A stretch of DNA of 64,000 nucleotides, from contig NC_081185.1 of the NCBI RefSeq assembly GCF_029867415.1, positions 48,229,791 to 48,293,790 of the forward strand, given 5' to 3'. How positions within the stretch are numbered: position 1 is the stretch's first letter; each line of letters begins with the position of its first letter. This document shows positions 1 through 64,000 of this stretch, one piece after another. The position numbers and the translations under genes are program-made. The DNA comes from Vicia villosa (taxonomy: Eukaryota > Streptophyta > Magnoliopsida > Fabales > Fabaceae). The notes below the pieces were generated by a model that was not told where the DNA came from, ran no database searches, and worked only from the letters and a program-made list of their open reading frames with translations.

Positions 1-2280
1 CAAAAAATTTCAAAATTATTTTCAAAATTGGATTTTTATAAAATCTTGAGTTCATTTACATCGACATCCTGAATTTTATAAATATTCGACTTAAAGTCTA
101 TTTTAAAATATAGTAGTTTACTCTTAAATTTTTTATATTTTAATAAATAGAAAATGTTGGCCGATGCTTCATACACTTTCAATTGACTTTTTATTTCAAA
201 TAAATAACATAGCTTAGTTGGTTAGGAAGTAAGGCTTGCAAACAAAAGGTCACGGGTTCAATTCCCACTTGGGGCATTTCCATCTTGAGAATCAAGAAGG
301 TCCATGGACCTTTGGGTTGGATCATTTCCTTATTTAGGATTGATCTTGACCTAATTCCACTCTATAAATAGAGCACTCCACACTCTCTCTTTTTCACTAG
401 CAATTAATGAGGCCCCTTGCCGTTTAATTTCGATTTTTTATCTTTACATTGTTGGTTACTTTAACCATAGGATAATAATTGTCTGTGAATAAATTGGTCA
501 TCTATATATTAGTAATGTGTACATTTTTTTTATTATCCTTCACGTACATATTATCTTATACACTAATTTCTGTTCCATCTAATAATTTCTATTTTTTAAT
601 AATCACTAATATACTGCTTATGGTATTTTACTCTTTTGATTCCATTTTTGAAGCTGTAATTGGAGTTTACTGAGAATATTTATTATAGTTGTGTTATGAT
701 ATTGAAGAAAGAAGGAAGAGAGATGAAGAAGAGAAGGAAACGTTTTAATCCTTTTTGTCCTTGATGCAGGTTTGCTTAGCTATTATTATTATTTTTTTAA
801 CTGACAGGTTTCCTCTTCCTATTGGACCGGGGAACAAGTTTTGAAAAGGGAGTAAAGGTTCAATTGGGGCGCCGCCCCATGTGCTGAATATAGTTTTTAT
901 TTTTTAATTTATCTATTTATTTATTCATCCACTTTAAATCAATTAGGGTTAGAACCTCTTGGGCCATGGGCCTCTTCCTTGTACATTTTACTAATCCACT
1001 TCTATATCTAACCATGCACCCCTTTATTATACTTTCTTCAGGCCCAATTTAATTGCTCTAATACTCTTAGTTGTTTATTAATTTTCATTTTATTATGTGT
1101 GGAAAATACAAAAAAAAAAAATACAAAAATACTAATTTAATTAGACGTTATTTTCCAATATTAAAAAAATTAAAAATATTCGTTTCATGTATATTTCTCT
1201 ATATTTCTACCGTTTTTCTCATATATTATGTTGTGTTACTAACATTTTCATTTTTGATTGTGAGGTATTAATCTTGAGGTGCTTGGATTATCTTCATGGA
1301 CATTCACAAGCTTTGTTTAACACTTTATACACTTACCATTTTATTTTATTTTTTTATTGTAACTGCTTCTAGTTTGTAATAATTAACTTAGGACCTTTTA
1401 CTTTCCGCGCTTTATTTTTCTGCCAGGTTTTTATTGTAATCCCCATCCCGAAGCCATGTAATAGCGTAGGATCTAATTTCCGCACTTTAATTTTCGGAAC
1501 ATAGAATAACCTTAATTTTCAAGATAAATATTTGAATTAACACACTTCTCTCCACACACTCACCTCTAGGGTACGCCCCTCTTGGTTGCCTTGCGGATTA
1601 AATGGTCGTGTCCCTCGAATATAGAGGTACCATTAGCAAAAGTCCCTACGATTTAAATCATCAAAGATCATGGTCCCTCGATGACCCTCGAAGTTGCCTA
1701 CGAATACATGATCTTGACCCTCGATTGCTGCCTATGAAAAAGAAATGATTTGTCCCTTCGAAGTTGCTAAAGGTACCTCTATCATGTTGCCTTCAACGAT
1801 CACAGATGACCTTTCGATGTACCGTACATGTCCAATAGACAAGACTACCTACCCACAAATGGTATGGTTAGTCCTATCCCTTCAAAAAGTATAGGAAAGA
1901 CTAAACGTTAGGATAAGTAGCCCTTAGTTTGCTTGCTCAACAAATAAACTTTCTTTCCTCACCACTTACTTTTTCAAACGAATTTCAAAATACTTCGCAT
2001 ACATCCTTGAGGACTGATACAAGGATCATTGTGAAGTCCTACCTACTATTGGCACCTTTTCTCAAAACACACACACACACACTATGATTTTCAAACAAAA
2101 CAAAACGAGCTATGCAAACTAAGAGCCCGTAGATAACTACGGATGAAAAGGGTGCTAACACCTTCCCTTTTCATAACTTACCCCCAAACTCAAAGTCTTT
2201 TTAGGTCTTTCCTGTACTTTTATACCTTTCCATAATTGGACAAAATAAAAATTGGTGGCGACTCTTGCTCACCGCAACAT
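1..2280 (+). repeat. Tat/Ogre-like LTR (L0), 3' part
   Basis: No credible protein is encoded here. The stretch reads as the 3' portion of a plus-strand Ty3/gypsy LTR. There is a TATA-like box at about 362-371 (CTATAAATAG). Near 2150-2170 lies the phrase GGGTGCTAACACCTTCCC. A TGGCGACTC motif sits at about 2254, close to the presumed LTR end, the same place this decoy motif takes in the other Ogre-like LTRs of the window (near 25915, 44025). The 5' end of the LTR is outside the window or not recognisable. No PBS follows, so this may be a truncated or solo LTR. The end near 2280 is a guess from the CAACA sequence there. Confidence 0.45.
203..275 (+). other. tRNA-like sequence with A and B boxes
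   Basis: An A-box match (TAGCTTAGTTGG, 210-221) and a B-box match (GGTTCAATTCC, 255-265) lie 33 bp apart, the geometry of an internal RNA polymerase III promoter. The acceptor stem is not convincing and no anticodon arm can be drawn, so this is a tRNA-derived relic (SINE head or captured tRNA), not a tRNA gene. It lies in the L0 LTR, upstream of its TATA-like box. Confidence 0.45.
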
Positions 2281-2366
2281 TTTTTTGCAAAATATTAAAG
2301 TCAGTTCTCCCACCGTGGTACTCTAATAGATTACGTTTTCCATTTCAAGAAAAGTATAAAAGAGTA

Positions 2367-3300
2367 TGCAACATTTCATCCTTCAGATGCTCTGAACCAG
2401 ATGTTCTGGATGGCGACATCAGAACATGATCTTGAAGTTGTCAGAACATGACTATGAGAAGCAAGATCTGAAGCTTTGAAAGGTATCACGCATAAAAGAA
2501 CTTTCAAAGTCTGAAGCGCTAAAGTTCTGATCTGCACCAAATGCTGGAAACTCTGATGAACAAAGCTAAACATAAAGTCTGATTCCAGAACAGAAGCAAA
2601 TGATGAAAAGCTAGAAAGGCTAGTCTGTGTGTCTGACAAAATGAACGTTGGAAGTATGGCTACAAAAGGCAAAGTTAGAAAAAGCAATTGAAGCAAGGCT
2701 CGAGGTAGTTGACAAAAGCATGAAACATTAAATGCAGCATTGTACTGTTTACGCAAAGCATTAAATGCAGAACTGTTCAACGGTCACATTCTCACGCCTA
2801 TAAAAGGAACAAGTCTGTCAGAGAAAAAGGCTAGAGCTTGCGTTACAATTCACAATATACAAACTCTGATCCTCTCTCACGTAAAAAGCTCTTGAACAAA
2901 GCAACCAATCTTCATCTTCAATCTCACATACTTTTGTATACTTAGTGAGTTATAGAACTTAAGCTTAAGAGAAAAATCACTTGGTGATTACAGCTTTATT
3001 AGAAGCAACTTTAATCTCTTATATTTGATTATATATTTGTAAACCAAAATTCCTTGAGTGATCATGTTGTGATCTGTAGACTCAAGAAGACGTAGGTTTG
3101 ATCTAAGTGGAGAACCATTGTAATCATTTTTTATTAGTGGATTAAATCCCTAGTGGAGGTAAATCACCTGTGAGGGTGGACTGGAGGTAGTTTGAGTTCA
3201 AACGAACCAAGATAAAAATAATTGTGTTCATTGTTTTTATTTACCAAAAAGAAACAACCCTTATTAAATCCCCCCTTTCTAAGTGTTTTTCACTCCTTCA
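2367..3300 (+). repeat. C1 5' LTR
   Basis: About 934 bp, ending ...CTTCA at 3300, directly before a Met-type PBS. A TATA box (TATAAAA) lies at 2799-2805, so transcription should start near 2830. The U3 part is rich in short CAGAAC/GTTCTG inverted motifs, for example two near-palindromes at 2382-2396 and 2397-2409 and a direct repeat of TCAGAACATGA at 2419 and 2441 (22 bp apart). A minus-strand reading frame of 134 codons across 2376-2780 is a by-product of these repeats. Confidence 0.6.
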
Positions 3301-3302
3301 AT

Positions 3303-3314
3303 TGGCATAAGAGC
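3303..3314 (+). other. C1 primer binding site
   Basis: TGGCATAAGAGC follows the LTR end by two bases. It resembles the initiator-Met tRNA primer site TGGTATCAGAGC usual for plant copia elements, with two mismatches. Confidence 0.7.
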
Positions 3315-3378
3315 GCCTTGGTTCTAGGTGCAAACGCTTAACAGTGTTAGACAAAAGATTCAGGAGAAAAAAACGCAA

Positions 3379-5920
3379 ATGGCAACTCCAGTACCACCTT
3401 CTACTGAACAAAACAACAATGGTAGTAACAACTTCAATGGATACAACAGACCACCAGTCTTTGATGGTGAAAATTTTGAATATTGGAAAGATAGGCTAGA
3501 GAGCTACTTTATATGTTAAGATGGTGACCTATAGGAATTGGTGTTGGATGGTTACAAACATCAAGAAACTAGTGGAGTCAAAATTAGTAGACAAGCTATG
3601 AGTGATGCACAAAAGAAAGATTTCAAAAATCATCATGAAGCAATGTTTTCTAGACTCCAGACTCTGACAGCTGGACTGAGAGCTCTAGACAAAGGTTACA
3701 CTAAAGTTAATCATGTCAAGAAGATAATCAAAAGTTTACCCAGAAGATGGGGACCAATGGTTACAGCTTTCAAGATAGCCAAGAATCTGAATGAAGTATC
3801 CCTTGAAGAGCACATAAGCGCTCTAAGGAGTCATGAAATTGAGCCGGACGTAAATGAACCTCAAAAGAAAGGTAAATCTATTACTTTAAAATCTAATAAT
3901 AAAAATTGTACTAATTCTTTTCAGGAAAAAGAAGAAAGATCTGACGACTCAGAGTATGAAGAAGAAGATGAGTTATCTCTTATTTCTAGAAGAGTGAGTC
4001 AACTCTGAAAAAGCAAGCAAAGAAGATTCAAAAGCTTCAAGAAACCTGAAAAGGGAGAATCTTCTGGACTTAGAAGATCTAGGAAGAAAAGCATAGTTTG
4101 TTATGAATGCAAAGAACCTGGACACTTCAATAATGAATGTCCTAAGCTTCAGAGAGAAAAGCCCAATAAAAGATTTGAGAAGAAGAAAGGTATGATGGCT
4201 ACTTGGTATGACTTAGATTCCTCTGATCAAGAGTCGGACTCTGAAGATGGGCAAGCAAATATAGCATTCATGGCAATTGTAGATGGTGAAGAAGAATTTG
4301 CCTCTGACTCAAATTCTGAAGAGGTATTTTTTGATCTAACTATAGAAGAACTTGTTTCTAGTCTTTCAGAACTTCTTGAAATTAAGAGTAAACTTAGTAT
4401 CAAATACAAAAGTCTCAAAAAGGCCTTTGCATCTGAAACTAATAAACTTAAGATAGAAAACTCTGGACTCAAAGAAAAAGTTTTAAAACTTACAAAAGAT
4501 GTTGAAACTCTAAAAAAATATTCTAGTCCAGATACTTCTATTCCAAGCACTAACAATATTCTTATTGAATATGATTTGAGTTTCAGGAAGTTTATATCTA
4601 GAAGTATAGGTAGAAGCCAGATGGCCTTTATGATATATGGTGTAAGTGGTAATAATAGAACAGGTATAGGATATGAAGGAAGTGTTCCACATAAACTAGA
4701 ACCTATTGACAAGATGATTATTGAATACAAACCTCTGTATAACCAATTTCAGTATGGACATTCACATGATATTAAATACACATCACATCCTAAGAATTTC
4801 CATGTCACACACACCAGGAAATATTCTGTTGCTCATTCTGATACTTCTTATGCTAAACCTCAGTTCAATCAGAACATGAGGAAAACTAACCCCAAATGCC
4901 CCAAGAGAATGTGGGCACCTAACGATAAAATAATTCATGTTGCAGATCTCCTTAACAGCACAAAGGACAAACATGTCATGGTACCTGGACTCTGGATTCT
5001 CATGACACATGACGGGAAAAAGGTTTATGTTCCAAAGTCTGGAAGTTAAATCTGGAGGATATGTAAAGTTTGGAGGGAACCAGAAGGGCAAGATCATAGG
5101 CTCTAGAATCATTGGTATTGGTAACTCTCCCTCTATAACTAATGTTCTGCTAGTAGATGGATTAGCTCATAATTTATTGTCCATAAGTCAATTAAGTGAC
5201 AATGGTTATGACATAATCTTTAATCAAAAGTCTTGTAGAGCTGTTAGTCAAAAGGATGGCTCAATCCTATTTACAGGTAAAAGAAAGAACAATATTTATA
5301 AGATTGATCTCTCAGATCTTAAAAACCAGAAGGTTACTTGCCTTCTTTCTGTTAATGAAGAGCAGTGGGTGTGGCATTGAAGATTGAGTCATGTTAGCAT
5401 GAGAAAAATTTCTCAGATTAACAAACTCAATCTGGTCAGAGGACTCCCTAATCTTAAATATAAATCAGATGCTCTTTGTGAAGTATGTCAGAAAGGGAAG
5501 TTTTCAAAATCTACTTTTAAATCTAAAAATGTTGTTTCTTCTTCAAGGCCTTTACAACTTCTGCATATTGATCCGTTTGGACCAGTCAAAACAGCATCAA
5601 TCAGAGGCAAGAAATATGGATTGGTCATTGTAGATGATTACAACATATGGATATGGGTAAAGTTCTTAAAACACAAGGATGAGTCACATTCTGTGTTCTT
5701 TGGTTTCTGCAAACAGATTCAATCTGAAAAGGAATGTAAAATCATATCAGTTAGAAGTGATCATGGTGGCGAATTTGAGAACAGATTCTTTGAAATTTAT
5801 TTCAAAGAAATTGGTATTGCCCATAATTTCTCTTGTCCTAGAACTCCACAACAAAATGGAGTTATAGAACGAAAGAATAGGACTCTTCAAGAAATTGCCA
5901 GAACCATGATCAATGAGACT
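3379..5920 (+). pseudogene. C1 gag-protease-integrase, broken
   Basis: The ATG at 3379 opens a copia gag (PPVFDGENFEYWK motif). The gag frame runs to 5049 with in-frame stops at about 3517, 3532 and 4006. A zinc knuckle C-x2-C-x4-H-x4-C is encoded at 4099-4140, followed by an acidic stretch and a coiled coil. A frameshift near 4900-4980 moves the frame to the protease signature (DSG near 4992), which is followed at once by a stop. The integrase has its zinc-binding part after a stop near 5378 and the catalytic triad D (5570), D (5759), E (5867). Coding ends at about 5920. RT and RNase H are absent. This is a non-functional relic. Confidence 0.85.
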
Positions 5921-7145
5921 TGTGATTGCAAGCTTCTCCAAATATTATGTGTTTTGATGAAGACAACATGTGTGCACTCATAACTATCAATAAAGGATGT
6001 ATCAAAGATTGTACTACTCAAATTATGAAAGTCAAAGAAGATTGTCAACATACAAGATCACTTGAAGACTTTATGAAGCTCATCTTTCAAATAGGTACAA
6101 ACATGTTCTTATAAGAATAAATTTAGTGCTCAAAATCATCCTCAAATCATGTGCATTTTGGCTTGTTAAAAATTCTGTTTTTCTAACTTTTTCAAACTGG
6201 AAATCGCTTTCCTATAAGTGGAAATTGAGTTCCCATGCGTGCCCAGCCAAATCAGTTTCTGGAAATTTGTTTTTTGCTTGTGGAAATCGATTTCCTGTGG
6301 TGGTAAATTGATTTCCAGTATCAGTTTTTGAATTTTAAGGCACAACGTTTCAGGGAAATCGATTTCCCATATTGGTAAATCGATTTCCATCGTTCCAGAA
6401 TCAAAAAACAGTATGTTTACAATTTGAACGTGAACCTTTTCTATACCATCAAACTTAGCACCTTTTCATTGTATCATACTCATTCCTAGGGGTGTTAAGA
6501 CACTATATATATCCTATATTTTCAGAATTCAAATTACCTCTTCCTATTGAAATTTAACATCATTCTATATCATAAAATTTTCATTCAAGTGTTGTGATTA
6601 CCAAACTTTCAAAAGAATTTTCTGCATTGTCTCATAAACCATAAACAGAAAATTCATATCATATTCATCAACATTTGAGCACTTGTTATTCTTATAAATT
6701 GCATGATTGGTAGAGAAGATCAATCAAGTGATTGATACATTGTTCTTCTATTCAAACTCTTATACAAAATCAAATACTTGTTGTATTCTTGTTATCTAGG
6801 ATTGTTGGAAACAAGTTAGACACTTTGAGAGGATTGTTCTCATAAGTGGTCTTAGTGAAAAATCCAAGAGGATTGTTCTTGGTCCAAGAGGATTGTTCTT
6901 GGTGTTTGGTTAGGCTTGTACAAGATACCAACTATATTAAAATCTCTTACTGCATAAGGGGACTGGAATACTCTCGGTTTGTGAGGGGAACCAGGATATA
7001 TCCTTGTGTCATTTATTTTTCTGCACTTTACATCTTTTAGTAACATCACCATAAACCAGAAAAATAATCACCTTTACACCATAAAACCGAAAAAATTATA
7101 AAGTACCTAATTCAACCCCCCTCTTAGGCATATCTGATACTTACA
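5921..7145 (+). repeat. C2 5' LTR
   Basis: About 1225 bp, ending ...CTTACA two bases before the PBS. A TATA-like stretch CTATATATATCC begins at about 6503. Upstream of it (6199-6388) is the palindrome array listed separately. Downstream at 6846-6905 is a short direct repeat of GAGGATTGTTCTTGG. Confidence 0.65.
6199..6388 (+). promoter_or_regulatory. C2 LTR palindrome array (ATCGAT type)
   Basis: Seven copies of the palindrome GGAAATCGATTTCC or close variants start at 6199, 6220, 6261, 6282, 6303, 6354 and 6375. Steps are 21, 41, 21, 21, 51 and 21 bp. The copies at 6282 and 6354 are perfect, the latter extended to 16 bp with flanking G and C. The array ends about 115 bp before the TATA-like box, which is an enhancer-like position in U3. 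Its binding factor is unknown. Confidence 0.8.
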
Positions 7146-7147
7146 TT

Positions 7148-7159
7148 TGGCATCAGAGC
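7148..7159 (+). other. C2 primer binding site
   Basis: TGGCATCAGAGC, one mismatch from the initiator-Met tRNA primer site TGGTATCAGAGC of copia elements. Confidence 0.8.
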
Positions 7160-7192
7160 AAGTTATAGGTAACTTGTTCCTAAAGATCCAGA

Positions 7193-8047
7193 ATAGCTTC
7201 CGCAAATCAAAATCCGGTTTTCAAAGATGGTGGTTCTAACAACAAGCCTCCATTGTTTTGTGGTGAATATTTTGACTTTTGGAAAATCCGAATGAAGGCT
7301 CATCTAGAAGCACAAGGAGAAGAAGTTTGGGAGGTTGTCCTACAAGGTCCTCATGTCCCTATAACGGTCGTTAATGGTGTTGGATCGGAGAAACCTAAAG
7401 CGTCATGGGATGATAATGATAGAAAAAGGGTTCTTGCTGACAAAAAGGCGGTCAATCTTCTTCAAGGTGCTCTTAGTATGGATGAATTTTTCCGAGTATC
7501 GGCATGTACAACATCAAAGGAAATATGGGATACTCTTGTAGAAACTCATGAAGGTACCACTGAAGTTAAAAGATCAAGATTGAATACTTTAAGCCAAGAG
7601 TACGAACTTTTTAGAATGAAGCTCGGAGAAACTATTCTCGATTTGCAAAAACGATTCTTACATTTGACAAATCACTTGAAGGCACTTGGTAAGACTCTTA
7701 CTACCGAAGAACTTAATTTTAAAGTGCTCAGATCTTTGACAAGGGAGTGGCAACCAAAAGTGACGGCGATATCCGAAAAGAAAAATTTATCAAAATTTAC
7801 TTCCGCAACACTATTTGGAAAACTTCAAGAATATGAGACGGGACTTGGAAGATTGGAAAAGCATGAAAACTTAGAGAAGAAATCCAAAGGCATTGCATTA
7901 AAGGTAGATTCAAAAGAAAGCCAAATGAAAGATGCATCGGATGAAGATGAAAACTTCTTGCTTCTTGTAAAAAGGTTAGGCAAATTTTGTGGTAATAAAA
8001 ATAATATTAATAATGCTAACTATGTCAAAAGAAAGAAAGAAAAATGA
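7193..8047 (+). pseudogene. C2 gag (copia type), truncated
   Basis: An open frame of about 285 codons reads as a copia gag: a FCGEYFDFWK motif near the N-terminus, then the conserved KEIWDTL / TEVKRSRL / LNTLSQEYELF / REWQPKV blocks typical of the UBN2-like gag of plant copia elements. The expected start codon is ATA at 7193 rather than ATG; TTG at 7253 is the first alternative start. The frame stops at 8047 after a lysine-rich tail, before any zinc knuckle. The gag is close in sequence to that of C3 (14425-16164) but belongs to another LTR family. Confidence 0.8.
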
Positions 8048-8189
8048 CAAATAGAAATGATATTAATACTGCTATCGCTCGTTTGTTATCGAGGGCCCCA
8101 GTAATCCTTTGACTTCAGAATTTGGTGATTGCACGACTTTTTATCCTTTACGAATCATCTTGGATCCATGGTTTGGAATTTTGCCCCTA

Positions 8190-11100
8190 CTAGGCGTAGT
8201 ACTTCTTGACTGCATCTGAATTGATTGGATGCGACAACTCATCTCCATCCATGGTGGTCAGGACAAGTGCTCCTCCTGAGAATACTGTTTTGACGACATA
8301 TGGACCTTCATAGTTAGGTGTCCATTTTCCTCGGGCATCGAGTCGGGGTAGTAAGATCTTCTTGAGGACAAGATCTCCTTCTTTGTAAGTTCGAGGACGG
8401 ACCTTTTTATCGAACGCCTTTTTCATCCTTTTCTGATAGAGTTGTCCGTGACACAAAGCTGTCAGTCGCTTTTCTTCAATGAGATTCAGCTGATCAAAAC
8501 GGGTTTTTACCCATTCCGATTCTTCTAACTTTGTATCAGCTAGGATTCTTAAAGAGGGGATCTCCACTTCGATGGGAAGAACTGCTTCCATACCATAGAC
8601 CAAAGAGAAAGGGGTTGCCCCTGTGGATGTGCGTACTGAAGTTCTGTAACCGTGTAAGGCGAAGGGAAGCATTTCATGCCAATCCTTGTACGTCTTCACC
8701 ATCTTTTGTATTATCTTTTTGATATTTTTGTTTGCAGCTTCAACAACGCCATTCATCTTAGGCCTATATGGTGAAGAATTATGGTGTTCAATTTTGAATT
8801 CTTCGCACAACTCCTTCATCATATTATTGTTCAGGTTTGACCCATTGTTAATAATGATTCTACTTGGAATCCCATATCGGCATATGAGGTTATGTTTGAT
8901 GAATCGGGTAACCACTTGTCTTGTTACATTAGTGTAGGAAGTAGCCTCGACCCACTTGGTGAAATAGTCGATGGCAACCAGTATGAATCGGTGTCCATTA
9001 GAGGCTTTGGGTTTGATCATTCCTATCATATCAATCCCCCACATTGCAAACGACCATGGCGAGCTTAGTACGTTCAGTGGATTTGGCGGTACGTGTACGT
9101 TGTCAGCATATATTTGGCATTTATGACATGTCCTTGCGTATTGGAAAAAATCAGCCTCCATTGTTAACCAGTAGTACCCCGCTCTTAATATATTTCTTGC
9201 CATTGAATGTCCATTTGCATGAGTTCCAAAGGTTCCTTCATGGACCTCCTTGATGATCTCTTTGGCCTCATTCTTATCCACACATCTTAGTAACACCGAA
9301 TCGTAGTTTTGCTTGTATAGGACATTACCATTTAGGAAGAACTTAGATGCCAACCTCCTTAGTGTCTTTTTGTCAATTGCGGAGGCGTTCTCTAGATATT
9401 CTTGTTTCTCCAGGTATTTCCTAATATCATGGTACCAGGGATTGTTATTGGGTTGCTCTTCGATCGTAAGGCAATAGGCTGGTTCGTCGAAGTGTCTGAT
9501 TGTTATCCGAGGTTCGTGATTTGGCCAGGTTACTTTAAACAAAGAGGAGAGTGTTGCCAACGCGTCGGCCATTTGATTTTCCTCCCTCGGGATATGATTA
9601 AAAGTGATGGTCTCAAACTCAGCCATTAGTTCCAGTATGAGGTCTCGGTATGGGATTAGCTTTGCATCTCGCGTATCCCATTCTTTATTGACTTGGTGGA
9701 TTACCAACGCTGAATCCCCATATACCTTGAGTAATTTAATCCTTAGATCGATCGCAGCTTCTAGCCCCAATATGCACGCTTCGTATTCAGCAATATTGTT
9801 GGTACAGTCGAAACATAATCTCGCAGTGAAGGGTATGTGACGATTGTCAGGAGATGTCAAGACTGCCCCTATGCCATGTCCTAGTGCGTTTGAGGCTCCA
9901 CCGAACGTAAGGGTCAACACCAATCCTGGTTCGGGTCCTTCATCGGGTCCAGGTATTTCATAGTCTCTTACTAGCATAATGTCCTCATCAGGGAAGTCGA
10001 ACTTCATAGACTGATATTCTTTGATGGGCTGATGAGCTAGATGTTCTGCCAGTACACTCCCTTTTATTGCTTTTTGAGTGACGTATTGAATGTCATATTC
10101 TGACAGTAGCATTTGCCATCTAGCGATTCTTCCTGTGAGAGCCTATTTTTCGAACACATATTTCAAAGGATCCATCCTCAATATTAACCATGTGGAATGG
10201 TTCAGCATATATTGCCTTAGACGTTTGGAGGCCCATGCTAGGGCGCAACATGTCTTTTCCAGCGGTGAATATCGAGATTCGCAATCGGTGAATTTCTTGC
10301 TAAGATAGTAAATAGCGTGTTCTTTCCTGCCAGTTTCGTCTTGCTGCCCCAATACGCATCCCATAGACCTTTCGAGGACGGTGAGGTACATGATCAAAGG
10401 TCTTCCTGACACGGGAGGCACGAGTATCGGTGGTTCTTGTAAATAACGCTTTATGGTTTCGAAAGCTACTTGACAATCGTCGTTCCACTTGATTGGTTGA
10501 TCTTTTTTTAGTAATTTGAATATGGGCTCATATGTAGCAGTTAAGTGCGAGATGAACCTTGAGATGTAATTCAAACGACCTAAGAAACCACGAACCTCCT
10601 TTTCTGTTCTTGGAACGGGCATTTCTTGTATGGCTTTCACCTTGTCAGGATCTACCTCTATGCCTCGTTGGCATACTATGAATCCCAACAGCTTTCCCGA
10701 TCTCACGCCAAATGTACATTTGTTCCGATTCAGCCTTAGCTTGAACTTCTTCAAGCGTTCGAACAACTTTTGCAAGTGTGTGATGTGTTCCTCTTCAGTA
10801 CAGGACTTAGCGATCATGTCATCCACATATACTTCGACTTCCTTGTGTATCATATCATGGAACAGTGTGACCATAGCTCGTTGATACGTTGCCCCAGCGT
10901 TTCGCAATCCAAAAGGCATCACCTTGTAACAGAAAGTACCCCAAGATGTCATGAAGGTGGTTTTCTCCATGTCTTCGGGAGCCATTTTGATTTGATTATA
11001 CCCAGAAAATCCATCCATGAATGAGAATACTGAAGCTTGTGCGGTATTGTCCACTAGTATATCTATGTGTGGCAGTGGAAAGTCGTCCTTTGGGCTTGCC

Positions 11101-11640
11101 TTATTCAGATCTCTCTAATCAACACACATGCGCACCTTCCCATCCTTCTTAGGAACTGGCACTATATTGGCGATCCAAGGTGGGTATTCAACTACGGCAA
11201 GGAAACCTGCGTCAAACTGCTTGAGCACCTCTTCTCGGATTTTATTATCCACGTCGGGTCGAACTCTTCTGCGCTTTTGTCTGACAGGTGTACAACCCTC
11301 TTTGAGTGGTAGCCTATGTACGACGATGTCTGTATCCAACCCAGGCATGTCACGGTATGACCAAGCGAATATTTCTACATAGTCATGGAGGAGTTTGACC
11401 AGCGTTGCTTTTATGTCCTCGTTCAGTGTTGCCCCAATCTTGATTTCCTTGGGTTCTTTGTCGGTTCCCAAATTTATGATTTCGATGGCTTCTTGAGGAG
11501 GGAGCATGCTTTTGGGTTCTCTGTCGATTAGCCTTGACAATTCTTCCGGAAGTTCATCGTCTTCCTCAGACTGATTAGCGAGAGCCTCGAGTTTACATTG
11601 AGTTTCAGTAGTATTATTATCGGTGATGTTAGAAGGTGAT
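8190..11640 (-). pseudogene. E1 RT-RNase H-aRNH-integrase exon, broken
   Basis: This is the second exon of the Ogre polyprotein. The order is RT (YVDD at 10818-10829), RNase H, a second archaeal-type RNase H typical of the Tat lineage (about 9540-9920), and integrase with an HHCC finger (about 9100-9250) and DDE core. Stops interrupt RT at 11115-11117 and the RNase H/aRNH linker at 10143-10145. The first catalytic Asp of the second RNase H is Gly (codon 9900-9902). In integrase the first Asp (9030-9032) and the Glu (8739-8741) are kept, but the second Asp is Asn (8847-8849). The frame ends with two adjacent TAG codons (8187-8192). A 640-codon open stretch remains (8190-10112). The enzyme set is inactive. 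Confidence 0.93.
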
Positions 11641-11917
11641 CTGTACATGTTTATGTTTTGTTTTTAGTATGCAATTATGATTGTGCTTTTGTTTTATGCA
11701 AGAATGTTATTTGTCATTTTTAAGAAAGTAAATGCAAGAACGAGACGATGTTTTCAATACCAAATGCAAACGACAATTTTATTAATAAACTCAACTTTGA
11801 AAGTAAATGGGGCCCTTACAAACCAACTCTATGCTTCGGGCGAGGCATGAGCGACATTGTTTTTTTTATTGATTAATTGATTGAAAGGGAAATAAAAAAC
11901 ACGACAAAACAAATTAC
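11641..11917 (-). other. E1 intron between protease and RT
   Basis: On the minus strand a GTAATT donor at 11917 and a TACAG acceptor ending at 11641 bound 277 bp full of stop codons. A branch-like TACTAAAAAC lies near the acceptor. Removing the segment keeps the protease exon and RT exon in one frame. Partial splicing at this spot is a known Ogre property. The donor context (TCAAA then GTAAT) is the same in E3. Confidence 0.78.
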
Positions 11918-12889
11918 TTTGAAATAGAAACTATCTCCGGTATCTCCAGGCTTGTCCAATTTTGAAGTTGCTCTCCTGGTCTGATCATTCGGATGAAGTT
12001 GGATGTACCCTCCATGCTAGATATCATGGATACATGTTCATATCCGCCTGTGACAAAAGTTTGCGTGATCGGAGGGAATCGTTGTTCTTCCTTTGCAGCC
12101 TTCCTTGTTGGTTGGTATCCTAACCCCAGACGATCTTTCTTCTCTTGCACTTCTGGAACCTTGCCCCAGCCTTCCATTTTCATGTCTTGCAGGTCTTTCT
12201 AGGATGCTACCGCCCTTCGTATTTTCTCAATTGGTAGCGTGACAGCAGTTGAGATTTCTAGTGCTTGGAACGAGGTCTCTAATGCCCCTTCTCCAGCCTC
12301 GATGTATCGGTACGAGTCTAGATTGCTAACAATTATGTCCTCCTCCCCATTGACGGTCACTATATAATTTCCATTCACAAACTTTACTTTCTGATGAAGA
12401 GTAGAGGTGACTGCCCCAACAGCATGAATCCAGGGACGTCCCAATAAGCAGGTATAAGCAGGTTCAATCTCCATTACTTGGAAATTGATGCAAAATGTAT
12501 GGGGACCAACTACTACAGGGAGGTCTACCTCTCCAAACACCGGACTTTGTGATCCATCGAAGGCTTTGACCACCAGACGACTTGGTCTGACTACCAGACC
12601 TTCCAAAGCTATTTTATCGAGAGTAGATTTAGGCATCACGTTTAATGATGACCCTGTGTCAATCAGAACTCTAGATAGATGAGCTTTACCACATTGTATG
12701 GAGATATGCAAGGCTTTGTTATGTTCTTTCCCTTGTGGGGGTAGCTCATGATCATTGAAACTTAGGCATGCCCCAGCAGTAAGATTAGCCACCATTCCAT
12801 CAAATTGATTTACAGCGATGTCTTTAGTTACGTGCACGGCGTTCAGGATTTTCATCAAGGCGTCTCGATGTTTTTCTGAGTGTACCAAC
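11918..12889 (-). pseudogene. E1 protease exon (C-terminal part of gag-pro)
   Basis: Retroviral-type aspartic protease. The active-site signature DTGSS lies at about 12646-12660, followed by the conserved CLLGRPWIH block near 12430. A TAG stop at 12199-12201 interrupts the tail, and an 89-codon open stretch then leads to the splice donor at 11917. The N-terminal side is cut at 12889 by copia element C3. The frame continues in phase on the far side of C3 (below 20548 and upward) if one 5-bp target copy is discounted. Confidence 0.88.
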
Positions 12890-14369
12890 TGTGAATACAA
12901 GATCACACTCAAAGATGTTTTTGATTCATGGAAAACTCAAATAAGCATTACAACAAGGCGGAAGCAGAAAACTCAAAGAAAAACAAGCATTGATCACTCA
13001 TGATAGTACAGGTTGATCTATTATGCTTATAGGTTGACTCAACACAAGCAAAACAAGAAGAATGCAGAAAAGCAGCAGTTAGGTCGACCTACTGTCAACC
13101 TAGGTCGACCTAAAATGAAGAAAAATCCATATACCTCTGCTAGGTCGACCTACACAACAACTAGGTCGACCTAATCTAAGAAAATGTTCCCAGAACGCAT
13201 CAGAAGAGGATTCTGGTCGACCTACCCCTTCAACAGGTCGACCTAACTGGGAGCAAACTTCAGCAAGCACTGCTAGGTCGACCTAACCTCTACAAGAGGT
13301 CGACCTAACTGATCAAGAAAGTCCAAAATTCAGTTATTCTTGGTTCCAACTGTTATGCAATCTTATATATTATCAAAGGTTCATTATTCAACACAACACC
13401 AACGACTGAAAAATACACAAACGCTTCTCATCTTCGTTCTTCATCATCTCCAACACAATTACACATAATCATTCTTGCGTTGCGGGTTAGTGATGAGTTC
13501 GATAACGTCCATGGAACGGAATTGAAGATTCCTAGTGGGTGAAGGTTTGTGGGGTTTGTTGGTGAATAAAATCTGCGGGTTTTGTCCTCCACGACGGGTG
13601 GTTCTTGGGGGTTTTTATCAAGAGGCGTTCATTGAGGATTCGGCTGAGTGTAACGATTGAGGAACTGGGAGTTCAAGGAATCAAGACACTGCAGAAGGGA
13701 ATCAAAGTGAAGCTCTTGGATAACCTTGATCTTGCTCAAGATTAAGGGGGAAGAAGATTCAAAGGATCGACATAATTGGTTTATCGTTTATCGCTTTGTT
13801 ATCTTCTTTGTATATACTACTTTCAACATTAATGAAAGATTACCCAATTTCAATTTGGAATTGGGGGCAGACGTAGTCGTAGCGAGGACGATCGACGAAC
13901 TGCCTAAACAAATATCGTGTTCTTGTCGCTTTTACCTTTTCATTTACATTTTGTTCATATTTGGTTATAATAGCAAATTGATCAACGATTCGAGTGTTAA
14001 GATTGTGAATTAAGTACTTACATAAACATCACAATCCACCACACATTGAATTACCTTCAATTTGATCATTATCACCAAGTGTTTGTATATTTGTTTCTAT
14101 CACTCTTACTGCATTGCAAACATTGTCCATCATACAAAAAGTTAATCTGATTTTCAATAAGAGAAACGCTTTGATTCTGCAACATATACTCTTATCATTC
14201 AACTCAAGTCTTTGACTGGTTTTTAAACACATATATAATCGTTTCGATAGTGGTTCGGAATAGACGCGAGTCGATTCAGAATCACTTCCGCTGAAAAGTC
14301 GTTTAAATCCGTAAAACTGTGAACGATCTATTCACCCCCCCCTCTAGATCCTAAGGCCAGCGTCTAACA
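12890..14369 (+). repeat. C3 5' LTR
   Basis: 1480 bp, starting TGTGAATACAAG and ending GCGTCTAACA. A TATA-like TTATATATTA is at 13363-13372, so transcripts should start near 13395. The U3 carries the AGGTCGACCT array. An open frame of 95 codons at 13726-14013 (and its copy at 19901-20188) in R/U5 has no family I recognise and is most likely chance. Confidence 0.95.
13010..13306 (+). promoter_or_regulatory. C3 5' LTR palindrome array (GTCGAC type)
   Basis: Ten copies of AGGTCGACCT or variants form five pairs: 13010/13031 (degenerate), 13081/13102, 13142/13163, 13214/13235 and 13275/13297. The spacing within a pair is 21 bp four times and 22 bp once. Pair starts are 71, 61, 72 and 61 bp apart. 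The block ends 57 bp before the TATA-like box. The sequence between palindromes is not conserved between pairs, so this is not a simple tandem duplication. Confidence 0.88.
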
Positions 14370-14371
14370 AG

Positions 14372-14384
14372 TGGCATCAAGAGC
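14372..14384 (+). other. C3 primer binding site
   Basis: TGGCATCAAGAGC follows the 5' LTR by two bases. It matches the Met-type copia primer site with one extra base and one change. Confidence 0.75.
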
Positions 14385-14424
14385 TCTGGTTTATTCCGTG
14401 CTACGTGAAACACTTATTGGAAAG

Positions 14425-16164
14425 ATGGCTTCCGGACCTAAAGGGTCTCATAATAGAGCTCCAGTTTTCAACGGTGAAAACTATGGCTATTGGAAGGATT
14501 GTATGTGTGTCCACATCAATGCAATTGATAGGAACATCTGGACAGCTATTGTCAATGGTCCCTTTCAGATCACCATGACAAATGCAGCTGGTGCAGTTGT
14601 TCCAAAACCAGAAAATACTTGGGATGCTGAAGATGAAAAGAGATATGCATACGATTGGAAAGCGAGAAACATTCTAATCTCAGCTCTAGGAGTTGATGAA
14701 TACTATCGCGTTTCCCATTGTAGATCAGCTAAAGCTATGTGGGACACATTGCAAGTTGCCCACGAGGGAACGGATGATGTCAAACTAGCTAGGATCAATA
14801 CGTTAACTCAAGAGTTCGAACTCTTCCACATGGAAGATGGTGAATCCATCGAAAACATGCAGAAGAGATTCGTTCATCTGAAAAATCGGTTAAATTCACT
14901 TGATAGACCTGTTTCCAATGCAGTTGCTACTAACAAAATCTTAAGATGCTTGAACAGGGAATGGCAACCCAAAGTTACAGCAATAAAGGAAGCAAATGAT
15001 CTAAACACTTTAGACATCACAACTCTATTTGGTAAACTAGAGGAACATGAACAACACCTTAAATGCCTTGACATGCATGAGAAAAGGACAAAGAAAGAAA
15101 AGAACATGGAGAAAGAGGTAGAGAAGAAGTCAATAGCTCTAAAAGCTTCGAGCTCCAAGACCTCAAAACGAGAGCCAAAGGATAGTGACACAAGTGATGA
15201 CGAAGACTCCGATGATGAGGAAATGGGATTGTTTGTGCGAAGATACAACAAATATCTAAAGAAAAATGGAGCAAAACATTCCGACAAAGGCTTGATCAAC
15301 TATAGAAAGCAATCAAACATGTTCAAACCAGATGACGACAACAAAGGAAAGATCAAAGGTCTTTGCTTCAATTGTGGGAAAGCCGGTCACTACAAACCGG
15401 ATTGTCCATACCTTAAGAAAGAAAAGGAGAAGAACCAAAGCAAAGGTCATAACAAATCTAAAAGAGCTTACATAGCATGGGAAAGTGATTCATATAGTGA
15501 AAGCTCATCAAGCGATGAAGAAGAATCAGCAAACCTATGTTTCATGGCTCATCAAAACAAGAAAAAGAAAGCTGTAAGTCATCTTAAACCTGAACTCGTA
15601 GATAAGGTATCTCATTCTCAACTAAAACTTGCTTTTGAAGAATTACATAGAGATGCAATTAAAGCTTTCAAACTTTTGGCCTCAAATAAGAAAATATTTT
15701 CATATCTTGAATCAAAAGTTGAGAAAACTGAAAAGGATATGGAAGCTTTAAAACAATCTATGCTAGACATTCAAAAGGACAAAGTTGAAATAGATCCTAC
15801 ATCATGGTTTGGTTGTGAGACATGTCACATTTGGCAAAAAGAAGTAAGAGATCTAAAAACCAAGTTAGACAAGGCTCTACAACCAAAAGTGACTTTTGCG
15901 GTTGATCCAAATAAGTTCAAAAGATCGTATACTCCTTTATATAGTAAATACACTTTTGTACCAAAAGTATCAACTAGCAAAACAGCATATTCTCATCATA
16001 TTACCTGTCATTATTGTTGCAAAAAGGGACATACCATTGAAAAATGCAAATTTAGGAGAATTTTAGTTCCTAAAGGAGTATTTCAATGGTTGCCTAAGTG
16101 CAACAAATTGTGTACTCACCATCCAGGACCCAATGAAGATTGGGGACCTTCCACTCTAATTTAA
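14425..16164 (+). CDS. C3 gag protein (copia type), intact
   Basis: The ATG at 14425 opens an uninterrupted frame of 579 codons. Upstream in-frame codons overlap the PBS, so this ATG is the sensible start. The N-terminal half is a copia gag (APVFNGENYGYWK, then the WQPKV block near residue 190). An acidic Ser-rich linker is followed by a first zinc knuckle C314-C317-H322-C327, a predicted coiled coil around residues 390-460, and a second knuckle C528-C531-H536-C541. It should form the virus-like particle and bind RNA in the cytoplasm. That gag is intact while pol is gone suggests gag was kept by selection or that the copy is simply young. Confidence 0.9.
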   Translation: MASGPKGSHNRAPVFNGENYGYWKDCMCVHINAIDRNIWTAIVNGPFQITMTNAAGAVVPKPENTWDAEDEKRYAYDWKARNILISALGVDEYYRVSHCRSAKAMWDTLQVAHEGTDDVKLARINTLTQEFELFHMEDGESIENMQKRFVHLKNRLNSLDRPVSNAVATNKILRCLNREWQPKVTAIKEANDLNTLDITTLFGKLEEHEQHLKCLDMHEKRTKKEKNMEKEVEKKSIALKASSSKTSKREPKDSDTSDDEDSDDEEMGLFVRRYNKYLKKNGAKHSDKGLINYRKQSNMFKPDDDNKGKIKGLCFNCGKAGHYKPDCPYLKKEKEKNQSKGHNKSKRAYIAWESDSYSESSSSDEEESANLCFMAHQNKKKKAVSHLKPELVDKVSHSQLKLAFEELHRDAIKAFKLLASNKKIFSYLESKVEKTEKDMEALKQSMLDIQKDKVEIDPTSWFGCETCHIWQKEVRDLKTKLDKALQPKVTFAVDPNKFKRSYTPLYSKYTFVPKVSTSKTAYSHHITCHYCCKKGHTIEKCKFRRILVPKGVFQWLPKCNKLCTHHPGPNEDWGPSTLI

Positions 16165-16716
16165 TTTCGCAGGAAATGTGTCTTGACATCGCCGAAAGGT
16201 GGTGGTTCCTTGACAGCTGGTGCTCAAGACACATAAAGGAAGACATACCACTCTTGGTATGTCATCTATGAAGACAGATTGAAGAACCATACTTGGCAGA
16301 GGAAATGTAGGTGTTCTGGCCATCACAAATGTATAAGATACATTACAAATACAGTTAACCCGAAAAACACATAGGACGCATTACTTGATGTGCAAATTGG
16401 CAAGTTGCATTGCAAAGAGATTTTAAACCTATTCTTAGCAGAATATTGTTTGGGACTATGTCCCGCATCCGGGAGAACATCAAGTAATCGATACTAGATG
16501 AGTTTTTTCGCAAAAATCAAGCAAATCAACCTGTGAAACATTCCATCAAAACAATTCATCATCAAATCTAGGTGTATGGCACACTAACAAGAAGACTCCA
16601 CACAATGATGACAAAACACCTACATATTGAGAAAGCGGTAACATGTTTATTGTTCACTTCCAAAAATTTTATTGATGCTATAATATGCTATCAATTAACA
16701 TGCTTATAGTGACTTC
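16165..16716 (+). pseudogene. C3 protease/pre-integrase remnant
   Basis: Just after the gag stop, another frame reads the protease context FLDSWCSRH at about 16207-16236. The catalytic DSG is DSW, and stops follow soon after. Weak remains of the pre-integrase WH motif occur near 16576. RT and integrase catalytic cores are absent. The segment is pol debris between gag and the second ORF. Confidence 0.55.
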
Positions 16717-16869
16717 ATGTGTTCTTATCTACTCTTCTCAAATACATATGTATATGTGTTCATCATTTTCATTCATAACATACAATGTTTGGGCGTTCAA
16801 GCAAATGACAAAACAAAAATACATCATATAGAAACATTTCTAAGGCATTTTCATCATTTAAGGAAACGT

Positions 16870-17074
16870 AGGTCGACCTACTCTGTATTTGAGTCGACCT
16901 ACAGAAGAAGTTTCTTTACAGGAACTAAAAAGGTCCAGTTGCGTCGACCTACTCACAATTTAGGTCGACCTAAATTGGTCATTTTTTTTGTTACTTCTGT
17001 TAGGTCGACCCAGCCTCACTTTAGGTCGACCTACTGCTGTCATTTTTCCAGATTTGGGTCTGTTAGGTCGACCC
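16870..17074 (+). promoter_or_regulatory. C3 internal palindrome array
   Basis: Seven AGGTCGACCT-type copies start at 16870/16891, 16941/16962, 17002/17023 and 17065 (unpaired). Pair spacing is 21 bp each time and pair starts are 71 and 61 bp apart, the same steps as in the LTR, although the sequence in between differs. The block ends about 135 bp before the ATG of the second ORF at 17211. It may act as a separate internal promoter element. I see no clear TATA box between it and the ATG. Confidence 0.8.
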
Positions 17075-17210
17075 GACCCATTCTCATTCATTCAAAACAT
17101 TCCATTCTTGCATTCCCTCTCATTCTCATCACATTTGGTACGGCTAACCCTAATTCCTCAAACTCAAAATTGTCCAAAAATCATCCCTCTCACACAAAGC
17201 ATCTCCAACC

Positions 17211-18632
17211 ATGCCTCCAAAATCAAGAAAAGGAAAGGAAATTGCTTCTAGTTCATCATCTCAACCGGTAAGTGCTCTTGTTCATCCTGATTGTAGAGAA
17301 AATTTTGAGAAGTGGCAGATGAAAAGAAAAATTGTTAAGCAATATACCTATGATCCAAATCTTGTCGAAAACATGCATATCCCTGATGTCGCTGCTTTGA
17401 TTGAACATCAAAATATTCATCCCTTAGTGCAATGTGATACTCCGTACTGTGAAAATACCGTTAGGGCTTTCTATGCAGGATTTACAAAAGGGGATGGTTG
17501 TAATTTCCGTTTCAAAATGGGCTCTAGGTCGCATGTTGTTGACAAACGGGTTTGGATTAGTATCTTTGGTCTGAAAATTGTAGGTGATGAACTCTGTATG
17601 GTAGACGGGGATGTACCGGGAAACTATGACCATGAGGCCTACATGAAGACTATCCTCAAAGACCCTTCCGTATTTGACAGATCTAATGAAACAATAACAT
17701 CCGGTCATCTGAAGCGAGATCCTAGGCTCTTGAATTGGGTAATCTCAAGAATCATTCGACCAAGGGCAAGAGGATATTCGAGAATTGAAAGGAATGAAGT
17801 GGTGCTCATGTATCTGCTGCAAAATAGAACACGTTTACACTGGCCTCACTTCCTAGCTGCTAAGTTTCATGAGGTCAAACAGAAAACTACAGCCCTGTGT
17901 TATGGATCAATCATTCTAACAATTGTCAATCACTGCGGTATGCGACTTGATCACTTACACTACACTCGCATACATCAATCTCAAGAATTCTCACAAACCA
18001 CCTTGACTCTTATGGGATATCATTGGAATCCTGTTAGGAAAACCTATTATCTCATTCAAAAGGGAACAGGGAAGGTTATCTACAACTATGATGATCCCAC
18101 GGAGTTTGGAAACAATGTAGGAAATGAGGAAGAGGGAAATGATCAAGAAATAGCAAATGATGAGGATCAAACCATGGAAGACATAGCTCATGACACGGAT
18201 CCAAATTGGCAATATGTTCCGTCTCAAGAGGAAGAAATTCCTTGGGGATACACTGCTCCACCTCCTCCTGATCAATCCAACATAGTGTCTATGCTTGAAG
18301 CTATGCAACTTCAACAACAGTAGAACTTTGAAACACAGCAACTTCAGTTCCAAACCATGCAGCAGCTTCAACAAGATAGGTATCATGAACAACAACGTCA
18401 ATATCAATCGCTATATAGTTTGGTTCAAGACCACAAAAACGATTTTGAGACTTTTGCCTCCAACTCTACTCTAAGACAGAATCAGTTTGAGGAAACGGCA
18501 TTGCATCGTCATGCAAACATAAGTCAAAGCTTCAATACTCTTAACATGTCTGTGATGGATCTGTTGGAACAAGTTGAAGAAGATCGGCCTCACACATTTC
18601 AAAGAGGAAGAGGAAGAAGGGGCAGGCGTTAG
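17211..18632 (+). pseudogene. C3 second ORF, plant transposon-protein-like, one stop
   Basis: A frame of about 474 codons starts at ATG 17211 and is broken only by TAG at 18321-18323. Residues 1-20 are basic and Ser-rich. The middle (about residues 30-270) looks like the domain annotated in plants as putative plant transposon protein / Athila ORF1-like. This is my recognition by eye and needs a profile search. An acidic stretch (about 295-340) follows, then a Gln-rich, probably coiled-coil region beyond the stop, and an Arg/Gly-rich basic tail. The function is unknown; the tail suggests nucleic-acid binding. Its position after a dead pol in a copia element is unusual. Confidence 0.7.
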
Positions 18633-19064
18633 GATGGATTCTTCATCATATCATCATTTCATTTCATTAAGCATTATGTTAAAATTCTATATGATGTAGT
18701 ACCTTTTTGTGTTATTTTCTATAATTCTCTTGGACTACTATGTATGTTGTGGTGTTTCTTTAAAACATGATTGGCTCTTATTGGTTCAATATCTACATAT
18801 TATCTATTACTATGAATGCCGATATCTTCTTTATATCTTTCTTGTTACTCTCCTATTCTGTCTCTTTGTTTCTCTTTTTGATGGTGTCAAAGGGGGAGAT
18901 AGATGCAATAGATGATGAGTGATGCTGAGTGTACGGGGGAGCTTTGTGAAGAAATTGCTTGGTTGAGAGATAGATGCTGAATGTACGGGGGAGCCTTGGT
19001 GAGTCCTTATCACTTATCACCAAAGCTTCGACGAATGGTTTGCCATCATCAAAAAGGGGGAGAA
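18633..19064 (+). other. C3 3' untranslated region with polypurine tract
   Basis: Noncoding. The functional PPT is AAAAAGGGGGAGAA (19051-19064), directly before the 3' LTR. Three more GGGGGAG tracts lie upstream at 18892, 18935 and 18987. The middle two sit in near-identical phrases (GTACGGGGGAGC), so the PPT region has been duplicated. Confidence 0.85.
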
Positions 19065-20543
19065 TGTGAATACAAGATCACACTCAAAGATGTTTTTGAT
19101 TCATGGCAAACTCAAATAAGCATTACAACAAGGCGGAAGCAGAAAACTCAAAGAAAAACAAGCATTGATCACTCATGATAGTACAGGTTGATCTATTATG
19201 CTTATAGGTTGACTCAACACAAGAAAAACAAGAAGAATGCAGAAAAGCAGCAGTTAGGTCGACCTACTGTCAACCTAGGTCGACCTAAAATGAAGAAAAA
19301 TCCATATACCTCTGCTAGGTCGACCTACACAACAACTAGGTCGACCTAATCTAAGAAAATGTTCCCAGAACGCATCAGAAGAGGATTCTGGTCGACCTAC
19401 CCCTTCAACAGGTCGACCTAACTGGGAGCAAACTTCAGCAAGCACTGCTAGGTCGACCTAACCTCTACAAGAGGTCGACCTAACTGATCAAGAAAGTCCA
19501 AAATTCAGTTATTTTTGGTTCCAACTGTTATGCAATCTTATATATTATCAAAGGTTCATTATTCAACACAACACCAACGACTGAAAGATACACAAACGCT
19601 TCTCATCTTCGTTCTTCATCATCTCCAACATAATTACACATAATCATTCTTGCGTTGCGGGTTAGTGATGAGTTCGATAACGTCCATGGAACGGAATTGA
19701 AGATTCCTAGTGGGTGAAGGTTTGTGGGGTTTGTTGGTGAATAAAATCTGCGGGTTTTGTCCTCCACGACGGGTGGTTCTTGGGGGTTTTTATCAAGAGG
19801 CGTTCATTGAGGATTCGGCTGAGTGTAACGATTGAGGAACGGGGAGTTCAAGGAATCAAGACATTGCAGAAGGGAATCAAAGTGAAGCTCTTGGATAACC
19901 TTGATCTTGCTCAAGATTAAGGGGGAAGAAGATTCAAAGGATCGACATAATTGGTTTATCGTTTATCGCTTTGTTATCTTCTTTGTATATACTACTTTCA
20001 ACATTAATGAAAGATTACCCAATTTCAATTTGGAATTGGGGGCAGACGTAGTCGTAGCGAGGACGATCGACGAATTGCCTAAACAAATATCGTGTTCTTG
20101 TCGCTTTTACCTTTTCATTTACATTCTGTTCATATTTGGTTATAATAGCAAATTGATCAACGATTCGAGTGTTAAGATTGTGAATTAAGTACTTACATAA
20201 ACATCACAATCCACCACACATTGAATTACCTTCAATTTGATCATTATCACCAAGTGTTTGTATATTTGTTTCTATCACTCTTACTGCATTGCAAACATTG
20301 TCCATCATACAAAAAGTTAATCTGATTTTCAATAAGAGAAACGCTTTGATTCTGCAACATATACTCTTATCATTCAACTCAAGTCTTTGACTGGTTTTTA
20401 AACACATATATAATCGTTTCGATAGTGGTTCGGAATAGACGCGATTCGATTCAGAATCACTTCCGCTGAAAAGTCGTTTAAATCCGTAAAACTGTGAACG
20501 ATCTATTCACCCCCCCTCTAGATCCTAAGGCCAGCGTCTAACA
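19065..20543 (+). repeat. C3 3' LTR with palindrome array
   Basis: 1479 bp, a copy of the 5' LTR with about ten substitutions and one C fewer in a C-run. The palindrome array is repeated without change of spacing at 19185-19481 (for example 19256/19277). It ends GCGTCTAACA and is followed by the CCAAC target copy. Confidence 0.95.
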
Positions 20544-22678
20544 CCAACAGCGAGAGGAGTGATATTTTGGACGGAGTTTGGTGCAACTGGTCCACCACTC
20601 TGTAATCACTTTTCTTGATTAACGCCAAAAACTCTTCAGCATCTTTGTTAGTGGTCTCTTTGTCTTTGGATATACCTTCTTCAGTCGGGACCACAGTAGC
20701 TTGATTACTTGCTTGTGCTAAGTTCTCATTTGGTTTAACAGTATTGAATTTGCGACCACTACGAGTCATGCCCCCGGGCCCAACGATGTTTGTCACATCA
20801 GTAATAGTACTAGAATCATATTCCCAAGGGACCGCTTTCATTTTGTCCACAGGATATGGCTCTCTGACTGGGATGATCCTAGTGTGCACTTGCGTGAGTA
20901 TCAGCAATGGTGCTTTGGCGCAGGGGATGATTAATGTCTTCCTTGCCCATGGACTAGGTATTATCAATGGCTCATTCCTCTCTAGCATAGCCACATACTC
21001 CTTTTCAGGATGCTCCTTAAATTGAATTACTCCTTGATCCACGAGTCTTTGCAGGGTGTTCTTAAAGGCTTCATTGTGTTCTAGGATGAACCCCTTTGCG
21101 AGTAGATACCTCTTAAGGGCATCTATAGGGGAACTCCGTTGTTGAACTAACTCTTGCTCAGTGACTACCTCTATTGCATTGATTGCGCCATCATGACGAG
21201 GCATGGGGTTTGTCTTCACGTTGGGTTTGTCAAAAGCAATTGCCCTGACTCTATTAGGTCTTGAACCTTGTGCCTGAAAGCCCAGCACTTTTCTAGTGTG
21301 TGTCCAGGAGAATTGGCGTGAAATTCACACCTTTCATTAGGTCTGAAGTTGGGCGTAGCTCTTCCAGGAATCGGAGGTGGCATAGGTCTGAGTTCTACTA
21401 ATTGCTCATTTACCAGATATTTCAGTATTTCACTTCTGGAGGTGGGCAAAGGGTCAAATTTCCTTTGTGGCGCTAGGAATCTATTTTGTTGCGGCGAGTA
21501 AGACATAGGAGGTCTAGGCTCTTGATGCACTACTGCGTTGGTCTCCCCTTCCTTCTTTTTAGCGAAGGTTGAGGTGGGCCTCTTTGAGTGATAAGAGTTA
21601 GATGATGTTCCTTGTATCTTCCCATCTTTGATTCCGTCCTCAATTCTTTCTCCGATGACCACTAGATCTGAGAATCCCGAGGATACACTTACGATCATCT
21701 TATCGTAGTATGGTCCTTGTAGAGTTCTCATAAACATGTCACCAGCTCCTTTTCCAGTAACGGAGGTTGGACTCGGGACGCCATTTCTTGCCATCTTTGG
21801 GCGTATTCCTTGAATGAGTCTTCCTTCTTCTGGGACAAATTTTGTAATTGCATTCGATTGGGTGCCATGTCCAGATTGTACTTGTATTGCTTTAGGAACG
21901 TATTAGCAAGGTCGTTCCAGCTTCGGATATGTGTCTTTTCCAATTGCATGTACCATTCAACAGATGCCCCACTCAGGCTGTCTTGGAAGAAATGCATCAT
22001 TAGCTTTTGGTCATTGGCATAAGCAGCCATCTTCCTGACGTACATGCGTAAATGACTTCTAGGGCATGTAAGTCCTTTGTATTTTTCAAAGTTGGGTATC
22101 TTGAACTTATGAGGAATGGTCAAATCCGGCACCAAGCTCATTTCATAGGTATCCACATCAAAGACGTCATATCCTTCTACTGCTTTCAGCCTTTCTTCTA
22201 GCGCCTTGATTTGTCCACTATTTCTAGCACTTTCTTCAGAATCAGATTGGGTTTGCTTATGTTGGGGTTCCTGATTTGTTTCATCCGCCTCCCCATATTG
22301 TAAATCCACGTAATCCTCATCCTTAGGAGGATTGTTAGCAGGGATGCGAACCGTGCGAGGCGCCCCCTCTTTCTGAGTGGTGGGAATGAATCCTTCATGG
22401 GAAGCTTCTCCCTCTTCATGGGTTCTGGTAACTCTCTTTGAGGAGTGGGCATTTGACTTGTGAGGATCAAAGCCTCGAACAAATCCTAACAGCGGGTTGC
22501 CATCATTCGGTATTTCCTCATACTGGCTCCAAGCTTCCCTAGCCTTTTCCTGTTCATCTCTGATGTCCTTCATGAAACTCAACATCTGAGCCATTCCTCC
22601 CTTAATCTCATCTACAGTACCTTTCAACTGGGTCACTTCTTCGCGAAGGGCGGCTTGATTCTGCTCTAGTTGTTCCAT
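20544..22678 (-). pseudogene. E1 gag and start of gag-pro linker
   Basis: The ATG at 22678 (minus) opens an Ogre gag. An N-terminal coiled coil and acidic linker lead to the retrotransposon gag core (KFKIPNFEKYKG, the FFQDSLSGASVEWY block, the EYAQRWQEMA block). Frameshifts near 21,760 and 21,240 break it. A CCHC-like knuckle of the form C-x2-H-x5-H-x4-C lies at about 21,286-21,330. The linker towards protease contains TRSGRKF and runs into the C3 insertion at 20543, resuming below 12889. Gag would make the particle shell. Confidence 0.9.
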
Positions 22679-23083
22679 GGCTTTCTTCTTCTGAGCACGG
22701 GTTTGGTATGGTGGTATGGTTGCTTGATTGCCTTCTCCAATGGTGTGACTGGAGATAAAGATAGTTTTTTTTCTTTTAATGCTTTGAAAAATAAATTATG
22801 GTATGCATGATATGAATGTTATGCTTATGCTATGTTCATGTCTTATCCACATTATTATAGTAAATATATATATTATTAATTTTTTATATTCTTTTTCTTG
22901 TACTTTCCTCTCTTTTTTTTTATATGTAATTATTTGGTGAATAATATAGGAACCATAAGTAATGCGAAAAATAAACACACTTGATTAATTGAAAGAAATA
23001 CCACTTTATTGTTGGTTTACAAATAGGAATGGAAACTGAAATTAAAATACTTGGAATAAAAGCAACAAAGAAATAAAATAAAA
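22679..23083 (-). other. E1 noncoding spacer between ORF1 and gag
   Basis: About 400 bp, AT-rich, without a coding frame. Ogre elements normally have such a gap between ORF1 and gag. I see no clear promoter or splice signal in it. Confidence 0.6.
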
Positions 23084-25077
23084 TTAGGAACGCTTTTGGA
23101 TGTCTTCTCGGAACTTGTCCACCATATCCCTACAAAGCTCCATAAACTCTTTGACTACTTCGGGAAGGATGATAGGAGATGATTCCGCCTTTGCCAAACT
23201 CTTTGGAATATCTTGGATCAAGTCATTACACAAGAAGACTCGCTTATCATAATTATCGCGACATTTTTCATAGTCTTCAAGCATCTTAGGAACCATGCTC
23301 ACATGTTCATTTGCCGTAGAAACAATTGTGTAAAGTCTTTTCCAATGATCTCTTTCGTCCATGGCTGCCTCGTATATCTCTCTTTGCCTTATGAACACTT
23401 ACCTAAGTGATGCCATAGCTTGAAGTGCTCTATCATATTCACCGGTGCGCTGTAAAAGTGCTTCCTCCGTAGTTATTCTTCTTGCGCGCTCTTCTTGTCC
23501 ATAATTGCGAGCTTCTTGAAGATCAAACTTTAGATTCCTTATTTCCATCTCTTGATCTTTAGTTCTATCAGTTAATTCCAATACCAGAGCTTCTAGATTT
23601 TTCTCGGATTCCGCTTTGTCATGAGAAGCTTTTTCATAACGTCTTATCCACCTTGCAATTTCTAGATTTGCTTGTTCCAACTTCTCATTATATGCCTCTA
23701 GATTGTAATTAGCACTTAGAACTCCTTCGGTTGCACGTTTCCTTTTACTTCTTTGCCTATCATTATCTTCCTTCATTGCTTGAAGCTTTTGGTTTTTCTC
23801 TTTAAGGTCAAAGCGTAGTTGGCTCCTTTCGTTGGTAAGTTGATGAATATCAAGCTCTAATTTTTCTTTTTCCTTTCGGGACGCCTCTAGGGCAGCCCTG
23901 ATCCCTTCTACCTCTTCGATGGATAGAGGAACATGATTAGGAGAATCAGGCTTGTATGCGGGATCCACAACAAAAGGAAGCAAAATCTTTCCAACTCTTT
24001 CTTGAACCCAACTAGTATAAGGTTCTCTAGCAATGATATTCTTTGGCCCAAAACTCTTTGCTTGCACATGTCTCCAAGCTTGAATTATTTTCTTTAAAGT
24101 TCTTGGTTCCCCTTTTCCGTTGTCATGCAAAAGTAATTCTTCCAATTGTAGTTTGGGAGGCTCACAATCCATAGAATGACCTAGTTGGCGCAATGCTAGA
24201 ATAGGATTATAACTAATGCATCCTAATGTTCCCATCAAAGGCACATTGTTGAAATTTCCACAGTTATAATCTTATCGGAATTTAATTTCTTTGCATACCA
24301 AAGGATAGAATCTGCTTTGAGAGCCCTTAATTTTTGGGGCCAATCAATTCTAGTCAACTCTTTAATAAAACAACTAGCTTTGTAGAGATGGGAAGTCAAC
24401 CAAGAATATAGTAAATGCACACAACAAAATAGCATCCCTTTCTTCTTCATACACCGAGCATGGATAGCATAATAAATATCAGCAAGGATGGTGGGAGTTG
24501 GATCCTTATCAAAAATCCTAAAAGAGGTGAAAGAATGAATAGCGGCGGGATCAATATAATCAATATTTTTTGGCAATAAGACAACACCAAAAATCAAAAG
24601 AGCGAATAAATGTCCACAAATGTCCCATTGTTTCCTTTGAGCATACATTAAAGCTTGATTTTCTAAGTAAGATCTTTTGATCCCATGCACATCTCCATCA
24701 GTTTTATAATTAGATTTCAACTCCGTAGCGGACAATCCCAAAGCTTTTGCCAAATTTGAGAAATCAACTTCTTTACCCACACCAATATAGAATTCCCTTT
24801 TTATCCTTGAAAATCCTAACATAGCATCCATTTCTTCCAAAGTTGGAGCCAACTGAAAATCTTGAAAAGTAAAGCATCTAAGCGGAGGATCATAGAATTG
24901 GACCAATGCAGTGATAGCTTCCTCTTGGACTTTTACCTTTAACAAATCCAAAATATCTCCATAACGGGCCACAAACCTAACCAAAGCACTTGATGGTAGT
25001 TTTTCCTTTATTATTTTCAGTTTCTTGATATCTGGGGTGGAAACAGCAAAGTGGATAATGGGCTTCTTGGTACTCAT
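23084..25077 (-). pseudogene. E1 ORF1, Ogre-specific protein upstream of gag
   Basis: The minus-strand ATG at 25077 begins a frame of about 664 codons that defines Ogre elements. Its role is unknown. The N-terminal 400 residues are a globular domain (VQFYDPPLRCFTFQDFQLAPTLEE, then CGHLFALLIFGVVLLP). I believe this is the domain called DUF7745 in plant proteomes, from memory. The C-terminal 250 residues are strongly coiled coil. A 1-base frameshift near 24,260 and a TAA at 23,399-23,401 break it. The homologue in E3 (51362-52891) shares the same blocks. Confidence 0.85.
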
Positions 25078-25856
25078 CCTTCCTACAAATTCACCAAATA
25101 GAATACATTTTTATATTTATTATTTTTTTTAATTTACTATTTTTCTGTGGATAGGTCATCATAAAATGCATATGATGAATGATGCATGCACACAAATAAA
25201 ATACAAAAAAAAAAAACAAAAACAAAAAAACAAATATAATAATAACAAATAATATTCATATTTAATCACATAAACACAAAAGCCCTAGGTTCATAGGTTC
25301 GACGTAGCGGCTTTAGGGAACCTACCCTTTCCATTGGTATGTTCTAGACACGGGTCTCATGGGGTCGTTCGTAGCCTCCGAGACTTTTTGTCTCTTCGGA
25401 TTTTAGAACAACTCATTTTATCCAATGAGGTTCGAATTTTTGGGGTAGGTTCTCGGAGAGATCAGCTGACTATCCAGTCCTGCCCTCAACAAAGTCAAGC
25501 CTCGTTTTGGACATTTCCGAATATTCAACCCACTCCAAGTGGAGTTATCAATGAGACTCGTAGGCGATTCAAGTCCCCCCTGATCTCAAGGATAACTCCC
25601 ACACTTAGGTTTTAACATAACATAATATATACCCAGCAGTGCATATAATATAACAATTATGCAATTAAATACAAAAATCAAAGCAAATAGAATATTTGGC
25701 AGAAACAATTAAACAAATAAAAATGAAAAACAAACAATTAAAAAAATCAAACACAAACCCTAAAAATGGCAAATTAGCCAAACCCTAACACTTTGCCAAA
25801 CCTAAACCCTGCCAAAACCTAAAACCTATAGGAGCAAAGTATTCACCATTATAGTT
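25078..25856 (-). other. E1 5' leader between PBS and ORF1
   Basis: Noncoding, about 780 bp. It holds an A-rich tract on the plus strand at about 25,197-25,245. The plus strand from 25,290 to 25,620 is more GC-balanced but has no recognisable gene; a 93-codon frame there looks accidental. Confidence 0.55.
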
Positions 25857-25874
25857 TCCCCAGCAGAGTCGCCA
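25857..25874 (-). other. E1 primer binding site (tRNA-Arg type)
   Basis: The minus strand reads TGGCGACTCTGCTGGGGA two bases inside the LTR end. This is the Ogre-type site complementary to the 3' end of a tRNA-Arg. A decoy TGGCGACTCTAATC occurs about 40 bp away inside the LTR. Confidence 0.9.
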
Positions 25875-25876
25875 GC

Positions 25877-28852
25877 TGTAGCAACCTGCCCTAAAAATTA
25901 AAGATTAGAGTCGCCACCTATTCTACCAAGGCGAATAGGAAACCTCACGCAGTTAAGAGATCAAGGTAAGATACTATATTCAGGTCGAGGGAAGGTGTTA
26001 GGCACCCTCAACCCTTTCCTATAGTTTGCATTATATGGTTAATATAAAGAAAGGTAACAGACAGTTATAGGGTAAATGGAAAAAATTATCATAATTAAAG
26101 GTTTATAATTGAGGGAACATAATCGGGAGAAAATGAGATTTATGGGGAAGGGGACTCGCCTTGTTGCCAAGTGCCTACGTATCTCCTTATGGAGAATCAG
26201 AGTCAACGTAGTTCGGGAAAAGGTTGTACGCCTTAGGATTTGAATTTGATCTGATATGATTGAAAGTTTGTCTCAAAGGCTTTTGAAATAGCCTATGATA
26301 AGTTAGGAATTTGAAAGGTTTGTTTGGAAGTGTTTTCAGCTTTGGGCGTACAACCCTGATTTTAATTTGTACTATTAACCGCAATAATCGATTGATTCGA
26401 TTACCATAGTTAAGAAATTAGTAGTTAGATCGTTGCCAATTTTAATCAATTGATTTAACTATCACTAATAACGAATAATATTATTTTTTTAATAATTTTT
26501 ATGAATTAATTTGTATCGTTACCCCTCATAATCGATTGATTCGATTAAAAAGAACAATGAATTAGAATGAGAAAAATAAAAGAGTTAATCATTGCAACTA
26601 ATAAAATAGTTGAAACCATTTAACCAAATATAAATTAATTACATTTTAATTAAATAACATTTTAATTAAAATTATTATTGACCATAGCGATTAATCGATT
26701 TAATCGGAACGAACAACAAATTGTGATTTTTTAATATTAATCATGTACTAATTTATTTATAAAAAATAATTATTATTACATAAATAAATTATATCAAAAG
26801 GGATTAATTAAAACAAATAATTAATTAAAATTATTTTTAGTTTATTAGGATTAGGATTTAGTGTGGTTGTCATTAGGGTATATGGTATGGGGACAAGCTC
26901 TGGGCCATTGGATCTGGTTGGGTGGAGAAACAAGGGTCAGGTCTCAAAGGTACATGGTGCGCCCCATGATGATGTATGCATAGGATCAGAAGTTAGAATT
27001 TTCAGAAAAATAATAGCAAGGGCTAGGGATCGAACCCTAGACCCTTGGGTAACCACACACGCGCGCTCACCACCCCAACCAATAGACAATCGTGTTAAAT
27101 GGATGCATACATAATATGATATGCAAAGTAAAGAAACCTGGATTGACTTGCGCGCGAAATTTAAATCAGCCACTGGCGTAACGCCACGCCATCGTCTTCC
27201 CCAACAGACCATGCCAAATCCCGTTATTTTTAGCTATGATTTAGCTACCAGCACGCTCGTGGCCTTTTGACCCTGCAACACCAAAATCATGCATATGCAA
27301 TATAAATGTTTCGCGACCCTTCCCCTCTCTTCGTCCAAGATCCCCGGTCCTAATTATGCCCTCTATTTGCCTGAATTTAACCTAGAACGCAAACCCCCAA
27401 TTTCAACCCTAGAAAACCTTACTCGGTCGTTAATGGCAACACACAACCAGACCATGCAAACTTCAATTCAATCATCCAGCAACGTTCACAAACATCATAT
27501 GAATTATAATATACAGTCAATGATGAATGAGAATGCATGATATACACTAATCGATCCAAGTTTCAAAACACTGTACCTCGGCCAATTGAAGGTCGTTCTG
27601 GGGTTGTTGTTGCAGCGTGGTGATCCCAATCATTTCAGAAATCTCTAAGGAGCCTTTTGCAATCCTTCACGGCCTTTGAGAATCCTTAATTTGCCAAACC
27701 GATTCTTGATTTTTTATGAACTTTTCTTGCTCCCGAGTATAGTTCTTTCTCCAGAATTTCCGACCCCTGTTCATGTGGTTTGTGCTCTATACTTATAGGA
27801 GAGGGGAACAGGTCAAGAATTGTAGCCCAAAGCCTTTTGAATCAAATCTTGCTAAATTGGAGAAATTTGATTTGAAAATTCAATGGAAACTTGCTATTTT
27901 TATCCAATTATGTACCAATCTCTATAAATTATATTAGCACGAAATTATATTGCAAATTTGCAATAAATATTGATTGGGATTGGCTCATGTGAATCTTTTA
28001 ATCCAATATTTGATTTCCCTTTAAATTAAGTCATTTTAAATCATTTTTTAAGTGAAATAAAAATCATATGAAATCAAAAAATCATCTAAAATTCGTGGCA
28101 CATGGTTTGGATAACACTAATGACTTGTGGACCAAGATTGAATCATAATACCATAGGCCCATTTGCAAAAAAATCTAATTTAAAACTCTTTTATTTCACA
28201 TTTTGCCTCCAAAATTACCCAACTTTAGCAAGGCATATCTCCCTCAATTTTTAAGCTATGAAGGAGTTCTAGGACTTTTTGGAAACCTCAAGAGGTCCTC
28301 TATAAGCCACTTTGGAACATATTTTTCATTTGGAGCTTTTATCTTGATCGTATCCTCTTTGACAAAAAACTGCTTTTGAAGGATGCTTGAAAAGGACCTG
28401 TAATCTTTTGCATTATATTTCCCAAATGAAGCACTGAGTGGGGAATTTTTGATGTTCCGTGTGAAAGTTATGGTCAGTCAAAGTTGAGTTGACTTTCTCC
28501 TAGAGAAACCCTAATTTGAACCTTTTTGTATTTGTTCATCTCTGAGTTTCTACTGATAAATCATGATCAACCTTTGATCAAACGATGGATATAGACCTTC
28601 ATACTTGATGTTTGACCAAAGATCAAAGATTTGGACCATGCTTTGATTGTAGTTGACTTTTAGGTTTGGATCAGTTGATTGTGGATCTTGGAATTGTTTG
28701 AGCAGGTAGCCTTTGGAGTTGGGTCTTGATCTTTGCCATAGAATTATCTTATATTATCATGGACCATAGAGACTTGATTGACTTATGGAATGTTGTTTGG
28801 ATAGAACTCTAATTGTAGATGGGGTGAAGAAGGCAAATTTTGGGGTATGACA
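25877..28852 (-). repeat. E1 5' LTR (L1)
   Basis: 2976 bp. On the minus strand it begins TGTCATACCCCAAAATTTG at 28852, the usual start of legume Ogre LTRs, and ends TTGCTACA at 25877. A TATA-like CTATAAGTATAG lies near 27,785-27,800 (minus). The paragraph near 26,165-26,215 (TACGTATCTCC / CAGAGTCAACGTAG) recurs in the LTRs of E2, E3 and E5. The rest is AT-rich with no genes. Confidence 0.92.
27022..27090 (-). other. tRNA-like module inside L1
   Basis: The minus strand shows an A-box-like TATTGGTTGGGG (27073-27084) and a perfect B box GGTTCGATCC (27027-27036) with 36 bp between them. A 6-bp stem CTAGGG/CCCTAG surrounds the B box like a T arm. It is in the sense of the LTR. Confidence 0.6.
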
Positions 28853-31271
28853 CATGGAATGAGGCAATCCCAATCACTTCCAACGAATCAAAGACAATGC
28901 GAGGTCACACGACTTGTTCAAAAAATAAAAGAAAAAAATGATGAAAAAAAAGAAAAAAAGAAAAAAAAATATAGCAATAAAAAGAAAAATGATGGTGAAA
29001 ATAAAGAAAGAACAAATTCGTGTGATAATAAATCAAAAGAATAAAAGGTGAGCGACTGCCATGCCCGAAAAACCTCATTGATTCCTCAACTGTTTCAAAA
29101 TTCCTTGTGAGGGAAGAACACTCATGTTGAGTTAACTGAACTTAGGACTGGAGGACATCATGAAGGGGGTGGGCACCAAACAATTTTGAGCCTAAAAATC
29201 CTTTGTTTCTAAAAACCATGATCCAGACCAAGTTACAACCCTTAAAAGTCCTAATTGAAGTAGGGTTTATTTCGAAAGCGCACTCAGATGAGATAGTGTT
29301 TACTGACTCCCAATGAAGCGTAATACATATCTATGTTGGTATTTTATGCCCACTTTATCTTTCATTCACAAGAGGTGGCCACCTCGTTGCATAACAAGTT
29401 TTTAAACTTCAAGACTAGCATAGGCTTTGCATTAGAATTATCATTCTTAGAATTAACATTCTTTTGCATACAAAACATTTTCTTAAACATCAAGGAAGTT
29501 TCTATGATGAGAATCCATGAAGAGATTGATCATGTCAAAGTAAAAGAGACTTGAGAACTCCGTAGAGTAAAAAGCAATCATTTCAGAGACTGATAACAAG
29601 GGGCATGATGCCTGAAGACTCCATTGAGCATAACCAGTTGATACCTTCTTTGATTGGTTACCCTGAGGGGAGAAGTCTGAATACTCTGTTGAGCATGAGC
29701 AGTGGATACTCTCTTTGATTGATTACCCTGAAGGTTTTGAATACTCTATTGAGTGTGGTAAAGTTACTTCCAATATTTGTGGGATCTTAAGGGAAGTAAA
29801 ACTCGAGGATTATGATAAGATGTACATAATCAGGGGCAGTCACGACGAGGAATCTCTCTCGTGAGTTCAGCGTATCTGGGGAAAGCAAATCAAGGTTTGA
29901 CATCTCAAATTCGACCAATCAGGGTTAATCAAGTCGAGGAATCTCTCTCTTGATTTCAATGAATCTGAAGTAGTGACGTCGAGGAATCTCTCAAACTCAC
30001 TCAATCTAGGGCAGTTACGTCGAGATTCGACAAATCTCTTCAAGGATCCGTGGATCAAGAGAAAGAATATTTCAAACGCTTGGATATGCTGAGGCAGAAT
30101 TATCTCAAGTAATTATGGTGTAAGGATCCTTTTGAGGCAAATGTCTTCGTAAACCAAATCTCTTCGTAAGTCAGGCAGCCTGGGGCACAATCTTTTGGGA
30201 ACCATCATTCACTTGTAAAGTGCAGTTGACCATCATGAAGTTAATAAGTATCATAATGCTTTTCCCCAACAAGTTACTCTCTCCCCAAGCATAGGAGTTT
30301 ATTTCTCCTGAGAGTTAGTTCCATTCCTCAAGCGTAGGAGTTTATTTCTCCTAGGAAAAGTCTCTCCCCGAGCACAGGAGTTTATTTCTCTTTGAAATTT
30401 GTTCTCTCCCCAAGTATAGGAGTTTATTTCTCCTCGGAGTTTTTCCAATCCTCCCAACAAGGTTTCCTCATTAGAATCTCCCATTCCCAACATGGTAAAA
30501 TGAAGGAATCTCCTCAAGTTGAGAATTCTCCAAGTCGTAGCACATGGTGAGAATTCTCCTTGGTGTTTACCTCTCCCGAGGTCAGAGACGAAGTTCGATC
30601 GGCAAGTTAGTGGAATATTCTCTAAAGGGCCCTCATTATCTCTACATATAGTAATCATTGCATTCACATTGCATCTACAAAAATGCGCAGCCTTTCCATG
30701 TATATGGAGCATTACGCCATGAAAAAGTTCAAACATGCATAAATGCATAAGCCAAGTTTTACGTGCTCCGAAGGCACAAAGTAATATATCCCCAGAAGAA
30801 GTATCACTTTCTCCCTCCAGTGTGGATTGGATACAGAGTCATTCTTCGTCAAGATCATTGTCTCTTTGGTTATTTCCTGTTTGCTGAGCTCAATCGTTTG
30901 GATAACCCATACTTTGTGTGTGGCAATTCGAATGATTGTCACTCTTGTAGAATTACACCCCGCCTTTTGGCCTGAGGGAACCATGTAGTTCTTATGTTTC
31001 GTAAGTAATCATACCTCCTTCAAAGTCCAGTGTTTACTGGCATCCTCTAATAGAGTCTGGTCGTCACCAGTCTTCTCTTTGTATTCACTTTTTGCGAGTC
31101 CCCTTACTGCCTTTTGCATAAGGGATATCTCTTGCTTCTTGCAAGTTTGCCTTGGTTATTTTCCCGTATACTGCGTGCAGATTAGAGTGCGAATGAGGGT
31201 GGGCATTCAACCCATCTCATTTTTCAATCAGTTGGGTGATCATACTTGGTGTGTGGCAACTCGAATGAATG
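28853..31271 (+). other. E2 3' UTR, first part
   Basis: No coding domain is recognisable. There are local repeats: a lysine-coding A-rich tract at 28,918-29,045; a repeated CTTTGATTG.TTACCCTGA phrase near 29,655-29,740; three copies of CGAGGAATCTCTC at about 29,848, 29,935 and 29,980; the hairpin repeats at 30,293-30,434; and a larger unit with CATACTT.GTGTGTGGCAA.TCG at 30,907 and 31,239 that recurs at 38,168 beyond T1. Such repeat-rich 3' UTRs are known in Ogre. Confidence 0.65.
30293..30434 (+). repeat. Four-copy hairpin tandem repeat in E2 3' UTR
   Basis: The inverted-repeat motif AGGAGTTTATTTCTCCT starts at 30293, 30336, 30376 (last bases altered) and 30418. Steps are 43, 40 and 42 bp. 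Each copy can fold as a 5-bp stem with a 7-base loop. Confidence 0.8.
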
Positions 31272-31276
31272 CCACT

Positions 31277-33139
31277 TGATGTGCAGATTAGAGTGCGACT
31301 TTGCGTGTCTATTAGTCGGGATAACTGCAAGTGCACAGTCGTGTCGTGTAGTTTTAAAAGATATCGAATCCACAGGGACTATAAATCGACCTGCCGTTAT
31401 CTAAAGTTACTATGTAAAGCTAAGGCTAATGATATTTGGGTTTTTTATAAATGGGGAAACTAAAAATATTAATTCTAAGAATATAATAATAAGCGAATAT
31501 CAGTATGTATTTCATCTAACTTAGGTGATCCGAAGTTCCATTGGCCATATTCTAATTAAATCAAAGATCTTTACTAACTATGTTATTTAAAAATCCTCCT
31601 CTCAAACTTTCGCTCTATTGATTCAGACTACGATCCTAACTCTTAATGTACGCTTTCGCCATCCCACCAGATTTAGAAACGCTTTTTGGAAATAACGTAA
31701 TTAATAAAATGCTTATTTTATGAAGTCGTTATCTACTTAAATCTCCTAATCTCAAACTCTCGCTCTGTTGACTCGGAACATGCTAATATCCCTAACGTAT
31801 GCTTTCGCCATCCCGCTCGGGTGTAAAAACACTTTTTGGAAATAAATAAGTTCTAATTAGTTTTAATACGCTTTCGCCATCCTTAAAACTAATGTCCTAT
31901 GTCTACTATCCAGTTAAAGATCTCAAACTTTCGCTCTATTGATTTTAACCTTTGACCGTCTTAACCCCTCAAACTTTCGCTCTATTGGTTTTAAGACTTA
32001 CTAATTAAATTAGACATACAAACCAAAAACAAGTGATATTTAATAAAACATAATTAAGCCAATTTATTTCGGATCCCTACGGTTAAATTACTTTACATAC
32101 CGATATCTAAATAAATTAGCCAGACATACTTAAAGAAACAAACATGAAATTATAATTATTAAACATGGAATTGTAATTATTAAACATGAAATTATAATTA
32201 CTAACCATATTATAATAATAATGATAAAACAATATTATAAGAACATAAAACTAAAATAATTGCAAATAAATAAACCTGGAAGTAAAGCAGACGAAATAGA
32301 CTTGAATTAAATTGCGAACAAAACAAATCTTGAAACTTGAATGGAGCTTTGAAATAATGTCGGCAAGATTGTGATCCAAGAGTACATAAATTGTAGGCCT
32401 AAAACTAATAGTGTGGTAGTTCCTCAATGTGAGAAACTACCACTTTTACAAAGTGATAATTTATGCCTAAAACTATGAACAGCGCTTCCGCGCCTAAAAC
32501 TTGGATGCTCTCAAATGAATGCTCAGACTCTATTTATAGTGAATGGAAATGGGAGTTGCTTTTCAGCATCACGTGAGAAGTAGTGGAGATAGTGGGAAGT
32601 TGAGAAAATCATGGGGTGAGTGGACTTGGAGTTGTCCACGAAAAGAGTGGAGAAAATGGTTAAGTGGTGGGTCCCTCATCCTTCGGAGACGAGCGTCTCT
32701 TTTGGTGAGAAAGAAGAGGAGAAAATAATGGAGAGGTGGAGACGGGCGTCTCCATTTGTGACGTGGCCTTTGGACGTGGGTGAACTTGGGAGACGGACGT
32801 CTCCTTTGATGACGTGGCCCTTGGACTTTGGAGACGGGCGTCTCAGCTTCTTCGTAGTGGGAGCTTCAGCTCCTTTGTGGGCTGGGCTTGCACTTTGCAC
32901 AATTGGGTCCTCTTTGCACCCCTTTCTTACTTCAGCACCCTTTTCCATCTTTTAGGCACAAATAGTAGTGATTTTAGCTCCATTTCTTTCCTTTTCACAA
33001 ATAGTCCTCAAAACGAACATAAAACCTAAAACAATGAAAACACCAGCATAATACCGACATAAAGCAACATAATTAAGATAAAATAGGGAAATAATATATG
33101 AAAATCAAGCCAAATATGTGATACAATTTCGTGTTATCA
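31277..33139 (-). repeat. T1 3' LTR
   Basis: 1863 bp; the minus strand begins TGATAACACGAAATTG at 33139. The TATA box (CTATAAATAGA, minus) is at 32529-32539. Downstream in R/U5 two motif families alternate on the plus strand: CTCAAACTTTCGCTCTATTG (31601, 31751 variant, 31922, 31968) and TACGCTTTCGCCATCC (31649, about 31798 variant, 31867). Both share CTTTCGC. The outer end differs from the other LTR by extra bases after TGAT. Confidence 0.92.
32685..32845 (-). promoter_or_regulatory. T1 LTR palindrome array (GAGACG type)
   Basis: Four palindromes GAGACGnnCGTCTC lie at 32686-32699, 32739-32752, 32790-32803 and 32831-32844. Centre distances are 53, 51 and 41 bp. Between them are ACGTGG cores (TGACGTGGCC near 32759 and 32810, GGACGTGGG near 32772), the type bound by plant bZIP/G-box factors. 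The array lies about 150-310 bp upstream of the TATA box. The other LTR has the same array at 37490-37648. Confidence 0.85.
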
Positions 33140-33179
33140 AATACCCCCACACTTAAACCATTGCTTGTCCTCAAGCAAT
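33140..33179 (-). other. T1 polypurine tract with adjacent hairpin
   Basis: The minus strand reads GTGTGGGGGTATT directly before the LTR. Just upstream is a perfect hairpin ATTGCTTG-AGGA-CAAGCAAT (33160-33179). It primes plus-strand DNA synthesis. Confidence 0.85.
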
Positions 33180-33479
33180 CAACCACACGGTAAAAGAAAA
33201 TGATTAAGCAAGATTCGAAACAAGGGCATGACACAACTCCTAATCATATTTGTGATAGGCAAATGTTACATTGATAGGTAATAAATATCAACACAAAGGA
33301 TACCGTAACGACACAATATTCAAAAACTCCCTACTTATACAAAACAATTCGAATTATGCCATTATAACTCAACCTATATCTCTCGTTTTTCCTTTCACTC
33401 TTTTCATTCAAGCGCAATCACATTAAGCCCGTTATCCGTACACGCACATAGTAGGGAAATCGGTTAGCGACTATGATCC

Positions 33480-33615
33480 TTTTCTTTTCTTTAGCACGGG
33501 GTTCTGGTTTTTTAAATGGCGAAGCCCCATCTTTCCCAACTGCGGTTGCGGGGGATCGGACCGTAGTCCACCCTACCAAGCCCAGTACCAGTGACCTCTA
33601 GGCCAACCAACAGTG
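33480..33615 (-). repeat. tRNA-derived SINE candidate inside T1
   Basis: On the minus strand an A box TGGCCTAGAGGT (33594-33605) and a B box GGTCCGATCC (33552-33561) are spaced like a Pol III promoter. They are followed by a tRNA-unrelated body and an A/G-rich end near 33,485. The TTGGCCTAGAGGT head is typical of plant tRNA-derived SINEs. I could not define a target duplication. The ends are approximate. Confidence 0.55.
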
Positions 33616-34120
33616 GGTGCTAATTATTAAATCCTTATATACGTAACAACCGTTGGGCTAAATGACCGGGTGAGGGTCACCTAACTTAGAGGGTTATTTT
33701 TCAATCAAATCATTTATTTATTAAAAACAGGATCATTCACTTATATTCATCGACTCCCTACGTAGTTTGTGCTTAAGATGGTGCCGACTGCTAATATAAA
33801 CTACTTAAGAGCTACTTTGAAAACTTGAGCCTAAGGTCTCGACATAATGGGCATCCAAATTGATATCACATAATGAGGGGGTTTAGGGTGTCAGGACGGT
33901 ATCGATGTTGTTGAAACATCTCCAAGTCTTTCTAACAATGCCTAAAGTAGGACAACCTCTATACTTTCAGAGTGTGTATGCCATGCGTCAAAATTCAAAT
34001 TTTTGTTGGAGGTTAAAATTTTCAAATTTTGGGGAAATTCGATAACAACAGAAAATCATATATAAAGACTTGATAACATAACTAGAAAACAATAAAGCAA
34101 CAAATGAAAGCGGTAAAGCT

Positions 34121-34159
34121 TCTCCCCCACACTTAAACCAAACATTGTCCTCAATGTTT
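34121..34159 (-). other. Second PPT-like tract and hairpin in T1
   Basis: The minus strand has AAACATTG-AGGA-CAATGTTT (34140-34159), then GGTTTAAGTGTGGGGGAGA. The arrangement matches the terminal PPT at 33140-33179. The stem sequence differs but pairing is kept. Confidence 0.75.
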
Positions 34160-34449
34160 CGATCCAAGGTGGAGAAGAAAGGACAGAACCTATATGGATG
34201 CTACCGGCGAGCTATCACGACCAAATCTACTCCGCGTCCGGAGGAAATATCTTCTCCTATCATGCTCATCAATGGTGTCACCACCAGCAGCAACACTCGT
34301 AGGAATGTGCGTGGAGACCAACTCATCTTTGAGACGATCGTCTATAGATTTTTCGCCTAGATATGGCCGAGACGTGACAAGCGATCCATATCTTTATTAT
34401 CTGCAAGTTCAAACAATAAAAGGAAAATATTAAACTGAAAACTCGTGGG

Positions 34450-34475
34450 TTGCCTCCCACGCAGCGCTTTGTTTA
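34450..34475 (-). other. Conserved GGGAGGCAACCC motif
   Basis: The minus strand reads AGCGCTGCGTGGGAGGCAACCC after the end of the ORF. The phrase GGGAGGCAACCC recurs, as I recall, at this place in many plant Athila-like and related Ty3/gypsy elements. It can fold as a GGG/CCC hairpin. Confidence 0.6.
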
Positions 34476-34510
34476 ACGTCGATAGCTCGACGGCTTAAGA
34501 GTGCAAGCAC

Positions 34511-35988
34511 TCAAGGCGGTTCTCTCGAGAATGACTCCTCGGTTGAAATTTTAGCAAACCTCGTTTTCCATGGCCACTTATCAAGCCATCTCACATATCC
34601 CTCACCTTTTCTTTTCTTTCTTCTGTGGGGTGGTTCATTCTTTTGAAATCGTGGTGGCGGTTCTGGATCTATCCTAAATATCAGTTTTTCAAGTTCGGGC
34701 TTAGTGATATTATCGACCACCTCAAAGGTTAACCTTACCCTCTTATCACTAATGATATTCTTAGTTTCATGGTCGTCTAAATTTCTCTTTTTATGCAAGA
34801 CTTCAAATAAGGGTGCATTAGTGTGGATATTTTCCAATATCTTCACATACATTATGGATTTGGAGTCTACCTTAGCTTCCATAAAACTTTGCTAAAAGGA
34901 ATCAGTTGGGTATAGAGAAAAGGAATAATAATAGGTGCTTCCCTCTCTACCTCTTCTACAACCTCCCTTTCAGTTTGTGTTGGTGGATTTTTATCAATCT
35001 CCACTCTTTTCTCACTAGAACTCTTCTCAACCACATCTTCACTCTCCTCAATCTCATTATCACTCTCCTCAGGTATTTCAATTTGTTTTTCACTAATGGT
35101 TGTTTCAACATCCACATACTCCTCAAGGAAGGTTCCTAGAAGGTTTTGTTCAAGTTGGGAGATTTGAGTCTCTAATGTCATGTTGTGGGTCGCGAGGGAC
35201 TCAACCATAGTGGTCAATTGCCTAAGGGTTTCATTGTTTTGAAAACTTTGTTTGATAAACTCCTGGTTTTGAACAGTTTGTGTCTCTACAAAGTGCTCCA
35301 TCATGGCTTCTAATCTAGAGTGAGTCTCGTCGGGATCCTCCATTGATGTTTCGAAGTTAAAATTAGGGGATTCTTGAGATTCTTCAAAGGGAGCTAGCGT
35401 TGCACTTTGTGTTTCCTCAAAGTGCTTCTTCATCATAGATTCTAGCCTAGAGAGAGTTTGTGCTTCAATGAATTCCTCCATTATGATTTCGAGGTTGGAT
35501 TTAGGATAATCTTTAGACTCCTCAAAATGTTGGGCGTGGTGATCGTAGAGGAAATTTGGTTGATGATAAGTTTGCGTTGCATTGAAATCCTCTGCTTCAA
35601 GGTTAGAGTTGTAGGATTCTTGTGGTTCCTCGAAGTAGGTTAGCGTCGCATTTTGTGTTTCCACAAAGTTCCTTGTCATCATAGATGTTTCATTAAAATT
35701 TTCCATTATTATTTCAAGGTCGGATTTATGGGATTCTGGTCTCTCCTCAAAATATTGATTGTGGTGATCGTAGAGGATATTCGGTTGAGGATAGGTTTGG
35801 TTGGAATAAAATTCTTGTGGTTCCTCGAAATGTTGAGATTGGGGGTTGCAGAGGTAATTTGGGTGAGAATGAATTGGTGGCGCAGCATTGAAATTCTCCA
35901 ATAGTATTTCGAGATCGGATTTATAGGATCCAGGTGATTCCTCGAAATACTGGGAGTGGGGGTTATAGAAAAAGTTTGGGTGATACAT
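34511..35988 (-). pseudogene. T1 repetitive acidic gag-like protein
   Basis: The ATG at 35988 opens 373 codons; a second frame of 123 codons overlaps its end by 16 bp and runs to 34511, so a frameshift separates the two. The first part has about four imperfect repeats of some 37-60 residues built on HPN(F/Y)LY..H.Q.FEE...S.LEI(I/L)MENFN. A Gln/Asn-rich coiled coil (LETQISQLEQ) follows, then an acidic region. The coiled coil and the second frame (HKKRNLDDHET) resemble the gag C-terminus and protease entry of Athila-like elements. No zinc knuckle, protease or RT is seen. It is probably a degenerate gag, or a repeat-expanded gag N-terminus. Confidence 0.65.
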
Positions 35989-36069
35989 AGTAGTAAATGA
36001 AAAGAAAGAAAAAAAAATGCCTTAGTCTCTACGGTGTAACTAAAAGAGTTACGATATCGACTTGAATAG

Positions 36070-36087
36070 TCCCCGGCAACGGCGCCA
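36070..36087 (-). other. T1 primer binding site (tRNA-Asp type)
   Basis: The minus strand reads TGGCGCCGTTGCCGGGGA six bases inside the LTR end. This site is, to my knowledge, complementary to tRNA-Asp and typical of Athila/Calypso elements. Confidence 0.85.
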
Positions 36088-36093
36088 AAAACT

Positions 36094-37943
36094 TGATCGC
36101 GACTTTGCGTGTCTATTAGTCGGGATAACTGCAAGTGCACGGTCGTGTCGTGTAGTTTTAAAAGATATCGAATCCACAGGGACTATAAGTCGACCTGCCG
36201 TTATCTAAAGTTACTATGTAAAGCGAAGGCTAATGATATTTGGGTTTTTTATAAATGGGGAAACTAAAAATATTAATTCTAAGAATATAATAATAAGCGA
36301 ATATCAGTATGTATTTCATCTAACTTAGGTGATCCGAAGTTCCATTGGCCAGATTCTAATTAAATCAAAGATCTTTACTAACTATGTTATTTAAAAATCC
36401 TCCTCTCAAACTTTCGCTCTATTGATTCAGACTACGATCCTAACTCTTAATGTACGCTTTCGCCATCCCACCAGATTTAGAAACGCTTTTTGGAAATAAC
36501 GTAATTAATAAAATGCTTATTTTATGAAGTCGTTATCTACTTAAATCTCCTAATCTCAAACTCTCGCTCTGTTGACTCGGAACATGCTAATATCCCTAAC
36601 GTATGCTTTCGCCATCCCGCTCGGGTGTAAAAACACTTTTTGGAAATAAATAAGTTCTAATTAGTTTTAATACGCTTTCGCCATCCTTAAAACTAATGTC
36701 CTATGTCTACTATCCAGTTAAAGATCTCAAACTTTCGCTCTATTGATTTTAACCTTTGACCGTCTAAACCCCTCAAACTTTCGCTCTATTGGTTTTAAGA
36801 CTTACTAATTAAATTAGACATACAAACCAAAAACAAGTGATATTTAATAAAACATAATTAAGCCAATTTATTTGGGATCCCTACGGTTAAATTACTTTAC
36901 ATACCGATATCTAAATAAATTAGCCAGACATACTTAAAGAAACAAACATGAAATTATAATTATTAAACATGGAATTGTAATTATTAAACATGAAATTATA
37001 ATTACTAACCATATTATAATAATAATGATAAAACAATATTATAAGAACATAAAACTAAAATAATTGCAAATAAATAAACCTGGAAGTAAAGCAGACGAAA
37101 TAGACTTGAATTAAATTGCGAACAAAACAAATCTTGAAACTTGAATGGAGCTTTGAAATAATGTCGGCAAGATTGTGATCCAAGAGTACATAAATTGTAG
37201 GCCTAAAACTAATAGTGTGGTAGTTCCTCAATGTGAGAAACTACCACTTTTACAAAGTGATAATTTATGCCTAAAACTATGAACAGCGCTTCCGCGCCTA
37301 AAACTTGGATGCTCTCAAATGAATGCTCAGACTCTATTTATAGTGAATGGAAATGGGAGTTGCTTTTCAGCATCACGTGAGAAGTAGTGGAGATAGTGGG
37401 AAGTTGAGAAAATCATGGGGTGAGTGGACTTGGAGTTGTCCACGAAAAGAGTGGAGAAAATGGTTAAGTGGTGGGTCCCTCATCCTTCGGAGACGAGCGT
37501 CTCTTTTGGTGAGAAAGAAGCGGAGAAAATAATGGAGAGGTGGAGACGGGCGTCTCCATTTGTGACGTGGCCTTTGGACGTGGGTGAACTTGGGAGACGG
37601 ACGTCTCCTTTGATGACGTGGCCCTTGGACTTTGGAGACGGGCGTCTCAGCTTCTTCGTAGTGGGAGCTTCAGCTCCTTTGTGGGCTGGGCTTGCACTTT
37701 GCACAATTGGGTCCTCTTTGCACCCCTTTCTTACTTCAGCACCCTTTTCCATCTTTTAGGCACAAATAGTAGTGATTTTAGCTCCATTTCTTTCCTTTTC
37801 ACAAATAGTCCTCAAAACGAACATAAAACCTAAAACAATGAAAACACCAGCATAATACCGACATAAAGCAACATAATTAAGATAAAATAGGGAAATAATA
37901 TATGAAAATCAAGCCAAATATGTGATACAATTTCGTGTTATCA
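36094..37943 (-). repeat. T1 5' LTR with palindrome array
   Basis: 1850 bp, from TGATAACACG (37943, minus) to GCGATCA (36094). It is nearly identical to the 3' LTR. The TATA box is at about 37,333-37,343 and the palindrome array at 37490-37648. The plus-strand frames of 111 and 90 codons here and in the other LTR are mirror products of the palindromes, not genes. Confidence 0.93.
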
Positions 37944-37948
37944 CCACT

Positions 37949-38459
37949 CTTGAAGAGTACACCCCGCCTTTTGGCTTGAGGGATCCATGTAACTTTTATG
38001 CTTCGCAAGCATCAACATCTCCGTGAATGTTCAGTGGTTACTGTCATCCGTGTGTCGAGTCTAGTCGTTACTAGTCTTGTTTTGGTTATTTTCCCACATG
38101 CCGCGTGCATAATAGAGTGCGAATGAGGGTGGGCATTCAACCCATCTCATTTTTCAATCATTTGAAATTCATACTATGTGTGTGGCAATTCGAATTATTT
38201 CCACCCTTGAAGGGTTACAACCCGCCTTTGTCCTGAGGGATCCATGTAATTCTTATGCTTCGCAAGCATCAATATCTTCTTGAAAGCCCAGTGTTTACTG
38301 ACATCCCCTGATTGGTTCTAGTTGTCACTAGCCTTTCTTTCAGTCAAGCCCAATAGTTATTGGCATCGCCTTCAAATTCAGTGTTCATCAACATCCCCAA
38401 TAAAAGTCTAGTCGTTACTAGTCCTCATCGATAAAGTCCAATGATTATTGGCATGCATT
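37949..38459 (+). other. E2 3' UTR, second part before the 88-bp array
   Basis: This resumes the repeat unit interrupted by T1. The phrase GTGCGAATGAGGGTGGGCATTC at 31190 recurs near 38117, and ACACCCCGCCTTTTGG near 30956 recurs near 37960. No coding domain is seen. Confidence 0.6.
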
Positions 38460-39420
38460 TTCAGATATAGAGTCACCCTTCGGCAGTGTCTCTTTTCGAT
38501 GTCTAACTAAGGTTAGCAAAATAGGATCGGATTCCCCTTCGGCTGGTTTCATCCTTTATCGAGTCACCCTTCGGCAGTGTCTCTTTTTGAAGTCTAACTA
38601 AGGTTAGTAGTTTGGTAGATTCCCCTACGGCTGGTTTCTTCCTTTTAGAGTCGTCCCACGGCTACGGCTCTTTTTCAAGTCTAACTAAGGTTAGCAATCA
38701 GGATCAGATTCACCTACGACTGGTTTCATCCTTGTTGAGTCACCCTACGGATGTGTCTCTCTTTGAAGTCTAACTAAGGTTAGCAGTTTGGTAGATTCCC
38801 CTACGACTGGTTTCCTCCTTTTGGAGTCGTCCTACGGCTACGTCTCTTTTTCAAGTCTAACTAAGGTTAGCAATCAGGAACGGATTCCCCTACGGCTGGT
38901 TTCATCCTTGTTGAGTCACGCTACAGTTGTGTCTCTTTTTCAAAGTCTAACTAAGGTTAGCGGTTTGGTGGAGTCGTCTACGGATGGTTTCTTCCTTGTC
39001 GAGCCATGCTACGGTTGTGTCTCTTTTTCAAAGTCTAACTAAGGTTAGCAATTTGGTGGAGTCGTCTACGGATGGTTTCTTCCTTGTGGAGCCACGCTAC
39101 GGTTGTGTCTCTTTTTCAAAGTCTAACTAAGGTTAGCAATTTGGTGGATTCGTCTACGGATGGTTTCTTCCTTGTGGAGCCACGCTACGGTTGTGTCTTT
39201 TTTTCAAAGTCTAACTAAGGTTAGCAGTTTGGTAGATTCATCTACGGATGATTTCTTCCTTGTCGAGCCACGCTACAATTGTGTCTCTTTTTCAAAGTCT
39301 AACTAAGGTTAGCAATATGGTAGATTCCTCTACGGATGGTTTCTTCCTTGTTGAGCCACTCTACGGTTGTGTCTATTTTTCAAGCCTATCTAAGGTTAGC
39401 AATTTCTTTGGTCTGCCTTT
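38460..39420 (+). repeat. 88-bp tandem array in E2 3' UTR
   Basis: Eleven units are marked by GTCTAACTAAGGTTAGCA at 38501, 38592, 38679, 38768, 38855, 38945, 39033, 39121, 39209, 39297 and 39384 (last one degenerate). Steps are 87-91 bp. Units also share CTACGG.TGGTTTC.TCCTT and TGTGTCTCTTTTTC. The array ends about 140 bp before the polypurine tract. Confidence 0.92.
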
Positions 39421-39561
39421 GGCTGGTATCTCTTGATAACATTCAACACTCTTTGCTTTACCACAGAATGCAAATTTTGATGGTACTTTTGGGTATTCAG
39501 TCCACTTACACCTCTCATGTCCAGAACTTGTGTCGTTTGTACATTCAGGTCCAAGAAGATT

Positions 39562-39574
39562 GAATAGGGGCAGC
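39562..39574 (+). other. E2 polypurine tract
   Basis: GAATAGGGGCAGC stands directly before the LTR start TGTTGCACCCC at 39575. The tract of E5 (AAATAGGGGCATC, minus) is nearly the same. Confidence 0.85.
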
Positions 39575-42029
39575 TGTTGCACCCCAAAATTTGCCCATCT
39601 AATTTTACTTCTAACTGGCTTAAGTTTTACATTTCATTTGCATACTTCCACTAGGTCATCTAATACATCGTACATTCACTAATCAATAAACTTGGCTTAG
39701 GATCAAGGATTTGGAAAATTGGGGCTTCTATTTCATTCGAGCTTGGTTCATTTATCTCTTCTATGGATACTGGACTTTGGAATCAGGGTTTGAAGTATGT
39801 GCACTATGGATTTCTTCTTCATCAAGCTACATGGCTACTCTTCATCCAAGTTCATCAAGAACAACAATTATTCATCAAGAACAACAATTAGGGTCTATTT
39901 CCCTCCTTCAAGCCTTTGGTCAAAGTCAACCAAAGAAGGTTGACTTTTTGACCAAAATCACCTTTGACCATATTTTTGGATCATCATCATCATTGGGTTT
40001 GTTATTCAAATGTCGAAGAGAGATTGTTTCGGTTGGTTAGAATTCAAGAAGCAGTACAAAACTCAACATCTAAAAGTGTCCAAAGTTTTCTTGTTTTGAC
40101 AATTATCTAAGTGGATTCACATCATGATCGTGAGATTCTATGCAAGGCATCTACTAAAGAAGATGAGGACTTCGAATTCAAATTAAAAAGACAATTCTCG
40201 TTAAAAGTTCAAAGTGCTCCACTACAAATAATATCATGTTACATTCCAAAAAAACCATACAACAAAAAGATACATCTATCAATTTCCAAAAATCCTAAGT
40301 TCCTCTTCATATTTTCTTCAAGTCCACTTCTGTTTAAAACTTCATCTTGCCATTTCAAGCCTTGTGATCTCCACCACTCCTCAAGTTCAAGCAACTTCCA
40401 GACTCCATCAAAACCTTCACGGAATCAGTGCACAAATCAGCCTCCATAAACCTAACCATGTCCTACCCATCTAAACCAAATCAACGACCTGCATAATCAC
40501 AAATAAGATAATCAGCTCAGCCTAGCAAATCACATGAATCATACAACAAAAGGAGTTCAAAACCTTTACAAACCTACAATTATTACAGTCAAACAACATT
40601 GCATCAAAAGGTCAAACAGTTCCAATCATAAGCCCATTACAAGTTCAAAAACGCATTCATTCAATTCAAACCAAGGAAAAACTACAAAAAAGCCCCTCTT
40701 GTTTCAGTACAGCCCTGCAATAAAAAGGAGATAACAAGAAAATCATTTACAAAAGTTACTAACATTTTCATAACAGAGTCACCCCCTGAGTTCTTAACTC
40801 TTATCACTAATTTCACTACATAACCAACTAACTGCCTCTAACCAACTTCCAACCACCAAAACAGAATTGGGACTAGTTCATAACTAACCCAACCATCTCA
40901 TAACTACCTTCTAGATTTCATAACTAACCTAACTGAATCATAACAAATGAGAAAGGAAAACCAAACCCTGAAACTCTATATAAACATAATTCTTCACTTC
41001 TCAAGGTCCTTCACTCCCATTCATCATCTTCACTCTTCAATTCAACCATTGTTCACATACACTCCACTATTCTTCACCTTCCATTCATCACCTGAGAACA
41101 CAAAACCTTTAATCTTTTTCTCCCTCTCGGGACCAATTATTCAATCTGGCCACAACCTTCATCGCTCCATCATCTTCATCACTCATTCAACTTCCTTCTT
41201 CAATCACCACTGAAATTCACAAGAAAACAATCTCTTCGATCTTCTTCTCTTCACCAATTCTGCAGAAAATCTTCATCACAACTTGATTTTCATCAAGTAT
41301 ATGTTCATTCAAGTCACCTGCAAATCAATAACAGAATCACGTAAAGAGAAATGAGGAAGGAAAAAGGTAAAAGATTAACGCGTTCTTACTAGAATTTATC
41401 TTTACCAGCATCTTCGAATCGGCCATAGCTCCAACCATCATCTTCTTCTGCAATAGCACAATCGACCTGTAGAACCTCAAGAACAACGATGCTTCATCGT
41501 CATCATCAACCTTCAGTGACCTTCATCATCTATATTCGCATTTCATCACTGTAAATCGCACAATCCGCAAACAACAATATCCTTCATCATCATCAATCAG
41601 CAAAAACAACTCGTCCTCGTCATCGTCGTCACCCTAAACACTCAGCGCTTCAACAATCCGAATCGGAGCAGTTTCCATTGAAATTTGGAAGAAGAAGACA
41701 TGAGAGATTAGGAGCGTGAGACACTCGTGAATGGAGATCAAGAAACAGATCGAGAGAATCTGAGACGAAGAGATGCGGGAGAGTCTGAGAGCAAGCGAGT
41801 TGAGAGAAAACGCGATCAAAGAAGGTGAGGGTGACGCCGTCGCGGTGAGCTGAGAGGGATGAGCGCCGTTTCGGCCATGGAAGAGAGCTCTGGTGAGAGC
41901 TGAAACCTAATCCTCTTTCATAATTTTATTTTATTTTCTTTCATTTTATTTTAGTTTTTGAATTAATTGAAATTGGGTTAATACGTGGAACCTTAGGTTA
42001 GTGGATTAAGTGTGAATATTTAACATTTA

Positions 42030-42343
42030 GGCTATGTTTGAATATCATAAAATCAACGGAGCGGAATGGAGCGGAGCGGAGTGGGATGGAGCGGAGTGGA
42101 ACGGAGCGGAACGAAAATACCATTCCATTGTTTGGAAATTTTAGGACGGAACAAGATAAGTTGTTCATTCCGCCCAAATTGGAGGGTAAGAAAAATGGTG
42201 GTAAGTGATGGAATGGAATGGAATCCATACCACTCTATTCCGCTCTGTTCCATCCGTTTTTAAATTATCCAAACAATGGAATACCATTTTATTCCATCTC
42301 ATTCCGCTCCGCTCCATCCGGTTCCATCAATCCAAACAAAGCC
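42030..42343 (+). mobile_element. Tourist-like MITE (PIF/Harbinger type)
   Basis: 314 bp with terminal inverted repeats GGCTATGTTTG at the left and (reverse complement) GGCTTTGTTTG at the right, flanked by TTA at 42027-42029 and 42344-42346. Subterminal GGAGCGGA/TCCGCTCC repeats are inverted relative to each other, so the whole element can fold back. No transposase. TTA duplications and GGCnTTGTTTG ends are typical of PIF/Harbinger. Confidence 0.88.
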
Positions 42344-43192
42344 TTAGTCTAGAGTGATTATTAAAATTAATATAGTAGTTAATTGGTGTTTACTAGCGTA
42401 ATTAGGAATTGAGTACAAGATTTGAATCAACAAGATTAATGGAAAATCTGAATATAATTGGGTCATTCTAGTTATACAAACAATTGGGCCCAAACGAGTT
42501 GCAATTCGCACCCCTGTAAGCCCAACCGCTTCACTTGTTTTTCGGTCATTCTAGCTATACAAAAACATTGCTGGGCCACTCTCTTTGGGCCTGTGCGCTG
42601 ACTACTGGGCTACACACCCTGTTTCAACAATTCACCCCCGGATCACTTTTTTTTCTTGTTAGAATTTAGGAGTCTTGACATAGTTTTGTTTTAAATTTTT
42701 TTTAGATAATAAAAACATCTAGAATCACAATTTTTGTTCAATTTTTAGGTAATAAAAAATGACATAGAAAACAATAAAAATGTTAGTTTTAGGATTAATA
42801 GATGTTAGTATAATTAGGCTTGAATTAGAATTTCCTTAACATCTAAAAAAAACTCATAAAAATAATAGTATTTTTAAGGTAAATTTTGTACTAATGCTTG
42901 AATAGTTTCTTTTATCATTTCCGTGTTATTTTTATATAATTGTGGTGTGATTTTGTTGCTTAACTCTTGGCCATATTTTAGGACTACTTTGTTAATACCA
43001 CTTGTATGCTCCTCTTAGAATATATCTCATTACCATGTTCACCTTAGGACTTAGATTTTCCCTTGTATATAAGACAATAATCATTAGGCTAGACTTGATT
43101 AGGTTAGTCTCCCCCTTTTTCATTCCTTTCTTTTTTTTCCAACATTAAAACACTAACAAATAGAGATGCGAATCACACCTTATTAATAGTGA

Positions 43193-43400
43193 TAGAGAAA
43201 TGAGTGGGATTTATTCCCTAATCTGTTTCTCAATCACTTAGTGGGAGAGAAATGAGTGGGATTCATTCCCTAATCTGTTTCTCGATCACTACTTAATGGG
43301 AGAGAAATGAGTGGGATTCATTCCCTAATCTGTTTCTCGAACATTATATAATGGGATAGAAATGAGTGAGATTCATTCCCTAATCTGTTTCTCGATCATT
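43193..43400 (+). repeat. Short tandem array in L2
   Basis: Four units of 52-56 bp containing GAGAAATGAGTGGGATT and CCCTAATCTGTTTCTCGATCA. Unit starts are at about 43194, 43246, 43302 and 43357. Confidence 0.85.
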
Positions 43401-44059
43401 ATACATTTTTATGTGATTCAAATCGCAAAGTAAATTCCCTTAAAAAATACCCAACCAAAAACATTTAAAACACCTAATAAAGGATCGAATTAAAACAAAG
43501 TGATGAAGTGGTGTGAAACCTTGTATTGGGTTTTGTTCATCATGAAGTTACATAAAAAACACAAACCCAAGATTCTTTTCTCTTTAAGAACAAGTTAAGT
43601 CCATTCCAAAATTAGGCGTATAAGTCTCCAAAGGTCGAGCATCGTGGATTGTGACCTTAACCTCTGTTCAACTAAAAAACACAAAACAAATGGAAACTAT
43701 TGAGCCGAACTACGGTAGCTCTGATTCCTTGTAAGGGATACGTAGGCATTGGGTCGCGGGGCCTAAGCGAGCACACTTGTAAATAATTCCTTCTTTTCCC
43801 CGTATTTCTTTCGCATTCATTCGCCTTTAGGTTTAGACATAGATACACCCTTTAGATAGAAACAAACATAGATGGATACCATCGAGTACGATGGGCGTGA
43901 GGGGTGCTAAAACCTTCCCCTTGCGTAACCGACTCCCGTACCCTATTCTCTGGTCGAAAGACCTTGCTTTTATTCTGAGTTAGGTTATCTGGTATTCCTT
44001 TCCCTTGATGGGATTAATATATTAGTGGCGACTCTGATCCATTTTTCGCGGTAGCGACA

Positions 44060-45910
44060 AAGAGAAAGCTATGTGGTTTTGAACTTATTTTGGCTCTAAA
44101 CAAATGGGTAAGAGGTTTCACCGGGAATAATTCCTCTTGGGTGGATGTGTCCTAGTTTGGGTTCTGAGGCTTTTTTCAATATGTTTCACCGGGAATAATT
44201 CATCTTGAGGGTTTGAACTACAGATCTCTAATTAGGAAAGAGCCTTCACCGGGAAGACAATCTAAATCCTAGGCCATGGTCCTATAGTATACATATAGTT
44301 TAACTGTCCTAAGGTTTTCACTCAGACGTAGTCCTAATATATAAATAGTTTATATTTGACAGTAATTTAAATAAAGACTGTAAATTGAAAGCTATAAAGC
44401 CTAACCTGGATGGACTGGAGGCCTTTGAAGATGTATGTACAAAGCCTTACCAGTAGCTTGGTTGTTTATTGATAACAATTGAATATTTATTATAAATAGT
44501 TAAAGGTTTTTGAAAACAGAAGAAGTGAAGATGGACCTTAGGTCACATAGGTATTTGAAGAGTTTCACCGGGAATAATTCCTTTCAAATACCAGAAGAAT
44601 GTTTTGAAAACAGAGAGAAAGTTTTGTAAATACAGTTTTTGGAAATTGACAGAAAGTCAACTTAATTAGAGTAAAGACAAAGTCTATACCTGATTAAGAC
44701 CTAAAAGATTAGGGTTTTAACTCAAAAATATTTATAAGAGATTAGGTTTTTAAAATCAAGTGAAAATTATATTTTTTTAAGTATTAAAACATACTTAAAG
44801 ATATATGATTTTAAATCTAATTAAAACATATTAAAGTAATATATTTTTTATGATTTTTTGGTATATTCTCAAAATAGATACATTAAATGAGAAGTGTGTG
44901 AAAAATCAAGTGAAAATGATTTAATTTGATAGGTGAAATAATTATATGAAGTTGTGAAGAAAATGAATGAGAAAAGAGCTAAAAAATAAGGTTCTGTCTC
45001 CTAAAGGGCTTGAACTCACGCCCTCTAGGTTGCCAACTAAAACACTTACCATCTGGACCAATTCATTCTATTTTAAAACAAGTTCATAAATGAGTGAAAA
45101 AAAATAAAATGAACAAAAGGTCTGAGGGGGGGATCGAACCCCCGACCTAAGGCATGGCAAGAGTTTGGACGCGCGCTGTAACCATTGGGACACTACGATG
45201 AATTCGTAGATAACACGCCTATCATTCAAAATAAAATAAACTGGCTTCTGGGAAATTTGAAAAATGGTGCCACCATCTTCAACCTCAACCTCAAGCTTCC
45301 ATGGTTTTTGAATTTGCTATCTCACTCATTTCTCAACCAAACTCAGAGATGTAAACATGGATTTCGCTTATTTTCAGACAAGGATTATGATGGTATCCTT
45401 TAATTTTATTTATTTTGTGTAATTCAAAATTCGCACGCATGAACACTAAGAACCCTAAAACTGAATTTTAACATGAAATACTATATATGCATGATATGAT
45501 GAAATTGACTGAGGTTTAATGATCCTCTCAGGTGCAGAAACTTGTTGGTATAACAAGTTTTGATTTATGAAATAGGAATTATAGAGTTTGAAGCTTATGA
45601 AACTTACCTCTGAAATGAAGATCGAGCTCTGATCAAAGGGTGCTACAGAGTTGTTGTAACGATCCCAAAAGCTTCAGTGATCCTCTAGGAAGGTGTTGAG
45701 ATGCTTAGTTTGGGTTAGAACTTCCCAAAACTTCTTGCTCGACCCCAATTGATATGGCTCCAAGTGAGAGGTAAAGATGATGATTCTCCACGTACAAAAA
45801 TGTTCCAGGTGTTTGGATCACCTCTAAATACCTCCCTTGATGTGTTTGAATACTTACTTTCAAAGGAAGAGCTTTGGTTTGAAGAATCTGAGTCTTCTTG
45901 CCAAAGAACC
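44060..45910 (-). repeat. E3 3' LTR fragment
   Basis: This is homologous to about 54,840-56,700 of the 5' LTR in the same orientation: the TTTCACCGGGAA motifs, the AAGTCAACTTAATTA stretch, the tRNA-like module, and GGTTAATGATCCTC.AGGTGCAGAAAC (45,510 versus 56,398). The LTR start and end are both missing. The right boundary with RT (about 45,910) is approximate. Confidence 0.78.
45003..45195 (-). other. Two tRNA-like modules in E3 3' LTR fragment
   Basis: On the minus strand, copy one has A box TGGTCCAGATGG (45049-45060) and B box AGTTCAAGCC (about 45006-45015). Copy two has a perfect B box GGTTCGATCC in a 5-bp GGGGG/CCCCC stem (about 45126-45143) and a weak A box near 45181-45192. Both are in the LTR sense. 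Confidence 0.6.
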
Positions 45911-46755
45911 TTTTGGCTATCATGTCGTCCACATAAACTTCTATTTCTTTATGCATCATGTCATGAAAGAGAGTAGTCATTGCCCTTTGGTAAGTTGCAC
46001 CTGCATTCTTTAATCCAAACGACATCACTTTGTAGCAAAAGGTACCCCATGGGGTGATGAAAGATGTCTTCTCCATGTCTTCGGGAGCCATCTTGATCTG
46101 ATTATAACCGGAGAACCCGTCCATGAAGGAAAAGACGTTGAACTTAGCGGTGTTATCGACCAGCATGTCGATATGTGGTAATGGAAAGTCATCTTTGGGA
46201 CTGGCTTTGTTCAAGTCACGGTAGTCAACACACATTCTGACTTTTCCATCTTTCTTCGGAACTGGCACTATGTTGGCCAACCATTGAGGATACTCCGAGG
46301 TGACAAGAAAACCTGCGTCGAGCTGTTTTTGAACTTCCACTTTGATCTTGTTAGCCATATCAGGGTGAGTCCTTCGCAATTTTTGCTTAACTGGCGGACA
46401 TTCTGGCTTCAACGGCAAGTAATGCTGAACAATATTGGTATCCAACCCAGGCATGTCTTGGTAGGACCAGGCAAACACGTCAACATATTCTTTGAGAAGG
46501 TCTGTCAACTTACTCTTGACATCAGCATCAAGCAGCGATCCAATGGTCACTTCTTTTTTGTCTTCTTCAGAACCCAAGTTGATCTTTTCTAAAGGCTCTT
46601 TGTGAGGCAGAATGGCTCTTTCCTCATGCTTAAGTAATCGAGAGATCTCGTCCGGGATCTCCTCTTCTTCCTCTTCTTCGGCTTCGAACACAGGAAACTC
46701 AAAGTTGGGAGAGGGCATAGGGTTATTGCATTCAATGGGTTTATCAATAGTAAAT
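45911..46755 (-). pseudogene. E3 reverse transcriptase, N-terminal part
   Basis: Begins at the splice acceptor. An acidic linker is followed by RT blocks PKKDGKVRMCVDYRDLNKA, FSFMDGFSGYNQI and the active-site YVDD (45924-45935), without internal stops. Coding similarity ends a few residues later, near 45,910, where LTR-like sequence follows; the thumb, RNase H and integrase are deleted. Confidence 0.9.
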
Positions 46756-47111
46756 CTGCACATGTGATTTATATCTATTTTAGAAAATTTATGAATGCAA
46801 GAGTGTATGCAGATTTTTTTGAAAAGTTTTTTTTATTTTATTTTGGTTTTTTAGGATTACCATTTCCAAAAAAAAGCAAAAATAAAACATATAATGTAGG
46901 GAATTCAAAATGACACTTTATTTATGATTCATCTTTGAAACAAAGCCCTAAACACAAACTCATTTGTCTTGGGCAGGACAAAGAGGGGAACTTTTAAAAA
47001 CAAAGCCCTATACACAAAGTTATTTGGGCGGAACATTTAAAAGCAAAGCCCTATAAAACATCTATCTGCTTTGGGCAAGGCAGGAGGTCAAAATAACAGC
47101 GAGGTGATTAC
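46756..47111 (-). other. E3 intron between protease and RT
   Basis: Donor GTAATC at 47111 (preceded by TCAAA as in E1) and acceptor TGTGCAG ending at 46756 (minus). It is 356 bp with stops. The frame is kept across it. Finding it at the same place in a diverged Ogre supports the prediction in E1. Confidence 0.78.
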
Positions 47112-50100
47112 TTTGAGCGGCGAACAACATTCGGGACGTCGACAGCTTTCCAGTAGCAACGAACTCCTCTGTGTATTATGTATTCAGGAAAATTCTCCTC
47201 AGAATTATCTTCAGTATTGACATTGACCGGTGGTCGAGCAGGATTTGAAGGTCCTGGTTTGTCAACCTTGTTCTTTGTAGAGTTGAAACGGTCTTCTCCT
47301 ACTTCTTGAAGAGCATAAGACGAGTCACAATGTTCAGAATTTTCAGGATGTATTTCCCAGTCTCCAGGATGAAGAGATTCATTGTCAGCGACACTTTCTG
47401 AGTCAGTTGCGGGACCATCTTCCCCTTCATCTTCAAAAATGGCATTTATGTGATAATAACCATCTTCAGGATTATAAATCTTGGTAGATGCGTTGAAGCC
47501 GAAATCTTCAGTAATTTCAGGCTGCTGAGAAAATTGACAGGGCTGATAAGCCTCTTCTGGTTGACTATTATATTCAAAGGAATCTCCCCATCCAGTTGGT
47601 TGGATATCTTCAATCGCAACCTTTGAACTTTCAGGTGTAGTGTATTTCACCATATAATCAAATTTTCCACTTGGTTGTCCCATGGTGTCCCAGATCTCTG
47701 CAGGAACAGGCTCAGTTTCTTTGCCTTTGGGTTTCTCCGAAGGAGGATATGGTTCTTCCTGAGATATATATCCCGAGTCATTGAGATAACATTTCCATTC
47801 TTCTTCAGGATCAGGTAGACCTTCTTCAATGCATTCTTCGATAAGGACATTAACCTCTTGAGGATTTGGGTTAAGGAATCCTCCACTGATGAATGTTTCT
47901 TTGATCGGTCGAAGGGTTTCATCCTTCTTGGTGCAGTTTGAGAACGTTGGTGAACATTCGAGTCCTGCTTTAGTTTCATTCTTGGTCGGGATCACAACTT
48001 GCCCCCAGCCAGTGGTAGTTCCATCTTTCACTACTTTTACTGCCTCTTTGTAAGAAGAGATCGATGCTTTCTTCTTGGAAGATTCGTCTTCTAAAGAGAG
48101 ACCTTGGAACTGCGTTCCTTCCACATCATCAGCACTGATGAAAGAGAAATTGGATAAATGACTCACCATCAAGGCTTGTTCTCCACTTATCGTTACCAAT
48201 TTTCCATTTGTTACAAATTTTAACTTTTGATGGAGCGTAGAAGTTACTGCCCCTGCTTCATGGATCCATGGTCGTCCTAACAGACAGCTATAACAGATTT
48301 TCGCGATCCATCAAATGCTTTGACTACTACACCACTGAATTTCATAGGCATTCCTTGGTAAGACAAGCGAGCAAGAGTCGTCTTTGGCATCACATTCAAG
48401 GAAGATCCGGTGTCTACCAACACATTGGACAAAGAGTCTGACTGACAGTTCATAGAAATGTGCAAAGCAAGATTGTGATTTTTACCCTCCTCGGGGAGTT
48501 CTTCATCACAGAAGCTTAAATTGTTACAAGCTGTTATGTTGGCTATTATCCCATCAAAGTGATCAACAGTCACATCATAGTCTACAAAAGCTTGATCTAA
48601 GACCTTCATCAGGGCTTCCCTGTGGGCTTCAGAGTTTAAAAGCAATGAAAGTATTGAGATCTTTGAAGGAGTCTGCATAAGCTGATCCACAATTTTGTAT
48701 TCACTTCTTTTGATAAGCTTCAAAATTTCATCAAAATCAGGATTCACATTGGTTCCACTGGACTGACCAACATCAGTGTTTGTATTACTGACAGGAGTTT
48801 CCACAGGATTTCCCACTGGAACATTGACATGATTTTGTTCGGTCGCAGGAGCAACGGGTTGCTTTGAAGGTAGTGGAGTATACACACGTCCACTTCTTGT
48901 TACTCGACTCATATCAGCGATGTTCACGACAGATGAAAGAGTTGGTAAAGGAACTTCTTGTCCATTCTTTATCATTGTTGCATTGTTGTTGTATGGAACT
49001 GCCTTGTCAGAGTCATAAGGAACAGGTCCAGGTAGACAAATGATCAAAGGAGCAACAGGAACCTTTGGCTTGTTGTAAGTAACTTTTATGCGCTCAGGCA
49101 TGTTGAAATGAGGAATGATGACGTTAACTTTAGGCATTCCGAGTTGATATCTGAGACTAAAAGCTCATGCGGATAACATCCTATCATGTTAACTTCATTT
49201 TCATCCCTATTTCGGTAGATCTGAATAGTACCATTATCCAACAGAACTTGGAGATCTCTTCTCACAATCGAACATCCGTGAGGATCTACACAACATATGC
49301 TACAGGAACCATATTGATGCTGGCGAAAATTCTGCCCTCGACAGAGAGTGGCGTGCATTTGTACCAAATCGGCTCTTGAGTAATTGATATTATAGACTCG
49401 GTATGGACCAGGACATCCATACACCATGTTTACAACATGCCCTCCATGATTGGGCAGCGGATTTGCTTGCACATTTGGATTCAAATTTCTGAAAGAGAGA
49501 AGATTAGATCTAACCAACCTCTGAACTTCATATTTCAAAGCTATGCAATGCTCAAGATCATGGCCAGGTGCTCCTTGATGATAAGGGCATGAGACCTCTG
49601 CTTTGTATCACTATGGGAGTTTCTCAGGTACTGGTGGTGGTGCTTTAGTTTGAACAAGACCTCTTTCAATCAAAGCAGGGTACAACTCTGTGTAGGTCAT
49701 TGGAATCGGATCGAACTGTGGAGCTCTTTGCACACGATTCTGATTATTGTTGAACTGCTGAGCCTGTTGTCGAGGCTGTTGTTGTTGAAACTGCGGGGTA
49801 AATCCCGGATTCGGTGCTGTATTAACAACTGGCGCAATAGCAGCAATCTGTTGTCGACGATTGACGTTTCCTCTTGGCTTTCCCTGGGATACCATGTCAA
49901 CACTTTGTTCTTTCTTCTTTTGGAAACCACCTCCAAAATTTTTGGTTCCGCTTGAAGATCCACCTTCTTTAGTTAGACGTCCGGTTCGGACTCCTTCTTC
50001 TAGACGCATCCCCATGTTTACCATTTCGGTGAAATCACTTGGAGCACTAGCAATCATGCGTTCATAATAAAACGGGCCAAGAGTATTCAAGAAGATCTTT

Positions 50101-51052
50101 GTCATCTCTTTCTCTTTTAACGGTGGATTAATCTGAGCAGCAGTTTCTCTCCATCGTTGGGCATATTCTTTGAAAGCTTCATGGTCTTTCTGAGCCATGC
50201 ATCGAAGCTGACTCTGTCTGGAGCCATATCCGAGTTGTATTTGTATTGTCGGACAAAGGCCTCACCTAGGTCATTGAAAGTCCGAATATTGGTGCTATCC
50301 AAACCTGTATACCACTTCAGTGCGGCACCAGTCAAACTGTCTTGAAAGTAATGGATGAGCAACTGATGATTATCTGCATAAGTAGACATCTTTCTGGCAT
50401 ACATCACGAGATGACTTTGTGGACAAGAACTTCCTTTGTACTTTTCAAAGTCAGGGACCTTGAATTTAGCTGGTATTTGTACACTGGGAACTAAGCATAG
50501 CTCCTGGGCATTCTTTCCAAACAAATCTTTTCCACGGATAGCCTTGACTTCTAGCTGCATCTTGTTGAACTGTTCTTGGAGATCTTCCACAAGATTACGC
50601 TGATTTGTGCTATCACCTTGATCATGATAAATCTCATTGCCATCATAAGGAACTGTGTGAACCGTAGGGGTCGGAACTGTCATAGTGGGTTGAGAAAGTG
50701 CCATAGTAATCTGGGAAAAAGTTACCTCTGAATGTGGAATAAACACCGAACCTTGTGCAGCAGGCGCTTCAGTTGTAGCTGTTTGAACCCCAGAGAAATT
50801 ATGGCGGAAACCTGTACCAAAGCTAAAAGGCGTGCCCCAACCTTCTGGCATGGAGAAAGATGGAATACCGAATGCAACTGTAGAAACTGGAGTAGTGACT
50901 TCAGATGTTACTGTTGTTTGACTGTTGGGTGGCGGCGGCTGATTCTGTGCGGCCATTAAGGAGTCAACCAGAGTAGTGAGACTTTCCAATTTTTCTTGAA
51001 GGGTGGTCACTGTACCACGGTGCTCAATATTCTCTTGTTCAGAGTGTTCCAT
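47112..51052 (-). pseudogene. E3 gag-protease, broken
   Basis: The ATG at 51052 starts gag: Pro/Thr-rich N-terminus, gag core (KFKVPDFEKYKG, HYFQDSLTGAALKWY, EYAQRWRETA), Gln/Asn-rich stretch, then a C-x2-H type knuckle near 49,560-49,600. Breaks seen: a frameshift near 50,205, stops TAG-TGA at 49,608-49,613, a frameshift near 49,130, and a deletion of about 30 codons with frameshift at about 48,294 between the DTGS active site (near 48,410) and the CLLGRPW block. The last 363 codons (47108-48199) form an acidic linker, much longer than in E1, up to the splice donor. Confidence 0.9.
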
Positions 51053-51361
51053 TACTCTTCTTCTGCTTGAACGAGTATTGTATCTGTGATCTGATTGCGA
51101 ACGCGGTCGAGAAACTTTGAGACGCGACAGCTTGACGATCTAATGGAGAAAGATCCAAAAGATGAGACTCTATACAACAGACTCGATATGCAGAATGATG
51201 TATGCAAAAAGAAATTTATGATTTTTCCAAACGTTTTAAAGATTATTTCCTTGCAAGCATTTGAACACAAACAATTCTTTTATTGAAATAATGGGAAATG
51301 TTACAACATTGGAGCGTAGCTCCTTACAGAATCAAATGAAACATGAAAATCTAAACAAATC
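51053..51361 (-). other. E3 spacer between ORF1 and gag
   Basis: About 310 bp, noncoding; equivalent to 22679-23083 in E1. No further signal seen. Confidence 0.55.
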
Positions 51362-52891
51362 CTAAACATCTTCATCAGACGAAGAACCAAATGCATTGTG
51401 CAGGTTGAGCTTCATGATTTCTTTCCCATAGTAAGCTTTCAACTCGGCCTTTTCAGCTCTCAGCTTGTCAACCACATTCTTCCAATTGTCAGGTATCGGA
51501 GCGTTGCTTGTTGAGCCTTCAAGCTTTTTCTTGCTTTCTTTGATATATCTTCTGATTGCGGCATCTTTCCGACGGATCTTCTCATCTTTGTTCATGAGCC
51601 ATCCATCCTGATAATAGAGAGTTTCTTCATGTTCTTTCACTTGTTTCTTCAACTTTCTATTTTCCACATCAGTTCTTCGAAACTTTTCTTCCCAAGCGTC
51701 TTTTTCTATCCTCATCTTGGTCAAAGTGTCTTGGTATTCCTCCATAGTGGGAATGTTGGGTCGTTGAGGTACCACAGGGAACATGGGTTTTTCATAATCA
51801 TAAGGCATTTGAAACTCCTTTGCCCTTTTCTTTACCCAACAGATGTAGGTGTTCGTAGCGATACAGTTCCTTATCTCACCTTTTTCTTTCCATCGGATGT
51901 CGTACCAGGCTTTCACCATTTTTGTTTTCAACCCTTGAGGATCATTTCCTTCCTGATAGAAGTAGCTTTCCACTGTAGGGCCAATGGGTTTAGTTGAATT
52001 TGCATACCCGAGTTTTCGTCGGGCTAGGACCGGATTGTAGTTAATTCCTCCTTGTGTACCAATGAGGGGTACGTTGGCGAATTCTCCACAACTTTCAATG
52101 GTTTCTGTACCGCAGCGAGCCAAGGTATACCACTGAATATCATTATTAGTAAGAGACATAAGTCTTTGAGACCAACGTAAACCTTCTCGGTTTTCCGTGA
52201 AAATGGGAGACTTAGGTAAGTGTGAAACAATCCATTTAAACAACAGAGGTGCACAACATACAATAATTCCACCACCTTGGTGATTCCTATGATGGACAGA
52301 GAAATACATGTCACCAAGCAGAGTCGGAACAGGATTTCCATTCAAAAAGACCTTTATGGCATTGATATCAACAAAGTCGTCGATATTGGGAAACAGAACC
52401 AACCTATAGATGAGCAAGGCTAGTACAGCTTCAAAAGCTATCATGCTACCAGTCTCGATGAAATCAAAGGCTCTCTTTATTAGAAACTATGAAGGAAAAC
52501 CTGGAAGGTTTCCTTTGGTAGTCCAATTACTCTCTATTTCAGATTTCCTCAAGTGGGTACCTGTTGCAATGACTCGTGACTTAGGAATGGCTTCCAAACC
52601 ATTGAAAGGTATTTTGTCAGACACAGGAATACCCAAAAGATTGGCATATTCTTCCAAGGTTGGTACCAACTGATAGTCTGGAAAGGTAAAACACCGGTAG
52701 ACGGGATCATAAAACTGAACCAGAGTTTTGAGAAGTCCTTCATCAACATGAGTGTTCAAGATAGGCAAAAGCTTTCCATGGCTTTTCCTGAAATCAGAAG
52801 GATCTTGTACAAAAGACGCTAACTCTTTCAGTCTTTCCACATTAGGCTCTTTGAAACCGTACCTCTTGGTATGCCTTTTTACCCACTCCAT
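51362..52891 (-). pseudogene. E3 ORF1, Ogre-specific protein
   Basis: 509 codons from ATG 52891, broken once by TAG at 52487-52489. The blocks VQFYDPVYRCFTFPDYQLVPTLEE and CGEFANVPLIGTQGGINYNP match the E1 copy. The C-terminal third is a charged coiled coil ending in an acidic tail. The role in the Ogre life cycle is unknown. Confidence 0.88.
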
Positions 52892-53674
52892 AACCTAATC
52901 CTATAATGTTTGCAAAGAAAATTCTCTAATTGTTTGGAAAAAATCATGTTTTTATGGAAAAAGATTTTTTTTATTTTTTTATGGATGTATGAATGCATGG
53001 ATGCATGGATGCCACATATTCAAACATGGTAAAGCGAACATGGTAACGCAAACATGGTACTGTAAACATGGCAATACAAACATGGTAACACACACATGGT
53101 ACACACAGGTTCAAAGGTCCAGCGTCACGAGCATGAGGTCAGAGAACCAAACATGGGATAGTTCTAGTTAATCACCTGCAAAACATGTTCTACTGATACG
53201 TCAGAGTCTACATCTTTCTTTCGGATATTACCGGCTTTCCACAATTAAACTCATGAGCCAGCAATATTCTCAAGAAAAACTCGTCTGAGTGTGGTTCTCC
53301 GCATGAGAACTAATCCAAGTCTTCACTTGAATAGTTTCTGCACCACAACCTACTAAGGCCAGGATGGGTTGGGGTTCTACAGCCAACTCAGCTTCTACAG
53401 TTCAATGAAAGCAATAATGTCTTCGCAACTAAACTTGCTAAACATATATTACAAACATGGAACCTCCACTGAGCGGAAGGATTCTCACGTGCGCCTGCAC
53501 ATGACTATACCCTCCACCTAATTCTTATGTGTACTTAATCCGGGTTAGGATTTGTCCATAATGTATCACTTGTAACAGAACCACACAAGTAACAGAACCA
53601 AAGAACCAAACAAGAACAAAATAAAAACAAAACAAATAGAAATAACCCTTTCTTTGGAAACAATAAAAAGAAAA
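52892..53674 (-). other. E3 5' leader with 14-bp minisatellite
   Basis: Noncoding leader between PBS and ORF1. ACATGG recurs on the plus strand at 53024, 53038, 53052, 53066, 53080 and 53094, an exact 14-bp period. Just before it, an 8-bp ATGGATGC-like repeat spans 52981-53012. The rest has no gene. Confidence 0.75.
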
Positions 53675-53692
53675 TCCCCAGTGGAGTCGCCA
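53675..53692 (-). other. E3 primer binding site (tRNA-Arg type)
   Basis: The minus strand reads TGGCGACTCCACTGGGGA, six bases from the LTR end. It is the classic Ogre site and differs from that of E1 at two positions, so the two use different tRNA-Arg sequences or the E1 site has drifted. Confidence 0.92.
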
Positions 53693-54381
53693 TTTTTCTG
53701 TCGCGGGGAAAAATCGTTGTCTTTTTTCGGGATGAGACACTTGATGCCTTCTTTGGGCTCGAGTGCTCAAAAAATGATTTTTCTTTTGTACCGACCAAAC
53801 TTTTTATTGTTTCCAAAAGAGGAAAAGGAAAAAAGCTGCAATAACCTAAAAGTGGGGGGAGAGATCTTAGGTAAGAGGGTTGGTTATACGAAGGGAAGGT
53901 ATTAGCACCCAACGTATCTATAGTACTCTATAGGTTTCTTTGTTTTGTTTATTCCATTCTTGTTATGGTGGAGGTTCTTGTGAGAAAGAGGTGGGACCTA
54001 AAGTGTTTGTTTGATTATGCTCGCAAAGATCATCGCGATCCTCTGCATACATATCCCTTAGAGGGAATCAGAGCATCTGTAGCTCGGGGTCTACGGGTGC
54101 TAAGGTTTGAGTGGTTTGAGAGAGAAGTTTTGCTCGCCAAGGATACGACCTTGTGCCTACGTATTCTCAAAGGGATGTTGAGAAAGTCAGAGCAATCGTA
54201 GTTCCCACTTATGCTAGTGGAAGCAAAGGATAAGAGACAAATGTCATCTTAATGCTAGATGTATCTAATCTATATCATCACATACATCTGTTTGATTTTT
54301 GTTTGAAAATCTTTTCATTATAAGCCCTGGGCTGTGCCACTTATGGTGCTTAGAATGATAAAGATGTTTTTGTTTGTTTAA

Positions 54382-54580
54382 CCAGCCTTGTGGCAAAAAC
54401 TTTCAATGAAGTCAGCCTTGTGACAAAAAGTTTTGATTAATCAGCCAGCCTTGTGGCAAAAGTTTCAATGAAGTCAGCCTTGTGACAAAAACTTTGATTA
54501 ATCAGCCAGTATGGTGGCAAAACGGTTTGATTGATTAACCAGCCTTGTGGCAAAAAAGTTTGATTGATTGATTGATTGTT
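54382..54580 (-). repeat. CAGCCTTGTGGCAAAA tandem array in L3
   Basis: Six to seven copies of (plus strand) CAGCCTTGTG(G/A)CAAAA alternate with short GATTAATCAGC and AATGAAGT spacers, about 35-40 bp per copy. Confidence 0.8.
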
Positions 54581-54670
54581 TGTGATGATATAGATGAGAT
54601 ACTCCTATCATAGAGATGATAAATGTCTAATCTCCTAGGGTATTTGATTTGGATATTGGGGATGCTTATA

Positions 54671-54840
54671 AGAAGCCTGTGGGTCCTTGTACGAAGCCCA
54701 AGAGGAGGCTATCCGAGGGTCCTTGCATTGTAAGCCCAAGAGGAGGCTATGGGAGGGACAATCCAGGGTCCTTGCATTGTAAGCCCAAGAGGAGGCTATG
54801 GGAGGGTCACTCGTTTGTACAAAGCCCAAGGGGAGGCATG
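54671..54840 (-). repeat. AAGCCCAAGAGGAGGCTA array in L3
   Basis: Four copies of (plus strand) AAGCCCAAGAGGAGGCTA with GGGTCCTTGCATTGT between, about 45-65 bp apart; a further relic is near 54,926. Confidence 0.8.
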
Positions 54841-56033
54841 GTATAGTTGGTTTGAGCTCTTAGAGCGATTTCACCGGGAAACCATACTCTATGTCCTAAC
54901 CTAAACTAGGGAGATTCTTTGCACGAAGCCCAATAGGAGGCTATGGGGAACCTAGTGTTGTACTAAGTTGAACAAGCATATATAACACAATCACAAGTAT
55001 GAACAAGTACGAACAAACATGAACAAGTACATGAACAAATATGAACAGTTATATATATATATGACAAAGTGTGTGTATATAATGGAGTTTATGAAGGAAA
55101 TATACTTGTAAGCATGCTCCATTTGTATACACGGTGGCTCGGGACTTATACTCGGGGAGAGGCCCACTTGAATTTATTCAAAGCTATGTAAACAGGTATT
55201 CACAAAAGGGCTTGGGACTTATACCTACATGGAGGCCCATGGTATTTTTGGGAAGATTTAAAGAAAACCTTCATTTTTGAATAGTTATTCAAGGTTAAAA
55301 AATCAAATTGATCGAGATATGTACAAAAGGGTGTACAATGAAATACCTAATTTCATGTACGGGAATGGGACTTATACTTATGTGGAGGCCCGTGTTTTAT
55401 TTTATAAAACATGGTTGATTGTTTTGAAAAAAGATGCGAGGTTTGAAAAACTGTTTGAAAGTTTTTGTTTTGAAAGAAGTTTATTGTTTAAAGAAGAAAA
55501 AAACTGTATAAAAGGAAAAAGGAGTGGGTCTTATACTCTCTAATATATTCGAGAGGCCCCACATCGTTTTGAAAATCAATTGATCAATTAAAAAGATTTA
55601 ATCAATAGTTTCAAAAAGAAATGGTTTATCGTCTTTGAAAAGAATCGCGATCGCTTGTTTTAAAATGATTTGAATTTGAGAAAAGTCAACTTAATTAAGT
55701 TTAAATCAAATTTTAATGCTTAATTAAGACCTAAGTGATTTAGGGTTTGATCACAAAAAATATTTACAAGTGATTAGGTTTGAAAATTAAATGAAAAACA
55801 ATATTTAAAGTATTTAAAAACACTTAAAAATGTATCATTTTAAACCTAATTAAAAACATATTAAATAAATATATTTTTTGTGATTTTTCTTGATATTCAT
55901 AAAATATATATATTAAATGAAGAGTGTGTAAAAAATGAGTAAAAATTGAGTTGATTTGATTGGTTAAATTAAATGATGAAGTTGTGAAGAAAAATGAAGA
56001 AAAATAGTGTCAAAAAAAATGATTTGGTCCTGC

Positions 56034-56092
56034 CAGGGTTTGAACCCACGCCCTAAGGTTCACCACTCAAAACAACAACCAACTGAGCTGCG
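56034..56092 (-). other. tRNA-like module inside L3
   Basis: The minus strand has A box CAGCTCAGTTGG (56079-56090) and B box GGTTCAAACCC (about 56036-56046), 31 bp apart. It is in the LTR sense and at the place corresponding to the modules of the E3 3' LTR fragment. Confidence 0.62.
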
Positions 56093-58636
56093 CGTGCAGC
56101 TTGTTTATGATACGCGTTCAACACATTATATTTTAAAACAATTATTTGAATTCTTTGAACGAAAATCTGGCGCCAAGAACACACCCTAACTGAAATTCAA
56201 AAATCTTCAAAACTGTGTTGTTTTGATCGATCAAAGGGTCTATCTCACTCGGTTTTTCACGAGGAACATGATGGTGCCCTCATAATTCATTTATTTTCAC
56301 TCTAAGGGGGTCAATTTTCTGATGAACACGAAGAACCCTAATTCTGAGATTGATCATGAAATCGTGTATGTGCAAGATAAATAGCAATTGATTGAGGGTT
56401 AATGATCCTCATAGGTGCAGAAACAAGATGGTATGCTCACATTTCATTTATGATGCGTGCAAGTATGAGTTTGAAGTTCATGAGCACTTACCTTAAAAAC
56501 GGCACACCTGAGAATCGAATTCTTGCTTGGAGGTGTTACAGAAGTTGTTTGATGATCTGGATAGCTTCAATGGACCTTATGGAAGGTGTCTGGATGCTTG
56601 GAACCATCTGAATTCATCTGGGCATGGCCATGGTACCCGATCTGCATAAGCTTCAAGAGTGAATCGAATTTGATGATTCTGAGGTTATTGGCTATATGTG
56701 ATGGATTGGATAGTTCATATGTGATATATGGATGATGTTAGAAGTGATAGTTTGGACAGAATTGAGCCTGAATGAAAATTGGCATGATAAGTCTCATGTT
56801 ATGCATATTTGAGAAGTGAGGTAGTGATTTTGAGTTTTAGGTGTTTTTGGGGTGTATGGATGGATCAAACACATCCCATATGATGTTTATGAGTTGTGGG
56901 AAGCATTATTTTGCTCAGAACTTGCAAGGGATGGAACTTGCACTTTCTCCTCTTTGAAACTCATGAAACTTGCAATTCAAGAAAGAAGAGAGAAAACCTA
57001 TAATTGTGAGGTTTTGGTGTGAATTGAAGAGTGGAAATGACCTCTATTTATAGGCCATGAGTTCTGAATGCAGAGCCTTGCAACTTGCTTCTTCTTTGGT
57101 GATTTGGCATTTGGAGATAAAGTGGAATCTTTACATTTAATGCAAATGGTTAAAGTAACTAAACCATGGTTATTTTGGCCAAGCTTCTTATCCTCTTCCA
57201 TTCTGATCTCAAATCAGAAAATATCTACCAATTATTGCATCTATGCATCATTACTTGGATCATTTAGTAGAATAGTGCATAACTTTGGTAAAAATGGCTT
57301 ATAATTTCATGCATAAGGACCTCTAATGACAAAATTCAAAACCATAGCTATGCTCCATGTTTTTTCATGCTCTTGGACATTTTGGAAAGCTCATATTACA
57401 CACTTCAAAACCCTAGTTGAAAGTTTCTTCAAGACCTTTAAGGAAGTGGGTGAAAAAGATCCATGAACTTTGAAGAAAATGAGATTTTAAGTGAAATTTT
57501 CATAAAGTTCCAACTTTGAAACTCCATATCTCTTAAATGGTTGATCTTATGGAGAAAAATTATATGTGTCAAAGTTGTTTATTGGATCAAAATCTACAAC
57601 TTTCATGTTGGAAGTTTTTTTCAGTTTGTAGGTGAAATTTTGAGAAATTCCCTTCCAAAGTTTGGAAAAAACCATGAAAAACACTTAGAAATTTTTCTAA
57701 GTATGAAAAGTCAAACTTTTGACTTTTTGATTCTTGATTGATTTTCTTGATTTTTCTTGATCAAATGACTTCATATATCATATATTGATGATTCAAAACT
57801 TCAAAAGTCATGGTTGACCAAAATTCCCCAAAAGTCAATGGTGATCTTGTACAGTTGACTTTTTCAGACGAATCGCGTTTCTGGAGATTTCAAATGAAAC
57901 AGGCTATCCTCACCATATGAATGGTATGAATGGATCATATTGAAGCATTAGAGGATATTGAGCCATGGTTTGAGTTGTGGCACCATGTCCTGATTAAAAA
58001 GTCAGTGGTTTAGAGAATTAGGTCAAAAACCCTAATTGTTGACCAGATGAAATTGATGACTGTAGGTCTTGAATTGAGATACAATTTCCATTGTATGTTG
58101 TCATAGGGATTATTTGAAGATGATTGAAGCCTTTGATTGACTTCCTGTGGATTTTTAGGGTTTCCCAAATGTGATCCCTGATTTTGGTCCCTGATAGTTC
58201 AAAACCCTAATCTGATGATTTGCAATTTCACTGTTGATCATTCCTTGTGTAAGAGATGTTCTGAGCCAATGGATTAGGTCAAAATGATGCACTTGGGGTC
58301 TTGATATCATGTCCCAAGTCATTAGGTCAAATCCTGAGCAAAAGTCAGGAGTATGCTATCTTCAATCAAAACCCTAATCTGGTTGATTCAAAGCCTTTGA
58401 GCTTGTTGGAATGAATCTCTGAGGACCAAATGTTGATTGTTGATGAAGATGGTTCATTTGAGATGAAGGGAGAACAAAACCCTAATTGACTGTTTCTTGC
58501 ACTGATGAGTGATCTCTTGATTAAACCCTGCTGAGCACAAGTAACAAACACAAGCTATGCAATTTGTTAGAGATGCAAATGATGCATATGCAAATGATAT
58601 GAGGTGGTATCTTAGGTCAAAAATTGGGGTATGACA

Positions 58637-60019
58637 AAATGATTGAATCTTTTTGAGCACAAGGTCGCCTTCTTTGATTGTGCGAGGTCGGACCTTTTTT
58701 TCGAAAGCTTTCTTCATTCTTTGTTGATATAGTTGTCCGTGGCATAAAGCTGTCATGCGCTTTTCTTCGATTAAGTTCAACTCATCGAATCTGTTTTGAC
58801 ACCACTCGGCTTCTGTCAATTTTGCCTCCATCAAGACTCTCATTGATGGGATCTCAACCTCTATGGGTAGGACTGCCTCCATACCATATACAAGGGAGAA
58901 AGGAGTTGCTCCATTCGAAATACGTACAGATGTACGGTAACCGTGAAGAGCAAACGGGAGCATTTCATGCCAATATTTGTAAGTGATGACCATTATCTGA
59001 ATGATTTTCTTGAAGTTTTTGTTAGCTGCTTCTACAGCTCCATTCACCTTTGGTCTGTAAGGAGACGAGTTTTGATGTTCAATCTTGAATTCATCACAAA
59101 GTTCCTTCATCATTTTGTTGTTCAAATTTGACCCATTGTCAGTGATTATCTTTCTAGGAATGCCATAGCTACAGATGATGTGATTCTTGATAAAACTGAT
59201 GACAACTTGTCTTGTGACGTTTGCATATGAAGCTATTTCGACCCACTTGGTAAAATAGTCTATGGCTACCAAGATGAAGCGATGTCCGTTAGACGCTTTT
59301 GGCTCGATCATTCCGATCATGTCGATTCCCCGCATGGAGAAAGGCCAAGGGGAAGAGAGTATGTTGAGAAGAGATGGTGGCACATGAATTCTATCGGTGT
59401 AGATCTGACATTTGTGACACCTCTTTGCATACTGGTAGCAATCTGACTCCATCGTCAGCCAATAATATCCTGCTCTTAGTATTTTCCTTGTCATGGTGTG
59501 TCCATTGGTGTGAGTACCAAAGGAACCTTCATGTATTTCTCTCACGAGTGTTTTTGCTTCGTTTCTATCAACGCATCTGAGCAGGACCATGTCGAAAATT
59601 CTCTTGTACAGAACATCTTCATTTAGGAAGAATCTGCCAGCTAACTTTCTCAAAGTTTTTCTATCTTTCTTTGATGTCCCAAGAGGGTACTCTTGCCTTT
59701 GAAGAAAGTTTTTGATGTCGTGATACCACGGTTTGTCGTCGATGATTGTTTCTACTATGAAAACATGAGCGGGCCTATCCAGGCGCATGACATCGATCTG
59801 AGGAATGTCATTCTAATGATTTATCCTAATCATGGAAGAGAGTGTGGCTAATGCATCAGCCAAGTTATTTTCTCCACGAGGAATGTGATGAAAATCTACC
59901 CTGTCGAAGAATGGTAACAATCTTCTTACGTAGTCTTTGTATGGGATTAGCCCAGGTTGGCGTGTTTCCCATTCTCCTTTGACTTGATTAATGACTAACG
60001 CAGAATCTCCGTATACATC
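58637..60019 (-). pseudogene. E4 Ogre second RNase H and integrase fragment
   Basis: The end of the second RNase H (VYGDSALVI context at about 60,000) leads into integrase with its HHCC finger (about 59,430-59,560) and an intact D-D-E set (GIDMIG, TDNGSN, NGAVEAA). One stop (TAG near 59,812) lies between RNase H and integrase. The frame ends where E3 inserted (58636/58637), and the upstream part is cut by the LTR of E5 (60019/60020). Compared with E1, the integrase active site is conserved. Confidence 0.92.
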
Positions 60020-62113
60020 TGTAGCGGGGAAAATCTGATATCGAAGCCATGAGATTGACTCGAATCAATATTCCGTTTGAAATCGCCACCCCGCTTTATT
60101 TTTTCAAAGGAAAAGGGAAAAGAACAAAAAAACCCAAAGTTTGTTTTTAAAACAAAAAGAAAACTCAGGTTCGGGTGTTGATTATATGAGGGGAAGGTTT
60201 TAAGCACCCCTCATATCTGTGGTACTCCACAGGAACCTTTCTGAAAATCTGTGTCGTGTGTGCTAAAAAAACGGTTCATTTTATTTTTAAAATAAGCTCG
60301 GCAAAGCGTTAATCTTTGGGCCTACATACCTCCTCGGTGCAATGGAGAAGTCAGAGCTAATGTAGTTCCGCTTAAAGGGAAAATATTTTTTAAAACGAAT
60401 AAACACTTTATCGTCGTTGGAGAGAAATACTCAGCCATTGATCTTGAGCATGAGAACAAACGAGTTCTTTGCATCGCAAATGAAAGAAGGGCTCCAACTC
60501 GGATAAAATCGACGAGTATGCCACTAGCTCTCTCACGCGGAAAAGATCTCATTATATCAATCAATTTCAAAATCGTGGGGTATAACCACTCGTTTCGATA
60601 ATTAATAGTGTCTAAACTTTTGAAGAAAAGAGGAAAAAGGCCACTAAGGGCGAAAGATATTTTTTTAAGAAAAAGGTTTTGAAAAGGTTTACAAACATAA
60701 GAAGGTTTTTGAAAAAGGGAGAAGATTTTGAAAATTTAAGAATGGGAGGAGATGAAGAGGCTATCCTATTGCGTAAAATAAAAGCTAAAGAAAAGAACGG
60801 TCTAACCGAAATAAGAAGCCAACACTTGACATTGTGAGTCAAGGTAGATTTCCCATCCTTTGGAATATCAATACTAAACCAACATTATCACTTGGGGATC
60901 CGGATGAAATTATTATCTTAGCACCACTTTGCATTAAGCACATTAAAATTCTGACGAAAATCGGGCAGAGTAACGGCTGTTTTTGGGTAAAATCCTTATA
61001 TCAATGCCTTGGAATTAACCATCAAGGGCTTTCAAGGAAATACCTGCACACATAAACAGACAACAATCCAATGCCAGACAGACAGAATAACAACAGAGTA
61101 ATAACAGAATAAGGGTCCAGAGGCACTAAGTCCATAAGTCTGAATCTCCAAAATGCTAGGGATAGTAACCAATAGTCCAAAAGAGAGCCTTAAGTGTTTT
61201 TTAGATTTTTTGTTGTTTATTAGTGTTTTAGCATAAAAGTAAAGTATGGTCCAAGTGGACAAAGTGAAAATGGCGGAAACATAAACATATGTCCAAATGG
61301 ACAAAGAGAAAATAGCGGAATATAAACGTCCAAATGGACAAAGAGAAAATAGCGGAATGTAAATATGATGAAATGATAAAATAAAGCGATAAAGCGAGAA
61401 ATATAAAGAGCGGTATAATAAAGTGCGAAAATTAAAGTCAATTGTTAAATGTTAAAGATAACCATCTTGAAACTTGTCAAGTATGTTATCAAAGTTAGTA
61501 ATGAAGATCGATGGTGAGTGAAGGATGTTCTCGGATTTAAATTCAATGGAACTTTATCAGAAGCTTGATAAAATCATAGCGACTACACGATAAAATTCCA
61601 TAAGTCATAAATCAACCGCATACAATTCTCTTCCATGTTTGATCTTTTTGATTCGGGACACGAAATATTGCGCTATGTTAAGCAGATCGCCAAGTGATTT
61701 ATGTAGAAATCACCCTACAACGAGGCCGGTCAAAACTTTATGTGCTAATGCATGCGAGAGGAATGATATGTAGATCATTCTCTGAAAGCAATACCGCACG
61801 AAAAGAAAAATGGTGAGTGATCTAGTCTTTACTAAGAATCCATAAGAATTCTCAAAGTATTAAGACTTTCATCGATCAAAATAAAGAGAAGTAAAAGATG
61901 GAACCACATTAAAAGCTCCTTTCATCCATAATTTCAATCACATAATTTTGCGGATTTGGATTCTCATCCTATCGACGCCCTAAGTCCATTGAAATTAGAG
62001 AGAAATTAGGCCTCTAGTTTGTGATTCAAAGAAAATATCAAAAGAATGGAGTAGAAGAAGAGTTAGAACCAAAAACAAGTCAAAAATAGCAAAAACAAGC
62101 ATTCTGCCTCACT

Positions 62114-62220
62114 GGAAATCGATTTACCTCTGTAGGAAATCGATTTCCTGCCTGTAGAATTCAGATCTGGCACAAAAAACAGAGTGGAAATCGATTTCCC
62201 TCTGTAGGAAATCGATTTCC
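62114..62220 (-). promoter_or_regulatory. E5 LTR palindromes downstream of TATA
   Basis: Two pairs of GGAAATCGATTTCC: 62114/62135 and 62186/62207. Within-pair spacing is 21 bp, and 51 bp separates 62135 and 62186. They lie about 450-560 bp downstream of the TATA box in LTR sense, so in the transcribed R/U5 part. Confidence 0.85.
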
Positions 62221-62898
62221 TGCGCACAGTTTTCAAAAAAACAGCATTATGAACTTTGAAACTTGATTTAGGCAAACATACAAACACCTTATGATCACAT
62301 ATTCATTGGAGCACGAATTTTCCATCAAATCACCATCAAATAAGACCAATATAGCATCAAAGATGCATTGAACACAAGCAACAAAGAATCACATTATGGT
62401 AGATGGAAAAGGATGATGAAAATTACCAATTCTTGAACAAAACTTAGATCCACTTCAACAATCACCAACACAAATCTTGATCTCTCAACAATTGAAGAAA
62501 AAAGAGTGAAATGGATGGTGGTTTAGCTCAAAGTTTGTGAGGTTCAAGGTGTGACTCACAAACTTTATGAAAGAATAAAGAGCTTTGGTGAATTTGGTAG
62601 GGATGAGGAGAGAAATTGCAAGGGGTTTTTTGGCTCTCAAAGCTTGAGAAATGAGAGAGTAGAGGTCTCTATTTATAGAATTGGAGCAAGAGTAGTGGCA
62701 AATTGGTCTTTTTGTGTTTGGTAATTAATTTGTGGTTAATTGGTAATTAAAGTGGGATTTAAATGGTAAAATGATGTTTAAGTGGGTTTAATGAAGGAGT
62801 TAATTTTGATGAGGTGGAAAATTGGTAAAATGATCAAATAAAAGGTGCCAAAATGATGTCAAGCTTCCCTCCTTATATTTTTTTGAATTTTGCGCACA

Positions 62899-62933
62899 GG
62901 AAATCGATTTCCCACAGGGGTAAATCGATTTCC
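62899..62933 (-). promoter_or_regulatory. E5 LTR palindrome pair upstream of TATA
   Basis: GGAAATCGATTTCC at 62899 and its variant starting GTAAATCG at 62920, spaced 21 bp, about 220 bp upstream of the TATA box in LTR sense. Confidence 0.85.
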
Positions 62934-63193
62934 ACCTTCAAATTTTCAAAAATTGTTTTCTTGCACTGTTTTGACTTTTGCCCGATCTTTCACCTGTAAA
63001 ATATAAACAAAAGAGACAAAACACATATTTTTTGATTTTTGGTTAGCACTAAACAAATAAAAATCTAAAAGTGCTTGATGATTCCCCTCAGAGATAATCA
63101 CAGTATCAAAGACAAAGCCTCACAATGGTGCTTTTGATTGATGATTGAATGCAATTGATGTATGATCTTAGGGTCAAAAATTGGGGTATGACA

Positions 63194-63210
63194 GATGCCC
63201 CTATTTAAGT
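63194..63210 (-). other. E5 polypurine tract
   Basis: The minus strand reads ACTTAAATAGGGGCATC directly before the LTR start at 63193. Confidence 0.85.
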
Positions 63211-63339
63211 TTCTTTGATCCGGAAATACGATGATTGAAAATCTTCGTTTTGAGGAGATTGAAGAGACTTAAATATATAAAACACGCAATTTTTGAACCT
63301 AAGCTGCAATGCAATTTTTAATGAATGCATATGATGATG

Positions 63340-64000
63340 AAACAACACTGGGGAGAAAAAGAACTCCACTGGGGAAAGCACATGTCTTGTGGGAAGAATT
63401 CCAATGGGGAAACAAGACTTTGTTGGAGAAACGAAACTTTGCCGGGAAAAGGAACTTCACTGGGGAAAACATTTCGCACCAGAGAGATTAAAGCATCACC
63501 TTTCACTAGGGTGAGAAAAGGGGGCATCCTCTTTCACTGGGGATGAGAAAATATGCATCCTCTTTCACTGGGGAATCATAAGATATGCATCCTCTTTCAC
63601 TGGGGATGAGAAAGTATATCACATTTCACTAGAGAATCAAAATACCCATCTTTCATTAACAGAGAACACACCATCGTTCCACTGATGATAAAGATGCATC
63701 GACGTACCACTAACGATGAAGATATAATAACATACACCAACATTCCACTGAAGGTGAACTACCAACGTTCCACTGGAGGTAGAAAAGAGATATATCACCA
63801 TGCCATTGACGATGAAACAAGATAACAAGATACACCATCGTTCCACTGAAGGTGAGCTACCAACGTTCCACTGGAGGTAGAAAAGAGAAATACATCACCG
63901 TACCACTGACGATGAAACAGAATAACAAGATACACCATCGTTCCACTGAAGGTGAGCTACCAACGTTCCACTGGAGGTAGAAAAGAAATATATCGCCGTG
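63340..64000 (-). repeat. Tandem arrays in E5 3' UTR
   Basis: Two nested levels. At 63,520-63,625 a unit of about 35 bp contains CCTCTTTCACTGGGGA. From about 63,660 to the end a unit of 98-100 bp contains CCAACGTTCCACTGGAGGTAG (starts 63762, 63860, 63960) and a related TTCCACTGAAGGTGA half-unit. TCCACTGG-type cores run through both and through 63,340-63,480 (ACTGGGGA), suggesting one short ancestral unit. The array continues past the window. Confidence 0.88.

Follow-up and report, generated by a model that had tools for sequence, protein, structure and literature searches.

Retrotransposons of Vicia villosa carry arrays of palindromes that are grouped in pairs, spaced in the analysed DNA by about whole turns of the helix, placed near the LTR promoter and before an extra ORF, and, in one element, conserved relative to their spacers. 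In the stretch of 64,000 nucleotides that we studied (hereafter the window), three elements carry such arrays: C2 and T1, both Sirevirus-like Ty1/copia elements, and E5, a Ty3/gypsy element apparently of the Ogre/Tat type. The arrays are real and far above chance expectation. All 18 pairs of like, CG-containing near-palindromes located 10–60 bp apart by a scan of the window are spaced by 21, 22, 40, 42 or 51 bp (five of them belong to the T1 3' LTR and repeat those of the 5' LTR), and 20 Markov-1 control windows gave a mean of 0.15 pairs and a maximum of 1. On balance, we think that the arrays are probably cis-regulatory DNA of the retrotransposons, read by an oligomeric DNA-binding protein.

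Two palindromes form arrays in the window, GGAAATCGATTTCC and TAGGTCGACCTA, each with a TCGA centre. Members of a pair are 21 bp apart (22 bp once per T1 LTR) and successive pairs follow at 40–42, 50–51 or 62 bp. A preliminary description of this DNA had proposed helically phased spacing, common to unrelated LTRs, and our analysis bears this out within the TCGA-centred arrays. Across the window, the nine gaps that separate pairs are phase-coherent near 10.2–10.7 bp (R=0.90–0.92 at 10.2–10.5 bp), with p ~8e-5 at 10.2 bp (R=0.90) and p ~3e-4 for the best period anywhere in 8–16 bp; they amount to fewer than nine independent events, because one gap may have been copied from another in its array, and the values 51 and 40 are each represented three times. 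Moreover, one Ty1/copia and one Ty3/gypsy LTR share both layout and palindrome. The distances originally given (21–22, 40–42 and 50–53 bp) accommodate all of the scan pairs but omit a 62-bp gap in C2. The claimed four element families and three palindromes are reduced to three and two: window scans gave no additional array that would identify the postulated carrier 'C3' and revealed neither a third palindrome nor a fourth family in array form, and a looser window scan listed no further pairs outside the known arrays. Three imperfect palindromes containing ATCGAT (~26389, 26533 and 26696) come nearest to a third but are 144 and 163 bp apart and thus off the spacing rule. The CG said to lie at or next to every centre is indeed part of both TCGA-centred palindromes, but it has been lost at two of the six C2 sites.

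The C2 LTR (5947..7146, plus strand) was delimited by eye, from this one LTR alone, by its TG start, poly-C stretch, CA end and a PBS-like stretch; a copia-type gag ORF follows it (7184–8044; PF14223, 1.9e-27). Its array (6199..6388, plus strand) comprises six GGAAATCGATTTCC-type sites in three pairs, with centres at 6205, 6226, 6288, 6309, 6360 and 6381 (gaps 21, 62, 21, 51, 21), and a TATA-like sequence, TATATA (6504..6509, plus strand), lies ~120 bp past the last palindrome. The best-scored 40 of 734 candidate places for the array region, itself among them, are 95–100% identical. The CG missing from the sites at 6226 and 6309 is kept at each in 19 of 21 aligned family sequences, and six of the 21 have one or two extra spacer bases.

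T1 is bounded by two LTRs (12890..14369 and 19065..20543, plus strand) that are 99.3% identical. In the 5' LTR array (13080..13307, plus strand), eight TAGGTCGACCTA-type sites form four pairs (gaps 21, 40, 21, 51, 21, 40, 22), which the 3' LTR repeats, so that the centres span 13085–13301 and 19260–19476. A TATATA sequence (13364..13369, plus strand) occurs ~60 bp past the last palindrome of the 5' LTR. The LTR is followed by a copia-type gag with a zinc knuckle (14368..16161, plus strand; PF14223, 8.9e-25; PF00098, 1.0e-4). A second, interior array (16868..17075, plus strand) consists of seven TAGGTCGACCTA-type sites centred at 16874, 16895, 16945, 16966, 17006, 17027 and 17069 (gaps 21, 50, 21, 40, 21, 42). 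It lies 5' of an ORF in env-like position (17211..18320, plus strand) that resembles Transposase_32 (PF20167; 5.5e-7, 30.1 bits, under the Pfam cut-off of 45) and has a relative, protein P0001 (473 aa, 89% identical). We found no TATA hexamer between the interior array and this ORF. Several Sirevirus traits are present: Ty1/copia coding order and domains in T1 and in its diverged relative L028 (RVT_2, array, Transposase_32-like ORF, LTR); four polypurine-tract-like GGGGGAG copies preceding the T1 3' LTR (18892..19064, copies 18892–19056, plus strand); and a poly-C integrase signal just inside the LTR end, with eight Cs in T1 and six in C2. The junction of LTR end and PBS (CA then AGTGG in T1, CA then TTTGG in C2) is similar but not identical to the CA/ATTGG of Sireviruses.

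The T1 palindromes are constrained relative to their spacers. In comparison with L028 the palindromes are 96–98% identical and the spacers 60–78%. Identical columns number 94/96 in the palindromes of the LTR array, 103/132 in its spacers and 1030/1248 in the rest of the LTR (Fisher 7e-6, 6e-6); for the interior array the corresponding counts are 80/83, 74/123 and, elsewhere, 1732/2170 (Fisher 3e-10, 3e-5). The LTR and interior arrays of T1 share the palindrome and the 21/40/50 grammar, yet masking of the palindromes leaves no significant similarity (best E 0.20), so that the spacing is not readily attributed to spacers of common origin. The sole indel inside the LTR array between T1 and L028 is an 11-bp insertion that turns a gap of 40 into 51, the interior array differs by indels of 1, 2 and 1 bp, and a lower indel density in arrays than outside was not found in this comparison. 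No indel occurs in the LTR array among 22 aligned T1 family sequences. Within the family, palindrome cores account for three of nine differences between LTRs of one element versus none of 30 variants that elements share with one another (Fisher 0.009), two of the three being supplied by a single element; with all variable columns the result is 2/48 (p 0.024). The same test of post-insertion against shared differences gave no significant signal of constraint in the C2 family (4/28 versus 1/15, p=0.64), and pooling with T1 gives p=0.02.

The 3' LTR of E5 (60018..63193, minus strand) is 98.0% identical to the other LTR over 3177 columns, the body and the 5' LTR being situated to the right of the window. 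Both LTRs are ~3.2 kb long, with starts ~20 kb apart, and the domains (L029/L030) comprise a DUF7745 ORF, gag, a protease-like domain, RT (RVT_1), RT_RNaseH with RVT_3, and integrase. Members of the Ogre/Tat lineage are very large gypsy elements with an additional ORF ahead of gag and a pair of RNase H-type domains; judged by its predicted domains, E5 has all of these marks. One pair of palindromes (62898..62933, minus strand; centres 62926 and 62905, 21 bp) lies ~230 bp upstream of the TATA-like sequence TATAAATAGA (62668..62677, minus-strand reading), and an array of two pairs (62113..62220, minus strand; centres 62213, 62192, 62141 and 62120; gaps 21, 51, 21) lies ~460–560 bp downstream of it. 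The upstream pair is an inverted relative of the others (84% over 58 bp). This gypsy element and the copia element C2 have one palindrome in common. The preliminary description had placed most sites in U3 close to the TATA box, which is true of the LTRs of C2 and T1 but neither of the interior array of T1, outside the LTR, nor of four of the six E5 sites, whose position downstream of the TATA-like sequence also speaks against a cis-regulatory role.

Our 200-kb random sample was drawn from one chromosome (C1), and L001–L008, only ~41% identical to the RT of L028, were left out. In L028 (copia) the array is situated between pol (RVT_2 upstream) and the Transposase_32-like ORF, and the Athila-like gypsy element L020 has the same arrangement, with integrase upstream. 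E5, L020 and L025 all have domains of Ty3/gypsy type. In L020, from the same genome, pair members are 11 bp apart and inter-pair gaps range from 19 to 63 bp; phasing is weak (p 0.03–0.05 at fixed period, 0.24 with the period scanned), and gaps such as 38, 47 and 59 bp, which fit whole turns poorly, count against the cis-regulatory reading. L025 carries CACGGCCGTG, which includes CGGCCG, in arrays with a period of 90–92 and ~82–86% likeness between adjacent units; its LTR and interior arrays are ~74% alike over their whole length, spacers included. Such likeness is the pattern that plain duplication would give, and it too seems to weigh against cis-regulation. L025 has three long ORFs; the two that were scanned gave no Transposase_32 match, nor did the eight E5 ORFs scanned, and no homologue of the gypsy Transposase_32 fragment was detected at E 0.001. 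Arrays of TGGTAATCGATTACCA occur in soybean.

If the arrays are cis-regulatory, each palindrome would be a site for a dimeric, sequence-specific protein. At 21 bp, or two helical turns, two dimers would occupy the same face of the DNA in mutual contact, and pairs placed 4, 5 or 6 turns further apart would make the whole array present one face. Such an array could drive the LTR promoter or release it from silencing; where an additional gene follows pol, that gene could be driven by a second array. The binder would most likely be a host transcription factor. In favour of this reading are the non-random and phase-coherent spacing, the T1 comparisons and the recurrent place of the array between pol and the extra ORF; besides E5, L020 and L025, the small indels in the T1 interior array and in C2 spacers, the missing TATA hexamer before the T1 ORF and the non-significant C2 test count against it. 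LTR promoters with strict whole-turn spacing would lend themselves to testing cooperative binding in plants, and could explain why such palindromes persist despite attracting small RNAs. One architecture in both superfamilies, beside extra genes of the same kind in the two lineages in which one was detected, offers a concrete candidate for the role of the long unexplained 'envelope-like' genes of plants.

Alternatively, the post-pol Transposase_32-like protein could itself bind the arrays of its own LTR and gene, counteracting silencing or regulating the element, and diverge together with the palindrome. VANC proteins are described as binding, and co-evolving with, family-specific motifs in noncoding repeats (PMC5735166, PMC10398659), and the window arrays resemble their targets in VANDAL elements in consisting of short family-specific motifs that recur in noncoding DNA and co-diverge from one family to the next. 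The array adjoins the Transposase_32-like ORF in T1 and L028, both copia elements, and in the gypsy element L020 alike, and the palindrome differs between these two lineages while being common to both arrays of one element. The start of the T1 ORF (MPPKSRKGKE) and the end of P0001 (RGRGRRGRR) are basic, as in a nuclear protein, and a PF20167-like ORF of sunflower Athila is reported with a predicted nuclear localization signal (PMC11728184). However, VANDALs are DNA transposons whose VANC carries DUF1985, whereas our arrays belong to retrotransposons and the adjoining ORF is PF20167-like. The T1 ORF has no known DNA-binding domain (Pfam at E 0.001 returned PF20167 alone, under its cut-off, and no DUF1985), its AlphaFold model is unusable (mean pLDDT 32.5), and E5, which shares its palindrome with C2, and L025, which has arrays, lack Transposase_32 matches in the ORFs scanned as given above. 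We therefore regard this explanation as unlikely. The word stem 'palindrom' is absent from the main texts of both VANC papers.

It also seems rather unlikely that the palindromes act at the RNA level, as transcript hairpins, dimerisation signals or siRNA templates selected for self-complementarity. Predicted folds of C2 and E5 pairs give stems of 12–15 bp within the pair, those of T1 pair sites partly within the pair and partly with distant sites, and the U3 sites are also present in RNA through the 3' LTR, so that their placement is compatible with such a role. Palindrome clusters in maize Sirevirus LTRs are small-RNA hotspots (Bousios 2016, cited in PMC10760457, PMC5311732). As portrayed there, these clusters lie, like the LTR arrays of the window, in the LTR cis-region and are considered regulatory and targeted by host silencing, and the maize palindrome is present in Helitrons as well; the accounts in these two papers concern RNA secondary structure and leave spacing undiscussed. 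Hairpins would not require whole DNA turns, the T1 spacers, and hence the loops, are free to diverge, and selection against arrays through siRNA production is conjectural. A spread of the palindrome unit by tandem duplication and gene conversion, with no function and with spacing inherited from the first unit, would suit L025, the inverted E5 pair and the C2 family, but is very unlikely given that T1 kept its palindromes and distances while spacers diverged beyond recognition, that T1 cores changed after insertion and never in variants common to several elements, and that two palindromes share the same spacing in copia and gypsy alike.

Returning to cis-regulatory arrays, a bolder version, which we consider quite unlikely, is a portable grammar of Sireviruses, Athila-like and Ogre-type elements, in which palindromes paired at whole turns would mark the LTR promoter and the region before the Transposase_32 gene where present, the Transposase_32 protein being an oligomer that reads the lattice as a VANC-like anti-silencer. 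Reportedly, one study has described retrotransposons that target palindromes for insertion (PMC6911290).

The preliminary description knew of no named element of this kind; for Sireviruses, however, palindromic RM boxes had been published that lie upstream of the TATA box as well as ahead of the env-like gene (Bousios et al., 2010, PMC2829016). In agreement with that publication, a high-copy palindrome precedes the TATA-like sequence in the LTRs of C2 (six sites) and T1 (eight sites), and it recurs in front of the env-like gene in T1 and L028; the gypsy element L020 likewise has copies there. According to Table 3 of that paper, the core GGTCGACC is contained in the Vitis RM CGGTCGACCG, and AATCGATT in the Tnd-1 RM ACAATCGATTGT. 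Except in Tnd-1, the RM boxes of that paper have a CGG-CCG core, whereas the window arrays have a TCGA core and no CGG-CCG. RM boxes are also reported as specific to Sireviruses versus other Ty1/copia elements, and the passages on them contain no paired or whole-turn spacing. What is new here is the presence of arrays in Ty3/gypsy elements (E5 and two sampled elements), the pairing of palindromes with helical spacing, and the fact that copia and gypsy elements alike have an array beside a Transposase_32-like ORF. The extra gene after pol is also reminiscent of Grande, whose gene reportedly possesses a promoter of its own and encodes a nuclear protein (Gomez-Orte, 2013); the Grande accessory ORF is cited as antisense, whereas the Transposase_32-like ORF of T1 lies on the plus strand, like T1 itself.

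The window, which represents 64 kb of a 2.03-Gb genome, contains many nested LTR retrotransposons, and two palindromes, GGAAATCGATTTCC and TAGGTCGACCTA, recur within it as short arrays. The first is found in the LTR of C2 (centres 6205, 6226, 6288, 6309, 6360 and 6381) and in E5 (centres 62120, 62141, 62192 and 62213; 62905 and 62926), and the second in T1, with one array in each LTR and one inside the element. In a palindrome scan of the window, all 18 like pairs lying 10–60 bp apart were at 21, 22, 40, 42 or 51 bp (five of them being the T1 3' LTR repeating the 5' LTR), as compared with a mean of 0.15 like pairs per window in 20 Markov-1 control windows. The arrays in the window are not the product of chance. 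Three imperfect palindromes containing ATCGAT are also present at 26385–26710, spaced 144 and 163 bp, and perhaps correspond to the third palindrome counted in the preliminary description.

In C2, both the LTR and the gag are of the copia type, and T1 is Sirevirus-like, as judged by its copia gag, a poly-C signal, four GGGGGAG tracts and its relative at L028, a locus outside the window in which RVT_2 lies upstream of the array. The Transposase_32-like ORF of T1 stops at a TAG (18321 onward); P0001, a related protein, extends further, to 473 aa. E5 belongs to the Ogre/Tat type of Ty3/gypsy elements and extends past the window. Its LTRs are 98.0% identical, and it carries a DUF7745 ORF, gag, a protease-like domain, RT, two RNase H-type domains and an integrase. 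Ogre/Tat elements have a variable 3' region with tandem repeats, which is resembled by the 31-bp and 100-bp tandem repeats located directly before the 3' LTR of E5 (63493–64000, and 1–332 of L029, a locus with part of the E5 body). The copia element C2 and the gypsy element E5 have one palindrome in common, including a GGTAAATCGATTTCC variant at one site of a pair. The upstream pair of E5 (62898–62933) is an inverted relative of the downstream pairs (62113–62220; 84% over 58 bp), and the pair may thus move as a unit, whichever the strand.

The distance within pairs is 21 bp, with a single 22 in each T1 LTR, and successive pairs are separated by 40–42 or 50–51 bp, or by 62 bp in C2. The nine inter-pair gaps, drawn from the T1 LTR, the T1 interior, C2 and E5, are coherent in phase (R=0.90 for a 10.2-bp period and 0.92 for one of 10.5 bp). 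Their best period in a scan over 8–16 bp was 10.7 bp, with a p of ~3e-4 that is optimistic because some gaps may be copies of one another. The LTR and interior arrays of T1 have the palindrome and the 21/40/50 grammar in common, and once the palindromes were masked no significant similarity was detected between them (best E 0.20). The spacing in T1 appears to be not simply a matter of plain inheritance.

Comparison of T1 with its L028 relative revealed identities in the LTR array of 94/96 in palindromes and 103/132 in spacers, against 1030/1248 in the remaining LTR; the corresponding values for the interior array were 80/83 and 74/123, against 1732/2170 elsewhere. The LTR array has a single indel, in which 11 inserted bp change a gap of 40 to 51, and the interior array has indels of 1, 2 and 1 bp. 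In this comparison, indel density is not lower in the arrays (4 in 435 bp) than outside (33 in 3496 bp). For the T1 family, 40 of 3158 candidate places were scored, two of them being the LTRs of the window; 20 of the other 38 were sampled, and no indels were observed within the array among the 20 family sequences and the two window LTRs. Among 14 T1 elements, variable columns amounted to 2/64 in the core, 15/132 in the spacers and 29/135 outside. Between the LTRs of one element, where differences arose after insertion, 3/9 fell in the core (8 LTR pairs; two of the three from one element), versus 0/30 of the variants shared between elements (Fisher 0.009). At the level of sequence comparison, constraint on the T1 palindromes is well supported.

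The C2 family was sampled in the same manner, the best-scored 40 of 734 candidate places including the window's own copy and 20 of the other 39 being used. One or two extra spacer bases occur in 6 of 21 C2 sequences, the gap of 51 becoming 52 or 53. Core differences in C2 (post-insertion 4/28 versus shared 1/15) were not significant (p=0.64), and this test did not demonstrate constraint among the 20 sampled sequences and the window copy; pooling T1 and C2 gave a p of 0.02.

Elsewhere in the genome, 20 stretches of 10 kb taken at even intervals along chromosome C1 included three with arrays, as compared with pair counts per 200 kb of 0, 0, 0, 0, 0 and 1 in the composition control. In the LTR at L028, the gaps read 21, 50, 21, 40, 21, 51, 21, 51 and 22 in T1 orientation. 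A gypsy element at L020, which we take to be Athila-like from its layout, carries two arrays of TACGCGTA pairs with members 11 bp apart. The first adjoins a TATA-like sequence and presumably lies within an LTR, no LTR pair being seen in this locus, and the second separates the integrase ORF from a Transposase_32-like ORF. The 11 inter-pair gaps of this element (19–63 bp) show no more than weak phasing (R=0.55 and p=0.035 for a period of 10.2 bp; p=0.24 with the period scanned). In L025, a gypsy gag-protease element has GACACGGCCGTGTC units at intervals of 90–92 bp, with an array in each LTR and another in the interior; the arrays of LTR and interior, ~74% alike, look duplicated. This element (2158–9546) is recent, with LTRs 99.7% identical, and no RT was found among the ORFs scanned. 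The arrays of these three loci indicate that the combination of repeated palindromes in the LTR with further copies downstream of pol or gag is recurrent in the genome. Strict phasing is demonstrated for TCGA palindromes only.

In the simplest account, each palindrome would be bound by one dimeric DNA-binding protein, the 21-bp pairs would place the dimers on one face of the DNA, and the array would act as an enhancer of the LTR promoter and of the gene after pol. A host factor is the default candidate for this protein, since the copia C2 and the gypsy E5 have one palindrome in common. More boldly, the arrays could be bound by the Transposase_32-like protein, by analogy with the binding described for VANC in VANDAL elements (PMC5735166, PMC10398659). 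The grounds for this reading are that the ORF adjoins the array in both copia and gypsy elements, that the protein has basic ends and that nuclear localization was reportedly predicted for a sunflower Athila homologue (PMC11728184). In T1, L028 and L020, the Pfam match of this protein scores lower than the curated cut-off.

Palindromic repeated motifs located in the LTR upstream of the TATA box and 5' of the env-like gene were previously described for 13 Sireviruses, nine of them with an env-like gene, and an internal env promoter was suggested (PMC2829016). The palindromes of maize Sireviruses are hotspots of small RNAs (PMC10760457, PMC5311732). At the level of titles and the openings of abstracts, in a literature largely without subscription papers, we found no earlier account of paired whole-turn spacing or of such arrays in Ty3/gypsy elements. 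The arrays described here are therefore a variant on a known feature.

Other repeats were noticed in the window. An LTR-like direct repeat pair of 1845 bp (31295–33139 and 36099–37943; 99.6%) has a 21-bp AT-rich tandem repeat in each copy, and the one ORF scanned in the interior gave no Pfam match. Two tandem arrays are located at 38486–39405 (88-bp unit, 10.4 copies, 85% matches) and 43194–43403 (55-bp unit, 3.9 copies, 90% matches).
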